The position numbers were made by a program, and so were the translations under genes. Source: Thuidium tamariscinum (taxonomy: Eukaryota > Streptophyta > Bryopsida > Hypnales > Thuidiaceae). From it: a DNA stretch of 64,000 bases. Of this stretch, positions 1 through 64,000 are shown piece by piece (within the stretch, counting starts at the first letter, position 1; each line of letters starts with the position of its first letter). The notes under the pieces are model-generated. The model did no database searches. It was not told the DNA's origin and saw only the letters and a program-made list of their open reading frames with translations. The stretch spans positions 11,038,501-11,102,500 of the forward strand of contig OX344755.2 in NCBI GenBank assembly GCA_947034885.2, read 5' to 3'.

Positions 1-1030
1 ATGAGTACGTCGATTCCGACGACGCAGCCAGCGCCTCCATCTTCTCCATCACCGGACTCGACAGTGATGGCGACAACGACGGCAGCTTCGCTAGATTCGC
101 AAGAGCTTCTTCGCCCAACTTCGAACTTCTCGGAGGTGCAGCAATCGGTACCCCTTTGAGATCCTGCACCTCTGGTTGCTCAATCCCCAGCTCTTGCGAT
201 GAAACCGCATACTTTGCTTCAGTTTGCGTAGATGGCAGCTCTCCAGGCTCGTCATTCTCTACGCTTTCTAAGTGTTGTGACATTCGTGTAAAACCCTCGT
301 CACTAGAGTCGTTTACATTCGCATTCTCTGCAATTTCTTCACAAAACTCGGGCGAGACTGAGATGGAATCCCTTGAGTTTGAAACTTCGCTTGCGTCTTC
401 GTCTTCGTCTTCTTCTTCCTCTTCTGTTGTCGACGATTCCAACGGATGGTGTTCCACTCGAATGGAAATTCCACCGTCAGCGAACACGCTTTCGAACGTC
501 GACGTCCAACTAGTTGTGGGGGTTTTCCTCCTGATGTGCTTGCTAGAGTCGCCAATGCAGAATGACCACCATTCTTGCTCGAATTCCTGTCTCCCTGAAG
601 CCAAATCTTGCTGCAACCAATCCACGGGGGTCTCCTCGGGCACCCACGACGATCGGTGACGGGTCTTGTTCGGAGATTTCGAAAGAAGGGCTGGTAGAGG
701 CTCCATGTAGAGATCGGCTGGCAAATCTTCTAGTGAAGGGCGGCGACTTGGCTTCCTGGCAATGCGTTTCAACAACGTCGCACCATTGTCGCTGTCGTTG
801 TTGCTGCTGCTGTTGTTGTTGCAAGCATTCTCCATCTTCGTGTGAGTCCCATTTCCATTACCATTGATCAAGCGAGAACTCTGTGAGTGGTCGTTGCTGT
901 ACTCTTTCCCTTTTGCCACAGGAAGCTCCGGTGGGTGATACCTCTCCTTTAACGACAGGTCCACAAGCTCCAGATTTCCTGTGGGTCGCCTCGTTTCGAA
1001 CGTCGAGTTGACAAGCCCCAGGAGGTACAT
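1..1030 (-). CDS. Unrecognised Ser-rich, acidic, probably disordered protein; 5' part, runs off left edge
   Basis: One minus-strand frame is open from position 1030 to the window edge, giving 343 visible codons. I chose the ATG at 1030 (protein starts MYLLGLVNSTFETRRPTGN). The frame also stays open upstream to about 1077 (DQVVIEVSLYESCTRA), just after a T-rich tract ending in AG, so the ATG could be internal and an upstream coding exon possible. Visible features are a basic Ser/Arg stretch (residues about 85-120, LLKRIARKPSRRPSLEDLP), a Trp-rich segment (about 130-160, with WVPEETPVDWLQQ and EWWSFC), an acidic run of Glu/Asp near residue 200, then Ser/Glu-rich low-complexity sequence. Codon-like composition and the absence of stops over more than 1 kb, with GC content far above the flanks, support real coding. 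No family is recognised and no catalytic motif is visible. Overlapping open frames on both strands are shadows. The 3' end and stop lie outside the window. Confidence 0.72.
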   Translation of the reverse strand, partial: MYLLGLVNSTFETRRPTGNLELVDLSLKERYHPPELPVAKGKEYSNDHSQSSRLINGNGNGTHTKMENACNNNSSSNNDSDNGATLLKRIARKPSRRPSLEDLPADLYMEPLPALLSKSPNKTRHRSSWVPEETPVDWLQQDLASGRQEFEQEWWSFCIGDSSKHIRRKTPTTSWTSTFESVFADGGISIRVEHHPLESSTTEEEEEDEDEDASEVSNSRDSISVSPEFCEEIAENANVNDSSDEGFTRMSQHLESVENDEPGELPSTQTEAKYAVSSQELGIEQPEVQDLKGVPIAAPPRSSKLGEEALANLAKLPSLSPSLSSPVMEKMEALAASSESTYS

Positions 1031-2559
1031 CGCCCTCGTGCATGATTCATAGAGAGAAACCTCGATGACGACTTGATCTCACTAAAAAGTAGAGATCGAA
1101 ATCTCCCGCCGATCTGCAAACTTCTTCGTGATTCCGCTAATTCAGAAAACTAGAAGGAATTATTTCTAGACTGAGACGATCACTTCGTTACTACTCCCCG
1201 ATTTTCAACAATTTTAGACTGCCTAATTCCTACTTCATCGACACGTCCACTGCACGTCCACGTCTGTGATCGTGTGGAGCGGCTTCGTTCCACACGTCGT
1301 CAACATTGCAACAACACAAATAAAAACTGATTATCGTTCAAATGGTGAGACTGGCGCAGTTTCAGTCACTTCAAATCTCCGCTACAAGCCCTAGTTTTTC
1401 GAGCACTTGAATCTCGTAAGTAGAGCACTTCGGAACACACCATATTCCTCAGCGGCGTATCGCTAGGCTTGGCCACCCTTACCGTCTACAAATCCCTCAC
1501 AAACTCGAACTCAGACATCACAAATCGTAATCCCCCAAATCAACGTGGCGTGAGTACTAGCCTTACTAATTTTGAAAGCTCTGCGCAATAAAAAGAACAC
1601 ACTGAACTTTATTTGCGATTGATTCACACGAGTACGACTAACCTGACCATCTACAAATCCCTGACAAACTCAACCTCAAATATCAAAATCCAACGCAAGC
1701 CTCCGTAGCTTGAACCAATGTCGCGTTCACACGCTAACTCTTCAGCTTGGCAATCTGCTTCCCCAGCTGAAAATTTTCAGAATGTCTACCAATTTGGCTC
1801 TGGTGCCCAAATTGTGGGATGCAAGCTTGTGAAAGTGATGAAGGCAACTCCCTCACACAGTCAAGAGGGCAAACTGAGGCAAAAACGTCGAGCGAGGAGG
1901 GAGTTGAATGGGCAGGGAAACAGGGATTTTTCCACAACCCAAATTTTGGAATGGAATGTCGCGGGAGTGGCAATCAATACAGTAGTACTATTGTTTCGAT
2001 GGACTTTCTTAAATTTTTGCACAAAAGACACCGAGTCTCCGTCAATTGTAAAGAAAGGTAAAATAACAATTGTTTAGTGATTCAAAAACCCTGGAAATGG
2101 GACAAAACCACCGCTAATTGACTGGAAAACGGTGGATTGCTTCCACGAAGCAGTTGGCACTCCGAAACTCATATCTTTCTGCGTAAATATAGCATTTTTG
2201 AGCAAATGGGTTCCGTTTGTTTGCCGTGTGGATGGCTGGGATTCTTCCTGGCGCGGGTGCAGGGTTCGTTGAACCAGTCTTCCTCAGGCCCCATGTGGCG
2301 CCTTCATCGCCAGTGAGAGGGAGAGCGAGAGAAAGCAAATGGGAGGGCGTGGTAGCTGGAATTGGGGTGATCAATCAGGACTTTGTCTTGTTCGTAGACT
2401 TTTACGTCAATCAGTTGTTTTTCATTTCTTTTGGGCGCTGCAGTGCCGAAAGCGAGCCTTCAGTTGCTACAGTGATGAAGTTTTTTTTCATCCATGAATC
2501 CAATATGGAGAATATCAGTTGAAAGAAGAAAATTCTTCTTCCATCTCCTGGAAGTAATA
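1031..2559. other. 5' flank of the left-edge gene; no clear gene
   Basis: This GC-richer stretch lies upstream of the minus-strand gene that starts at about 1030. It should hold that gene's 5' UTR and promoter. Plus-strand frames of 119 and 80 codons exist at 1718-2077 and 1819-2061, but they overlap, resemble nothing I know and show no splice-compatible partners. I do not call them as genes. Confidence 0.4.
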
Positions 2560-2925
2560 GGGGGTGTCACGGCACTTCCAAAGTCCTCAGAATTCTTCGA
2601 GAAAGAGTACGTGGTGCACCAGGAGCGAAAGGCGGACGCGAAATTCTTCAAGAAAACAGAGTGCCATTTCTTCTCCTCTGCGGGTGAAGAAACAGCGTTT
2701 TTGAAAAATTTCTTGAAGAATTTCTTGAAGCCCTCAACTTGGCGCAAGTATCGGAGCTCCCAACCCAGCTGTGCAAGCCAGAAATTCTTGCGGAATCGTT
2801 GCAAACAGCAAAAAGGGGTGTCACGGCTCCTCTACTCTACGGCAATTTTCATTGGCTCCTGAAAAATCTCACCAACTTGGGTTTCCCTGAGAAATTGAGT
2901 TTCTCTGAGGAGCCGTGACACCCCC
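2560..2925. mobile_element. MITE-like element with GGGGGTGTCACGGC termini, TA-flanked
   Basis: The left end reads TA then GGGGGTGTCACGGC; the right end reads GCCGTGACACCCCC then TA. A second left-type terminus (GGGGTGTCACGGCTCCTC) lies at 2815 and pairs better with the right end over about 25 bp. The unit may therefore be an older element with a 110 bp palindromic copy at its right side. Small open frames inside are not credible genes. The TA duplication fits Tc1/mariner-type or related insertion. Confidence 0.6.
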
Positions 2926-3464
2926 TAATCCCCCATCAGGAAAGTAACCCGCAATTGAAATATTACTGTTTTAGTAAGTATGAGGTATAGTTGAGTTATT
3001 TGTAAAGTACACGAAATTGGGGTTTAAACCCATGAGTTTTGTGAAAAAGCCGGTTGAGTTAAAAAAAAAAGTCGAAATAAAAGTGGGTATGGAACTTATT
3101 TTTCCATTAAAATGGTGCCTAAAAAAGTTTGGTCCCCACTTTTGAAGCCGTGTGACATAAATATCTTGCAAAAAAGTTTGATGCTTCATTTATAGTTGCC
3201 TTCTCAACTTCAAAAAAAGTCATGCCTAAAATACAAATAACTCAAGTATAGTATTGAATTTAAACTGCTTCAATACAAAAACAATATTACACCAATATTG
3301 TTTCAACAAAAACATTGTAATTGTATTGAAACAAACTAATTGGAATACTACTTTTGTTTTGCAATAGTATACTTTCTATATTGTATTATATAAACATTGA
3401 AGCAGTATTGCAACAATACTTAGACAATAGAGGAAGTACTTCTTGTTGTGTGAGTGAAAGTTAA

Positions 3465-3686
3465 CCCTGTAAGGACCCACTAGTCACCATGGAAATCATC
3501 TTTTTTGAAATTGTATGAATCATCTACTTTAAAAAAATTCAAATGTATTCATTAGAGACCAAATTACTATTCATGATCTCCCTTTTTAGCACAAAATTCC
3601 AAAGATAAACAATGACTCTTCTCTCTTCCATGCAAGACTTCTTTGTCATCCATCCAATCATTTTGACCCACAACATCCTTATAGGG
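3465..3686. mobile_element. TTAA-bounded element, family CCCTGTAAGGAC (222 bp)
   Basis: The left boundary is TTAA (3461-3464) followed by CCCTGTAAGGACCC. The right end is CATCCTTATAGGG followed by TTTA, a one-base-decayed TTAA. The interior is clearly homologous to 33374-33598 and 37743-37959, and in reverse orientation to 42991-43212, sharing the stretch around 'catccatc' and 'gacaaagaa'. Lengths of 217-225 bp in all copies support the boundaries. Confidence 0.65.
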
Positions 3687-4309
3687 TTTACCCAGCAATG
3701 TAAGAATTTTTTTCTTGAATTTTTGTATACTTTTGCTTATATTTTTATAAACATCCCTTTTTTCCCTAATTTTTTCAATAATTTCATTATACAAAAAGTG
3801 TGATTTTTTTAATTCAATCATTGGTTTCAATGAATAAAAAATTATGTGGTCTAAAAAAGCCTTTGAATCTCTTTGTTCATCCCAATTTTGGACTTTGGAT
3901 CACAAAGATAGGTAGATAACACTTTGAAAGCCTTGTATATTATAGAATTGGTCGGGCCATTATCAAGGATAAGGTAGACAAGTCTATTCCATTCTAATTT
4001 GCAATGATGCAATCTAAATATTTTGGGGCCAAGTCTAAGAGGGGCATACATTTTTCAAAGGTTTCACAAATCAAATCTAAGTGAAATTATAATTTTCCAA
4101 CTAAAATTGTAATTTCTATCAATTTCTCAAGTTTTTTGTCCATAATTACAAAATTGCCCATATAAGGAGGTTATAATGTCTTCCAAAACAACCTATAACT
4201 TCAATTCTATGCACCTATTAGCACTTGAGCATCCACCAATCAAGGACTAACACATTATCCAAGTTGGCATTAATACACTAAAATTGTCATAAAAGTAATA
4301 GTTTCAAGA

Positions 4310-4336
4310 ATATATATATATATATATATATATATC
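4310..4336. repeat. (TA)n microsatellite
   Basis: An uninterrupted TA run is followed by a short TG run. Similar TA runs occur at about 12002-12020 and 58664-58683. Confidence 0.9.
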
Positions 4337-5092
4337 TGTGTGTGTAAGGCTTTGAATCATTCCATTTTGATTAATGACATGAGAGTTATGAGGTGTTTTA
4401 GCTTGTCGGCAATCTCAATTCTAAACTAAATTTTGAACACCATTATTTAACTCTATTTTTAATATTTTTTGAAAAAAGTAAAATTATAGGATTTAGATTG
4501 TTCATGGAAACATTGCAACCACTAGAATTGTCATTTTACGATTCCATAACTAAAATATCCACAATTTAGCTCACTCATTTTCAACTTGTTTCTACTTACT
4601 ATTTTTTCCCTATATGTTGTACAATCCCAAATGATCTCAAAATTTTCAAGCATGCAACCAACTTGCTCTAAAGAATGAATACAAAGAAGTACCACTACTA
4701 TCAGCATTTTATCATGCAAATGTGCCCTTGTAAAGTGTAGCTACCTTGTTTTTTTGCATGGGCCAAAAAATGATTTCTGTCAATTTAAACACTAAAATCT
4801 TACAATCTACATGATGCAATTTCTTGAATTTTTTTTCCATGTCTTCTCTAACTAGCATACTATAAGATCCTATAGTTACATTTATTCAAATTGTCTTTTT
4901 CTTAAGTTTGGTACTTGTACTAAAAATAACAATTGTGGAACATTTTTGGTAAAAACATAGTCAAGAAACTTAAGGGGTTAAATTGATGTTCATTCTCGAT
5001 GGTGAGATTCATGAGAATAATATCAGCCGGGTGATGTGGCAAACTTTCATATTGATAAGCATTCCTTTCAATTTGCCAGGGATCTCTTGTAA

Positions 5093-5476
5093 GGGAGAAA
5101 CACCCATTTCCGTCCATGTACCTATTCTTGGACCCTAGAGTACCACTAAATCTGTCCATAAGCATTCATTAAAGCGTCCGACAAATGTTTAAATCTAATT
5201 TGCTGACGCAATTTTAAAACACATATATAGTTTTCATTCACTGACAGTTGATTTCAACAGGTGTTCAGTTAAAGATACACCTATAGGACGGTTCTAGTGG
5301 TCTAGGGAGCCAACACTTTGGAAATTTATAGAAATTACATACTGATTCTGAAAATTTTAATTTTTTTTGAATATTCATGATTTTCACTGGCTAATACTAG
5401 AAAAATATCATTTTTAGAAAAAGATGCCTCCAACTATGCTGAATTCCTTAAATGGACGGTTTTGGGTGTTTTGCCC
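5093..5476. mobile_element. TIR element with AAACACCC...GGGTGTTT ends, family A copy 1
   Basis: The left terminus GGGAGAAACACCC and right terminus GGGTGTTTTGCCC form an inverted repeat, followed inward by CCGTCCAT on both sides. Homologous copies lie at 38592-38973 (inverted orientation, nearly the same length) and about 13787-14161. The shared interior includes the tract around 'gagccaacactttggaaa' and 'cctccaactatgct'. No target duplication is clear. It carries no coding capacity. Confidence 0.65.
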
Positions 5477-7139
5477 TTAGTATAGGTCCAATGTCCGGAA
5501 CAACCGGGTGCTAGTTACAAATCAGCCAATCAAAATTGAAACTTTACTGGTTGATATTCAAATCATTTAGTTAGGTAGTAAATTCAAAGGCAAATATAAT
5601 AAGGTAGAAATTGATTGGACAATGAAAAATAGGTTAGAAAATTATCTCTATTTCTTCAAAGTCGGTCGGAAATTAATTATTTGGAATTAGGAATAAATGA
5701 ATATTAAAGGATCTTCCAAGGACATAACTAGATTTCAATTGATGACACCCAAAACAAAGAGGTTATTAATGATAAACTTCATATTCTTCAGAATGAGAGG
5801 TTGAAGTTATTAATCCACCACATGTGCATCAATCAAGTATAATACCTTGAAGCAGGATTTTTTTTTGGTTTTCAGACAAATGGTTATGTAGCCTTTCTTT
5901 CAAGAAGCTTTTAAGTTGGTTGGCTTTTTAATTTGGGGGGCTTTAATTAAAGGAGGCCAATTTTGAATATATAATTTTGACAATGATATAGAGGGCTATG
6001 ATTATAGTCTAGCAGTTTTTAACACTTTTACTCTTTTTTTTTTCTATAGGCTTGAAGTTGCCCAATTTTTTTTGAAGAAATTAGGCATTTAATTGACTAA
6101 AAGAAACCTTGCCTTCAAGTAACTACCATATGTGTATGGCATTTACCATCTACCATCAAAATAGAATTTGATGGCAAAGTGAAGGAGTTATTTGAGTGAT
6201 ATTCAATGAGAATCAAGGGTAGAGGGATCTTTTTTATAATGAAATCCATTGCCCATGGGGAATCTTCAAAGGATATGGGATAATTTGAAAATGAGAGCTT
6301 AACCACTCATTGTCAAAATACAAGATTTGTTTTCTAAGTAGAATTTCAAGACCTCATTTTGGCATAGTAGAATTACTTTTTTCAAAGAACTTTGTACATA
6401 GAAAATTTTGGAAATCAAACTAAACATCATCTCCTAAAACCCATTTGTGATTTCAAGCTTCCAAGAACAATAAATTATGAACAGAATTCCAAGAGGATGT
6501 TTCAAAATATAAGAACACATATTTTGAGCCTTGGAATTTGGTAGTGGTTTAAAATTTTGACAAGGTTTTTGTACATACATATATAAGTATTTTTATAAAT
6601 AAAATCTTGGATTTTAGTTGATCCAAATTAAATGTGAAAGGACATTCAATCAATTCATATGTCACACAAGGAAAATGAGTTGATTCATGTATACGATGAG
6701 GAGAAAATTAGCTACTTCAGTATTTACTAAGGTAGGAGGTCCATAAAGTGACCATCTAAGTGCTAAAGCTGAATTTTGGGGAAGGAAAACATCTTGAAAT
6801 ATTTGTCAATAAATTTTCTTTGAAAGACAAGAGGAAATGACATCCAACCCAAGTTATTTCGTATTTTTTGGAGCTTTGTGAAATTAGTTATGAAATTTTG
6901 AAGTTGAAAGCCGTAAGGCTCTAAAGTGACCACCACCTAGAATGTACACAGTTTGTACATTTTGGAATATTGCAGAAAGCGAAATGTACCTCTGACCTGT
7001 CAGAGTTCGAGCCTCCTACTGGAATCTTCTACTGAAGAAGGTTTTGGGTGCTAGTCATTGGTCAGTTATTAGTCTGGGCTACATTAATTCCAAATCAGAT
7101 ATGGCCAATGAATAAGATCAATGCAGGAAGGAAAGTGCG

Positions 7140-7425
7140 CCTTTCGTTCCATCTGTTGGCACCATCCCTTTTTTTTCCGGCACCATGGGGTCAGATTGCA
7201 CCTTTTCAAAATAAATGTCTTTTTTTTCACCAAATAAAAGTAATCTTTTTTTGCCCAAAATTTTTCACTTCTCTTTAAAATATAGATGAAGTCGCCAAAT
7301 TTGGATGAAAAAGTATATGGATATGATGGAAAAGTGTTGTTAAGTCCAAAAGATGAATGAATGTAGAAATATAATGCTTCACCAAATTTGAAGTGATCGC
7401 CATCTTGGCACTTTCTCAAAAAGTT
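7140..7425 (-). repeat. Dispersed repeat family B, copy 1
   Basis: This is a minus-strand copy of a roughly 270 bp repeat that occurs on the plus strand at 21184-21456 and 23355-23615. Shared landmarks are GAGAAAGTGCCAAGATGGC at one end and a C-rich tract with CCATGG/CCATAG at the other. The long open frames seen on it, MRKCQDGDH..., recur in all copies because the repeat recurs; they are not evidence of a gene. Confidence 0.7.
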
Positions 7426-7742
7426 GAGGCTTGGTTGGCATAGGCAAGACGTGAAATCCTACCATCAAAAGTGGGCCCATGAATGTAAATTTGGGTTCTT
7501 TGGAATAAAAGTGAAAAAAGACCCCTATTTTGTGTTGTGTCTAGAATATGTTCTACACCTCTCTCAACTAATTTGGAGTCTCTAATTAGAAGTGTGAATT
7601 CAGATTTTGAAAAACAATTGTTATTTACAAAAAATAAGAATTTGTTGCATTTTTCTTCAAGGTAAATCCATCCACCTTTGATGGTAGGATTTAACGTCCT
7701 CCTTGGCTCAAAGGATGCTGAATTGATCTTCTAAATTAACTT

Positions 7743-8160
7743 ATTAAGGTAAATCAACCCATGACAAGCCAACTCTCTAATGCAAACATCTATAAAACAA
7801 CCTATTATAGTTTTCGAATCAATTTAAGTCAAATTTTTCTTATTAATGAAATTGGGACTTCATTAGGCCAATTGTATGATGGTGATGGAGTTATTAGAGA
7901 TTGATTTAGGAATTTCCACCTTTCTAGTGTAAAGTTATTATAAGAACTAATTTTTTTATTCCATCATGCCTTGTCCATATTAGAAAAAATTTCAACCATA
8001 TTAGAAAATATTGCGATTGCTTTAGGTGATCTAACAACCATTATGGACACTTTTTTTTATGGCTTTGGGGTAGCCTAAAGATTGTTTTGCACCATTGAGC
8101 TATACACTTCAAAAATTCTTAACAAATTCATACTTTGTCAAAAAAGTGAAACTTCAATGG
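7743..8160. repeat. Dispersed repeat family E, copy 1
   Basis: About 420 bp is shared in the same orientation with 59017-59452 and, more diverged, 60285-60552. Landmarks are CCCATGACAAGCCAACT, TGATGGTGATGGAGTTATTA and GATCTAACAACCATTATGG. The nature of the element is unknown and no terminal inverted repeat was seen. Confidence 0.7.
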
Positions 8161-8468
8161 CTCCACTAGAAGAAAAGTATGTTGCAATGAACAAAAAAAA
8201 TAGCTGAATTTTGTTCACTGCATTGTTGAAAATACAAAATTTGTATTTTAAGTAGTGCAAGGATAAAAATTTAGCTAATTCTTTTTGTTCACTACAATAT
8301 ATTTTTCTTCAAGTGCTCTCTCCATTTCTCATATTTGTCTTTCTATGGGAAAAATATTTTGATTTTCCTATAGTGTCAAGATGGCAAACTAATCAATCTA
8401 CTGTCATAAACTATTTTTTCTGCTCAATACCTTCTTCTGTTCTTTGAGTTACTCAGAGCATACTTTAA

Positions 8469-9012
8469 TTCCTAAGCATCTAGACTCATGTCCAAAATGA
8501 ACAATTTCAAAAGAATATTTTGGAATTCGTGTACAAATAAAAGTTGTAGACTTTGCGTTTTAGATTCCATCCATATAGTTAGATTCACCAATGCTATCAC
8601 TATTATATTTCTACAAATTTTGAAAGGAAAAATTCAAAATTCTTTCTAAATTAAATTACAAGAAAAATATTGTCATTTAAAAAAAATTATTTTAATGGAT
8701 TTGAAATGAGGGTCTCTTGGTATGGTGATTAAAAAAATTGTGTTCTTTGAAACTATGACCTTATTTTTGCAATTCTAGGTTTGAAGTAGAGTCAATGCAA
8801 TTTTGGCTTGGTCAACCACTTGACATACTTCCACATTTGTAATTTTAGAGAAATATGACTCTAATAACACCAAATCCAACCTTTGGATAGGACAACAACT
8901 TTATAAAATATCTCTAAAAATTAGGATGACTTTCATCCAAATTGTAATGAGAAAGAAACCTAATTTTCAACTTGTTCATCATCTAAAATTTGAACATTGA
9001 AGTGCTTCAGGG
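8469..9012. mobile_element. TTAA-bounded 544 bp element, copy 1
   Basis: TTAA at 8465-8468 and at 9013-9016 bracket 544 bp. The left end is TTCCTAAGCATCTAGACTC; the right end is GAAGTGCTTCAGGG. A homologous element in opposite orientation lies at 49941-50484, also exactly 544 bp between TTAA tetranucleotides. Identical bounds in two diverged copies argue that TTAA is the true target site. Confidence 0.8.
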
Positions 9013-9842
9013 TTAAACAAATCAATAGATCAAAGATTTCAAAAGAAAATTCAAAAACAATCAAAAATTTAATTGCTTTTTTATATTGTTTTTGTTTTTT
9101 TCCTTTACAAAATGACTCAGTTTGCAACCAAAAGATCTTAATCATAAAACATTGTTGAGGACAAAAAGTATCCAATGAATGACTTTTTAAAAAAATGAAG
9201 AGACAAGGATTGTACATTTTCATTTAAGAGTATGATATTTGAGGGTTAACTACCTTAACAATAGGGCTTTGTTCTTCTAGGTTTAACTCCTACCAACATT
9301 AGCAAGTGAGCCTTAAAATGTAAGACTATGAGCCTTAAGCCTAATTGTAAGTAGGTGCCTTTCAATTGTTGAAGGTGTTTATTACATACATATCTATAAT
9401 ATAGGTGTCCTATAACCATGAAAGGTGCTTATAATATAGGCACTTAATAACTATAAAAGGTGTCAATAACATATGTACTTATAACACAAGTGCTTAGGCT
9501 CTTAAATTTTGATCCTAAGCTAGCTCGGAAGCTAGAATGTCACTAATTGGTTTTAATCCGTAATAATGTGTGCAATCATTTTTTTTTGTTGGATATGTGG
9601 GTAGTGTTTTGGGTGTATAGTTTTTTTAATCAATTTTTTCAATAATGTTAAGAGAAATCTTTGAATAGATATTTCATACATTGAAATTTCTATTGCCTAT
9701 TTTTTCCCCCATATGGACAAGAAAAATGGGATTTTATGAGAGTTCCTAAATGCAATCCTAAATATAAGATTATAAGTAATGACCCCTTTCTCTTGTAGTG
9801 CATAAAGAAATGAATACAAAGTATATGAAATCTTTGAAGTGT

Positions 9843-10202
9843 TTAGTACTTACCCACAAACTAAAATTGCTCATAACTTTTGATTCTTTAATCCAAATGG
9901 GATGAAACAAAGATTTCCATGTTTGTAAAAACCTAAAGAATAAATTTGAAATTTCACTTTTGAAAAAAAAATTCTTTTAAAGAAGTTTTTTCAGTTGCCC
10001 AGGTTACCCTATGAGTAAAGAAAACGACATATCATGCCATAACTTTTTAACCACAAAGTCAAAAGTTACAAAAATTGTTGGAACTTAAAGCTACTCCTTG
10101 GGCACATCTTGTGTAAAAATTTCAGAAAAAAAAAAATTCCATTTGTAGTGAGCTGCCCAAAAAATCTATAATGCCAGAAAACGCACCTCAGGGCTTTAGG
10201 GG
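9843..10202. mobile_element. Partial TTAA element, family CCCCTAAAGG
   Basis: The right end (CAGGGCTTTAGGGG then TTAA, 10203-10206) matches the right end of 19080-19995, including the preceding 'ccagaaaa' and 'cctcag' tract. The left end is not recognisable, so the start given is approximate. Confidence 0.45.
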
Positions 10203-10589
10203 TTAAAAGGACCTCTGGCAATGAAGAATGCGCACTTTGAAGTTGTCATAAGCAACCATTGGCAAGCCAAAAAGGTCTTAGGGACATTGAATATGGTATG
10301 CCACCCATACAACATCTGGCACCTAAGAGCCTTGTCAGAGTTGAAGTCCTCTAATTTTGTGACATTGGGAGCAACTTTTACCACAAGTAAGAACCATTTT
10401 AATGCTATTTATAGGTGGCGCTTTCAAGCATTGGGTGATAATGGGTGTATCCACTATAGTATGATGGGAGGGCCACAATGACAATGACAATGACCTCAAA
10501 AGAGGCAAATAGAACCCTATGATTAACACATGCTTATCCCCTCATCAAAAGTTTGCAACCATTAGATTTGGTAGGGGACCCCCCCCTAA

Positions 10590-11345
10590 ATCCTTAAATG
10601 CCTTTTCAAATGTATTCTGACTATGAAAAAAGAGCATTATCTTATAGTTATCCCTAATGAAGTAAATTCCTTTTTTTCCCCCAAATCTAACTATGTATAT
10701 GTTTAAAGAGCTTGTTTATTAGTATTTACACCAATTTTAAGTATGAAATTGCATAGGAGTTGTGAGAATATAATGAGAGTAAGGTACATTTTTTATTTTT
10801 AGTATGCTACCTTTTTCCACAATGTTTCAGAAATTTGCATATAAAAGTTTTTAAGGATTTGAAGTGTCATGGAAAAAATACAAAGAGTGTTAGTACACAA
10901 AAATGTACTTCCAAAAAACTGAATTTCACACAAAAAGCTATCAAACTCTGTACACAATTTACCTTAGAATTGTTGACATGCTATTTTTTTTAATTAGTAA
11001 AAATGACAAATAACTCTAATTCAACACTTGCATGTTTAATTTTCTCAATGGTGAAAATCATGAAAGTACTTTACTATTTCTATTGGGACCATTTTCAAAA
11101 CAGATTGGTAAGTATAATTTCTTGAATCTCAAATCAAGTGAAATTGACCAAGCTATTTATAAAGCCAAGAAATGAAGTAAAATTGGCAAGCCATATTTTC
11201 CATATATTCTACACATATGCCTTTGAAAACCTCTCAACAAATAAGTATGTACTTTTTTTAGTGAAAAATGAAAGTTTTCAATAGTTAATCCTTAAAATTG
11301 CCCCCAATTTTTTTAAATGGTCAAAAGAATTTAAGTGCTTATACA
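10590..11345. mobile_element. Decayed copy of the 40031-40894 element, inverted
   Basis: Blocks such as 'aaagagtgttagtacac', the TGCAAATTT-like tract and the 'agttatccctaatgaag' tract appear in reverse order and orientation relative to 40031-40894. Both TTAA ends are eroded, so the limits are approximate. Confidence 0.5.
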
Positions 11346-12820
11346 AAAACGAGCCTATAATATAAGATCAACAATATATGGTGGATCGGCCAATTAGAAG
11401 TTACCCCCCCCAAAACATTGATCAAATTTCCACTGAAAACACTTAGCCATTAAAAGGGATTTGAAGGCAGGAGAGGCCCATTTTAGGGCTATTCCCACAC
11501 TTGTCCTTTATGCTATCAAAAAACTACAAACTAGCCCTATTGACTGAATTTTTTGAAATTTTTTCCCCCAAAATTCTAAAATGTGTCAACAACCCTAAAA
11601 TTGAATTAATTAATTTTTTAAAATTAGTATTTTCTAATGTGACACTCTTTCAAACACGTCAAACTAGTGATGTGGCATGTTCTCAAAGTCCAAGAACTCA
11701 AAAAGACTTGTGGTCTCCCATTGCCCTCAATCAAATTCCTTCTAATGCATTGATTTCATAGATGGAAATATAGTCCTCCTTGTGTCATTGATCTTGATAC
11801 AAATCCTTATATGGATATGATTGCAATGTCAAGTGCTTCTTGAAGAATACAAATATGGAGGCAAAGATGGGATACTTTAACAAGCACTATTAAAGAATTT
11901 TGTTCATTAATTTAAACAAATATTTATTTTCAACTCATTGTCATTGTGACAATTTATCACAATGACAATGACACAATGACAATGACCTCAAAGAAGGCCA
12001 CTATATATATATATATATATTCAAATATACTTTCACAATTGATCCACTATGCACACAATATTAACTTTAATAAACTAAACATCTCAAGGATTTTTAGAAA
12101 TAATCATGATAATATTAGTCACGGCCTTCACATTGAAACAAGATAAGCATGATGCCATAAAGAGACCTTCTCGTGATCCCCTCCTCAAAAAGCGCTTATG
12201 TGACTATAGGAGAGGGCTCTAAAACCGAGTGGGCATTTTCAACCATCCAGTAGGGGCTCTGAAATGGACATGTGCTTTGAAAAAATGAACTCTGGATTAC
12301 AATAGATTACAATGGAGCATGATGAGATTTGTTTATACTTCTTCAATGGATGGTTTAAGAACCATTCTTGGTTCATTCCTAACTAGCTAGCTAGGTGTCT
12401 ACTAATTTAATTCAAAATAAGAATTCATTGTTCAACTACCTTCTTACAAGTATTGAAAAATCTGAAATAATGATTAAATCAAGCATTCATTTTAGATTTA
12501 GAAAGGGACAGTTCTAAAAACCATTTCAATTACTTTACACATGTTGCAATGCTAGTTTTTGAACAAGGTTTGCTTTTTTTCAAACTATGCATGGATGGGT
12601 TTCCAAGGGCCTATGATCACAAATAGGGACCTAGAGCAGATTGTGATCAGAAATTCATAACTAATTCAATAATGCTTCAAAAAATATGAAATGACTTGTG
12701 TTAGATTCCTCATCTATTTCTCTTTGACTGAAAAATAAGCTAAAAATATTTCCATCTCAGGAAGTATATGAAAAAAGCACATCAGCCCTTAAATGAGTGG
12801 TTTCTGAGCCTTATGTATTA

Positions 12821-13171
12821 CTCCTGTCCCCAAATGATCTTCTGGTTGGACAAAATGGCTAAAACCTTAGACTAAAAATAGTATTATTTCAACTTGTTTC
12901 GAGCTGTAAGTAAATAGATTTTGGTGCACTTGCCTATCATCTTGAAACTTTGAGTTTGAGAGCCCCTTTTCAAAGTGTAATATTAAGCTTAAAGAATTTT
13001 CACTCTGACTTGTAGCTGGGGTAATGTTTCCAATGTGAATTTGGTCCAAAAATAGGTCTAGATTCGTTTCTAAGACTTTCAATAACAACATTCTTTTAAC
13101 ACCAAGTGTGAGTGTACTTTTATCGCTATAAAATTAAGGGGAACCCGAAAATCATTTTGGGACAGAGGAAG
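12821..13171. mobile_element. Stowaway-like MITE (351 bp), TA target
   Basis: TA then CTCCTGTCCCCAAATGATCTT at the left; AATCATTTTGGGACAGAGGAAG then TA at the right. The terminal sequence resembles the plant Stowaway consensus (CTCCCTCYGTCCCA...). The internal tract TTGGTCCAAAAATAGG recurs near 43260, marking a decayed relative. A 74-codon frame inside is a by-product. Confidence 0.75.
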
Positions 13172-13617
13172 TATTCTGTATACCTCGGTCATTCGCTTTC
13201 AACAAGGAATGTAAAGTTCTGTCTGTATGATTGACATGATTGACAGAAGTCTATCGAAGTTCAGACAAGTATTCACACTCACCAAATTCCCTCATTGGAA
13301 TTTGGGTCACATTGATCTAAACTGTTGTAACTTCTTCTTTTTTCTAAATAAATAATTTCAATTTCAATTTTCAAAACAAATGAAATGGATTCCATTGCAA
13401 AGGGTTAAAATACAAAACCGGCAGCCACAAAAACTGTTGTAACTTGTAGGGGCTTGTGGGACCATGATCCACCAAAACCCAATGCAAGCTTATGTACAAT
13501 TCAGCATTCAGATGTACATGCCGAAATTTGAAATGTGCACCACTAGAATATTTTTGTTTGTGATGGGTTGTCTGGTGTTTTGCCTGTCATAGGAAGATAA
13601 TTATTCCATTGCGGTCA

Positions 13618-13725
13618 GAATTGGAGCAAGCCTATTGTGTGCAAAATTGTAATGGGGGTGTACATTCAAGTGCTTGAATGTACACCACCATTACAATTTT
13701 GCACACAATGGACTTATTCCAATTT
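13618..13725. repeat. Near-perfect 108 bp hairpin
   Basis: Two arms of about 53 bp meet at TACATTCAAG-TG-CTTGAATGTA (centre about 13671) with only a handful of mismatches and practically no loop. It is a palindromic MITE or its relic; a small-RNA precursor cannot be excluded. Confidence 0.75.
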
Positions 13726-13786
13726 TGATTCCGGAGACTGCTTCACAAAAGAATATATGTGAATGGGGTAGTTTACCTTAACGAAG

Positions 13787-14161
13787 AGACACCCAATAGT
13801 GCACGTGTACCTTGCATTGAACTCTAGACTCATCCAAAATTGTCCCTAGAGGCCTAGACTGCAGTTAATGTGTTTGCCAAATGCTTGACTCTAATTTGTT
13901 GACGCATATCAAGGACATATACCAAAATCTAATTGGCTCACTATTGATTCTAGCATTGTTTAGATTTGGAGACATCTATTGAATAGTTTTAGTAGGCTCG
14001 AGAGCCAACACTTTTGAAAATTATAGAAATTACATACAGCATTTGAAATCTTTTTTTTTAATATTCATAATTTTCACTTGCTAATACCACAAAAATATCA
14101 TTTTCAGAAAAAGCTACCTCCAACTATGCTAAATTATTTATTAGGACGGTTTTAGGTGTCT
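13787..14161. mobile_element. Family A TIR element, copy 3 (diverged)
   Basis: AGACACCC at the left and AGGTGTCT at the right correspond to the AAACACCC/GGGTGTTT ends of 5093-5476. The interior shares 'gagccaacacttttg' and 'cctccaactatgct' with the other copies. Confidence 0.6.
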
Positions 14162-14706
14162 CTATCGTATATCACACAAGTTTTCTGAACTTTGTCATTG
14201 GAATTTGGTCACATTGACAAAGCAAACCATACCTTGACAAGTAGAATTGTTAGTTTGTCCTCAAACTATTGTTGAAATTTTTATTTATTAAATTATAAAA
14301 TACATTAAAATAACTAATGTGAGAAATGGAGAGAGCAATTAAAATTATATTTTTTTCAAACAAATTAAAAATTTATTAAAAAATTTTGAAGTGTGTTGCC
14401 CTATTGGCCCTTGAAAGTCTACCTTCAAACCAACAAAAAGTCCATCTACATATAATGGTCATGATGTCACTTGATCACCTAAAGTTGTTACAAAGTATTT
14501 CCTAACATAGCCATAAACATGAAGGCCTCAAAGATTCATTTCATACAATGGATTTATACTCAAAAGGCAAAAGTTCCTATTGTAGGATGTTAAAGTAGTA
14601 ATTTGAAAGTCTATTCTTAAATCTCTAGGAAAACACTAGAATTTTTAAAAATTTCCACCCATAATAAAATTTCAAAGGTAATAGTATGTGAGCATGTAAG
14701 CCTTGA

Positions 14707-14739
<33 letters not shown>

Positions 14740-14740
14740 C
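14707..14740. repeat. (GT)n(AT)n compound microsatellite
   Basis: A run of about ten GT units passes directly into about seven AT units. The flanks carry inverted TGAGC/GCTCA words. Confidence 0.9.
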
Positions 14741-17700
14741 ACTAAACTATATAGGCTCACACTCTTAAGCTCACATAATAGCAACCTTTGATAAAATTTG
14801 GAAATCTTGAGGCCTTGAATGAGCTAAGAGAAGTAAAGAATACAAAAGAGACATAAAAAAATATAAAATACTAAGCCTAGGATGCGACCATGTGAGCATA
14901 GAGGTGTGAACCTACAAGCCTAGCCTTGATCCTTGTTGTAGGTATGTACCTACAACCATTTGAAGGTGTTCATAACATAGGTGCATTGTAACATGGATAG
15001 AGTCTATAATATAATTACCTGTAACATACACCTATAATATAGACACCTATATAACTATAGAAGGTGTTTATAATATAGATTCTTAGGTTTATAGATTCTA
15101 TATTCACGTGCCAGTACTCCAAAATACTAAGCAACTACAAAATAAGCTTAGATGTAATATTTGTGGCATTTCTCCCCACGGGGTGCACTCCCCATTTCTT
15201 TGATGTTGACGTGTGAACAAATGAAGGGTAATTTTAATTGCTTTGGACCTAAATTTTATACAATTTTTCAAAGTAAATTAGCATCCAAATAATGGACTTC
15301 TAGACTTTAGAAAAAGTAAAGGTATACAAAATACAAAATTTTATCAATTTCTTTCTTCTAAAGAAGCCCCGCCAAAATTCCCCTCCAAAAATTTGAACTT
15401 TCTATAGTGTACCTAGTATAGTATAAGTCCATAAACTATACACTAAATTCATAGAGGTGTAAGAATTTATGGTTTACTAAAGGTTGACTAGAATCCCATG
15501 TATTTATTGTATAGGCAAATTTAAATTTGAATGAATGAATCCATGAATGAATGATATTCTCACTAGCTAGGCACTTATGTCAATACAGTCCATGACTAAG
15601 TGGCAGGGTGAATGGGTGATTGAGGTTTAGTGAAGTTTTTGAAAATGAGGGTTTTTGTTTACGGTGGTGGAGGTTTTTCGAATTTGCTTGAGAGATTTTT
15701 AATTTGTGTTTGAATTTGGTTTAGGGTTCGCAAGTATCAGGCAAAGATTTAGATGCTCACTATAATTGTTTATATATCAATTGTTTATATGAATTTCTAC
15801 TATGTTGTATTTATAATGAACATAGGGTATAAAAAATTGGCACTAAATTTTTTTTTAACTAAAAGATAGGGTACATGAAATAAGCACCCTTTAGAAATTA
15901 AGGTAAAGTAAGCCTCCCATAAATCCCAAAAAATCACCTACATAGCCCTTGAATAATAGGGGCTTATTCGCAAGTGATCAACAAGCTTCCCAAATAGTAC
16001 ACCCCCTGAGCATTTATCCTTGGTTGGGGGAAGACAAATACAAGACACAAGCCTTGAATGGCTACTTTAATATCCTATATTCCTATTCTTGTCACTTATC
16101 ATTTCGTTACAATCACCTAAAACATTGACTGTGACCATAATTCAATTCATTTGATAGATCATTTCCTAGGTGTATAATGGGTCCTTTGTCTATCATGTGA
16201 TGGATTACCACTTATCATTGTTGAGGGTAGGTTAGTAACTTATCAATTAGTAGAATCATTATTAGGTTTATTTGAATGTAATCAATAAATAATCATCTCC
16301 AAAAGGTTCTTAATAGTGTTGTTTTACTCCAAACTATTCCAAAATTATCATTTCCATTGCAAAGAGAAGAAAAAGAGACAAAAAAGAAGTTGATAATGGC
16401 ATCCAACCTTAAACTCTTGCTTTATACTACTAGAAGAATGTGTGGATTTTTTTACTAACATTCATTGCATAGATATTGCAAGAATGTCAATAGTGTTTGA
16501 AGCAAAGCAAAAGAAATATTACAAATTTAATTTTCAATCAAGGATAGCAAACTTTGAAATTTTTGGTAGGCTTAAATTACTTTATACTACAAGGGAAGTA
16601 TTTACATTGTAAAATTGAGTTGAAAAGTCATAGGGGAGGGAAAAAACCTAAACTATTTTCATTACTTCAAAATCATTAAGTAGGAGGTATGAGACAAAGA
16701 AAAATTGAAATGCAAACAATTTTAAAACAAAATGAAAAATTCTCAAGGGTGACAATGTTGATGCAAGTGTTCTCAATTAAACCCATTTTGATTCTTTAGA
16801 TTGAAAGAATTAGATCAAATAACAAAAATATCATGAGGAAAAATATATGATGTTTTTTTTAACAAAACAACTTATTTGCATCTAAATTTGAGTGAAGTCC
16901 AAGAACAATACATAGGTAATATATACAAATTATAAGAGGTCAAATTTGAATTGGAAGATTTTATAAAACTAACCTTTGATAACATCTTCAAATCAAACAT
17001 TATGTACAACAATCATCTATTGATTTTTTAAATCATATACATCAATCTTTAAATGACAAGAGCCTTTACCAATATGAAATGTATAGAGCTTACCTTATCA
17101 ATGAATCTAAAAAATTTCAAGTTGACCCTTACAATGTAGCAACTTCTTGAAGATAATTCTATTCATCAAACCACATAAAATGTTTATTCTAGATGGATTG
17201 GAAAACTGTGATCCTACTTTGTTTCCCTTTAGACACATTTCCTACTTAAAAGTATTAGAACATTCTCTTACCAAGAAGGGAGAAGACTCATAATGAAGGA
17301 TGCTATGAGTCCGAATAGTTCGAACAATTGAGGAGTGCACTAAATGATCCTTATAAGGTAAAACAACTTGTAGTGGTTAGAATAAGGAATTTAGCCTTAC
17401 ATAATTGTTGAAATAAAAAAATTTCCCCTTCATGAAGAGGAGTGTGAGAAATAGCTAGATCAACCAGAATTATTTATTTTTTTATCAGGCATGAATTTGC
17501 TATGAATTTTTGAAGTGCTTAGCCCATTAGGCCCAAAAGAGTCTTTAGACTACCCTTGGACCAACAATATCTTAATCCATAATGCTCATCTTATTACCTA
17601 AAAGAGTCACAATATTTTCTAATATGGAAGATATAAAAAAGTCAATCCTTACAATGAAGTCACACTAAAAACTAAGAAGTTTCTAACTTCCTAATGAGGT

Positions 17701-18300
17701 AGCTAGTCACTTCATTACTATTATGTAAGACATTGATTATGACCCAAATCTTCATATTAAAAAAATTCATAATATATTCATTCCCTAAGTGTCTACTATT
17801 GAGTTGTTTGGCTACAATGGACTATTTTACCTAATCCATGAGGGCCTAGCTCATGTTCACCAAAATCCTAACCCTCTTGCACTCATTTCAATCAAACTAT
17901 TATTAAAAACAAGATCTACAAAAACTAACTATATCGTTTGATAGTAGAGATAGTTTTAGAGCAACAAAAAAATAGACGAATGATTTGACCATATTGTTGT
18001 AAAGATTGTAAGAGTCAAAACAAGGCAACCTTTCATATTGGAGAAGCCATACTTGAGGTGTTTGGGTACTCAAGGGTTAAACTCTCAACACCCTAGGGGC
18101 GAAAATATTGTCTCTCAATTTTGAAAGACATCTTTGTTTGACTCTGATAATCTCGTCAATGGTATGGTCAAAGGACACTTCCTTTTCTATATACCTCTGA
18201 TCATGTCTCTTCTACCAATTGGTACAACGAGTTAGTGTGAATCTTTTCTTATAAAAGGATTTGGATCTCAGTGAACATGGACTTGGTGCTCAAGGGTTAA

Positions 18301-20465
18301 GAGCATCCCCATAGGACTCATGAAGTGAACTAACTCGGGGAATGGCCAAGCCTGAGCAAATAAATTGCCCCACGGGAGGTACGGCCAAGCAAAAAGAAAG
18401 GCTAGGCCCGGCCAAATTCAATGATGGCTCAATCGGGGGTGCTATTTTGTGAGCCTGCGAGCATAATCCTATAAGCTTGTAAGCTTGTGAGCCTAGAATT
18501 TTTGGTGAAATTTTTATTGATTTTTAGGATGTAGACTCATTACCATGCTTTAAGAATTTAGGATTTTTATATCTAGTAACCCCCTCGTGGGATTTGAAAT
18601 TCGTGACTTTCAGAACTTTTTTTTCAAAAAAAAATTTCAATTTTTTTTCAATTTTTTTTTCAATTTTTCAATTTTTTCTTGCAACTCCATCACTCTCCCA
18701 AAACCTTCTTGATATCAAGAGGGGTTTTGGAGGTAGCGGGCTTTGGAGCTTTCAAAACTTTTTTTTTTCATTTTTTTCCATTTTTTTCATTTTTTTTGCG
18801 ACTATGGCTCTTGTTCACTTTTTTTTGTGACTTTTCACCCTTCAAATCCTTTTCTTGGTACCGAGAGATCAATTTGAGGGTGATAAAGTCACAAAAAAAT
18901 TTAAAAATTTAAAAAAAAGAAGTATATATATATTTTTTATACTCCATCACTCTAGAATACCCCTTGTTGGATTCTGAATTTTGGACCTCCAAAAAATTTC
19001 ATAATTTCAAAATATTTTTGAGGGGGGTATTGAGAGGCCCTTTGGAGATAGTAGGGTTTGAAATTTTAAAATATCTTAACCCCTAAAGGACTAAAGTCCC
19101 CTCGGGGGACACTTGAAATTTCGGGTAGGCTTGTGTGACATGAATTTTTGCTATGATTTTTTGAAACTTTTTTTGAAGATAGGGAATCAGGTTAGCTTTC
19201 CAAAAATATAATTTTGATTTCAATTGGTGCTTGGAAGCAAAAGTTATGCCATTCTAAGTCCAAAAAGTAGTTCGCCGGGCGAAAAAAAAAAAAAAATTAT
19301 TTTAGTTTTAAAATTTTATTTTCCCAAAGATTATGTTTTGTTCTATATCTAAAGCTTTGGTTCATTTTATTTGTACTAATAATGAGAAAGTTATGAACAA
19401 TCTTGTATTTCGGGCAATCTAAGCACCTTCTTCAAAAAATAACTTATAGAATTCATTTTTGAATGCAATTTTTCAAATTTTTCAAATTTTCTTTTTTGAT
19501 AGGGTTTAGGATGCTTTCAAGAACAAGCTCATCTTTGGGATCATGGTTTTTCAATTACATCTTAAAGTTATTGACAACTTAGTGTTTTGTTCAATCTTGG
19601 ACCTACTTCTACTTAACAAATTTTTAATGAATGAAAATCAAGTAGTTTTTCTTGGAAATTTTTTCCCCTAATTCTCAACTCAAGTGCTCAACTTAAAAAA
19701 ATTTAACTTCATGGTCTATAGTGCAAAAAAATTCAACAAATGGCAGTCAAAGTCATCTGAAATTGCAAATCAGAGTTCAAAAAAACGTTTTTTTTCCAAC
19801 TTTGACTGCTAATATCTTCCAATCCATATGGTCAAACTTCATGAAATTCTTATTACATGATCTCAAACAAGTAATTTACAAGATCCTATGGTTAGATTTT
19901 AAGAAAATTGTTTTCTTTTGTTTTTTTAGGAAGAAGTAGCAAACATGGCAGTTTTGAGTGGTTTCAAGCCAGAAAATGCCTCAGTCCTTTAGGGGTTAAC
20001 TACACTTCCACGTTTATAGGTCCACGGTCATAGGGCTGAAATTTTACTATAAATAGACTTTTTTTAAATGACTTTTTTCTTTTCTTTTGGCCTAAAAATT
20101 TCAAAGTTTCTTTTAATTAATTTTTTGAGCTCACTAGACTTATGCTCACAACTCTCAAGTTCATGCTTTTAGGCTCACAAACTAGCGTCGTTGATGGCTC
20201 AGTCAAATGGTGAGAAGTTGGCCGGGCTCGATATGCTTTAAAAAATGAATTTAAATCCTCCTTTCGAGGTACTTTAGCATTGACTATGGGTTTATTTTCT
20301 TGAAATCCACAGCAAAGGTCCTCGAATTCCAAAATCCTTTGTTCCCCTGTGCTTCTTCGCCGTATTGGAGTGGGGGAAATATCTTTGGCCACACCGGGCT
20401 TCTTCAATGCCTTGGCAAGCATCCCCTGGCCGCACCTCTCCTGTGTGCAGCCCATGGGGATGCTC
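18301..20465. mobile_element. PIF/Harbinger-like non-autonomous element, GAGCATCCCCAT ends, TAA target
   Basis: The left end is TAA then GAGCATCCCCATAGG; the right end is CCATGGGGATGCTC then TAA. The 3 bp TAA duplication and GAGCATCCCCAT terminus match the smaller element at 39414-39544, so I read the 2165 bp span as one insertion. A TTAA-type element (19080-19995) is nested within it. The minus-strand frame at 20117-20455 inside it is not recognised as a transposase. Confidence 0.55.
19080..19995. mobile_element. TTAA-bounded element, family CCCCTAAAGGACT (916 bp)
   Basis: TTAA (19076-19079) then CCCCTAAAGGACTAAAG; right end AGTCCTTTAGGGG then TTAA (19996-19999). The terminal inverted repeat is about 13 perfect bases and then degenerates. 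A homologous copy of 856 bp lies at 36381-37236, with partial copies at about 26078-26634 and 9843-10202. There is no coding capacity for a transposase. Confidence 0.8.
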
Positions 20466-21183
20466 TAAGTACCTTGAAGTAGTTTTCTGACATACCACTC
20501 TAAGATTTATCTTTGAATGTGTTCTTGCTTCAAAATTAATTTGGTTTCTCAAATTATTGATTTTTTAAAAACCCCAGGGCTTATTCCAAGAAGGTACCAA
20601 GAACAAATGGTGCGGGCCAAAGGCAAAGCCCTGGAGTAAAGTATTGATTCTGTAAGAATGCATTCAATGTTATTTAATTTCACCTTTGCTTTTTCAAGCC
20701 TGCACAGTCAAAAACTTTGCGCAAAATCAACCCTATTGAGTGTTTTGAAGGCATTCAAGAGGCTGGAATGCTGAATGGTCAAAAACTTTGTGGAAGTAAA
20801 ATGGCACGTCTTGAAGATGGACCTGCAGTTGAAACTTGAAAGGCCACAAGTAAGTTAATATTTGTTTTAGTGGAAAAAAAGAATCAGAGAATTGGTCGTA
20901 CTTCTGGAAACATTGAGTAAGTTAGGCCAAGTTGGAGATCATGGGGTGCTTGCATTGTGTTTGGCCCTCATTGCACTCAATGACAAATAGGTGTGTTTAG
21001 GAGTAATCCTATTTAAAAGTCTTCCTCGAACAAACTTTATACTTTAGATTTAGTATTCATGCAATAGCAAAGCAATGCATCCCACAAGAGACTAAAAACC
21101 TTTGAAAAGTTTGATATCCATAGAGTTCATCAAAATCATTAAACATGAGATCCATGAAGGTGGGTACCAGCCTTTTTTTTTTA

Positions 21184-21456
21184 CTTTTTGAGAAAGTGCC
21201 AAGATGGCGATCATTTGAAATTTGGTGAAGTGTTGTATTTCCACATTCATTCATCTTTAGGACTTAAAAGCACTTTTCCATCGTATTCATACACTCTTCC
21301 ATTCAAAATTGGCAACTTCATCCATATTTTAAAGAAAATGAGAATTTTTTTGGCAAATAAAGATTACTTTTATCTAGCGAAAGAAAAAACCGAGTATAAT
21401 TTACATCTTAACTTGAAATGGTGCAATTTGGCCCCATAGTGCCGGAAGAAAAAGGA
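21184..21456 (+). repeat. Dispersed repeat family B, copy 2
   Basis: Plus-strand copy of the repeat at 7140-7425 (minus) and 23355-23615 (plus). It starts at GAGAAAGTGCCAAGATGGC and ends near GTGCCGGAAGAAAAAGG. Confidence 0.7.
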
Positions 21457-21698
21457 CTAGTGGATACTCCCCAAACTGACACTTTTTTTCCCTTGTTGTG
21501 CCTAATTATTGTTATTGTAAGTATAGTCCAATTATCATTGAATTTTCTTATTAGAAAGTGAAAGGAGGTTCCAACTCACCAAAGAAAAGGACACTTAGAA
21601 ACAATTTGAGAACATCTTCCACCAAAAGAAACTTGGATCCTCAATAGCTTTTGCATTTGGTGTCCTTGACATAGATACATATTGATTTTGGAGATGTA

Positions 21699-22861
21699 CA
21701 GTGGGGTACCAATCAAAATGTCGTTTTCGCATTTGCAGTGAGAAAAATTTCGGTACTGCCAACTTTGGAAGCCTCCCGCAAGCTCAAAAATTGGTATTTT
21801 ACCACGAAATTTTTACCACAGCATAATATATTTGAAATCTCCCAACAAGTGTAGTTTTGAGAAAATTTTCACAATTTCCAACTTTGACACCCTCCCAAGG
21901 GCTGAAAAATTGGTTTCTTACCATGAATTTTTTTGTGTGAAGTCACATCTATGTTGCTAATATGTGCTCCAAATTTCAAGTTCAAATGAATTACCAAAAC
22001 AAAAATATACAAAGTCTCCCAACATGTGTAGTTGTGAGAAAATTTTCACTATTGCTGACTTTGACACCCTCCCAAGGGCTGAAAATTTGTCTATTTAACA
22101 TGAATTTTTTTGAATAAGATCAACTTTATGTTGATAATATATGCTCCAAATTTCAAGTTCAAAACACTTACCCAAAAAAAGATATTCAAAATCTCTCAAC
22201 ATGTGTAGTTGTGAGGCTAAGTTTTTACATTCGTGTCAAACTTTGCTCCACAAAATAACACTATACTAAGGGCTCAAAAACTCCTCCTCACAACTACACA
22301 TGTTGGGAGACTTTGTATATTTTTTTTTTGGTAATTCATTTGAACTTGAAATTTGGAGCACATATTAGCAATATAGATGTGACTTCACAAAAAAAAATTC
22401 ATGGTAAGAAACCAATTTTTCAGCCCTTGGAAGGGTGTCAAAGTTGGAAATTGTGAAAATTTTCTCAAAACTACACTTGTTGGGAGATTTCAAATATCTT
22501 CTTAAAAACAAATTTTTTTACCTTGAAATTTTTTATACATATTGAAAACATAGAGATTGTTTCATAACAAAAATTTCATGGCAAAAAAAAACAAACTCAA
22601 TCCTTAGGAAGGTGTCAAAGTTGAAAGTAGTGAAATGATTCTCACCACTACCCATGTTGGTAGATTTTGAATAACTTTTTTTTGGTGAATATTTTGGCCT
22701 TGGAACTTGTCATACATATAGTTAACTTAAATATTATGATGTGGTAAAAATTTCGTGGTAAAATACCAATTTTTGAGCTCACGGGAGGCTTCCAAAGTTG
22801 GCAGTACCGAAATTTTTCTCATTGCGGATGCGAAAACGACATTTTGATTGGTACCCCACTG
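21699..22861. mobile_element. 1163 bp fold-back element with CAGTGGGGTACC ends, TA target
   Basis: The left terminus is TA then CAGTGGGGTACCAATC; the right terminus is GATTGGTACCCCACTG then TA. The terminal inverted repeats extend about 80 bp or more with few mismatches. Inside, 21839-22038 and 22287-22486 form a further 200 bp inverted repeat. Sub-units of about 177 bp, each starting near CTCCCAACA(A/T)GTGTAGTT, are arranged in tandem on each arm, with starts at 21839, 22017 and 22194. The TACAGT-type terminus and TA target suggest a Tc1/mariner relationship. No transposase frame is present. Confidence 0.8.
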
Positions 22862-23354
22862 TACACCAAATGATGATGGTGGGTTTAGGCAAGTTATAAT
22901 TGTTTTGGTTTACCCACTTTATAATGTCCAAAAACTAATTAGAGCATCCCCATTGCAACACAGTGAAGGACATCAAAGAGGACCTTCTTGTGCCATAGAA
23001 AATCAATGGTGCAAACTCACCATTAGAAAGCAATTATGTCAAATTGCTCTCGGGCTACTCTAAGAGCATCTCCTCTAGTCCTTGAAGTACCCAAACCTTC
23101 TAGTTTTTAGATGACAAGTAATCAATTTAAGTAGGTAGCATGTTTTACTTTCACTTTAGATTGCCAAATTTGTCATATTTGAAGGGGTCACTAATCCCTC
23201 TACAAACTATATTTTCTTTTAGGATTAGCAAGTCATCGTAATAAATGATAGCTTACTTTTTGCTTTTGCAAGTTATGTGACTTGTGATTGATTAGAAGTG
23301 TATTTTAGTCAATTGTATTGTTGGGATACCAAATTGGACCATCCCTTTTTTCTT

Positions 23355-23615
23355 TTCTTTTTGAGAAAGTGCCAAGATGGCAATTACTTCAAATTTGGTG
23401 AAGCATTGTATTTCTACATTCATATGTCTTTTGGACTTAAGAAATACTTTTCCATCATATTCATACACTTTCACATCCAAATTTGGTGACTTCATCCATA
23501 TTTTAAAAAGAACTAGAAAACTTATGGCAAAAAAAGATTACTTTTATTTGGCAAAAAAAAGAATTTATTATGAAAAGGTACAATTTGATCCCATGGTGCT
23601 AGAAAAAAAGGGCTA
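23355..23615 (+). repeat. Dispersed repeat family B, copy 3
   Basis: Plus-strand copy, starting GAGAAAGTGCCAAGATGGC and running to the CCCATGGTGCTAG tract. Close to the copies at 21184-21456 and 7140-7425. Confidence 0.7.
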
Positions 23616-23689
23616 AATTGGACAGATCTCAATTGAAGGGACTAAGGTATCTTCACTAATTTGAGGGCTAAGGTAGAATGCTCTTAAAT

Positions 23690-24000
23690 GGAGCGGGTTC
23701 TAAAATGGTGCCCTACCTTAAATGTACAATATTTGTACATGTTGCTTTTTCATAGCCTTCAGCACTGTACTGATAGTGTACATTTTAGCTAGGGCACCAT
23801 TTTAGAACCCTATGCCCTTTCAACTTCAAAATTGGATAACTAATTTCACAAAGCTCCAAAAAATACAAAACGACTTGGGTTAGATGTCAATTCCACGTGT
23901 CTTTCAAGGGAAATATACTGAAAAATATTTCAAGATGTTTTGTCTCCCCAAATTTCAGTTTCAGCCCTTAGATGGGCAATTACTGAGCCATCTACCTTAC
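23690..24000. repeat. Dispersed repeat family D
   Basis: Shared in reverse orientation with 6725-6990 and 54480-54790, and in part with 12660-12815. Landmarks are TTTGGAGCTTTGTG, GACATCTAACCCAAGT and paired words around 'tgtacattt'. Its outer ends are inverted (CACCATTTTAGAACCC against GGTTCTAAAATGGTGC), so it may itself be a small inverted-repeat element. Confidence 0.6.
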
Positions 24001-24026
24001 AGGAGATGCTCTGAGGTAGAAAGTTA

Positions 24027-24176
24027 GGGCGTGTTTACACCAAAAAACTTAAGGTTGGGGCCCAGAGGAATGGAGTCTTCTGATTGGAACTTTGGATTGG
24101 TACCATAGCTATCTTCCAATCAAAATACTCCATTCTTTTGGGCCCCAACCCAAAGTTTTTTGGTGTAAACAGGGCC
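24027..24176. mobile_element. Tourist-like hairpin MITE (150 bp)
   Basis: Left end TTA then GGGCGTGTTTACACC; right end GGTGTAAACAGGGCC then TTG. The arms pair over about 45 bp (through CCATTC/GAATGG), making nearly the whole element a hairpin. TIR shape and 3 bp target fit PIF/Harbinger Tourist elements. The 61-codon minus frame here is a palindrome artefact. Confidence 0.7.
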
Positions 24177-26077
24177 TTGAGTTGCTTTGAGAAGCTCTTG
24201 GAAATATGATTCTCAGGCAAAGGACCAAGGACTGAGGACCAAGGACCAAGAAATCAATTTGTTTTCATGAAAAAAGCCACTGTGCCATACTTGTGTGCAG
24301 ATCAGGCCATGTCAATGATCAATGCACCATAAAAACGTGTAAGCTTACAAAACGTTTGGGCTCCAAAAGTTGTACAATTTTTACACCTCACCTACCTTCA
24401 ACAAAATGGGACCACCAATGGGACACCACACAATCCTTGAGAGCAATCTATGAGTGTGGAATTGAAACATCATAAGCATTATAAGTCGCATTTTGCAACA
24501 AACAACGACAAAAACAAAGCTATGTTAAATAGTGAAATTAGGTTCACCCCATATTAATTTTTCAACAATTGACACTAAGGTAGAACAACTCATTGTTGTG
24601 AAAATTAGGAGAGTTTGCATTATTAAAAGTTTTCCATCATACCATTGGTTCATTTTTTTTTATAAAATCGCACATAAAGACAAGTGATTGTGAAAGATAA
24701 GGAGAGCAATTGAATTTGAATGTTTTTTTGACCTAGTATGAATTTGCTATGAATTTTTGAAGTATTTTAGCCCATCACAATCCAAAATAGTCTTTAGTCT
24801 ATTCTAGAATTAACAAAACCTGTATGTATAGTGCTCATCTAATTCACTTAAAGTAGTCAATTTAGAAAATTGGAACTTGCATAGTGCATGCACTAAGTTT
24901 TAGTCCATACAAGGTTGAAAAAACACACATGAAAACTAGGGATGGACTTAATGAATATCTCTAATAATTTTCTCATTTGCATCAAATAAACACACATTTG
25001 TGTACTTTTTTGAAGACTCTGACTATGTTATAAGTTATAGAATGACCAATTTAACCCCTAAATGCCTAAGGCCTTTTTTAGCTTCTAGAAATTTGTTCTA
25101 AATTGGACAAAAAACCAACATTTTCATATGCTTTATCAACTTTTTTCAAAATGTAACCATACAATTCAAACCAGACATGTCAAAAATCACTTTAGAAAAG
25201 AAAAAATAACACTATCATTTGTGGATTGAAAGATTATAATGTTTTGATGACAAGGATGTTAAAATTGCAAAAGTGAGTTAAAGTCTTTCAATCCTTATTT
25301 CACATGTTAAATCTAAAAAGATGATCACCAAAAATATGAGATTGAAGGATATATCATGCATAATTACAATCAATTTGTGGCTTCTCAAAATCTATTCTAC
25401 AACTTTTTTAAATGAATTTCTAATGTTTTTTTTTCTCCAAGATCTAGTGTATTTGAGGTTCATTTCAAAGAACATAGAAAGTCTAGATTGCAATGGACAC
25501 CCTTGCACAAAATTTAATAGAAAAATTATAACCAATCATTTTCAAAATGGGATATTTGATGCTAAAATTAGACTTCAAAAAGAAGTTTCTAAAATATAAA
25601 CTACTAAAAATAGCAACTTGATTAGGTTTTATTTAGCTTTTAAGTTTTACAAACACCAAATTTTGGTGCCTTGCGCATTTAGGGTTTATAAGTTGGATTA
25701 GTGCAAGTGTCAAAATTTGGTTTTGAAAACATTTGGTGATCACAACACTGATTCCTAAGTACAAATTCACCTCTTCAATAAATGGACTTCACAATTGGCA
25801 GGCTTGTTACCAAATTAGATACAATCGGTATCACTTTTTTTCCAATTGAAAGTACTAAGGTAATTACACCTAAAATTACATGAAATCAATAAGTTTTGTG
25901 GCATAAGCAATTTGCTCAAGAAAATAATTTTTTTGGCAAATTACTCTATACTCTATTTTTAATTGAAAGTTCTAAGGTAACTACACCTAAAATTACATGA
26001 AATCAATAAGTTTTATTGCATAACAATATGCTCAAGAAAATTAAAAAATTTGCACATTGGTGAAGGACCATGAACTA

Positions 26078-26634
26078 ATCTCTAAAGGATTGTTGTTCCC
26101 TTGAGGGACAAATTGGATTTCAAGCAGGTTTCTATGACCTCAATTTTTTGTGAAACTTTTTGAAATTGTCTCATAAGATAGAAAAATTGATTAGCTTTGT
26201 GGAAATATAATTTTCATTTCAATCAATGCCTAGGAGCAAAAGTTATAACACAAAAAGTTTTAAACTGAGTTTGACAAGTACCAATTTTTTTTGGCAAAAA
26301 GACAAAATTAAGTTAAAATTTTTTTTCCCTTAAATAATATATTTTTGTTTATATTTGAAGCTTTGATTCATTCTATTTGGACTAGTAATGAGAAACTTAT
26401 AGACAATATTTTTTTTAGGTAGTTTCAACATCTTTTTGGAAAATACCTTTAATTGCTCATATCTTCCAATCTATACAGTCAAACTTCATGAAATTTTTAC
26501 AACATGATTTGGAAAAGTTAAATACAAGATCCTATGCTTAGACTCTAAAAAATTTTTTTTTTTTTTAGATGACTACAACATAAATGGTAGTTTTGAGAGG
26601 TCTTGATAGAAAAATAACCTCAATACTTTAGGCA
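26078..26634. mobile_element. Truncated TTAA element, CCCCTAAAGG family
   Basis: The interior follows the 19080-19995 element: CTCTAAAGGATTG at the left, then 'cccttgagggacaaa', a 'tttttgaaattg' tract, and 'caatactttaggca' at the right. Both TTAA sites have decayed. A separate left end (TTAA then CCCCTAAATGCC) lies at 25051-25066 with no partner found. Confidence 0.5.
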
Positions 26635-26829
26635 TTATAATGAAAGTGTATCTATAGTTTTGGGAAGCATTGAGAATTAGTTACACATTTTTAGAGATGC
26701 AAAGTGTAGGAGGCTAAAATTATGATGTGTAATGCCAAAGTCCATTTGATGGACGTTAAGAAATGACACGGATAGTATCAAAACAAGTAATTGAGAATAC
26801 CATAAAAGAAAGTGTACCCCAAATCAATT

Positions 26830-27060
26830 TGATATACATACCTATTGCTATATAGATTTGCTATTTAGGTACCTTGGATAAGCTCTTTCTCCATTCATAT
26901 ATTTTTTAGAAATTGAGAAGCTTGACAAAATCCATTTTGCAAGTAGAATTAAGACATTTTGATAAGAAATGAATTTTTGGGGATTTTTCAAAGTTTTTTT
27001 GAATTAAGGCAAATATACCTATTTTGAACAACCCCCCATTAGTGACTTATAGGTTGACCT
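26830..27060. repeat. Dispersed repeat family G
   Basis: This tract is homologous in the same orientation to 56840-57060. Shared words are GATTTGCTATTT, 'agaaattgagaa' and TTTTTCAAAGTTT. The element type is unknown. Confidence 0.55.
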
Positions 27061-28647
27061 ATTGTGGACAACACTTGGATGTGCTATTTATTGAAAAAGA
27101 TTTCTATTTGTACCTTCTTATCCAACCATCTATCTTCTTTTATTGTTTAGGAAGAAGTATAAAAGCTAATCATAATATGTAAGTCTATGAAATCAAAATG
27201 GGTCCTAATAAAAAATCTACATTTATATTGAATAAAATGATCATTTTTAAAGAAAAAAATTCCTTTTTTTGCATCATTCCTCATCCATATGTTTGCACGC
27301 ACTAAGCTAAATTTCACAGTGAATTTTCCACCTCTTTCATGCTAAAATGCTCAAATATTCCGTTATAGGTATCTCTATTTTACATTGACAAAGTGTAACA
27401 TGGATAGACATGACATAACCACATGTTAATGTATCCCCTCTCTAGTTACATTATCATAATATTGAAGGGTTGCTAAAATTGTAATAATAGGTGGGTGATG
27501 GATGCATATAAGATGGCCCAATAGATGTTAAAATTAGACAATTAACAACATTGATTTATGACATTATTTGGATTATTTTATGTTAAACAAAGTTGCCCAC
27601 TATCCAAAATGGCCCCCAATTCCACCTTATACTTGTCCTTCTAATGCTTGTCATTTTAGATATCTTCCCTATTTAGTTTCCCATCAAAAGTAGGGGTCGG
27701 TTGTCAAGACTAATCAATTTTAGGTGTGGTTACCTAAAATTGAACCCCTCATAAACTATTAGATTGTAATTCTGAAAGCAAAAGCTCTAGGTGACACCCC
27801 TATCGGCCTAAAGGCAGACAAATCCCCAAACCACTTACCCTAAACCAACACCACATATACATGGTTTTCTATCCATCAAGGTGTGCTTTTCTAGTTTAGT
27901 ACTAGAGAGCAGGTGCATCTCCCTTATCCTTTGTAGCCACCTATTCTATTAGTTGCCACTAGACTGACTGACGTCAGTATTATATAACTTACTAAGGTTT
28001 ATGACTGAGTTATAAGAAGATTGAACTTTGGACTTGTCCCTTCTCCTCGGAAATGACAACAGCCGCACAAGAATTTGCATTGCTCAATCAACAGAAGGAA
28101 CGTACAACATCAGCGAATAGTTCTCGATGCCCCAAAATGACGGCAGATACTTCAGAAGGCGAAAGATGCTTTATTCATTATAAAAATCAGAGTGGGACCC
28201 CAAACCGCATTGCTGGCTCCAACGCTACCAACTTGACAACCAGAGGTAGTCAATTTTCCAAACTCTGCCTGGAAACAAATGTCTGAAACTTCTGACACCT
28301 ATGTCATTCACTCTATACTGTAAAACTCATAATTCAAATGGGTTCAAATATTATATCAAGTGAATCGATGAAGCACATTGCATGTGTTCGTCAAAACATG
28401 AATAAAATTGGACGAAAGAAAATCCCCAAATAACCTACTCCGATCTAACTTACTGAGAAACATGAGTCCCAATTCAGACACTTATTTCTGGACAAAGGCA
28501 GCGACTTACAACTGGTGATTCCCCCATGCTGCTCGGCCAGAGGCATGTGCAATGATACATGAATCCTGCACATAATGGCAAGTCAGAACAGGTTCTCAGG
28601 ATCGGAATTCGAGGGGAAGACACTGACGAGTGACAATATGTCTCAAA

Positions 28648-31600
28648 TCATACAGGAGCCTCTGGTTGGTCACGCAGTGGAACCCCTGCTTTCATGCCCT
28701 TCCCAGGATCCAAGTACTGCAGTACTCGCTCAACACTAACATATGCACCCCACCAACCTAGACCAAGATATTTCATCCGCCTCCATCTGAAAACATCAAA
28801 TTCTCAGTTCAGTAAAAACATCACAAAAAGATTGGCAAAGTTTTAAAATTTAGGTCGTAGGCATTGAGTTCATCTATTACTCAGGTCGAGGTAACGTTAA
28901 GTTGATGCTGTTGTAACGCAAATGCTGATAACTAATTGTTAGTGCAATGTTAGTGTCCTTGATGTCATATTGGCAACTGTGAACATGAAGTCAACATTAT
29001 CTTGACGCTGAAAAATCATTATTGTAGTCTTGGTCTGATGTTCTAGTAGATTAACGTTAACTTACCATTAGCAACTTTGCAAAACTAAAAGAGGAATCTT
29101 TAATAAGAAAAACTCGTAGAGAGACCACGATCTTACACAGAATTATAAGGAAGGGCCATGCAGTGAAGATGAAGATGGTCGACACTGTTGAAAGGAGGCT
29201 TGTGAAAGCCAAATCTGCAAGTAAAGTGTTGAGTTAGGATGAAGGCCATTGCCAGACAGCAAGCAAACCGATGAAGTATTTACTGGCACGTTAAAATCAG
29301 GAGAGGGTATAGGCGATCACAAAATAACATACTGGAATCCATCAAAAGCAAGCAGTCTGAACCTGTAGATAGGAGCATCGGGCGCGTCACGCTGCAACGC
29401 TGACCTCCCTCGCTTGAGCATATGAGATACTGCAATTATCAAATGCACACGTAAGGTAGAGGATACTAAAACTGTTAGGGAAATCCCATCTCTTATACCA
29501 TCAGAAGCCATCTTTTCATACACTTGCATGGCCTTCAATTAAAAAGTTGGGTGTAAGCAAGACTCGGCTGATTGTCTGCAACCAGTTATCTTTGAGAAGA
29601 AATAGGGTTGTTTCGTATCACTTTTATTGGTTTACAACCTCCCACTCTAAAACTGCATGAGCAATTCGTACAAAATGATCAGAGCTTGATGTCAAGAAAG
29701 TCTGGCTCTTGCACCCAAAGTGAATTCTCCAGATCTCTGCAGTGATCTCCCCAAAATTACTCCTACGTATTAATGTCAGTGCTTAAAGTGAAGCAAACAA
29801 TGACCTCTACCTTCGGTGATATACTCTGCATAGCGACTGCCAAATTGAGCGTTCCACAGTTAGGATTTCGCAAGATAGACGCAGAATAAAACTTCTCTAC
29901 TCAGATTCAGGTTGATTGCTTACCCAAGGCATAATCTGCTTCGCCAGGTCGAAGATCTTTGACAGTCTTGATGTGGTTATTCGGTACCACAAGGTAATGC
30001 CTACGAGGGTCAACCAGCAGAAAAGGATTCAGACGAACTGCAAAACAGTCTAAAATACCTTTTGAATTTTCCTCTTTCTTCTCTTCAATTTCCTCAACAA
30101 TCTTAAGGCAAAGCTAGACAATTCTGAGAAACAATGACTTTTCTTTTTCAGTCATTCCATCACCGGTTCCACTGATACGATTCCAATTGCCTAAGACTTC
30201 ATCAAAAATGTACAAAACTTCAATGCTAATTTAAACACCACTATTATAATATTACAGAATTCTAAACATCCCTTTATATCACGATGTTAAAATACATATG
30301 ATCCATTACTTAAAAATATTGATCCCATCAGAAATTACATTTTTATTAATTTATTATAATCAAAGTGTATTTAAAAGCAGCAGAACACATGTGCGTCTAT
30401 CGGCGGTTACCCCATACAGCTCAATCCAGTTACAATTCTAGACTGTTGCTTTGATCCAAATGTCATGTGGAAGTACAAAAACAACACTCCTAGAATATAG
30501 GAAACAGAATGATTGAAACATACCAACATTAGCAGGAATGTCAGATCAGCTTCTAGCATTATTGCACTAAGGTATACTCAACAGGATCGGGCCTTACCGA
30601 TGCAGTCACCCACCTATAGGCAGACGGATTGCGATCAACGAAGACAACTATTTGCTCATCCTGTAGTCAAAGCGGTTCACTTTTGTCAAAACACAATGAC
30701 ACGCTCAACTTCCAAATCCTGAAGGTACTGCCACAAGGTCACTTATTCAATCTAGTCGTACAAGTTTTTGCACGCTACTTTTCGCCATACCTCGTATAGA
30801 GCTGCTCGTCAATTGCATGCAATTAGTGAGCAGCTTCGTATAATGTGGTCTAAATTTAGTTGCAAACAACGATCACAGGAACCACGATACAATCAGCATC
30901 AAAATTGAGACGGCGCCTTGCTACAGCAATACAATCAGTATTATTAACAGCTTCTCATGAAATCTATCAAAACTTGTGTTTAACAGCCACAACAAATTTC
31001 GATAGAGAGGAGCAACCCTAACGGAGTGCCAGCCAACTTAACCTCTTAGGAACCAAAGGGCTAAAGTTGCGCCTTATGTTTTGTTCGCAGTTTTGCGTAA
31101 GTCATACGGAGAATTTCCTTTATCCAATTTTTGAATCTTTGAATTTTTTCCCCATTTTGTTTTACCAACACAAATAAAGCTCTACCGACATTCTGGTGAT
31201 ACGAAATTTGCGCCGATCCAAATTATATGATTCAACATATGATCGATCCAATTAATTAATTTAGAACCATGGATCCCATGATCCGTTAGGAGAAAGCCAG
31301 GATCAAGGATGGACGAGGAAAAGGAGAAACAGGAGCACTGACATACTCTGAACCTTCGGAGGCATCTACAGCTTCCGTCTAAGATCATTCGAAAGTTGGC
31401 TGAGTCAGGTAAGCTAAGCTCACAATTTCTGACCACAGAAAGTGGAGAGAGGATGAATCCTGCGACTTTCAAAACCATATAAATTTTCCATCTCAAATAT
31501 AGTCACCCTAAACCCTAACCCTACCTCTGCGTAGAGTTCCAAAATTACAGCAACTCCTCGATCCTTCTGTCTCGGATTCACCGAAAGATTGCAGAGATAT

Positions 31601-31778
31601 GTCTATAAAAATAAAGAAAGGGTGAAAGATGAACGAAAGAGAGTTGAAGATTGCAAATTTTCCGGACCTGGAACAACACATTGGGAGTGCGGCCTTCGGC
31701 CGATCCCGAGGCCAGAATACAAAACGGGCAATCCTGCGGCTTCTTCCCCTCCGGAAACAACCACTTCCACGACGCCAT
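28648..31778 (-). CDS. HIT-family (histidine triad) nucleotide hydrolase/transferase, HINT4-like; six exons
   Basis: Exons on the minus strand are 31778-31668, 30660-30614, 30000-29924, 29429-29363, 29214-29137 and 28786-28648. All junctions are GT-AG and phases agree, giving 172 residues ending in TGA. The N-terminus carries CPFC (17-20), then DEQIVVFVDRNPSAYRHYLVVPNNHI (38-63) and the HIT active site H114-L-H-L-H118 in SVDHLHLHC. HIT proteins use the middle histidine to form a nucleotidyl-enzyme intermediate and act on adenylated small molecules. From memory it resembles Arabidopsis HINT4, for which adenylylsulfate-cleaving activity has been reported. No targeting peptide is obvious. The closely matching segments are the HYLVVP and FGFHKPPFNSVDHLHLH blocks. 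The C-terminal tail (PGKGMKAGVPLRDQPEAPV) seems longer than in Arabidopsis. A 26-nt cryptic exon at about 29819-29844 would shift the frame and is excluded. Confidence 0.9.
31510..31518. promoter_or_regulatory. Telo-box (AAACCCTAA) in intron 1 of the HIT gene
   Basis: A plant telo-box sits about 150 bp downstream of exon 1 inside a short array of CCCTAA(A) words (31506-31524). Telo-boxes occur near the starts of many plant housekeeping and translation genes. That it is used here is inference only. Confidence 0.4.
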
Positions 31779-32492
31779 CGCAAAACAAATTCCAACTCGC
31801 ACACTATCCGTCCATACGATTTCAAGAGCTTGCCTGTGCCGCCCTTTTGATCTGTGCGGCAAGCTTCGCCATAGCCAAGAAGCACGGGCTTGGGGCCCTG
31901 ACTCGAGAATAGAGAGATTACTAACAAGGGCCTATGTACACTTTTTCAAACTCCAAAGTTCTTCCCTCTATGTACGAGTTTTATTTTTTTATTTTTTTCA
32001 TTATTTTTCAGAGATGTAAATACTTGTATCCTATATGTCCTAAAATTTTCAGATTTAATTGTGAAAATTTGAAATTATTGTGAACTTTGTCATTATTTTG
32101 AATAGGAGTGGAAAAAATTCACATCAAATATAAATATACTTAAAACTCTAGAAAATTCTCCATAGGTGTCTATACCATTTCTGAATATTTTAGTGCAAGA
32201 CATTTATTGTATCATTGTAAAATTAAAAAACTAGGAAATTGACCCAAAGTCCAAGTTGCAACAAATATTGGATTTCAGATCTTTTTCAAATTTTCAAAAT
32301 CAGAGTAGGAACAAGACTTAGTAAGCTTGTTTTTGGTAGTTGGACTCACATTCAATAAAGATCATTTTGGCAAATATTGGATTTTGGCAAAAATGATATG
32401 ATTTTTGAACCAATAGGTGCATTCTTCATCTCTACAACAATCTTGAAAGTCATCCATGACTCAATTTTTGGCCTTTGTAGCACTTTTAAAGA

Positions 32493-32790
32493 CTAGGGGA
32501 GGACACTTCCCGTTTTTTAAAAACCTACGTGCGGCGGAATATAGGGTACATTTAAATAATCTTAGGTAAAATTTATAAAAAATTTACATATAAAATAGGG
32601 GGCATTAAAAAGGCAAAGTGTTTTTAAAATAAAATAGGGATGATAATATGGCTGATTTTTTTGCTTTATGGTAAAATAGGGGCTCTTTTAATGTTGCCAA
32701 GTAATGATTACAAGTAATTGATAGCCCCCCTAAAAATACCCCACCGCCGCACGTGAGTCCCCCAAATATACAAGAAGTGTCCTCCCCGGG
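32493..32790. mobile_element. hAT-type MITE (298 bp) with 8 bp target duplication
   Basis: An 8 bp direct repeat, TTTAAAGA, lies at 32485-32492 and 32791-32798. The ends are CTAGGGGAGGACACTTC and GAAGTGTCCTCCCCGGG, 15 of 17 bases inverted. Subterminal CGTGCGGCGG/CCGCCGCACG words also pair. Eight-base duplication plus a C-N-N-GGGG terminus is typical of hAT elements. Confidence 0.8.
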
Positions 32791-33373
32791 TTTAAAGATA
32801 ACTATAATTGAAAGATGGGCCTAAAACTTCTTTTTCTAATTTCTAATTTCTTCTCTTTATATCTTCCATTTTTCAACAATACATGAATGAATTTTCTAAA
32901 TTTATTTCTTAGGTAACTATGAAGCCACAATTATTCTATAAGTCATTAAAAATTCAATTTTTGGTTTTGAGATTTGAAATTACATTGAATTTTAAAATAG
33001 AAAGTGAAAGCTTATATCTCATACAAAATAAGCTTAAAATATTTGAAATTTTTTCCATAAGAAAATACTATAGTATAGAACATTATAGTGCAAATTAATG
33101 TTTTGTGCCATACAAAAACAAACTCCACAGTTACATACCTAAAGTTCATAGATATTAAATTGTAGATTTTGATGATTTTGAAATTGGTATAAAAATAAAA
33201 CTTAATTAGCTTCATTTGATTATTTGATCTCGAAATAAAAAAATATTGTTTTTATGACTAAAATTAGATTGAGAGAATAAAAGTAAAAGGCTAAAATACA
33301 TTATACAATGAATGTAGCTAAGTCAAACAATATAACAATGACAATGAGGGAAAATCTTGTACCATTTATTTAA

Positions 33374-33598
33374 CCTTGTAAGGACCGGCTGGTCCTTATA
33401 TACGGAAATCATGCCTTTTAAAAATAATGTGAATCATCTACATTTAAAAATTCAAAAGTTTTAATTGGAGACCAAACTACTATTTATGACCTCCTTTTTG
33501 CACAAAATTTTGAGGATGAACAATTTCAATTTTGTCTTATATACAAGAATTTTTTTGTCATCCATCAGACATTCAGTATTCATGACAATGTTACAAGG
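33374..33598. mobile_element. TTAA-bounded element, CCCTGTAAGGAC family (225 bp)
   Basis: TTAA (33370-33373) then CCTTGTAAGGACCGG; right end TGTTACAAGG then TTAA (33599-33602). The interior matches 3465-3686 and 37743-37959 along its length. Confidence 0.75.
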
Positions 33599-35473
33599 TT
33601 AAAATGAACTCATTGATAAGCAACTCAAAAAAAATTGAAAGAAAAACCCATGATAAAGTCTCTCATATGTCATGCATCCAAAGACCACAAAATGTCTTTG
33701 ATTCTCATATGCTTCATGATGGTTTACCTTGAAATGATGTTTGTTTATGATTACTACTATTATATTAGCTATTAAGTCCTTTATTTTATATGCAACCATT
33801 TTACAACTATATTGCATGTAGATGAAATTTTATATACTAATGCTTTGCATTGCTATGGACAACTATGAATGATTCTCAAATTCCAAGTTCATAACAAAAA
33901 ACAATTACAACAATTGAACTACATAAATGTACAAATTTTGAAAATCCTATAAATCAACAATAATACAAAATTAACAACAAAGTTATAAAATATATGAACA
34001 CATGACCTACTCGTATACAAAATTCAATGTACTATATATTAGAGGTATTTTCGAGCACATTGAATTTCAAAATGATAGGGGTCTAATTTTAAAAATGTCT
34101 TTGGCTAAATAAATTTGTAAATGGCATTAGATTCATTAGGGGAATTTTAAAAGAAATTAGTAGACTATTTTAGGCTCATTTTCAATACTATGAATTAGCC
34201 ATTATTGGCCAAATTTTTAAAAAAATACAATTTAATATAAATTTAAATTAAAAATATTAATGAAAAATTAATGAAAATTTTGATTAAAAAATTAATTAAA
34301 AACAAAATTTCAAAATAAATACTAAAACATTATATAAATATTACATTCTGGACATAGCAATTTCTCTACTAAATCACGTTACTTATGTAGTAGAGTTTCT
34401 AAAGTTCCCAAAGTTTAGGAACTCACAATCTTTCAAAGGCCTCAAAGTTCTTCTAATGTAATGAATCTAATTTTTTTTTATAATATGAGTTTAAACTTAG
34501 TAAGTATTGCAAATATTATTACACCAAATCATCCAAAGTTGCAAATTAGTGTCATATTACAATGTTATCCTTTCTTGCAAATAATGGCAAGTTGAATTGA
34601 TTATGTTATAGAAAATATATTATTGCTACAAGAATACAATCCTAGATTAGGATACAAATGTGTAGATCTTGTATGAGGGATGTCTTGGTGTTTCTATCTT
34701 AAATATAACATAATTTAATTATTTACAAATCTTTGATAATTATAATTCTAAATTGTGATGTAAAGAGTGGTACTTTAATTTTGAATGAATTTTAAAAAAA
34801 AACATAGGAACACAAAACTTAGATACTACTCTAAGACAGCATACATAGTAACAACTATAAAAAAACTTTATGTCAATGTATGTACTTTCAAGAGGTTCAA
34901 TGTCAATCTTCCATAAGTGGTGACTCTAATAAAAAAATCCATTTTTTTCTTGCAAAAAATTTTGCAAGATGATTGCTACAATTAGTCAAGTCTAAATCCC
35001 TAATTTGAATTTCTAGCATCCAAAATGACAAGATACTTTTTTTGTTTTTTTGTTTTTTTGCCATTACTATTTAACTTGCTATCTACAAAGACATTCAAAT
35101 TTCATCGGATATAAAAATCTAGCTAAATTAGGTGTTCAATTTGCATTATTTTATAGGCTCGCTATTGGACTATGAATGAATAGACATTTAATATACACCA
35201 AATGAATTCCAAAAAGAATTGAAGTTATTTTCCTTCCTTCTTTTCTTCAATTTTTGTACTATTACTAATCTAGTCCTAAAGACTCAATTTTTGAGCATGA
35301 ATGAAATAATAAAAATATAGACCAGAAAAACTTTTGTAGGTAGTATCCTAACAATACAATTATCAATGCATTAGAAACTTATTTTATAATTGCCAAATGA
35401 TAACTACAATTTGACTAGTCTAATAATATGCAAGTCATGTTGCATTTGAAAACTTTGCTTCCCATACTTTTAA

Positions 35474-36059
35474 CCCTTAAATGTCTAAAACACACGATTT
35501 GGATTGCAACATGTTTTTTTTGTGTATTAGATATAGAAGACTGTACAGAAGCTTGTATTGACACTAAGCCAAAGTCATCATCAAATGGCACTCCCAATTT
35601 GAATCATTATTGCATCTTCTACATGTTTGATAAACAACAAAATGGTCATTATTCTACATCTATGGTACCATATTTGAGTATGATAAGGTCTAAATGCTAA
35701 AATGACATCTACAAGAAATATATTAATTGTTGACTTTTTAACTAGGTAATGACATTGCAAACCACTATATTCTAATGGCTAACAAAGAACAAGATATAAG
35801 TGCATGTATTCATCTTTGAAATTTTATGCAAAAAAGGGATGTCTTGCAAAGTAGTTTGAACTCCAATTAATGTTGTTGGTTTCTTTAAGCAAATGATTCA
35901 CATTGTATGAAAGAAGATGATATCCAAAGTGACTAGTTTGTCTATACAAGGTTAATTCAATGTTGTATGTATTTGTATTTTTGGGTACATTATTTGTATT
36001 CTAAAAGTAAAATAGGTACCCTACATAAGTATATATGAATCCTTGTTGACCTTTAAGGG
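35474..36059. mobile_element. Possible TTAA element, CCCTTAAATGTC ends (586 bp)
   Basis: TTAA (35470-35473) then CCCTTAAATGTC; right end GACCTTTAAGGG then CTAA, one base from TTAA. A partial, inverted CCCTGTAAGGAC-type copy appears to lie within (about 35780-35935). Confidence 0.5.
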
Positions 36060-36380
36060 CTAAGAGAACCTCCAATGCAATTAGAACCAACATGCCAACA
36101 ACATGATGACAAGGCCACTAAAAAAACCATGCCATTTTCCATCTCCGACCTAATGATTTAAAAAAATATGAAGAGCTTGCAAATTGACTCACAAAAGAAA
36201 AGTCATAATTGTCATGTCCTTTCAAGCTTTTTTATGTGAGCTAATAAATTAAAATTCCTTGTTATTGCATGAAAAGGTCTATTTTAAATGTGTATTTTTT
36301 TCTCTCCTTCTTTTTATAATACAAAAAAGTCCATTTGAAGTTTGGATCGTTGCCTTTGCATTGGATCAATTATTTTTTAA

Positions 36381-37236
36381 TCCCTAAATGACTAAAGTCC
36401 CCTCTTGGGACACTTGGGATTTTAGGCACGCTTGTGTGACTTGAATTTTTGTCAAGATTTTTTGAAACTAGTTTTGGAGATAGGAAGTTAGATTAGCTTT
36501 CTAAAATTATAATTTTTATTTCAATTGGTGTCCAATAGCAAAAATCCTGCCATTTTAAGTCTACAATCAATTTGTCGGGTAGAACAAAAAAATAATAATA
36601 ATAATAAATTTTTGAATTATAATTTTTTCTCTCAAATATTATGTTTTGGTCTAGACTTGAAGCTTTGATTCATTCTATTTGGACTAATAATGAGAAAGTT
36701 ATGGACAATCTAAGCAACTTCTTGAAAGAACAACTTGTAGAATTCATTTTTGAATGCAATTTTTCAATTTTTTTTAATAGGGTTAAGTTTCTGTTTCAAT
36801 CTCATCTGAAAGCTATTAACAATTTAGTGTTTTGTTCAATCTACAACCTACTTCTACTTAACAATTTTTTAATGAATGAAAATCTAGTACTTGTTTTCGG
36901 AATTTTTTTCCCCAACTCCCACCTCAAATGTTCAACATAAAAAATTTTAACTTCACAGTCTATAGTGCAAAAAATTCTACAAATGGCAATCAAAGTCATT
37001 TGAAATTGTAGGCCAAAGTTTTAAAAAGGGGTTTTTTTCAACTTTGAATGCTAATATCCTCCAAGTGGTATGGTCAAACTTTATGAAATTTTTATCACAT
37101 GATCTCAAATAAGTGAATTATAAGATCCTACAATTAGATTCTAAAAAGGTGTTTTTGTTTGTTTGTTGGATAGATGTAGCAAACATGGTAGTTTTGAGTG
37201 GTTTTGGAGTCAAAAAATACCTTTGTCCTTTAGGGG
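36381..37236. mobile_element. TTAA element, CCCCTAAAGGACT family copy 2 (856 bp)
   Basis: TTAA (36377-36380) then TCCCTAAATGACTAAAG; right end GTCCTTTAGGGG then TTCA (one-base decay). The interior tracks 19080-19995 almost throughout, for example 'cttgtgtgac', 'gattagctttc' and 'ttgattcattctatttgga'. Confidence 0.75.
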
Positions 37237-37742
37237 TTCAAGGTCATGGGAATGGAATGACTAGATCTACTTCCCTCAACTTCAAAATTTCAATACTATC
37301 TCTATTCTCATCTTTGAATTAGAAATGCTCTTAATTTATTAATCTTTATATGTTCACAAAAACATTTAGTGTTTGATGGATGACAAAGAATCTTTGTATA
37401 TAGGACAAAAATGAAACTATTCATCTTTAGAATTTTGAGTGAAAAGGAGAGATCTTCTACAATACTTTGACTTCTAATGAGTGCTTTTGGATTATTTTAA
37501 ACCAATGATTCCCATGGTTTAAAAATAAAATAATTGCAAGGTCATTGAGGTTTGTCCTTCAATCTTACAATCTATACAACCAAATGACTTCAAACTTGAT
37601 TCATGCCATTTACAACATGCACACTACAAGATTGTGTGGATGAGGTTTTTATATTTTTAGTTAGTGACATTTAGACTTATAAGGCTTGAAAAGCAAGGAT
37701 GTTTTTTTAGACATGGTTGGGCCTTAGGCTATGAGGAATTAA

Positions 37743-37959
37743 TCCTGTAAGGACGGGTTGGTCTTTGTGGAAATCATACTTGTTGAAACCATAGGGATCA
37801 TCTACTTGAAAATTTTCAAAAATATTCATTGGAGACCAAACGACTATTCATGACCTCACCTTTTTGCACAAAATCCCAAGAATGAACAAATGCAATTCTA
37901 TCTTACAAGAATTTTTTGTTATCCATTGGACACTAAGTATCCATAGCAACCTTATATGG
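37743..37959. mobile_element. TTAA element, CCCTGTAAGGAC family (217 bp)
   Basis: TTAA (37739-37742) then TCCTGTAAGGACGGG; right end CCTTATATGG then TTAC. The interior matches 3465-3686 and 33374-33598. An inverted partial copy precedes it at about 37365-37535. Confidence 0.65.
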
Positions 37960-38100
37960 TTACAAGGATGAATTTCACAAAATAGAGAACATAAGTGAGA
38001 ACTTCCGTGCACACGGGAACAATTAACAAGTTCATAATTTGTTGAGGTGTGGCATTTGAGTTAGTGGCACTTCCTGGTGCCCTTCTTGGCTTCAATACTA

Positions 38101-38187
38101 CTCCTATACCACTGAAAGCTTCCCAAATTCTTCTCACAAAGACTGTAAATGAACCTAATTAGGAAGCTTTTAGTGGGACAGAGGGAG
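38101..38187. mobile_element. Stowaway MITE, left member of an inverted pair (87 bp)
   Basis: TA then CTCCTATACCACTGAAAGCTT at the left (decayed); AAGCTTTTAGTGGGACAGAGGGAG then TA at the right. In reverse complement it aligns along its whole length with 38436-38525. Confidence 0.8.
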
Positions 38188-38189
38188 TA

Positions 38190-38433
38190 AAAGTTTTTGA
38201 TGCGGGTTTAGGGTTTTGCAACAGTTGCATTGCTTTATCAAGTTCTGAAGGCAAGGATTGTGCATTGGAGCTGCTGTTGCCATTGCGTTTATCAGTTTCT
38301 TTTTGAAGTGAATTTGTGAGTGCAAGCATTGTCGTTGCATTCTCAAGGTAAGACAGCTCTTCCTTCAATTGCTTCTTCGTTATCACACCCACTACTGAGC
38401 AGTGCAGTGCTTCTGTTGCGATCAGGAGTAACT
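38190..38433 (-). pseudogene. Orphan coding-like fragment between two inverted Stowaway MITEs
   Basis: The minus frame is open across the whole interval and reads as protein: it contains GVITKKQLKEELSYLENA (Lys/Glu-rich helix) then SLPSELDKAMQLLQNPKP, about 80 residues in all. Composition is unlike the surrounding AT-rich spacer. There is no credible start codon context, no splice partner nearby and no stop before the MITE. I do not recognise the parent gene. It could be a captured or retro-copied exon of a host gene. Confidence 0.5.
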
Positions 38434-38435
38434 TA

Positions 38436-38525
38436 CTCCCTCTGTCCCACTAAAAGCTTCCTAATTAGGCTGATTTACAATCTTTACAGGAAGAATTTGG
38501 GAAGTTTTTAGTGGGACAGAGGGAG
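38436..38525. mobile_element. Stowaway MITE, right member of the pair (90 bp)
   Basis: TA then CTCCCTCTGTCCCACTAAAAG; right end TTTTTAGTGGGACAGAGGGAG then TA. The ends match the plant Stowaway (Tc1/mariner) consensus very well, and the TA duplication is intact. Confidence 0.9.
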
Positions 38526-38591
38526 TATATGTTTTCTTTTTGGAACAAGGCAACATTAAATCTGCTCAATAGTAAAGATCAGTTCTTGTAC

Positions 38592-38973
38592 GGTGGAAAC
38601 ACCCAAAACCGTCCAAATAAGGAATTCAGCATAGGTGGAGGCAACTTTTTCTGAAAATGATATTTTTCTAGTATTAGCGAGTGAAAATCATGAATATTAA
38701 AAAAAATTTAATTTTTTGGAATCAGTATGTAATTTCTATAAATTTTCAAAGTGTTGGCTCCCTAAACCACTAGAACTGTCCTATAGGTGTACCCTAAACT
38801 TAACTCTGATGAAATCAGTTGTCAATGAATGAAAATCATACATGTGTCTTACAACTGCATCAGCAAATTAGAATTAAACATTTGTCGGACACCTTAATGA
38901 ATGCTTATGGACAGATTTAGTGGTATTCTAGGGTCCAGGAATATGTACAGGGACGGAAATGGGTGTTTCTCCC
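38592..38973. mobile_element. Family A TIR element, copy 2 (inverted relative to copy 1)
   Basis: GGAAACACCCAAAACCGTCCA at the left and GACGGAAATGGGTGTTTCTCCC at the right correspond, in reverse complement, to 5093-5476. The internal alignment is continuous and the lengths agree within a few bases. Confidence 0.7.
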
Positions 38974-39413
38974 TTACTCCCAAAAGACAAATGAAAGAAA
39001 TAAAGAAAGCATTGAAGTGTCGAATTGCAAATTCACAAGTAAGCTTTACTTCTTCAGTATATAAGGTCTCAACTAATTTCCTTTTTTCCACCCTCCTACT
39101 TTCATATCGCCTTTGTTATATTGTTATGTATTCATCAACTTATCAGATATTGATATTCATAGATCTTGTATATATATAGTAATACAGTAATCTTATTATA
39201 ATCTTGAACATAGTAATATGACATCAAAATTGTTGTACTCAGTCCGGAGCAGTAATTACTGAAGAGATTTATGTGTTATCACTCAAAAATAGCAAAGCTG
39301 ATGTTAAATTTTTTTTGCACTAGCAAAATGTCAGAATCAATTTCATTATTGACACCCATTTGAACGTCTTTTCCAAAGATCTTCAAATGGGTGTCCCTAT
39401 GGTTCTGGTGTTA

Positions 39414-39544
39414 GAGCATCCCCATGCCTGCTCTTCAAAGCAACACTCTAAACATTTTGAACCACTGATCTTCCTTGTCAGAAGAAGATCAATGGTCCAG
39501 AATGCTTGAAGTGCGACATTTGAAGAGTAAGCATGGGGATGCTC
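39414..39544. mobile_element. MITE (131 bp) with GAGCATCCCCATGC ends, TTA target
   Basis: TTA then GAGCATCCCCATGCCTGCTC; right end TAAGCATGGGGATGCTC then TTA. The 3 bp duplication and TIR point to a PIF/Harbinger-type element of the same family as 18301-20465. Confidence 0.8.
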
Positions 39545-40030
39545 TTATTGAAGTTGAAGGTGATAAAGCCTGACATTGAGTTTGAAAAGGACACAATGGG
39601 AACCATACAAAAGATATGCATGAGGGACAACAAAGTTGAGCTTGTAAAGAACCAAACTCGTAGTTGGGCAGTAAGGTGGGTACACCTAAAATGGCCACTT
39701 ATTCTTACTGTGCCTAGTTCCTGTCATCATGCTGTTCAGATTTTTATAAAGTCTTGTTGGCAAGTGAAAACATGTTCCAACTTACCAAGAAACATAGGAT
39801 TTGGATACTGTATGCAAAAGTTATTAACGGTCAAAGTCTACTTCTGAAATGGCCATCTATAGCTTGGATACATGATTGATTTCGGAAATGTATAAACGGT
39901 GTAGATGGCACTTTAAGGTCAGGTGCCATTTTGGGTGCACCCACCTTAATAAGAATGGAAACTCCATGACTATGATTTGACTACCCATTTTGTTGTGCCA
40001 AGATGACTATTTGTTCTTTGTGTGTTTTAA

Positions 40031-40894
40031 CCCCTAATTGCCCAATTGCCCAATTGCCCATATATAGTCCATCTAAAATTTCAAGCCCATTTTTGTGTGG
40101 GTAATTAAATTCTTTTGATTGTTAAATTTTTTTTTTTGGGGGGGGGGGGGGGGGGGGCAGTTTTGAAGGTCAACTAATGAAAACTTTTTATTTTTCACTC
40201 AAACAAGTACATATTTGAATATTGGGAGGTCTTCAAAAGCATGTGTACTGTAAGTGGAGTGTAAATCTTGCCAATTTTACTTCATTTCCCAGCTTTATGC
40301 AAAGCTTGGCAATTTCACTTGATTTGAGAATTGAGATCTAAGAGATTGTACAACACTTTGCCATTTGCTTTGAGAATGGTCCCTATGAAAAGTTTAGAGT
40401 CTTTTTGTGATTTTCACCATTGAAAATTTCAACATGCAAGTGTTGATTTGAATTTATTTGCAATTTCTACTTATAAAAGAAAATTGCATTTCCACAATTG
40501 CAAGGTGGATTGTGTAATGAGTTTGATTTTTTTCGCATGTGAAATTATGTTTTTTGGAAGTGCATTTTAGTGTGTAAACACTCTTTGTAGTTGTTCATGT
40601 TACCTCCAATTCCAAAAGAAATTTATATGCAAATTTTTAAAACATTGTGGAAAAGACAACATACTAAAAGTAAAAAATGTACATTTCTCTTGGTATAATC
40701 TTACAACTCCTATCAAATATTGCACTCAAAATTAGTATACATACTAGTAAATAAGCTCTGTAAATATCTATGCAATTAGATTTGAAAAAAACAAACAATT
40801 TGCTTCATCAATTTGCTTCATCAAGGATAACTACAAATCAATGTTCTTTTTTTATAGTGAGAAACACACTTGGAAAGGCTTAGGCATTTAGGGG
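40031..40894. mobile_element. TTAA-bounded element, CCCCTAAATGCC family (864 bp)
   Basis: TTAA (40027-40030) then CCCCTAATTGCC; right end GGCATTTAGGGG then TTAA (40895-40898). A short tandem (CCCAATTG, three units) follows the left end. A decayed inverted copy lies at about 10590-11345. It contains the G20 tract. Confidence 0.75.
40138..40157 (+). repeat. G20 homopolymer preceded by T11
   Basis: Twenty consecutive G follow eleven T. Such a tract can form G-quadruplexes and is prone to slippage; the exact length may be a sequencing or assembly estimate. Confidence 0.85.
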
Positions 40895-42467
40895 TTAAGA
40901 AACACAAAGATTACATTTTGTAACACTCAGGTACTGCATAGGGTAGGTTTTTATTTCACTATTTCTATAAAAGTTGAACCATTTTTTTAGATGATTGAAA
41001 ATAGGTTGAATTCATTGTGAACCTTCTCTTTAATTTATTCTCAATTTTATGAAATTGTGAATTTTTTTTTCTTCATCATTGACCTGTTTTCATAATGGAT
41101 TTTCTACACAAATGAAAACAAAAAATTGTATTGTAGGACCACCAATCTTTCATAATAATGTTATGCATTGATCATAATGTGCAAAGTTACACATAATAAT
41201 ATATGTGTTATAGTGCAAAGCAAAAATGAAGTTATTGAATCTTCAATGACTTCTTCAAGTAATATATTGATTATCCCCTAAATCAATGTATTGACACTAA
41301 TCTTTACTTTACACAAATAGTATTCGGAAAACTTGATGCATTTCTTGATCCTTATAGTTCAAGCTCCCCTTTGCATTCAACAATTCACTTATCACCCTTC
41401 CACCCTTGTATCTTTGCCTACAGTTCATGTTTATGTTCTAGGTATGTTTATGAAATTTTTCTTTTTTGTTTGATGACTCGAATTTTTTTCACTACTTGTT
41501 TTGTTATTTATCTCATTGATGACAATTTTTTTTTCTTTTCCTTTGTTTACTTCTAATCTTTGCTTCTATTATGATTGGAATTCTTGAGGTTTTTAGGTTT
41601 AAAACATGATTGTAGATCAGATTGTAGGTTTAGGCTTATTTTACTACGATACATTGATTAAGGATTTTGGATTCAAAGGTTAGAATTCTCATTGCAATTA
41701 GATACTACTATGGAGATTGAAATGCAATTCTATGTACACATTTTTTATTATAATATTTTTGATGTGTGAATTGTCAAATTAAATTATGTTTTTGATTTCT
41801 TATTGTATCATGTATTTTTTTAACCAATTTTCTTATCAATTCATGTTTACTATTGCATTGTAAAAATAAAATCATCAAAATGTGTATACATTTCATAGGG
41901 TGATTACTTTTTGTTTAATGTTAAGTTTTTCGTATTGTATATTCATTCATAAGAAGACTTATCATAGGCATTTGAAATGAAATTGATGAATTGTGATTAT
42001 AGTTTTTGGAGTTGAAGAATATTGACTTTTTAAACATCATAAGTTATGTACTATAATTTTGAAGCTTCAAACATTGTGATAATTTTTTTTTGTCAAAATA
42101 TAAACTATCAAAGTGTCAAAAAAAAGATTTAGAGCACTATAGAAGGAATTTGACATTTTAATTATTTCCAAAATTAGTTATTTCCAATACACATTGCTAT
42201 AGAGTTTTGAATTATTGAATAATTATTAATTTCAATAATTATACTAATTGATATATAGATATAGATATAGATTTCAATAATAAAAGTATATAAAAACAAT
42301 GATTTTTGTATGTGTGATTGCAATTGTCATCTCATATGGATCTGAAGGCATTGGACATGTTTCAAAGGTCTTTGAGGCCTCTTCATTATTTTATATTTTT
42401 TTGGGTGTAATGGATATTGTTTTTAAGAAAAGAAGTACCCTAGATGCACACTTCAACCATGCTTTAA

Positions 42468-42792
42468 CCCCTAAAGGATTAACATGGTTTTGACAATGGA
42501 GGTTTTCAATCAATTCTACCACTTTGATATTTTTTTGCACATAGATGTAATTAAATTTTTTAATTTTAACCATACAAAAGTAAAGATTACTATATCTAAT
42601 ATGCATGGAATTAATTGTAGAAAATTTTAACCATTAGATCTGTAGATTATAACAATTTTTAATTGAGATTTGTAAACTTCTTTTTCTACAAGATCTTATT
42701 TTACAAAATATTGAGATTTGTTTCACCCTTCTGAGAAATTGCCATTGAAAACTTTGAAGAGGACACATTACGTCCTCTTAATCCTTTAGGGA
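42468..42792. mobile_element. TTAA-bounded element, CCCTAAAGGATTAA ends (325 bp)
   Basis: TTAA (42464-42467) then CCCCTAAAGGATTAAC; right end TTAATCCTTTAGGGA then TTAA (42793-42796). The inverted repeat is 14 of 14 after the first base. Its interior is unlike the other families. Confidence 0.8.
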
Positions 42793-42990
42793 TTAAAGTA
42801 TTACTATGTGATAGCTCATTATCCTTCAACTACATTTGTAAAGTGTGTTTTAAATAATTCTTTTGAAATTCGATATTGTTGGCAATTCAACTTTTATTTT
42901 CAACTTATACTTCTTTGAAGTTGATTGGTTTATGTGACAAAGTTTGCCATACAATAGAGGAGATTTCATAGTCTCAAGCAATTGTATTAA

Positions 42991-43212
42991 CCCTGTAAGG
43001 ACGCCGCGCACTAGAATAGTCCGATGAATGACAAGGGATTCTCCCATGTAGGACAGAAATGCAATCATTCACCCTCGGTTTTAGGAGTGGAAAGTAGAGA
43101 TTTTCTACAATTCTTTGACTTCAATTTAGTTTTTTTGAATATTTTATTATCAACAATTTCCATGGTTTTAGAAATGCTGAATTCCACAGGGACCCATTGC
43201 GTCCTTACAGAG
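42991..43212. mobile_element. TTAA-bounded element, CCCTGTAAGGAC family (222 bp, inverted)
   Basis: TTAA (42987-42990) then CCCTGTAAGGACGCC; right end GCGTCCTTACAGAG then TTAA (43213-43216). The interior is the reverse complement of the 3465-3686 type. Confidence 0.8.
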
Positions 43213-44309
43213 TTAAAGTGTATTTGTACTTGGTGTTAGAAGTGATGTTTGCAATATAAATTTGGTCCACGAATAGGTTTAAATTTGGTCTTATGTGACT
43301 TATGGGTCATTTGAGTTTGTCTACATGGATTTGTTATAGTTTGTTGAACTCCTAGGGTTGAAAGCTCATTGGTCAAGTATACTTGTACAGAAAATTGAGA
43401 TTTGGAAAAGTCAATTGAACCATCATCTAACATAGTAATGAATGGTATATTTCTATAATAGTCACATAAAGCTAAATATTTTATTTAAGATTCCCTAAAA
43501 GCAAATAAACTTTGATTTGGGAAAAAAAAATCAAATTCAAGAGCTACCCTAAAGTCTGAAGTGATAGTTGACATCTCAAACAAGTCGCAACAACTTATAG
43601 CATATTTTGATCCATTTGAAACAATTAATTCTCAATCTTCAAAAAGTAACATAATACACTCATGTTCATCATTTCAATAGATGTGCAATTAGTTTAAGCA
43701 TCATCCAAACACACTAAGAATTTGAAGCAAGGCGACCTAGAGTCAAATATCAATCAAAATTAGTAAAATCTGAACTTTCTCTAAAGTAGATCTTCCTCAA
43801 GTTTAGGAATTTATCACCCTCAAAAGATTATCACCAACACAAGTAAAATGAATACACAGAATCCTTAATACAATTCCTAAACACAAGAATTATGTAGTTT
43901 AGCATCAAACAACAAGCATTGCATTAGAGAATTGAGAATTAAGCACTATATGAGATAGGCAAGAAGATGAATATGCCAAAAATGCCAAGGTGAATATGCC
44001 AAAAAGTTGGGAAGTTCCAAAAATAGAGTGTCCATAAAGGGCAACTTCACAACCCTTTATCCAAGCAACAATCAATCTAGAATGAAGTAAGGCCTAAACA
44101 AGGTGAATTGCTCAATTGGGTGTTTACAACATCTCACTACGCAAAGCACTAACATTTGTCATTCATAAAATAGAAACACACCACAATGAACACACAATAT
44201 GAGAGAATCATAAAATGATACTTATTCAAAGATTTCTCCTATTTCTAAGGTAAATGTAGCCAAAACCAACAAATTGAGAAAATTGACACTATTTTGAGAA
44301 ATTCTACAT

Positions 44310-44600
44310 TCAAGAAGGACTAACTTCGTGACGGGGTTGGGGATACTGAAGTGTGAAACCCATTCGAGGGTGGAACTTTACTGAGAAAACACCCGAAGGC
44401 AGTTCCACACCCAAGGCCAGGAGGAGAGGACAACGAGACAGACACCCAGAGGCTGGAGGAAGACAAAAAAAACAAGCGGCCGAAGCGAGAGCCCCAGCGG
44501 GAGCGAGAGAACGAAAACTCAAGGCCCCGAGGTGAGACGACAAAGGAGCAAAGACACCCACCGGCAGAAATGTCCAATCAGGAACCCAATGAGGCAAAGG
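44310..44600. other. GC-rich island of unknown origin
   Basis: About 270 bp with far higher GC and a purine-rich plus strand sits in AT-rich DNA, 0.9 kb from the RPL27A 3' end. Frames are open on both strands over 60-95 codons (44310-44597 minus, 44353-44535 plus), as expected for stop-poor GC-rich sequence. I recognise no protein. It could be a gene remnant or transferred organellar DNA. Confidence 0.35.
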
Positions 44601-45457
44601 AGAAACAAAGGAGAGGATTTGAGGATACTGAAGAGATATTTTTTACAGATTTTAGGCATCCCTGTCCTCATCATTCATGCTCATATTTCATGGATGTCAC
44701 TGGAATATAACAATTCTTACACCAGTTATTACACCAGTTACCAAGCTCGACGCTTCTAACAGTGCAATCTAAAGTGGCGCCCCTTTGCTATTGTCGCAAG
44801 TTGTCCTCAGAGACTTGGACTCACAACTACCTGTACCATTCCTTTTATGACAAGATACCCACTAAATAGTCTGATCAAGCACATGGTAACACAAAACTTA
44901 AAGTGGAAAATGCAGTAGTTCAATCGTTCTTCAAAAATGTGTTAAATCTAACGTAAATTGTCACAACCTAAAATGTTACTACCAAATAAACAAAAGTATA
45001 ATGTAAACATGACACAATTGGTAACCTAAACCTAATTGATGGTTGGAAATTCTCTAGGGGCGGACACTATACCATTCGGTAGTTAGTTAGGCTCTCCCGG
45101 AAGCAAACCCTAAATTCGAGCCCTAAAACTTCAACTCCGACAAATAAAATCCGTTACTGATACGTAAAGAAAAAAAATAGACGACGCCGATTGGATTAAA
45201 TACTGACCAGCAGGAAGAGGGGAGGGATGACTCACTGTACAAAATGCTGTGGCGACCCTTAAGCACAACAAACAGGAACAGTGAAAGTCTTGAAGGAAGC
45301 TGGAATGCAATAATCAAAGAAACCTCAGATGCAGAGTGAAACAAGAACACGAGGTCTCTGTGAATTAGAGCTTCCATTTTAGAGGAAGCCACGATGCACC
45401 ACAACAAAGCATCATCAGCTCTGCTTAAAACCCTAATCCAAGGTCCGATGTCAAACC

Positions 45458-45898
45458 CTAAGCAGTCAAAATGACCGCACCCCCGGCCTCCTTGATCTTC
45501 TTCTCAGCCAGCTTGGAGAAGAACTTGGCCTTCACGACTATCGGCTGCGTCGGCAAGTCACCCTTTCCGAGAACCTTGAAGTACCCGTGCTGAGTGACGT
45601 CCAAGAGAGGAGCGCTGCTGTCTCCATTCGCCTTCTCCTTCACGGCCGCCGGCACCAAAGACCACAGCTTATCAATGTTGACAATAGGGCAGTGGAATTT
45701 GTTCATTGTCTTGTGGAAGTACCTCATACCGACTTTGCCAAAGTATCCAGGATGGTACTTGTCGAAGAGAATCCGGTGGTGATGCATACCTCCGGCATTA
45801 CCACGACCTCCAGGATGCTTGCGGTGCTTGCCCACACGCCCGTGCCCGGCGCTCACGTGTCCCCTTTTCTTCCTGTTCTTCTTCAGTCGGGTCGTCAT
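45458..45898 (-). CDS. RPL27A: 60S ribosomal protein L27a (uL15)
   Basis: An intact, intronless 146-codon gene. It begins [20 protein letters not shown] and ends [14 protein letters not shown], the usual plant length and ends for cytosolic uL15. The Gly/His/Arg-rich N-terminal segment (residues 8-45: [24 protein letters not shown] then MHHHRILF) is the rRNA-binding extension. The globular part follows, with [15 protein letters not shown] and [14 protein letters not shown]. It is a core component of the large cytosolic subunit. I chose the ATG at 45898 because the protein family starts with MTTR; an in-frame ATG 25 codons upstream (45973) would add residues absent from the family. No disruption is visible, so it is probably functional, although an intronless copy could in principle be a retrogene. 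Confidence 0.97.
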
Positions 45899-48212
45899 GG
45901 TCACTTTCCTGGCGTTCTCTTTCGGAGCTCCTCCGAGAAAACCACAGGAAAGCAAACAAAGAGACCGATGCAATACAGAACCTCAGCATTTGTGAGCTCC
46001 GAGCCCTAATTTTCTGTCGGACGGCCTAGATCCATCCCGCGATGGCACCGCATCCAAGCCGTCCACAGTCTGCAATGGATATCTACGGCTTCGATTACGA
46101 ATTTGAATGAATGAAAAACGTCTGACATTCGTCAACCCTCCAATCCATACCTTCCATCCATCCCTGGGGAATGAGCCTAGAGTGTGGAGCTTAAAATATA
46201 AAATGTAGGTGTGGTGAGCCTTGACATTGTTTTAGAGGTGATTCTTTATAGTATAAATATCCTAAGAAAGTGTAGATAGGCATTAGAAAACCATTGAAGG
46301 TACCCTATTACATAAGACATCTTATAAATAATGTTATACATAGGTATATTGTAACCACAGAAGGTGGTTTACACTCCATGCTCCCACTCTATGATTATAT
46401 ATTAACAATGCTTGTTTCATAGCATTTGGACCTATGGTGTTAAATATATTAAAATTTGAAGTTTTCAAGAATTAGGATACTAGAAAATTATTTTTATTTT
46501 TATTTTTAATGAGGTTAAAGAAGTCCTTACCGTTACTTTTGACATCACAATGGCTATGGCAATAGTAGAGAGCACTCTAATCCATACCTTAAGTTAGGTA
46601 GTTTGTTTTGTTTATTTGCATCATTTTGTTGTGTTTTTATAGCATTGGAGAGCTTTCAATAAGAAGAGGTGAAAGAGCTTTGTTTAATGACGTTTTGACC
46701 TATAGTGTCAAAGTTATAGAGTTTTAAATTTTTTGTGAATTAAAAAATTATTTTTAATTCTAATTTGGTTGTAGCTATAGAAAATGGCACACTAATCCAA
46801 ACCTTAAGTTAGGCTATTTATTTTATTTGTTATGTTTTCTACATTGAGATCTTTAGGATTATACGTCTCTTAGTCATATTATTGATTTTGTTGGAAAGCT
46901 CTTAGCAAGGAGGGGGGAATTAGCTTTGTTTTGTGGTATTTAGACCTATAATGTGAAAGATATTGAATTTTGAAGTTTTTTAATGATTAAAAACTTAGAA
47001 AATTACTTTCACTTCTATTTTGATTGTGACAATGGTACAAGGCACACTAGTAGTTTGATGAAATCCAATATCTTGCAATACCATTCATATTAAGCAATTC
47101 TACACACTCTTGCATAGAACCAACACATGAGACTATTTTTAATATATTGGCTAATGAAGTATATATATATTTAAATATGTTTGGATATATTATGAAATTT
47201 TGAAAGTCAACTTCATGAAGTATCCTAAATTGTTTCCTTCATGTACACATTTTGACTATTTTTGAACTACTTGGATGTACATATTTTCAAGATTGATTTA
47301 TAGTTTAAGTTCATTTTAAGTACTTCTACCTTAATAATTGATTTTAAGGACTTCTATCTAAATAAACATTGGTTTGAGTCATACTCATTTTTATTTACAT
47401 TAGTTTCATGATTTCTTGTTTGACTTTATTAAAAGTAAAAGAAATGTTTAAGAAAAAGTCAAGTATCATCATTACCCAAAAAAAAAATTTGAAACATCAT
47501 ATTAGTGTTACAAAATTTGATTCAAATCATGTGAAATTATCTTAAGAGATTTTTCAATAGAAAGAAAAGAGCCAATATAGAATTGTTTCAATTCTACATT
47601 GGATTTTTCAAAATTATATTGTTATGACATTGTAACATTGATCCCATTATAGTCTCAAGCAACATCTTGGTACATTGATGCATGCTTAAGTTTTTACACA
47701 AATTTAGCAATTGGTCACCTAAAATTGAGATCCATTTGTCAATCTTGTAAAGAAACTATAAATCGTTTAGAATCTTCACATGATTTTATTGACTTTTATA
47801 ATTTGCTAATGAGAAGGTCTTCTTATTATTTCAAATTTTTACAAAATAAACACAACTAATAACTATATAATTTGAGAGAGAATGGATCTAAAAGAACATA
47901 TGACAAGTCACTAATATTTGTATACAACTATACTTTTCAATATCATCTATATTGAAATGTGCCACTAAAATAATATAAACCAAAAGTTCAATATATACAA
48001 TACTTGGTTTAATTTTGGAACTACTATTGTAAAAACCTTGGTATGAACAATCAATCGATCAACAAATTCATCATCTATGAGTTAACTTTGTTACTCTAAT
48101 AAATGGTTGGTTTAATTATATCCATTGAGTTGTACTTTAACCTCTATATGCCTGAAGTGTCATATTTCAGTGTCAACAATAGCTAGAAGATAAAGAAAAT
48201 CTTACAAGTGTA

Positions 48213-48988
48213 CTCCCTCCACCCTAAAATGATCTTTTGGTTGGACAAAATGTTTTGGATCAAGGTTCATAATAATGCTATTTTAATCCATTTTGAGTCG
48301 TAAATAGAGTTTGGTGTACTCCTCTCATCTTGAAATTATGAGTTTTGGAGTTGTTTCCAAGGTGTAGTTTCCAAGTACCAAAAAATAGAATTTCCTCAAT
48401 AATTTCAAAGAGCACCAATAGATAGTTAAATATTTTGAGGTTGTCAATTTTGGTAGGTAGTTAGTATATGCCTAGGACCATGTATAGACCTTTTTTTAAC
48501 AAGAGAAAGGGGTGCTTTAAATATAGTCCTAGTAGTATAGTCTTATAGATAATGACCTTTAAGTAAGGTTTTCAATAAAATTTTACTAAATTGACCATCA
48601 TTTTAGTAAAAAATTTCTAAAAACCTTACTTAAAGGTCATTATTTAAAAGACTATCACTACTAGGACTATCCTTAAAATAATCCTTTTTCTTATAGTGTC
48701 TATTCTACCTTCTACAAAGGCCTAGAGTTCCATTTCTTTTTATTAGGCAACACTCAATGAGATGCCCAAAACAAGAGTGGATAATGTTCATTGACCCTTT
48801 TAGTCATTTCATTTATCTTTCAATTGATGATTGTACAAATAGATAAGGATTTATGTCTTAAAATTGTTTTGATGGTCTTAGAGCTCAATTTGACCAATTG
48901 ACAACATTGATGACAACATGAAACTATAAGATTATTTTAGAACCAAAAAATTAGGGAGAATTAGAAGATCATTTTGAAATGGAAGGAA
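48213..48988. mobile_element. Stowaway-like element with nested hairpin
   Basis: TA then CTCCCTCCACCCTAAAATG; right end AGATCATTTTGAAATGGAAGG then AATA. The left end and next 30 bp match 12821-13171 (TGATCTTTTGGTTGGACAAA). The right end is decayed. A separate palindromic unit (48524-48669) sits within. Confidence 0.55.
48524..48669. mobile_element. Palindromic MITE nested in a Stowaway element
   Basis: Arms of about 50 bp (left TAGTCCTAGTAGTATAGTCT, right a matching AGACTATCACTACTAGGACTA) also share CCTTTAAGTAAGG/CCTTACTTAAAGG. Weaker pairing continues outward to about 48505 and 48690. Confidence 0.7.
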
Positions 48989-49940
48989 TACTATTTTGAA
49001 TTTTTCTGGTGGCATATTCATTAAAGCCATTTCCAAAACACCCAAATTTTGATTTTGAATTTTACAAAAATTTGTTTATTTGCTTATCCCTCAAAAACTA
49101 TACAAATTTACTTAAAGTGTATTTGGTGATAGATTCCCCTATGAATGAAGTCCCTTGATAATTACAAAGTCTCAAGACAAAATCACTTAACCCTGAAAGG
49201 ATAGACTATAACCATTGATTTCAAGCCTTGTTGCTCATCACTCACTTTGTTGCCATTTTGGAAGTAGATATGTATGAAAAAAAATTTAATTTATGTTATA
49301 GAAATGAAATTACATGTCTTCTCTACTTTACAAAAAAAATTAGATTCTTTAGGAAAATCGAATTTTTTGTGAATTTTTTAAGAAAAAGTGAAAAGAAATC
49401 ATATCATATAGAAAATTATCTAAAAAAATCTGAAAATTTCACCACGAGTGAACACTACAATGACAAACATCTTGGTGTTAACTCAATTTCCATGTCATCC
49501 TATAATTAGAATGCAATGGACATTGAAAATACATTCAAAATTCAAATTGCAATAAAATATTCAATATTACAAGTTTTTCTAAAATTTGAATTGGACTAGA
49601 AACTCGAGTAGAGGATCTCCATCTCATTGTTGGACTCAAATTCAAAAAATATAATTTTTGTGGAGAAATTGCAGATTTACACAACTTCTCAAAATTCACT
49701 AAAATGGCATATTTTGCCATTCGTACTTTCTACTCACTTCTCAACTACATGAAAACAAACATTAGTTAAACTAAAAATTCAATTGAATACTCTTTGTAAC
49801 TGAACATGAAAGGCCATTAAAAAAAAGTGGATGAAAAAAATACTTCTAATCTTTTTTTATAGCCCTAGATTGTCATCCAAATGTCACAAATGGCGCTCAT
49901 AGCAATCTAGGGTTAAGAAAGGATTTAGGCACTATGTTAA

Positions 49941-50484
49941 CTCTAGAGCACGTCAACATCCACTTTTTGGATGATGTGCAAAACAAAATTGAGATTTCTT
50001 TCTCATTACAATTTGGATGAAAGTCATCTTAGTTTTTAGAGATACATTATACAATTGTTGTCCTATCCAAAGGTTAGATTAGGTGTTACCAGAGTAAATA
50101 TTTTTCTAAAATTACAAATGTGGAAGTATGTCAAGTCGTTGACTTGTATTGACCCTAATTCAAACTTGAAATTTCAAAAATGAGGTCATAGAATCAAAGA
50201 ACCCAAAAATTCCAAAAAATCACCATGTCATGTCAAGAGAAACTCATTTCAAGTCCATTCCAACAAAATTAACTCAAAAAATGATCATATTTTGCTTGTA
50301 ATTGAATTTAGAAGGAATTTTAAAATTTTCCTTCCCAAATTTTTAGAAAAGTATTAGTGAATCTAACCGTATGGATAGAATCTACAACTCAAAATCTACA
50401 ACTTTTATTTGCATCTCAATTCCAAAATATTCTTACCAATAGTGCTTTATGATGATTTTTCAAATGAGTCTCGACGCTTAGGGG
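49941..50484. mobile_element. TTAA-bounded 544 bp element, copy 2 (next to the J-domain gene)
   Basis: TTAA (49937-49940) then CTCTAGAGCACGTC; right end GAGTCTCGACGCTTAGGGG then TTAA (50485-50488). It is the reverse-orientation homologue of 8469-9012. Its right end is 91 bp upstream of the first ATG of the J-domain gene, so it forms part of that gene's proximal promoter region. Confidence 0.8.
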
Positions 50485-50574
50485 TTAAGGGGCCAGAAAA
50501 ATCGCTGGACCGAGACCGATCCGGCAGTGAGCTGCCGTCTGTCGTCCTCTGCGTTTTCAAGTTCCGCCATAGCC

Positions 50575-50610
50575 ATGGCGATGGCGGTCCATGGAAGAGT
50601 TCGACGTTAA
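50575..50610 (+). promoter_or_regulatory. Upstream ORF in the 5' leader of the J-domain gene
   Basis: An 11-codon frame (MAMAVHGRVRR, stop TAA at 50608-50610) lies in the same frame as the main coding sequence, 18 nt before its ATG. If the transcript starts upstream of 50575, ribosomes must pass or reinitiate after it. Confidence 0.4.
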
Positions 50611-50628
50611 ACGTGCTGCCTTTTGGCC

Positions 50629-53560
50629 ATGGGGGCCATCGCTCCTTGCTGGTCGCATCATTCTTCGGACCTCTCCCCTCTCCTCTCGTTTTGCAATTCC
50701 TCACAACCATCACCCTGCGATCTTTCTGTGAAATTGAAGAGGAAGCATGGCAGTCTAGGTCAAGACTGTTCCACGAATTCGGCCGAAATTCATGAAAATT
50801 CGGGACACTGGAGGCGTATGCCGAGATTGATCTCGTCGTTGCCCTTGGGGATTGGGGGTGGACTAGGGTGCTGGAATGCTCGACTGGAGCTCAGGTATTT
50901 AACCTAGCTTTTTAAATTCGGATTCGGATTATTTTTTGGACCTATGCACGCAATGCTCTTTACGGATTCTGGCGGGATAGAATTCGGTTCCATCTGAATT
51001 ATGTTATTTTCGCAATATGATCGTCGAATTGGTCATGTTCGAACCCGTAGTCCCTTAGGGGTTCAGAATTTTCGAGGGATTTGGGGATAGGGTTAGAGTG
51101 AATTTTGGTCTTTTCTTGTAGCTGATGGTCGTTTCTTTTCTTGAATTCCTAGTCGACCACAGCAATGTGGAATTTTACTGACTTCATAACAAGGTTATCT
51201 AATACGGAGTAGAATTTTCCAACTTCATGGCTCTGTGAGAATCTTTATTACCTCAAGGATCAAGAGACTCCGTATGGGCCAAATGGTCTTTTGGCTGGTT
51301 TGAGTTGTCTTATGGCGACTTCATATGTTCAATTTGGACCAACGCATGCAATGTTCTTTACTGATTCTGTTATCATAGAATTCGGTCCCTTCTGAATTCT
51401 GTTATTTTCACAATATGACCAATCGAGATGATCGTTTCCGAACTATAAAACCCTTGGTCATATTTAGGGGTTAAGAGCTTTCGAGGGATTTTGGGATAGG
51501 GTTAGGGTGAATTTTTTTTTTCGCACAGTTGATGGCCATTTCCTGTGCTCAATTCCAATTTGAACAACAATGTGCAGTTCTTTATACTTCATTGCAAGGT
51601 CATGTAATAGAATTTTCCACCTTCATGGGTCTTTTTTACTACTTGCATTGTTTGAACCTTCCACCACCGTGTTCATGCAGGTTTACGAGTCTTAAACGGT
51701 TGACAGAAATCGAGGGAAAATCTTTCAATTTATCTAGAAGGTGGTACATATACAAGTCTAGGTTTATTTGTGCTGCAAGAAGAGAAGAGGATGGCGGGAG
51801 GCAAGAAAGGAGCTACTCAGAGGAAGTTGATGTGGTGGATCATTACAAGGTGCTCGGCTTGCGCCGCCAAGCGACAACCTCCGCTATTAAGTTGGCCTAC
51901 AGGCAGCTCGCTCGACAGGTCCAAAATTCACTGTCTTCTTGATTCACATTGGCATTGCCAAAGTTTTCTGAAACTCTTGTCGATTATCAGCAAGATCACT
52001 TACTGTATGCAATCTTGCTTGATCCTAAGCACAATGTATAGATCAATAAATGTTCATCTATGCAGATGTGAGCAATTTTGGTTTTTTTGCAGGCGTCTCA
52101 GTATACACAATGTTTTGATTGCCTAGAGGATGAACTGAAAACGTTGAGATTGAGAAATGAACTTAGAAATAAGTATTTACACGTTTGATGGTGTGCAGTT
52201 GCATCCAGATGTGAATAAAGACGTGGATGCCAATGAAAAATTTATGAGCGTTCGTCTTGCGTATGAGGTGCGTTACCTGCTTATATGTGTATCTCTGATA
52301 ATCTTTCCATCGCTTGATAACTTCATGCTTCTGGTTGAGCTTTTACTCTATACATGTAAATATATACTTTGCATTTGGAAATGAGAGCGCAAGCTCATTT
52401 AAACCGTACCGTTGTGTGGTAGGGAATCCATTTTCGTGGCTTTCATCTTATCATTAGAATGGACTCATCTCCTGTATCCCATTCTTAGAATGGATTTCTT
52501 TACTTGGTCTTGTCTCCATTTCAAGAGGGTTCCAATGCATTAAAGTATGTTGGATTTGGGTGCTGTACCTCAAACTTCAGCAAGGATCCAATCTTGAGCC
52601 TTCGCTACCCCTGAACCATTATGGTGCATTTCATGGAAGTATGTTTGACTGTGATAGATCCTAGAAGTATCTTATTTCTTACAATTCATGTGTTTGGATG
52701 CCACCTGGATTGTGAATGGGTGACTTTTCGATCACGGGGAGGGAATCCCACGTAAATGGGTTCCCTACTTCAAGTATCTTCTGTGAGAGTTACCTCTAAC
52801 GACTTGGTTTTTAAAATTTCTTCAGGTTTTATCTGATGAGACAAGCAGGAAATTGTACGATAGCTCTTTGCAGGAGCAAGTCAAGGCATCTCGAAGAAAA
52901 CAGGTATATCAAAGAAGAGAGAGAGACATGTGGTCACGGTCACGTCCCAACAAATCTCATTACAGAAGAGCCCCGTTATATCAGAATGAGGATTGGAGTT
53001 ATTCAGTGTATTCTTATGAAAGCGAGTATTCTAATATGGAGAGTTACTATTACACCTACCCCACTAGTGGCACGTTTAGCAACATCAAGAAAAAATCATC
53101 CAGAAATTATTCAAACCGTGGAAAACCCCGGCCTGGAGAAGAAGATGGAGAAGAAGATGGAGAAGAGGAGGAAGAAGAACACATGAAGCAATTGGATTTG
53201 GAGCGTATTGGAAGGGAGGGGTTGTTGTTTCTATGGGTGGTTTCGGCAATGTGGCATGCCTTGGGTGCCCAGACTTCTTTGAGTCTACTTGTAAGTGCAT
53301 TGGCCCTTTGGAAAGACTTTGGAGTAGGTTACAGGCTTGCTTCTGGAGTGGCGTGGTTAATGGGAGGAGAGAAAGGTCTCGCTCTTATTGTTGCACTCAT
53401 AGTCACTACCAGAGTCTTGGGAAAGGCGTATCATGCTGTAGCTGCGATTGTGGCCTTGGCACTCTGGTTAGGTGGTGGAGTTCTTAAGGCTTTTCCATTA
53501 CCACACGGAGCAATCCTTGTGTTGGTGTATAAGTGCATACAGTTGCAGTCATCGATGTAA
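50629..53560 (+). CDS. J-domain (DnaJ-type) co-chaperone with acidic linker and C-terminal membrane segments; four exons
   Basis: Exons are 50629-50894, 51681-51918, 52199-52267 and 52826-53560. All junctions are GT-AG, phases agree, and the product is 435 residues ending in TAA. The N-terminal 130 residues are Ser/Arg-rich and transit-peptide-like. The J domain (about 141-204) shows HYKVLGL, the helix II AIKLAYRQLARQ, the Hsp70-stimulating HPD (170-172) and helix III ANEKFMSVRLAYEVLSD. A Tyr/Ser-rich stretch (about 248-270) and an acidic run (about 295-310) precede several hydrophobic segments between about 322 and 430, likely membrane helices. J proteins stimulate the ATPase of Hsp70 partners; here probably at an organelle membrane, plausibly the chloroplast. 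There is no zinc-finger or C-terminal substrate domain, so it is a type III (DnaJC) protein; I cannot assign an orthologue. The ATG at 50629 follows an in-frame stop. Confidence 0.87.
50939..51640 (+). repeat. Tandem duplication of about 400 bp within intron 1 of the J-domain gene
   Basis: 50939-51240 and 51338-51640 align in order: GCACGCAATGCTCTTTAC / GCATGCAATGTTCTTTAC, ATAGAATTCGGT, TTCGAGGGATTTGGGGATAG, GCTGATGGTCG / GTTGATGGCC, then TAGAATTTTCCA. The offset is about 400 bp. Copy 2 ends just before the acceptor of exon 2 and contains an alternative in-frame ATG (51532). Confidence 0.8.
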
Positions 53561-54200
53561 GTTCCTGCTCTCAACCAAGTTTGCTATTCCTGTGTAGTGG
53601 GAGTCGAGCTCAAGTTTCGATGAAGGTTGGTTGGATAATAGGCGATCCTTCATGAAAGCTTATATCAATGAAAACTTTGCAACATGATAGTACTAATACA
53701 GTATTCTGGCATTTTGATCTCTTGTCTTCGAAGTCAAAGAAGTCAAATACCTCGGCGTTTTCTTTCCTTTCCATTGAGTTATCATTTTAATTTCTTGGTC
53801 TAGCTTCTACATCAAAAAGTTGCAACTGACTGCTCTAATTTTGAATTGGTATCTTTAAATTTTATGTCATTTTCTGTTTCTATAAAGTGCGTTAAAGAGC
53901 GATATTGGGCAAGAAGCTTCTTGGCAAGTACCGTGAAGTTCACCGTAGCATCAAGCAGTCTTGAATCTTTAGGGCGATGCTCTGCTTTGGACGGTGGCAG
54001 TACCGAGAAACAGTTCTCGGGAAGCCACCAATAGTGCTTGTGTTCTGTTCTGAGCCAATTGGTTACAAGGGAGCTCTTGAAAGTGAAATCGATGGCTTTC
54101 AATTGCTGGAATTTCGCGGTTGATTGGTAGTTTGCTCCTTGCGTCATGATTTGCTTCAGCTGATTAGAATCTAAACTACTTCGTACTTCAATCCTCTCGA
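53561..54200 (+). other. Probable 3' UTR and downstream flank of the J-domain gene
   Basis: The sequence after the stop is moderately GC-balanced and lacks MITE ends, consistent with a 3' UTR. A perfect small hairpin, CCGAGAA-ACAG-TTCTCGG, lies at 54003-54020. Minus-strand frames here (such as 53812-54147) resemble nothing known. Confidence 0.4.
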
Positions 54201-55904
54201 ATCATCCACGGTATGGCGCATTCTGAGTAATATGTCCTGAGAAAGTCTTATGCTGTGTACAAATTTGATTAGTTTCTGATAAAGAAATGCTTGCAACTAT
54301 GCCTTTGTCAGAAACCTTACCTATTCAACTTCATATAACTAATTTATGTTTTGTAAATATATAACATCAATTAAATCAACGATCTTTCACAATTTTCTTT
54401 GTCTGAAAAATAAGTACGGAGTAATATTTTTCCACCATCTGAAAGAACTAGAAACTGTGGTTGAGAAGTGATAGTAAGGTAACAGGTTCATAAATGGACC
54501 CTCTAAGAGATAGATCTGAATTTAGGGAGGTGAAGCATCTTGAAGTATTTTTCAGTAAATTTCCCTTTGAAAGACAAGTGGAATTGACATCTAACCCAAG
54601 TCATTTCATATTTTTTGGAGCTTTGTGGAATTAGTTATAAAACTTTGAAGTTGAAATGGCATAGGGCTATAAAATCGCCCACTTCCTAAAATGTTCATTT
54701 TCTGTACATTTCTTAAGACTACGAAAAGGCAACAAATAGTGTACATTTAAGAAGGTGGACCATTTTAGAACTTGAGTGGTTTTTGACCATTTTACCTTAT
54801 ACTATGGTAGAGGGATTCATCACCAATAAAATAAACACATCTAGACATCTAGGGTAGTGCAAGGCATAGCAAATATTTTCAGAGGTGCATTGACAAAAAA
54901 ATGATGGAAATTGCAAAAAAAAATCAGAATTTTACCTCTTCAATTGAAAATACTAAAAATTTTGAAAGGCAAAAGTTGGGCAAAATTGACCAATACATAG
55001 AGTCATCCAATTCCAATCATTCAAGAATTACTTTTTTGCTCATTGATTCCTACTTTCTTACTCACTTATGTCTCATGAATTTATTGGTCTATACCTTAAA
55101 AAGTACAAAAACATCCACTCCAAGGAGAAAATGAAAATCCATTCTAATCTTGGTTGGAATTATGGATCCGGGTGGGTTGGCCCCTTCGCTCGGCCTTATC
55201 ATGTTTTACTAGAGGTGCAAATATGAATTCAAAATTTGCAAAAAAATTTGTTTAAAAAATAAAAAATTACAACATTTTACTTGAGTGGTTGAGCGAGGAG
55301 GTCAGTTCTCCGTGCACAAATTATGGCACCCTATTGATCGCCAATGAGACATCAGTTAGGAATGAGTCCTTGTACTATACATTAAAATTGTATTGCTTAA
55401 AACCAAAAGGAGTTGTTTAACATCTATGATTGAAAATCAATCAAGTGTGATTTTTAAAAATCTCATGTACAAAAAATGCAATTAATTAAAATGAAATCTA
55501 AAATCAACATTCTAATATTATGTAGAAATTATAGAAGAGGTGAAAAATTACATTGAGAGAATTTGTATAGTAATTTTAATGTCTACTTATTGAACATTCT
55601 TCAATGAGCATCTATTTATTGTAAAAATTTATTAGGACATATTTTAGACTTCAAGCATGCTTTCCAATCATCCTACTTTATCATTTAGTTTTCTATAATG
55701 ATATATCCAATTAGTGACAATGTAAAATTACTTTCACCTTCAACGATTAGTGTTACTAAAAAAACATCATTTCCATGAAATTTGTGCAATGCAAATTATA
55801 TATGACCTTATAGTACTTCAAAAAAATGTGCCTTTAGTAAATGACTATTACTAACTAAGTCATTGAAAGTTTGAGCAATTGTTGGTCTTCTTTCTACTTG
55901 GTTT

Positions 55905-56575
55905 CAAAAGGAAAAAAAACAAAACAAGTTGGAACTAAGGTTTCTTCTTTTGTTTCATAAAAGATGTAAAATAAGAGTTGAGGGTTTCCTCTTCTTTACA
56001 AAAAAGAAAAAAAAGACTTCAAGTTCATTTTACTATTGTTTCAAAAAAGAAAAAGAAATTCTTAAGTTTGTTTGTTTTTTCACAAAAACATAGAAAAAAC
56101 ATTTGAGGTTTTCTCTTTGGTTTTTCAATAAAGAGAAAGAAGAATCAAGTTTTTCCTCTTGCATTTTATCAAGAAAAATAAAAATAAATGTTGAGGGATT
56201 TTTTTTGTTTCAGAAAAACTTTAAAAAAACATTTGAGGATTTCTCTTTGGTTTTCCAATAAAGAGAAAGAAGCCTTGAGAGTTTCCTCTATAGTTGTACA
56301 AAAAGAAAAAGAAGAGTTGAGTTTTTTCTCTTTCATTTTAACAAAAAAAATAAGAATACAAAATTAAAAAATTAAAAATCAAGGTTTTTTCTTTTGATTT
56401 AAAAAAAAAAAAAAAAGACTTGATGGGTTCTTCTTTGGTTTAAAAAAAGAAAAAGAAGACTTGATGGGTTCTTCTTTGGTTTAAAAAAAGAAAAAGAAGA
56501 CTTGAGGTTTCCCTCTTCTGTTTCAGAAAAAGAAAAGAAAGTTTCCCCGCAAAGGAAAAAAGAAACCTTCCAAGC
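55905..56575. repeat. Degenerate purine-rich tandem repeat, period about 45-55 bp
   Basis: Successive units read roughly AAAAAGAAAAAGAAG, then CTTGAGGGTTTC, then CTCTTTTGTTTCA. The two units at about 56410-56500 are almost identical (GACTTGATGGGTTCTTCTTT twice). Small frames inside are repeat artefacts. Confidence 0.7.
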
Positions 56576-56691
56576 TCATGAAAATAGAAACCTAAACATG
56601 TGCTGTCGAAATGGTCGGTATCCGCAATCGACGGATGATTTAATACGATGTCAGCCAAGAGTGCCAAGTCATCATCGTGAGTCGTCATCAA

Positions 56692-56727
56692 TGACGTCAT
56701 CATCATGATGTCAGCAGTATGACGTCA
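56692..56727. promoter_or_regulatory. Two perfect TGACGTCA palindromes
   Basis: TGACGTCA occurs at 56692-56699 and 56720-56727, within a run of GATGTCAG/GTCATCA words from about 56645. A third copy lies at 27969-27976, downstream of the HIT gene. These match bZIP (TGA-factor, C-box type) binding sites; no nearby gene obviously uses them. Confidence 0.35.
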
Positions 56728-57112
56728 GAACCAAGTTACAGAAGGCATCCATTTACTGGCGAGCCGGCTTAGAACTTCATTTAGAAAGTGGAGGGGCACA
56801 AAGTTGGATGATTCAGCCTCCATTTTGAGGGGAAGGTATACTTGCCTATTAGCAAGCAGATTTGCTATTTGGTTATCTCGGAGAAGCTATTTGTCAACTC
56901 ACATATTTTTCTAAGACTGAGAAATTTGAGGGAAGCTTTTTGTGAGTAGAATGAGGACCTCTTGATAAAAAAAATGAATTTTTTTGTACTTTTTCAAAGT
57001 TTGTTGGGACTGAATTGGTATAATGTCGGTAGACCCATGCTAAACCACACTTATATGTCTCCTCCTAAGTGCATTGTGTCATGATGCTAAAGGATAGCTC
57101 AGATTGTGCTAA

Positions 57113-58069
57113 CCCATTAAGGACTGGCTGACCACTTTTTGGTTGATATTGACACTTTTTTTACTAGTAGTCAAAGTTTTTAAATGAATTTGGATATAGA
57201 CAAAAGAAGATGTGGAGAATGGCAAATCAAATGCATTGGAACAAAAATTACAACAATCTTTACTAGCATGTGGTTTATGAGTTGAAATAACTAACAAAAT
57301 TTAAGCTTAAAATACAAAAATCTTCCACTAAGAGAATCTTCAATGGCCAAAAAATTTAATGTAGAAGTCCAAGTATTTATGCCAATTTTATTATTATGGT
57401 TAGATCTTCAAAATGCATCACAATTTGTTACTCCCTCTATCCCAAAATAAGCTTCCGAATCTCTTCTCTTTTAGAGATTAACTCTGTTTTGAATCAAAGT
57501 TTCAAAAGTTCGAGCATTTAAAAATGAATAACCTATGTCTAAAATCTATGCAAAATTTGGAGCTTAGGTAGTGTCGTTTAGGTACCCAAAATGCAAGTTG
57601 AAAGTGGGATTTTTAACATCTTTTATAATTGTTGCCAGCTCCATCAATTTTATTGGTTTACAGGGTTTTGGCTACAATGGGATTCTAATAAGATGTTCCC
57701 CAATCTAAATATACAAAAGTTAAAAATTAGCCCACTTTATTATCAACTTTTAATAGCTCCAAAGTAGGCACTAAATAAGTCATTAACATTGCTATTTTAG
57801 GAAGCATTATGTAAAAGTTGTCTCATACTACCACTTAAAACCAAGTTTGCAAGGCCAATGAAGTGCACTTACATTATTTCACTTGCCCCTTTAAGGTCAT
57901 TTAGTCAAACATCCAATTGATTTTGAATGGTCAAAATCAAAAGGACTTTTTTAGTGGGATAGAAGATCTGCTTGATTTGGACGCTTTTTACGGGATAGAG
58001 GGAGTATTTTTTTTCCATGTTTAGCTTGGGGCTAAAAATGTTTTGTCCACCTCAAAAATCCTTAATAGG
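57113..58069. mobile_element. Probable TTAA-type element carrying a nested Stowaway MITE
   Basis: CTAA then CCCATTAAGGACTGG at the left; AATCCTTAATAGG then TTAA (58070-58073) at the right. Removing the nested Stowaway leaves about 383 bp. The left TTAA has one mismatch. Confidence 0.5.
57431..58004. mobile_element. Stowaway-type MITE (574 bp), TA target
   Basis: TA then CTCCCTCTATCCCAAAATAAG; right end TTTTTACGGGATAGAGGGAG then TA. A second internal terminus-like word (TAGTGGGATAGAAG, about 57952) suggests a small internal duplication. It is longer than most Stowaway elements. Confidence 0.8.
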
Positions 58070-59016
58070 TTAACGGATGTATGACTAACTTATACAAATG
58101 AGAGGGACCAATAGATGTTGCGATTTGGTGACTGATGGCTTTGAATTGTTCTACCTTGCATAACTTAATACTCCAAATTATTTATCTTGAAAAGTTGTTA
58201 AGGACACAAAACATCATTTGGGTGACTCGACCACAAATTGTAGGATTCAAAAGAGATAGAAAAAAACATTTGTTCATCAAATTTGGAGAAGATGTTGATT
58301 AACAAAAAATTTAGTGAATAGTATTGCAATCATTTTGTATTATAGTATAGTATAAAATACATGTATATTGAAAATTCTAGATTTTTGAGTATCTATATAT
58401 TTTGTATTTGATATGAATTTTCTTCATTTTTTAAAAACATTCATAGTACTCTCAAACTTTATGACTTGTATTAGAAATTTCATCTCTAAAAAATAAATGA
58501 ATTTCTCTGGTATCCTTCATATCTTGTTGCATAATGGTAACAAAGAAAGTCATAGATATTGAAGCTTGAAATCAATGATTATTGATTTTTCCTTTTAAGA
58601 TTAGCACCTTGTAAGGATGTTTAATAAGGAAGTGACAACCAATAATCCTACAACCAAAATGCAGTTTATATATATATATATATTTGTGTGTGTGTTTTGA
58701 GTGGCTTGTTTTCAATAGGAATTTTTTGGAACAAAGGAGGCTTGTCTTTCCTTTATAAAGTTGGGTCATTTGTGGAAGAATTAACTCTAACAAGTTGAAA
58801 ATCTTTTGGTAAAACTATAAAAGCAATAAATCACCCAACTCTTACAATTTGTTAGGTTTTAAACCAATATTGTCAATCATGTATTTAGACTTGCATCTAG
58901 ACAAGTATCTAAAAATGATTAGGAATAGATGAATTAAAAGCTGCTGCTTAGACCAACTTATACATTTAACTTGATGTGCAAATCTTGCTAGGAGAATGTT
59001 CCCCTCCAAATCTTGA

Positions 59017-59452
59017 GGTAAACCAACCCATGACAAGCCAACTTTCTAATGCACACATCTACAAAATGACCTATTATAGTTTTCTATCAATCCATGGCAA
59101 AAAAATCTAATTAATGAGGTTAGGACTTCATTAGATAGACTAATGGCCATATTCAATGCTTTGTATGATGGTGATGGAGTTATTAGAGATTGATTTAGGA
59201 GCTTGGACCTTGCTAGTGTTAAGTCATTATAAAAACTAACTTTTTTATTCCATCATGTCATATCTATGTTAGAAAATTTTGCAACCATATCAAGAAATAT
59301 TGTCACTGCTTTAGGTGATCTAACAACCATTATGGGCACTCTTTTTGATGGTTTTGGGGTAGTCTAGAGATTGTTTTGAATCGTTACGGATGCACTTTTC
59401 AAAAATTATTAACAAAATTATACTTTGTTAAAAAAATGAAATTTCAATCCTC
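59017..59452. repeat. Dispersed repeat family E, copies 2 and 3 region
   Basis: Direct-orientation homologue of 7743-8160, sharing CCCATGACAAGCCAACT, TGATGGTGATGGAGTTATTA and TTAGGTGATCTAACAACC. A third, more diverged copy follows at 60285-60552. Confidence 0.7.
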
Positions 59453-62285
59453 TCTCCATTTCTTGTGTTTGCCTTCCTTGAAGAAATAAAATTTTAATTT
59501 TCAAAAGTGTCAAGATGGAAAACTAGTCAATTTGATTCTTGTATATATGCTAGTTTACCTTACTTCTTTGGGGGCATTGACTACCTTAATACTACAAAAA
59601 TGGGCAAAATGTCAATGAAATCATCTAATCCAATCCTTTAAAAAAATTATTTTGCTAACATTAGATGATATCTATTCAAAACTTTGGGGGGGTAGAACAT
59701 ACATTTGAATGATTCTATAACATTCCTAAATATATAAAAACTAGGTACATGTTTTATAGTAGTTTCCACAAATATATTTTATCTGATAATTCTATAATTT
59801 CTTGAGTCAAGCAATATTTGCATTCATGAATTTATTTTCGACCCGTCCCAATTTGTCTATTTGTCCATTCATCGAGAGCAAGGTTTGAAATCAAATTTTT
59901 CCCCCCTTTCCAACCCATCCAACAATGGTAGGGAAGCAAGTGTCTTGATGAGTTTTACAAATTCTTATTGAGTTCCTCTATTGGATGCTTTTTTCTTAAA
60001 ACCTTGAGAAAATATAAATGTAAAAGCCAACTAGATGCAAAGAAATAAAAGGGATCTTCTATTTGTTTAAGAATGTTACATTCCATCCATTTTCTCCTCA
60101 GTATATGCATGTGCTTTGGAATGTTTGCATAAAATACAATTTTCTTACATAATTGGGCATTTTATTTAATCATCCATATTTCAATGTCAAAAGATTCACA
60201 TTTTAAGCCCCTAGGCATGCAATGACCTTATTGTAGTTTTTAGAAAAATGAGATTTGAGTTACAATCAATATCTTATTTAGATGACAATAATGGAGTGAT
60301 TAAAGACTACAATAGGAACTTTTACCTTTCAAAGGCACATTCATTGCAAAAAGTGTTCTTTTAGGTCTCTGTGTTATAACCATATTCTAAAATATTGTAA
60401 TTGCTTCAAGTGAGTGAGATGACCATTATGGATGCATTTTTTCAGTATTAGTTTGCAATAGTCTAGAAACTCTTTTGTACCATTATGGATAGCTTGTTTC
60501 AAAAATTCATAAAAACATTTGTAACTTGACAGAAAAAAATTCAATTGCTTCTCATTGTTTCTCACTTTTCTTTAAGTGAGAATTTAAAAAAATTCAATGA
60601 TAGCATGAAGGCAAATTTCTAATTTTGACCACAATGGGCTATTCTACTTTATATATAAATTAACCAATGCTATGAGGATTATATTAAATTTCTAAAAGGA
60701 ATATACAATATAATTAGGGTTTGCATGCGCATTATGCAATTTGTATGCACAATTGGATACTCTTCTTTCTTCATTCATCTCCAATTTTTTACATCCATTT
60801 GAAGTTGTTAAGTTGTTGATTTATAAATTAATAATGCTGCTCTTAATTGAAAGTTGTAGGAAAAAGTGTCTCCTTATGAAGTTTTGCGCTCTTCACTAGA
60901 CCTTTATGCTTCAAAATTTTCTCTTTGTTGGATATAGCCCGATACGCATAATTAAGTTGTTGATGCTACAAAAGCAAATTTCTTAGGTAGCCCTATGTTT
61001 TTCAAAATTTCCTCTATTTTAGGCATGTATATTGCCATTTGCTCTTTGAATTTTTGTAAAATGATTGCTTTAGGGTTCATTTATTATGCGCTACAACAAA
61101 GAATGTTTTTTCTATTACACCAAATACCACTTTTCACACAAAAATCTAGAAGAATTAAAATTTGTTCTTGAAATTGGTTGATTTCTATACAAACTACTAC
61201 GTCTATTATACTCCTGTTCCAACATTTCAACGAATACTAAGCCTCTATTTTCTAAAACTTTTTAAAAAGGTGTTGATCTAGCAATTCCTCAATATCTAGT
61301 GAGGCATGATATTTCTACACTCATTCATCTATTTTACCAAATCAACACTTTTCAACTTTATTAATTATGTTCTTTTTCATACAAAATTCCTAACTTCATC
61401 AACATTTTAAAATTAAAATAGAAACTTTTTGTCAACAAAGACTATAATTTAATTTGGCAAAAAATAAAGCTTTTTGATTACTATAGTATCATTAGAAGAA
61501 ATGTGAGGCCTCTTAAGGGCCATTTTGGGACTATTCCCGCAACAATTCTTGAAATGGTCGGGAGCTCTTAGGCTGGCATTTTTAGAGGAAAAAAAATTTG
61601 GTCATAAAATGCAAAAAAGTCCAATTTAAAAAAAAATTAACGTAGTACTATCCCTGCCATGTTGGATTCCTGTAATTTTGCAGTTTATTGCGTTTCCAGA
61701 CTACCGAACCTCACAGTCTCTTGCACCCCTCAAATTTCTTCTAATGGATGCCCCTTACAACCAATTTGGGCTAATTGTTGTATTTTACTTTTTTCAAATG
61801 TTTTGCAAGTCAATCATACTATTATTTTGCCTTCTCTATAACTTTGTACTTGAATGTAGTATTTTTTTTAATAGTGAATCTTTGCCATTTAGCCACAAAG
61901 GAAAAAAATGGATAATTTTGTAAAATAATTTTAAATTGTTTGCTCAAGGACTAAGGGCACTAACAAAAGCCATAGAATATTGTATAAGTCTAGCCAAATG
62001 GTGTGTTTATTTTGTGTGCCAAATAATTATATATTTCTTAGAGATAATGTATGATCTACCAAATCATAAAACTATATATTCTTGGAATATTTTTAATAGT
62101 TTAAATTTAAATGCATTACTTACAAGGTACTATAAAATTTCCCTTGGAATCAAAGGTATATACACATAACTTTATGTATGTCCCTTTTTTCCCTTGAGGT
62201 TGTTTTTGGACAATTAATTTAGTAAGATTATAACTCTATTGTAAAAAAAATAGCAGAATTTTATCTATGTACTATTAATTTTTAT

Positions 62286-63445
62286 ATAGATATCACCAGA
62301 TATTCTAGGAACCACCTAGTTCTTATATGGACATCATCAAGTAGCCCACAAGCCACCTAGTTCTTACATGGACATGACAAGTATCACCCCAAGTATCCCA
62401 CGAGCTACCTACTTCTCATATGGATATCACCAAGTATCCTTTGAGCCACCTAATTTTCAAAATGGACATCACCAAGTATCCCATGAGCCACCTAGTTTTG
62501 ATATGGATATTATCAATTTTTCCACAAGCCATTTAATTTTCATGTGGTCATCACCAACTATCTCATAAGCCATCTAGTTTTTATATAGACATCACCTAAT
62601 ATCCCATGATTTGCCTAGTTTTTATATGGATATCACCAAGTTTTCATGTTAACATCACCAAGTATCTTGTAAACCACCTAGTTCTAATATGGATATCACT
62701 AAATTTTCCATGACCTACCTAGTTTTTATACAAACATCACCAAGTATTTTACGAGCCACCTAGTTCTTATATGGACATCACCAAGTATCACCCCAAGTAT
62801 TCCATGAGCTACCTACTTCTCATATGGATATCGCCAAGTATCCTATGAGCCACCTAATTTTCAAAATGGACATCACCAAGTATCCCATGAGCCACCTAAT
62901 TTTGATATGGACATTACCAATTTTCCCACAAGCCATTTAATTTTCATGTAGTCATCATCAAGTATCTCATGAGCCATCTAGTTTTCATACAAATATCACC
63001 AAATATCCCATGACTTGCATAGTTTTCATATAGATGTCACCAACTTTTCATGAGGACATCACCAAGTATCCCATAAGCCACCTAATTTTGATATGGACAT
63101 CACCAAATTTCCAATGAGCCACCTAGTTCTCATACTGACATAAATATCCCATGAGCCACCTAGTTCTCATGCTGATATAAGTATCCCATGCGCCACCTAG
63201 TTTTGATATGGACATGACCAAATTTCCGATGAGCCACCTAGTTCTCATACTGATATAAATATCCCATGAGCCACCTAGTTCTCATGCTGACATAAGTATC
63301 CCATGCGCCACCTAGTTTTAGTATGAACATCACCAAATTTTCCATGACCTGCCTAGTTCTTACACAACCATGACCAAGTATCCCACGAGCCACCTAGTTC
63401 TTGTCTAGATATCCGCAAGTGTCACCCAAGTATTCCACGAGCCTC
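62286..63445. repeat. Minisatellite, about 40 bp unit, with higher-order structure
   Basis: About 28 units built on 'ATGGACATCACCAAGTATCC' and 'CATGAGCCACCTAGTTCT' are arrayed. Distinctive variants recur together: the block beginning TATCACCCCAAGTAT at 62375 repeats at 62787, a 412 bp higher-order period. Near 63140-63300 a second period of about 115 bp dominates (TAAATATCCCATGAGCC at 63141 and 63256). A 66-codon open frame at 62368-62568 is a by-product. Confidence 0.9.
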
Positions 63446-63449
63446 GAAG

Positions 63450-64000
63450 AAATAGCTGGCTCCTTCTCCCAAAACGTTAAAAAAAGCGCTGCTCGCGGGC
63501 CGCGCCTCTAGCTTCGCAGCTGCTTCCCGGGCACCTCCCGAAAGCCACATTTGGGATTTCAGGGATGGTGGCTTGGTCCCTCAGAAGGTGCTTTCCCTGT
63601 CCTCCTTCTCTCTCCTCAGGCCACACCTTGCCCCTTGCTCCCTTGTCTTGGCCTTCCCCTCCAGGATCGCCATCGCCATCGGCCTCGCCATCAAATCCCG
63701 GCTTCACTCGTCGTCTTCAAGTCGCTCTTCCCATTCAGCCGTTCCACTGGCTTGGAAAGCACGCGGGGAGAAGAGGGAAGTGGGGAGGGTTTCCGTCGGG
63801 CGATTCCATTCTCCATGCGTCGGTCGGGTGGAGCAACGAGAAGGAGGTTCTTTCGGGTGGCGGAAGGGAGGCGTGCACTAGACAGGTGGGATCCTGGACC
63901 GGACCAGACCGGACTGGACTGAACTGGACTTGCTTCGCTTCGCTTCTGTTTGCTTCTCTGGTTTTTGACTTTTAGTGGTGGTGGATTTGAGTGGTGTCGT
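63450..64000 (+). other. GC-rich, CpG-rich block; probable 5' end of a gene extending right
   Basis: Base composition changes abruptly at about 63450. Plus-strand frames are open over 100-136 codons in all three registers, so frame cannot be fixed from composition. The only one with an ATG near its start is at 63565 (MVAWSLRRCFPCPPSLSSG...), Ser/Pro-rich and transit-peptide-like, and a good splice donor (ACAG then GTGGGA) lies near 63880 in its frame. A minus-strand frame at 63477-63707 also exists. I call a likely promoter/first-exon region, not a defined gene. Confidence 0.4.

Follow-up and report, generated by a model that had tools for sequence, protein, structure and literature searches.

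TTAA-flanked elements in the window

The window, a 64,000-nucleotide stretch of the genome of the moss Thuidium tamariscinum, contains seven intervals that a preliminary description had named as intact elements bounded by TTAA, with CCC...GGG ends or decayed forms of them. Inspection of the sequence found TTAA on both sides of all seven. The observation is confirmed. A strict CCC start occurs in four of the seven (the elements at 19080, 40031, 42468, and 42991), a strict GGG end also in four (8469-9012, 19080-19995, 40031-40894, and 49941-50484), and the remainder are decayed forms. The decayed starts read CCTT at 33374, CTCT at 49941, and TTCC at 8469; the decayed ends read GGGA at 42468, CAGAG at 42991, and CAAGG at 33374. 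The seven intervals and five further copies are as follows.

8469..9012, no strand assigned: non-autonomous element of the 49941 family (75% identical, inverted); TTAA both sides; left end decayed
19080..19995, plus strand: 916-bp MITE with homology at its ends to a transposase-bearing element (locus L029); perfect 13-bp TIR CCCCTAAAGGACT; TTAA both sides
33374..33598, plus strand: 225-bp MITE starting CCTTGTAAGGAC; TTAA both sides
40031..40894, plus strand: 864-bp MITE with CCCCTAA ends; TTAA both sides
42468..42792, plus strand: 325-bp MITE; TIR CCCCTAAAGGATTAA, 12 of the first 13 bases matched; TTAA both sides
42991..43212, plus strand: 222-bp MITE; TIR CCCTGTAAGGACGC, 12 of the first 13 bases matched; TTAA both sides
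49941..50484, no strand assigned: 544-bp MITE of the 8469 family; TTAA both sides
3461..3654, plus strand: copy of the 33374 family; TTAA on the left only, at 3461-3464
10583..11395, minus strand: decayed copy of the 40031 family; one or both target sites decayed
26076..26632, plus strand: decayed copy of the 19080 family; one or both target sites decayed
36381..37236, plus strand: copy of the 19080 family; left TTAA, right TTCA
37743..37968, plus strand: copy of the 33374 family; left TTAA, right TGAA

In blastn rows, the copies of the window MITEs were ~65-83% identical to one another. The window has 490 TTAA sites; CCC directly follows TTAA 8 times and GGG directly precedes it 13 times, compared with 0-4 for the same counts at five other AT-only tetramers (438-1017 sites each). 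A strict scan for TIR pairs matched at 11 or more of 13 bases gave seven pairs bounded by TTAA, four of which are listed elements (19080, 40031, 42468, and 42991). However, AATT gave 13 pairs in the same scan, and a lax scan (9 of 13) of the window across 256 tetramers left TTAA outside the top six. Therefore, the window taken alone is suggestive. The AATT pairs shown lie mostly within one unrelated palindrome at 21.7-22.9 kb. As previously stated in the preliminary description, the window carries no transposase frame: a profile of seven transposases from the same genome found no match in it at E 0.01.

Termini and empty sites across the genome

The genome-wide association of TTAA with these termini is overwhelming. 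The terminus CCCCTAAAGGACT occurs 1172 times, 1023 of them directly 3' of TTAA; the 149 termini that TTAA does not precede reflect decay or chance. Likewise, the pattern TTAACCCN{1,5}TAAAGGA is found at 7380 places versus 33 for the reversed pattern. Many copies have TTAA at both ends. For example, the first 100 places listed for TTAA plus the 13-base terminus include 27 neighboring plus/minus pairs that enclose 908-926 bp, and two pairs in the reverse order. The TIR motifs CCCCTAAAGGAC, CCCCTAAATGCC, and CCCCTAAACGCC grade into one another.

Homology between copies mostly ends where a TTAA-bounded element should end. Out of 27 alignment ends that reached an element edge, 20 stopped at the edge or its TTAA; the other seven overran it by 1-24 bases, and longer overruns were patchy. 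Empty sites point the same way. The search was informative for two of 26 joined sites (L038 and L031), and the other 24 gave no empty-site evidence. The repeat invaded by the autonomous element of L038 has three unoccupied relatives in the window, all of which read a single TTAA at the junction:

38589..38976, minus strand: unoccupied relative of the L038 host repeat
5090-5471, plus strand: unoccupied relative of the L038 host repeat
13789-14171, plus strand: unoccupied relative of the L038 host repeat

The one empty relative at L031 reads TTAG, and thus three of four empty relatives read TTAA. The TTAA target site duplication by which the piggyBac superfamily is recognized is seen in the termini, in the transposase loci described below, and in these empty relatives.

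A piggyBac transposase inside the same kind of ends

Transposases with the DDE_Tnp_1_7 domain (PF13843) are present in the genome. The matches scored, out of 659 first-look candidates, number 116, each over the cut-off, with a best E of 5.7e-80. Two transposase proteins scanned against Pfam matched PF13843 at 266 and 270 bits and nothing else above the cut-off, which argues against a different superfamily. In the PDB, the transposase profile found two chains at E up to 0.1, piggyBat 9c0f (5.8e-55) and piggyBac 6x67 (2.3e-54). Three aspartates (D172, D277, and D393 in A2 numbering) are invariant in seven of seven aligned transposases, two of which are near-identical. They align with those of piggyBac and piggyBat, and we take them to be the catalytic DDD residues of piggyBac transposases. 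A cruder motif scan recovered all three Asp motifs in 11 of 20 loci. The C-terminal residues C490, C493, C504, C509, C513, and H518 are also invariant in all seven, and this tail matches that of piggyBat weakly (7.1 bits). The transposases are deeply diverged, with 30-52% identity between the families compared. In an 11-row tree, nine of them separate from piggyBat, and the animal branches are very long. A search of viral contigs for a carrier with the profile of seven transposases gave 47 pattern stretches, none confirmed as a relative.

The transposase genes lie within the same kind of termini as the window elements. Of 20 loci fetched, 18 have the transposase enclosed between TTAA plus CC...GG repeats, and at most two of the 20 could be bounded by any other tetramer. 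The TIRs start with CCY, as in piggyBac elements, in the same proportion (18 of 20). A TIR pair was not found around the transposase at L022 and L028, nor at two later, shorter loci that were fetched with short flanks (L045 and L046). The autonomous elements are ~5-6 kb long. Among six fetched copies of one 5,088-bp element, the 15 comparisons show 0-3 differences, and this near-identity suggests that piggyBac elements in this genome moved very recently. One transposase-bearing element, at L029, is related to the 19080-19995 family in the subterminal region of each end: the left 114 nt are 79% identical to the 916-bp MITE and the right 309 nt are 72% identical. Such subterminal homology links only the 19080 family to a transposase-bearing element; the other window families are linked by TTAA and the terminal motif.

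An additional frame upstream of the transposase

A frame upstream of the transposase (ORF1) is present in 19 of 20 loci, and an identical ORF1 segment occurs at 11 places in the genome. In a comparison of five diverged family members, substitutions were in excess at third codon positions along much of both the ORF1 and transposase frames. ORF1 had no match in Pfam, and its profile found nothing convincing in the PDB; the best rows, glucocorticoid receptors at E 0.012, were taken as chance. Is ORF1 joined to the transposase by splicing? An intron between the two frames is a possible reading: AG|GTGAG lies close to the end of ORF1, or right at it, in L021, L023, L030, and L035, but was not seen in L025. 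The third-position signal shifts frame near the ORF1 stop with no evident gap. ORF1 probably encodes either another protein of the element or the N-terminal portion of the transposase, and may act, for example, in end binding or regulation. We know of no such second component in animal piggyBac elements.

Origin of the window elements

The window elements are almost certainly MITEs of the piggyBac superfamily, presumably mobilized at TTAA by the transposases of autonomous elements elsewhere in the genome. The earlier reading of the TTAA/CCC ends as piggyBac-like gains support from the PF13843 transposases found inside TTAA and CC...GG ends in the same genome. According to this model, the MITEs would be deletion derivatives of autonomous elements, or look-alikes with piggyBac-type ends, and the ~5-6-kb elements would supply the transposase. 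Acting in trans, it would cut the MITEs out and insert them at TTAA. Excision by piggyBac is of a seamless, hairpin type, and the moss elements may use the same mechanism. In other words, the genome appears to hold a large and diverse piggyBac population, active very recently, and the window elements look like its non-coding passengers. The genes of this genome mark its host as a land plant, probably a moss.

Other transposon groups could leave similar marks. Kolobok and Sola3 are other eukaryotic DNA transposons that share the TTAA target. Excerpts of the literature place Kolobok in chlorophytes and rhodophytes (PMC9587614) and list Sola among plant elements (PMC9033089). However, the former excerpt gives Kolobok termini as 5'-RR...YY-3', whereas the ends here are 5'-CCC...GGG-3', and the transposase enclosed by TTAA is of the PF13843 type, with piggyBac and piggyBat as the sole PDB matches of its profile at E up to 0.1; we regard a Kolobok or Sola3 origin as very improbable. 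A Stowaway-like Tc1/mariner element with a TA target and a TIR starting with A would make TTAA a mere appearance. TA is contained in TTAA, and Stowaway MITEs are listed for plants, including in an excerpt of PMC9033089. Such elements should leave the outer base free, but among 1057 CCCCTAAAGGACT termini preceded by NTAA, 1023 have TTAA and 34 VTAA. This near-invariance refutes the Tc1/mariner reading, the transposase is of the wrong type for it, and its probability is negligible. PIF/Harbinger (Tourist) elements, with a 3-bp TAA or TTA direct duplication, were rejected: a left TAA and a right TTA beside the TIRs are not direct repeats, and the three empty relatives retain one TTAA.

The MITEs might also be ancient remnants of a distinct TTAA system that has died out, with piggyBac a later invader that has the same motif by chance. 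The MITE copies are ~65-83% identical whereas the 5,088-bp element is nearly invariant, and most window families have no proven autonomous partner, as this model would have it. On the other hand, both ends are common to L029 and the 916-bp family, the TIR motifs intergrade, and the deep divergence of the transposases is what a long residence would predict. A relic origin is therefore unlikely, and mobilization by resident piggyBac transposases is preferred. A more far-reaching proposal, that mosses keep an old and still moving piggyBac branch of two-frame elements in which ORF1 works with the transposase and which feeds thousands of TTAA MITEs, is one that we would favor by a slight margin over its negation. 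If true, it would add a seventh TIR superfamily to land plants and a new architecture to piggyBac.

Several deep piggyBac lineages in one plant, among them the one with the 11 identical ORF1 segments and the six near-identical copies, would extend the range of hosts proven for the superfamily, and would raise the question of vertical descent versus transfer from animals, fungi, or algae. Such a plant would also provide a transposase suited to work in plant cells, and the conservation of ORF1 hints at a second component of the element.

Comparison with known systems

piggyBac is an animal-derived transposon, best known from animals and a leading tool of genome engineering. The Trichoplusia ni element IFP2 has a TTAA target and CCC-starting ends. 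The moss elements resemble it in both respects, in the PF13843-type core, and in the three aligned aspartates; homology to its transposase (6x67) runs from profile position 37 to 510 and so takes in the beginning of the cysteine-rich tail. piggyBat, an element of bats, has a homologous catalytic core (9c0f) and a weakly matching tail, and to our knowledge has no upstream ORF1. The moss elements differ from IFP2, which is 2472 bp long (PMC10803768) and has a chain of 594 residues (6x67), in their ~5-6-kb length, longer transposase frame, and extra upstream frame.

Plants are named as piggyBac hosts in excerpts of two reviews (PMC10794571 and PMC10004981) and in a sentence of PMC10813416, and a fern repeat table has a piggyBac row of 122 kb in 1230 pieces (PMC6890710). 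In the parts of these sources at hand, such claims amount to a table row or a mention, and no transposase, element ends, or empty sites accompany them. A 2022 land-plant review gives, in excerpt, six TIR superfamilies, piggyBac not among them, and the word is absent from its main text (PMC9033089). Among the open-access matches listed, which include no Repbase reports, no description of moss piggyBac elements was found; because of this scope, the result is not proof of novelty. The suggestion of an undescribed plant lineage thus stands as far as the open-access literature reaches, tempered by the passing mentions for plants. The photosynthetic haptophyte Tisochrysis lutea, not a plant, has six or seven families of TIR/PiggyBac elements, and the excerpted account describes no linked MITE population (PMC5963040). 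Coral piggyBac-like MITEs, as excerpted, likewise have TTAA, but in an animal host (PMC2872659).

Transposase loci

A six-frame search with PF13843 (DDE_Tnp_1_7) returned at least 116 matches, scored out of 659 candidates. All 116 matches lay on contigs C1-C10 and above the curated cut-off, and their E-values were ≤1.4e-70. Twenty of the 116 matches were fetched with ~4 kb on either side. In 18 of the 20 loci, the transposase was enclosed by TTAA and CC...GG inverted repeats (at least 10/16); of the 255 remaining tetramers, the highest-scoring one did so in 2 of 20. The interpretation in the preliminary description, a possible piggyBac-like, TTAA-specific lineage in a land plant, holds up. No TTAA terminal pair was found in loci L022 and L028, in which the upstream frame described below (ORF1) is close to where the fetched sequence ends, nor in L045 and L046, which were fetched later with shorter flanks.

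A crude motif scan recovered three Asp motifs in 11 of the 20 loci. D172, D277, D393, and a C-terminal C/H set were invariant across seven aligned transposases, which include the near-identical L038 and L040. A transposase profile had just two matches among PDB chains at E up to 0.1, namely piggyBat at 5.8e-55 and, from T. ni, piggyBac at 2.3e-54. Some PF13843 matches contained internal stops; among the fetched loci, L021, L024, L028, and L030 had broken frames, which were left unrepaired in the analysis.

Termini and target site

What is the target of these elements? Across the 363-Mb genome (19 contigs), the pattern TTAACCCN{1,5}TAAAGGA occurred at 7380 places and its reversed form at 33. 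The 13-base terminus CCCCTAAAGGACT occurred at 1172 places and its reverse at 2. A TA target was considered and is ruled out, because CCCCTAAAGGACT followed TTAA in 1023 places (87%) versus VTAA in 34. Among the first 100 listed places of CCCCTAAAGGACT, there were 27 neighbouring inverted-order pairs enclosing 908-926 bp, and 2 reverse-order neighbours within 6 kb. These 27 pairs are a single MITE family of fixed size. In the window and the 20 transposase loci, TTAA preceded five terminal motifs in 7/12, 17/20, 16/19, 8/14, and 6/10 cases. When reversed, these motifs had 0, 1, 0, 7, and 0 hits. In these counts, the motifs overlap and near-identical copies account for six of the loci.

For 26 insertions, the flanks were joined and compared with the sequence at hand, and two of the 26 were informative. 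The joined flanks of L038 aligned across the junction to three copies in the window that belong to the same repeat, and in all three the junction has one TTAA only. For L031, they aligned to a neighbouring repeat copy in which the site reads TTAG.

Features of the window
5090-5471, relative of the repeat at the L038 insertion, single TTAA at the junction
13789-14171, relative of the same repeat, single TTAA at the junction
38589-38976, relative of the same repeat, single TTAA at the junction
21695-22865, nested long inverted repeats, foldback-like, arms of 135 nt at 96% and 214 nt at 98% complementarity
45458-45982 (-), frame for ribosomal protein uL15/L27a, between MITEs
52787-53560 (+), open frame of 257 aa, no Pfam match
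63481-63975 (+), open frame of 164 aa, no Pfam match

The three repeat copies belong to the family into which the autonomous element of L038 inserted.

Elements within the window

TTAA directly adjoins both sides of all seven elements named in the preliminary description. Their terminal repeats match at 11 or more of 13 bases in four, and the remaining three have decayed ends. Among the 490 TTAA sites of the window, CCC follows in 8 and GGG precedes in 13, above the 0-4 counted for five other AT-only tetramers. Counting against a TTAA signal, a strict pair scan gave 13 AATT pairs versus 7 TTAA pairs, the AATT pairs shown being mostly inside one unrelated palindrome, and in a lax scan TTAA was not among the six highest-ranked tetramers. 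Taken alone, the window is thus suggestive, not decisive.

The seven elements with 60-base flanks were also compared with the sequence at hand by blastn, and 32 rows of the output lay outside these elements; L002 and L003 in these rows hold one same copy. An element edge was reached by 27 alignment ends, 20 of which stopped at the edge or within TTAA. The other seven overran by 1-24 bases, the longest overruns (24 and 18 bases) being in patchy alignment.

A link to autonomous elements comes from L029, whose 5,135-bp element shares both ends with the 916-bp MITE family of 19080-19995 (left, 114 nt at 79%; right, 309 nt at 72%). The other window families are tied to autonomous elements only by target, CCC start, and graded terminal motifs; the ends of the 864-bp MITE at 40031-40894 gave no convincing alignment with L029.

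An upstream frame

ORF1 lies upstream of the transposase and contains a module of ~120 residues. Animal piggyBac elements are not known to carry a comparable frame. A profile built from ten loci matched 19 of the 20, L029 being the exception; the matches include L038 and L040, both outside the profile's input. At E 0.01 this profile matched nothing in the window, and ORF1 matched no Pfam family. Genome-wide, 149 of 150 scored candidates matched one ORF1 with an E no higher than 0.001, a lower bound as 150 of 244 first-look candidates were scored. Of the 116 transposase matches, 58 have ORF1 on their own strand no more than 6 kb upstream, and none has it downstream or on the opposite strand.

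Five diverged family members showed an excess of third-codon-position substitutions in the ORF1 frame at element positions ~600-1080 and ~1320-1440; between 1080 and 1320 the signal favoured no frame clearly. The excess was in the transposase frame at ~1440-4080 (weak at 2040-2280), and the frame change falls close to position 1491, where ORF1 stops. In L035, ORF1 (L035:2455-3276) overlaps the transposase frame. A splice-donor-like AG|GTGAG occurs at or near the ORF1 stop in L021, L023, L030, and L035; ORF1 might be spliced to the transposase.

Copy divergence and age

L031-L036 each contain the same 5,088-bp element, and its six copies sit at different sites, each flanked by TTAA, with 0-3 base differences over 15 comparisons. 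An identical ORF1 segment was present at 11 places, and the pairs L038/L040 (99.5% over 580 residues) and L026/L027 (98.5% in ORF1) were closely similar. Together, these likenesses show that movement was very recent. The population is also old, as judged from transposase identities of 30-52% between families and MITE copies at ~65-83% identity in blastn rows.

Comparison with known piggyBac elements

In passages of a review from 2022, the transposable elements named for land plants are Tc1-Mariner, hAT, Sola, MuDR-Foldback, PIF-Harbinger, and CACTA; by term count, the word piggyBac is absent from its main text. Among the matches listed, no moss piggyBac paper was found in the open-access literature. 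Passages elsewhere count against novelty: a 2024 review (PMC10794571) follows Wicker et al. in counting PiggyBac as a plant superfamily, another review (PMC10004981) includes it with the angiosperm MITE superfamilies, a further paper states that it has been isolated from plants (PMC10813416), and it has a row in a fern repeat table (PMC6890710). The passages concerned in these four sources give no transposase, ends, or empty sites.

An 11-row tree set nine transposases of the genome apart from two animal ones. These two are its only references and have very long branches, so the tree does not separate vertical descent from transfer. As to the host, the best PDB matches for uL15 from the window are plant ribosome chains. 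A light-harvesting protein encoded in the genome had its highest single-domain scores with 8htu_U and 7xqp_a, two entries from the moss Physcomitrium (455 bits, the next chain reaching 440); by summed score, two long multi-repeat chains of 9vfj stood higher. These matches fit a land plant, probably a moss. By every sequence feature tested, the elements belong to the piggyBac superfamily, with an unusual architecture; they reside in a land plant, where they have moved recently.
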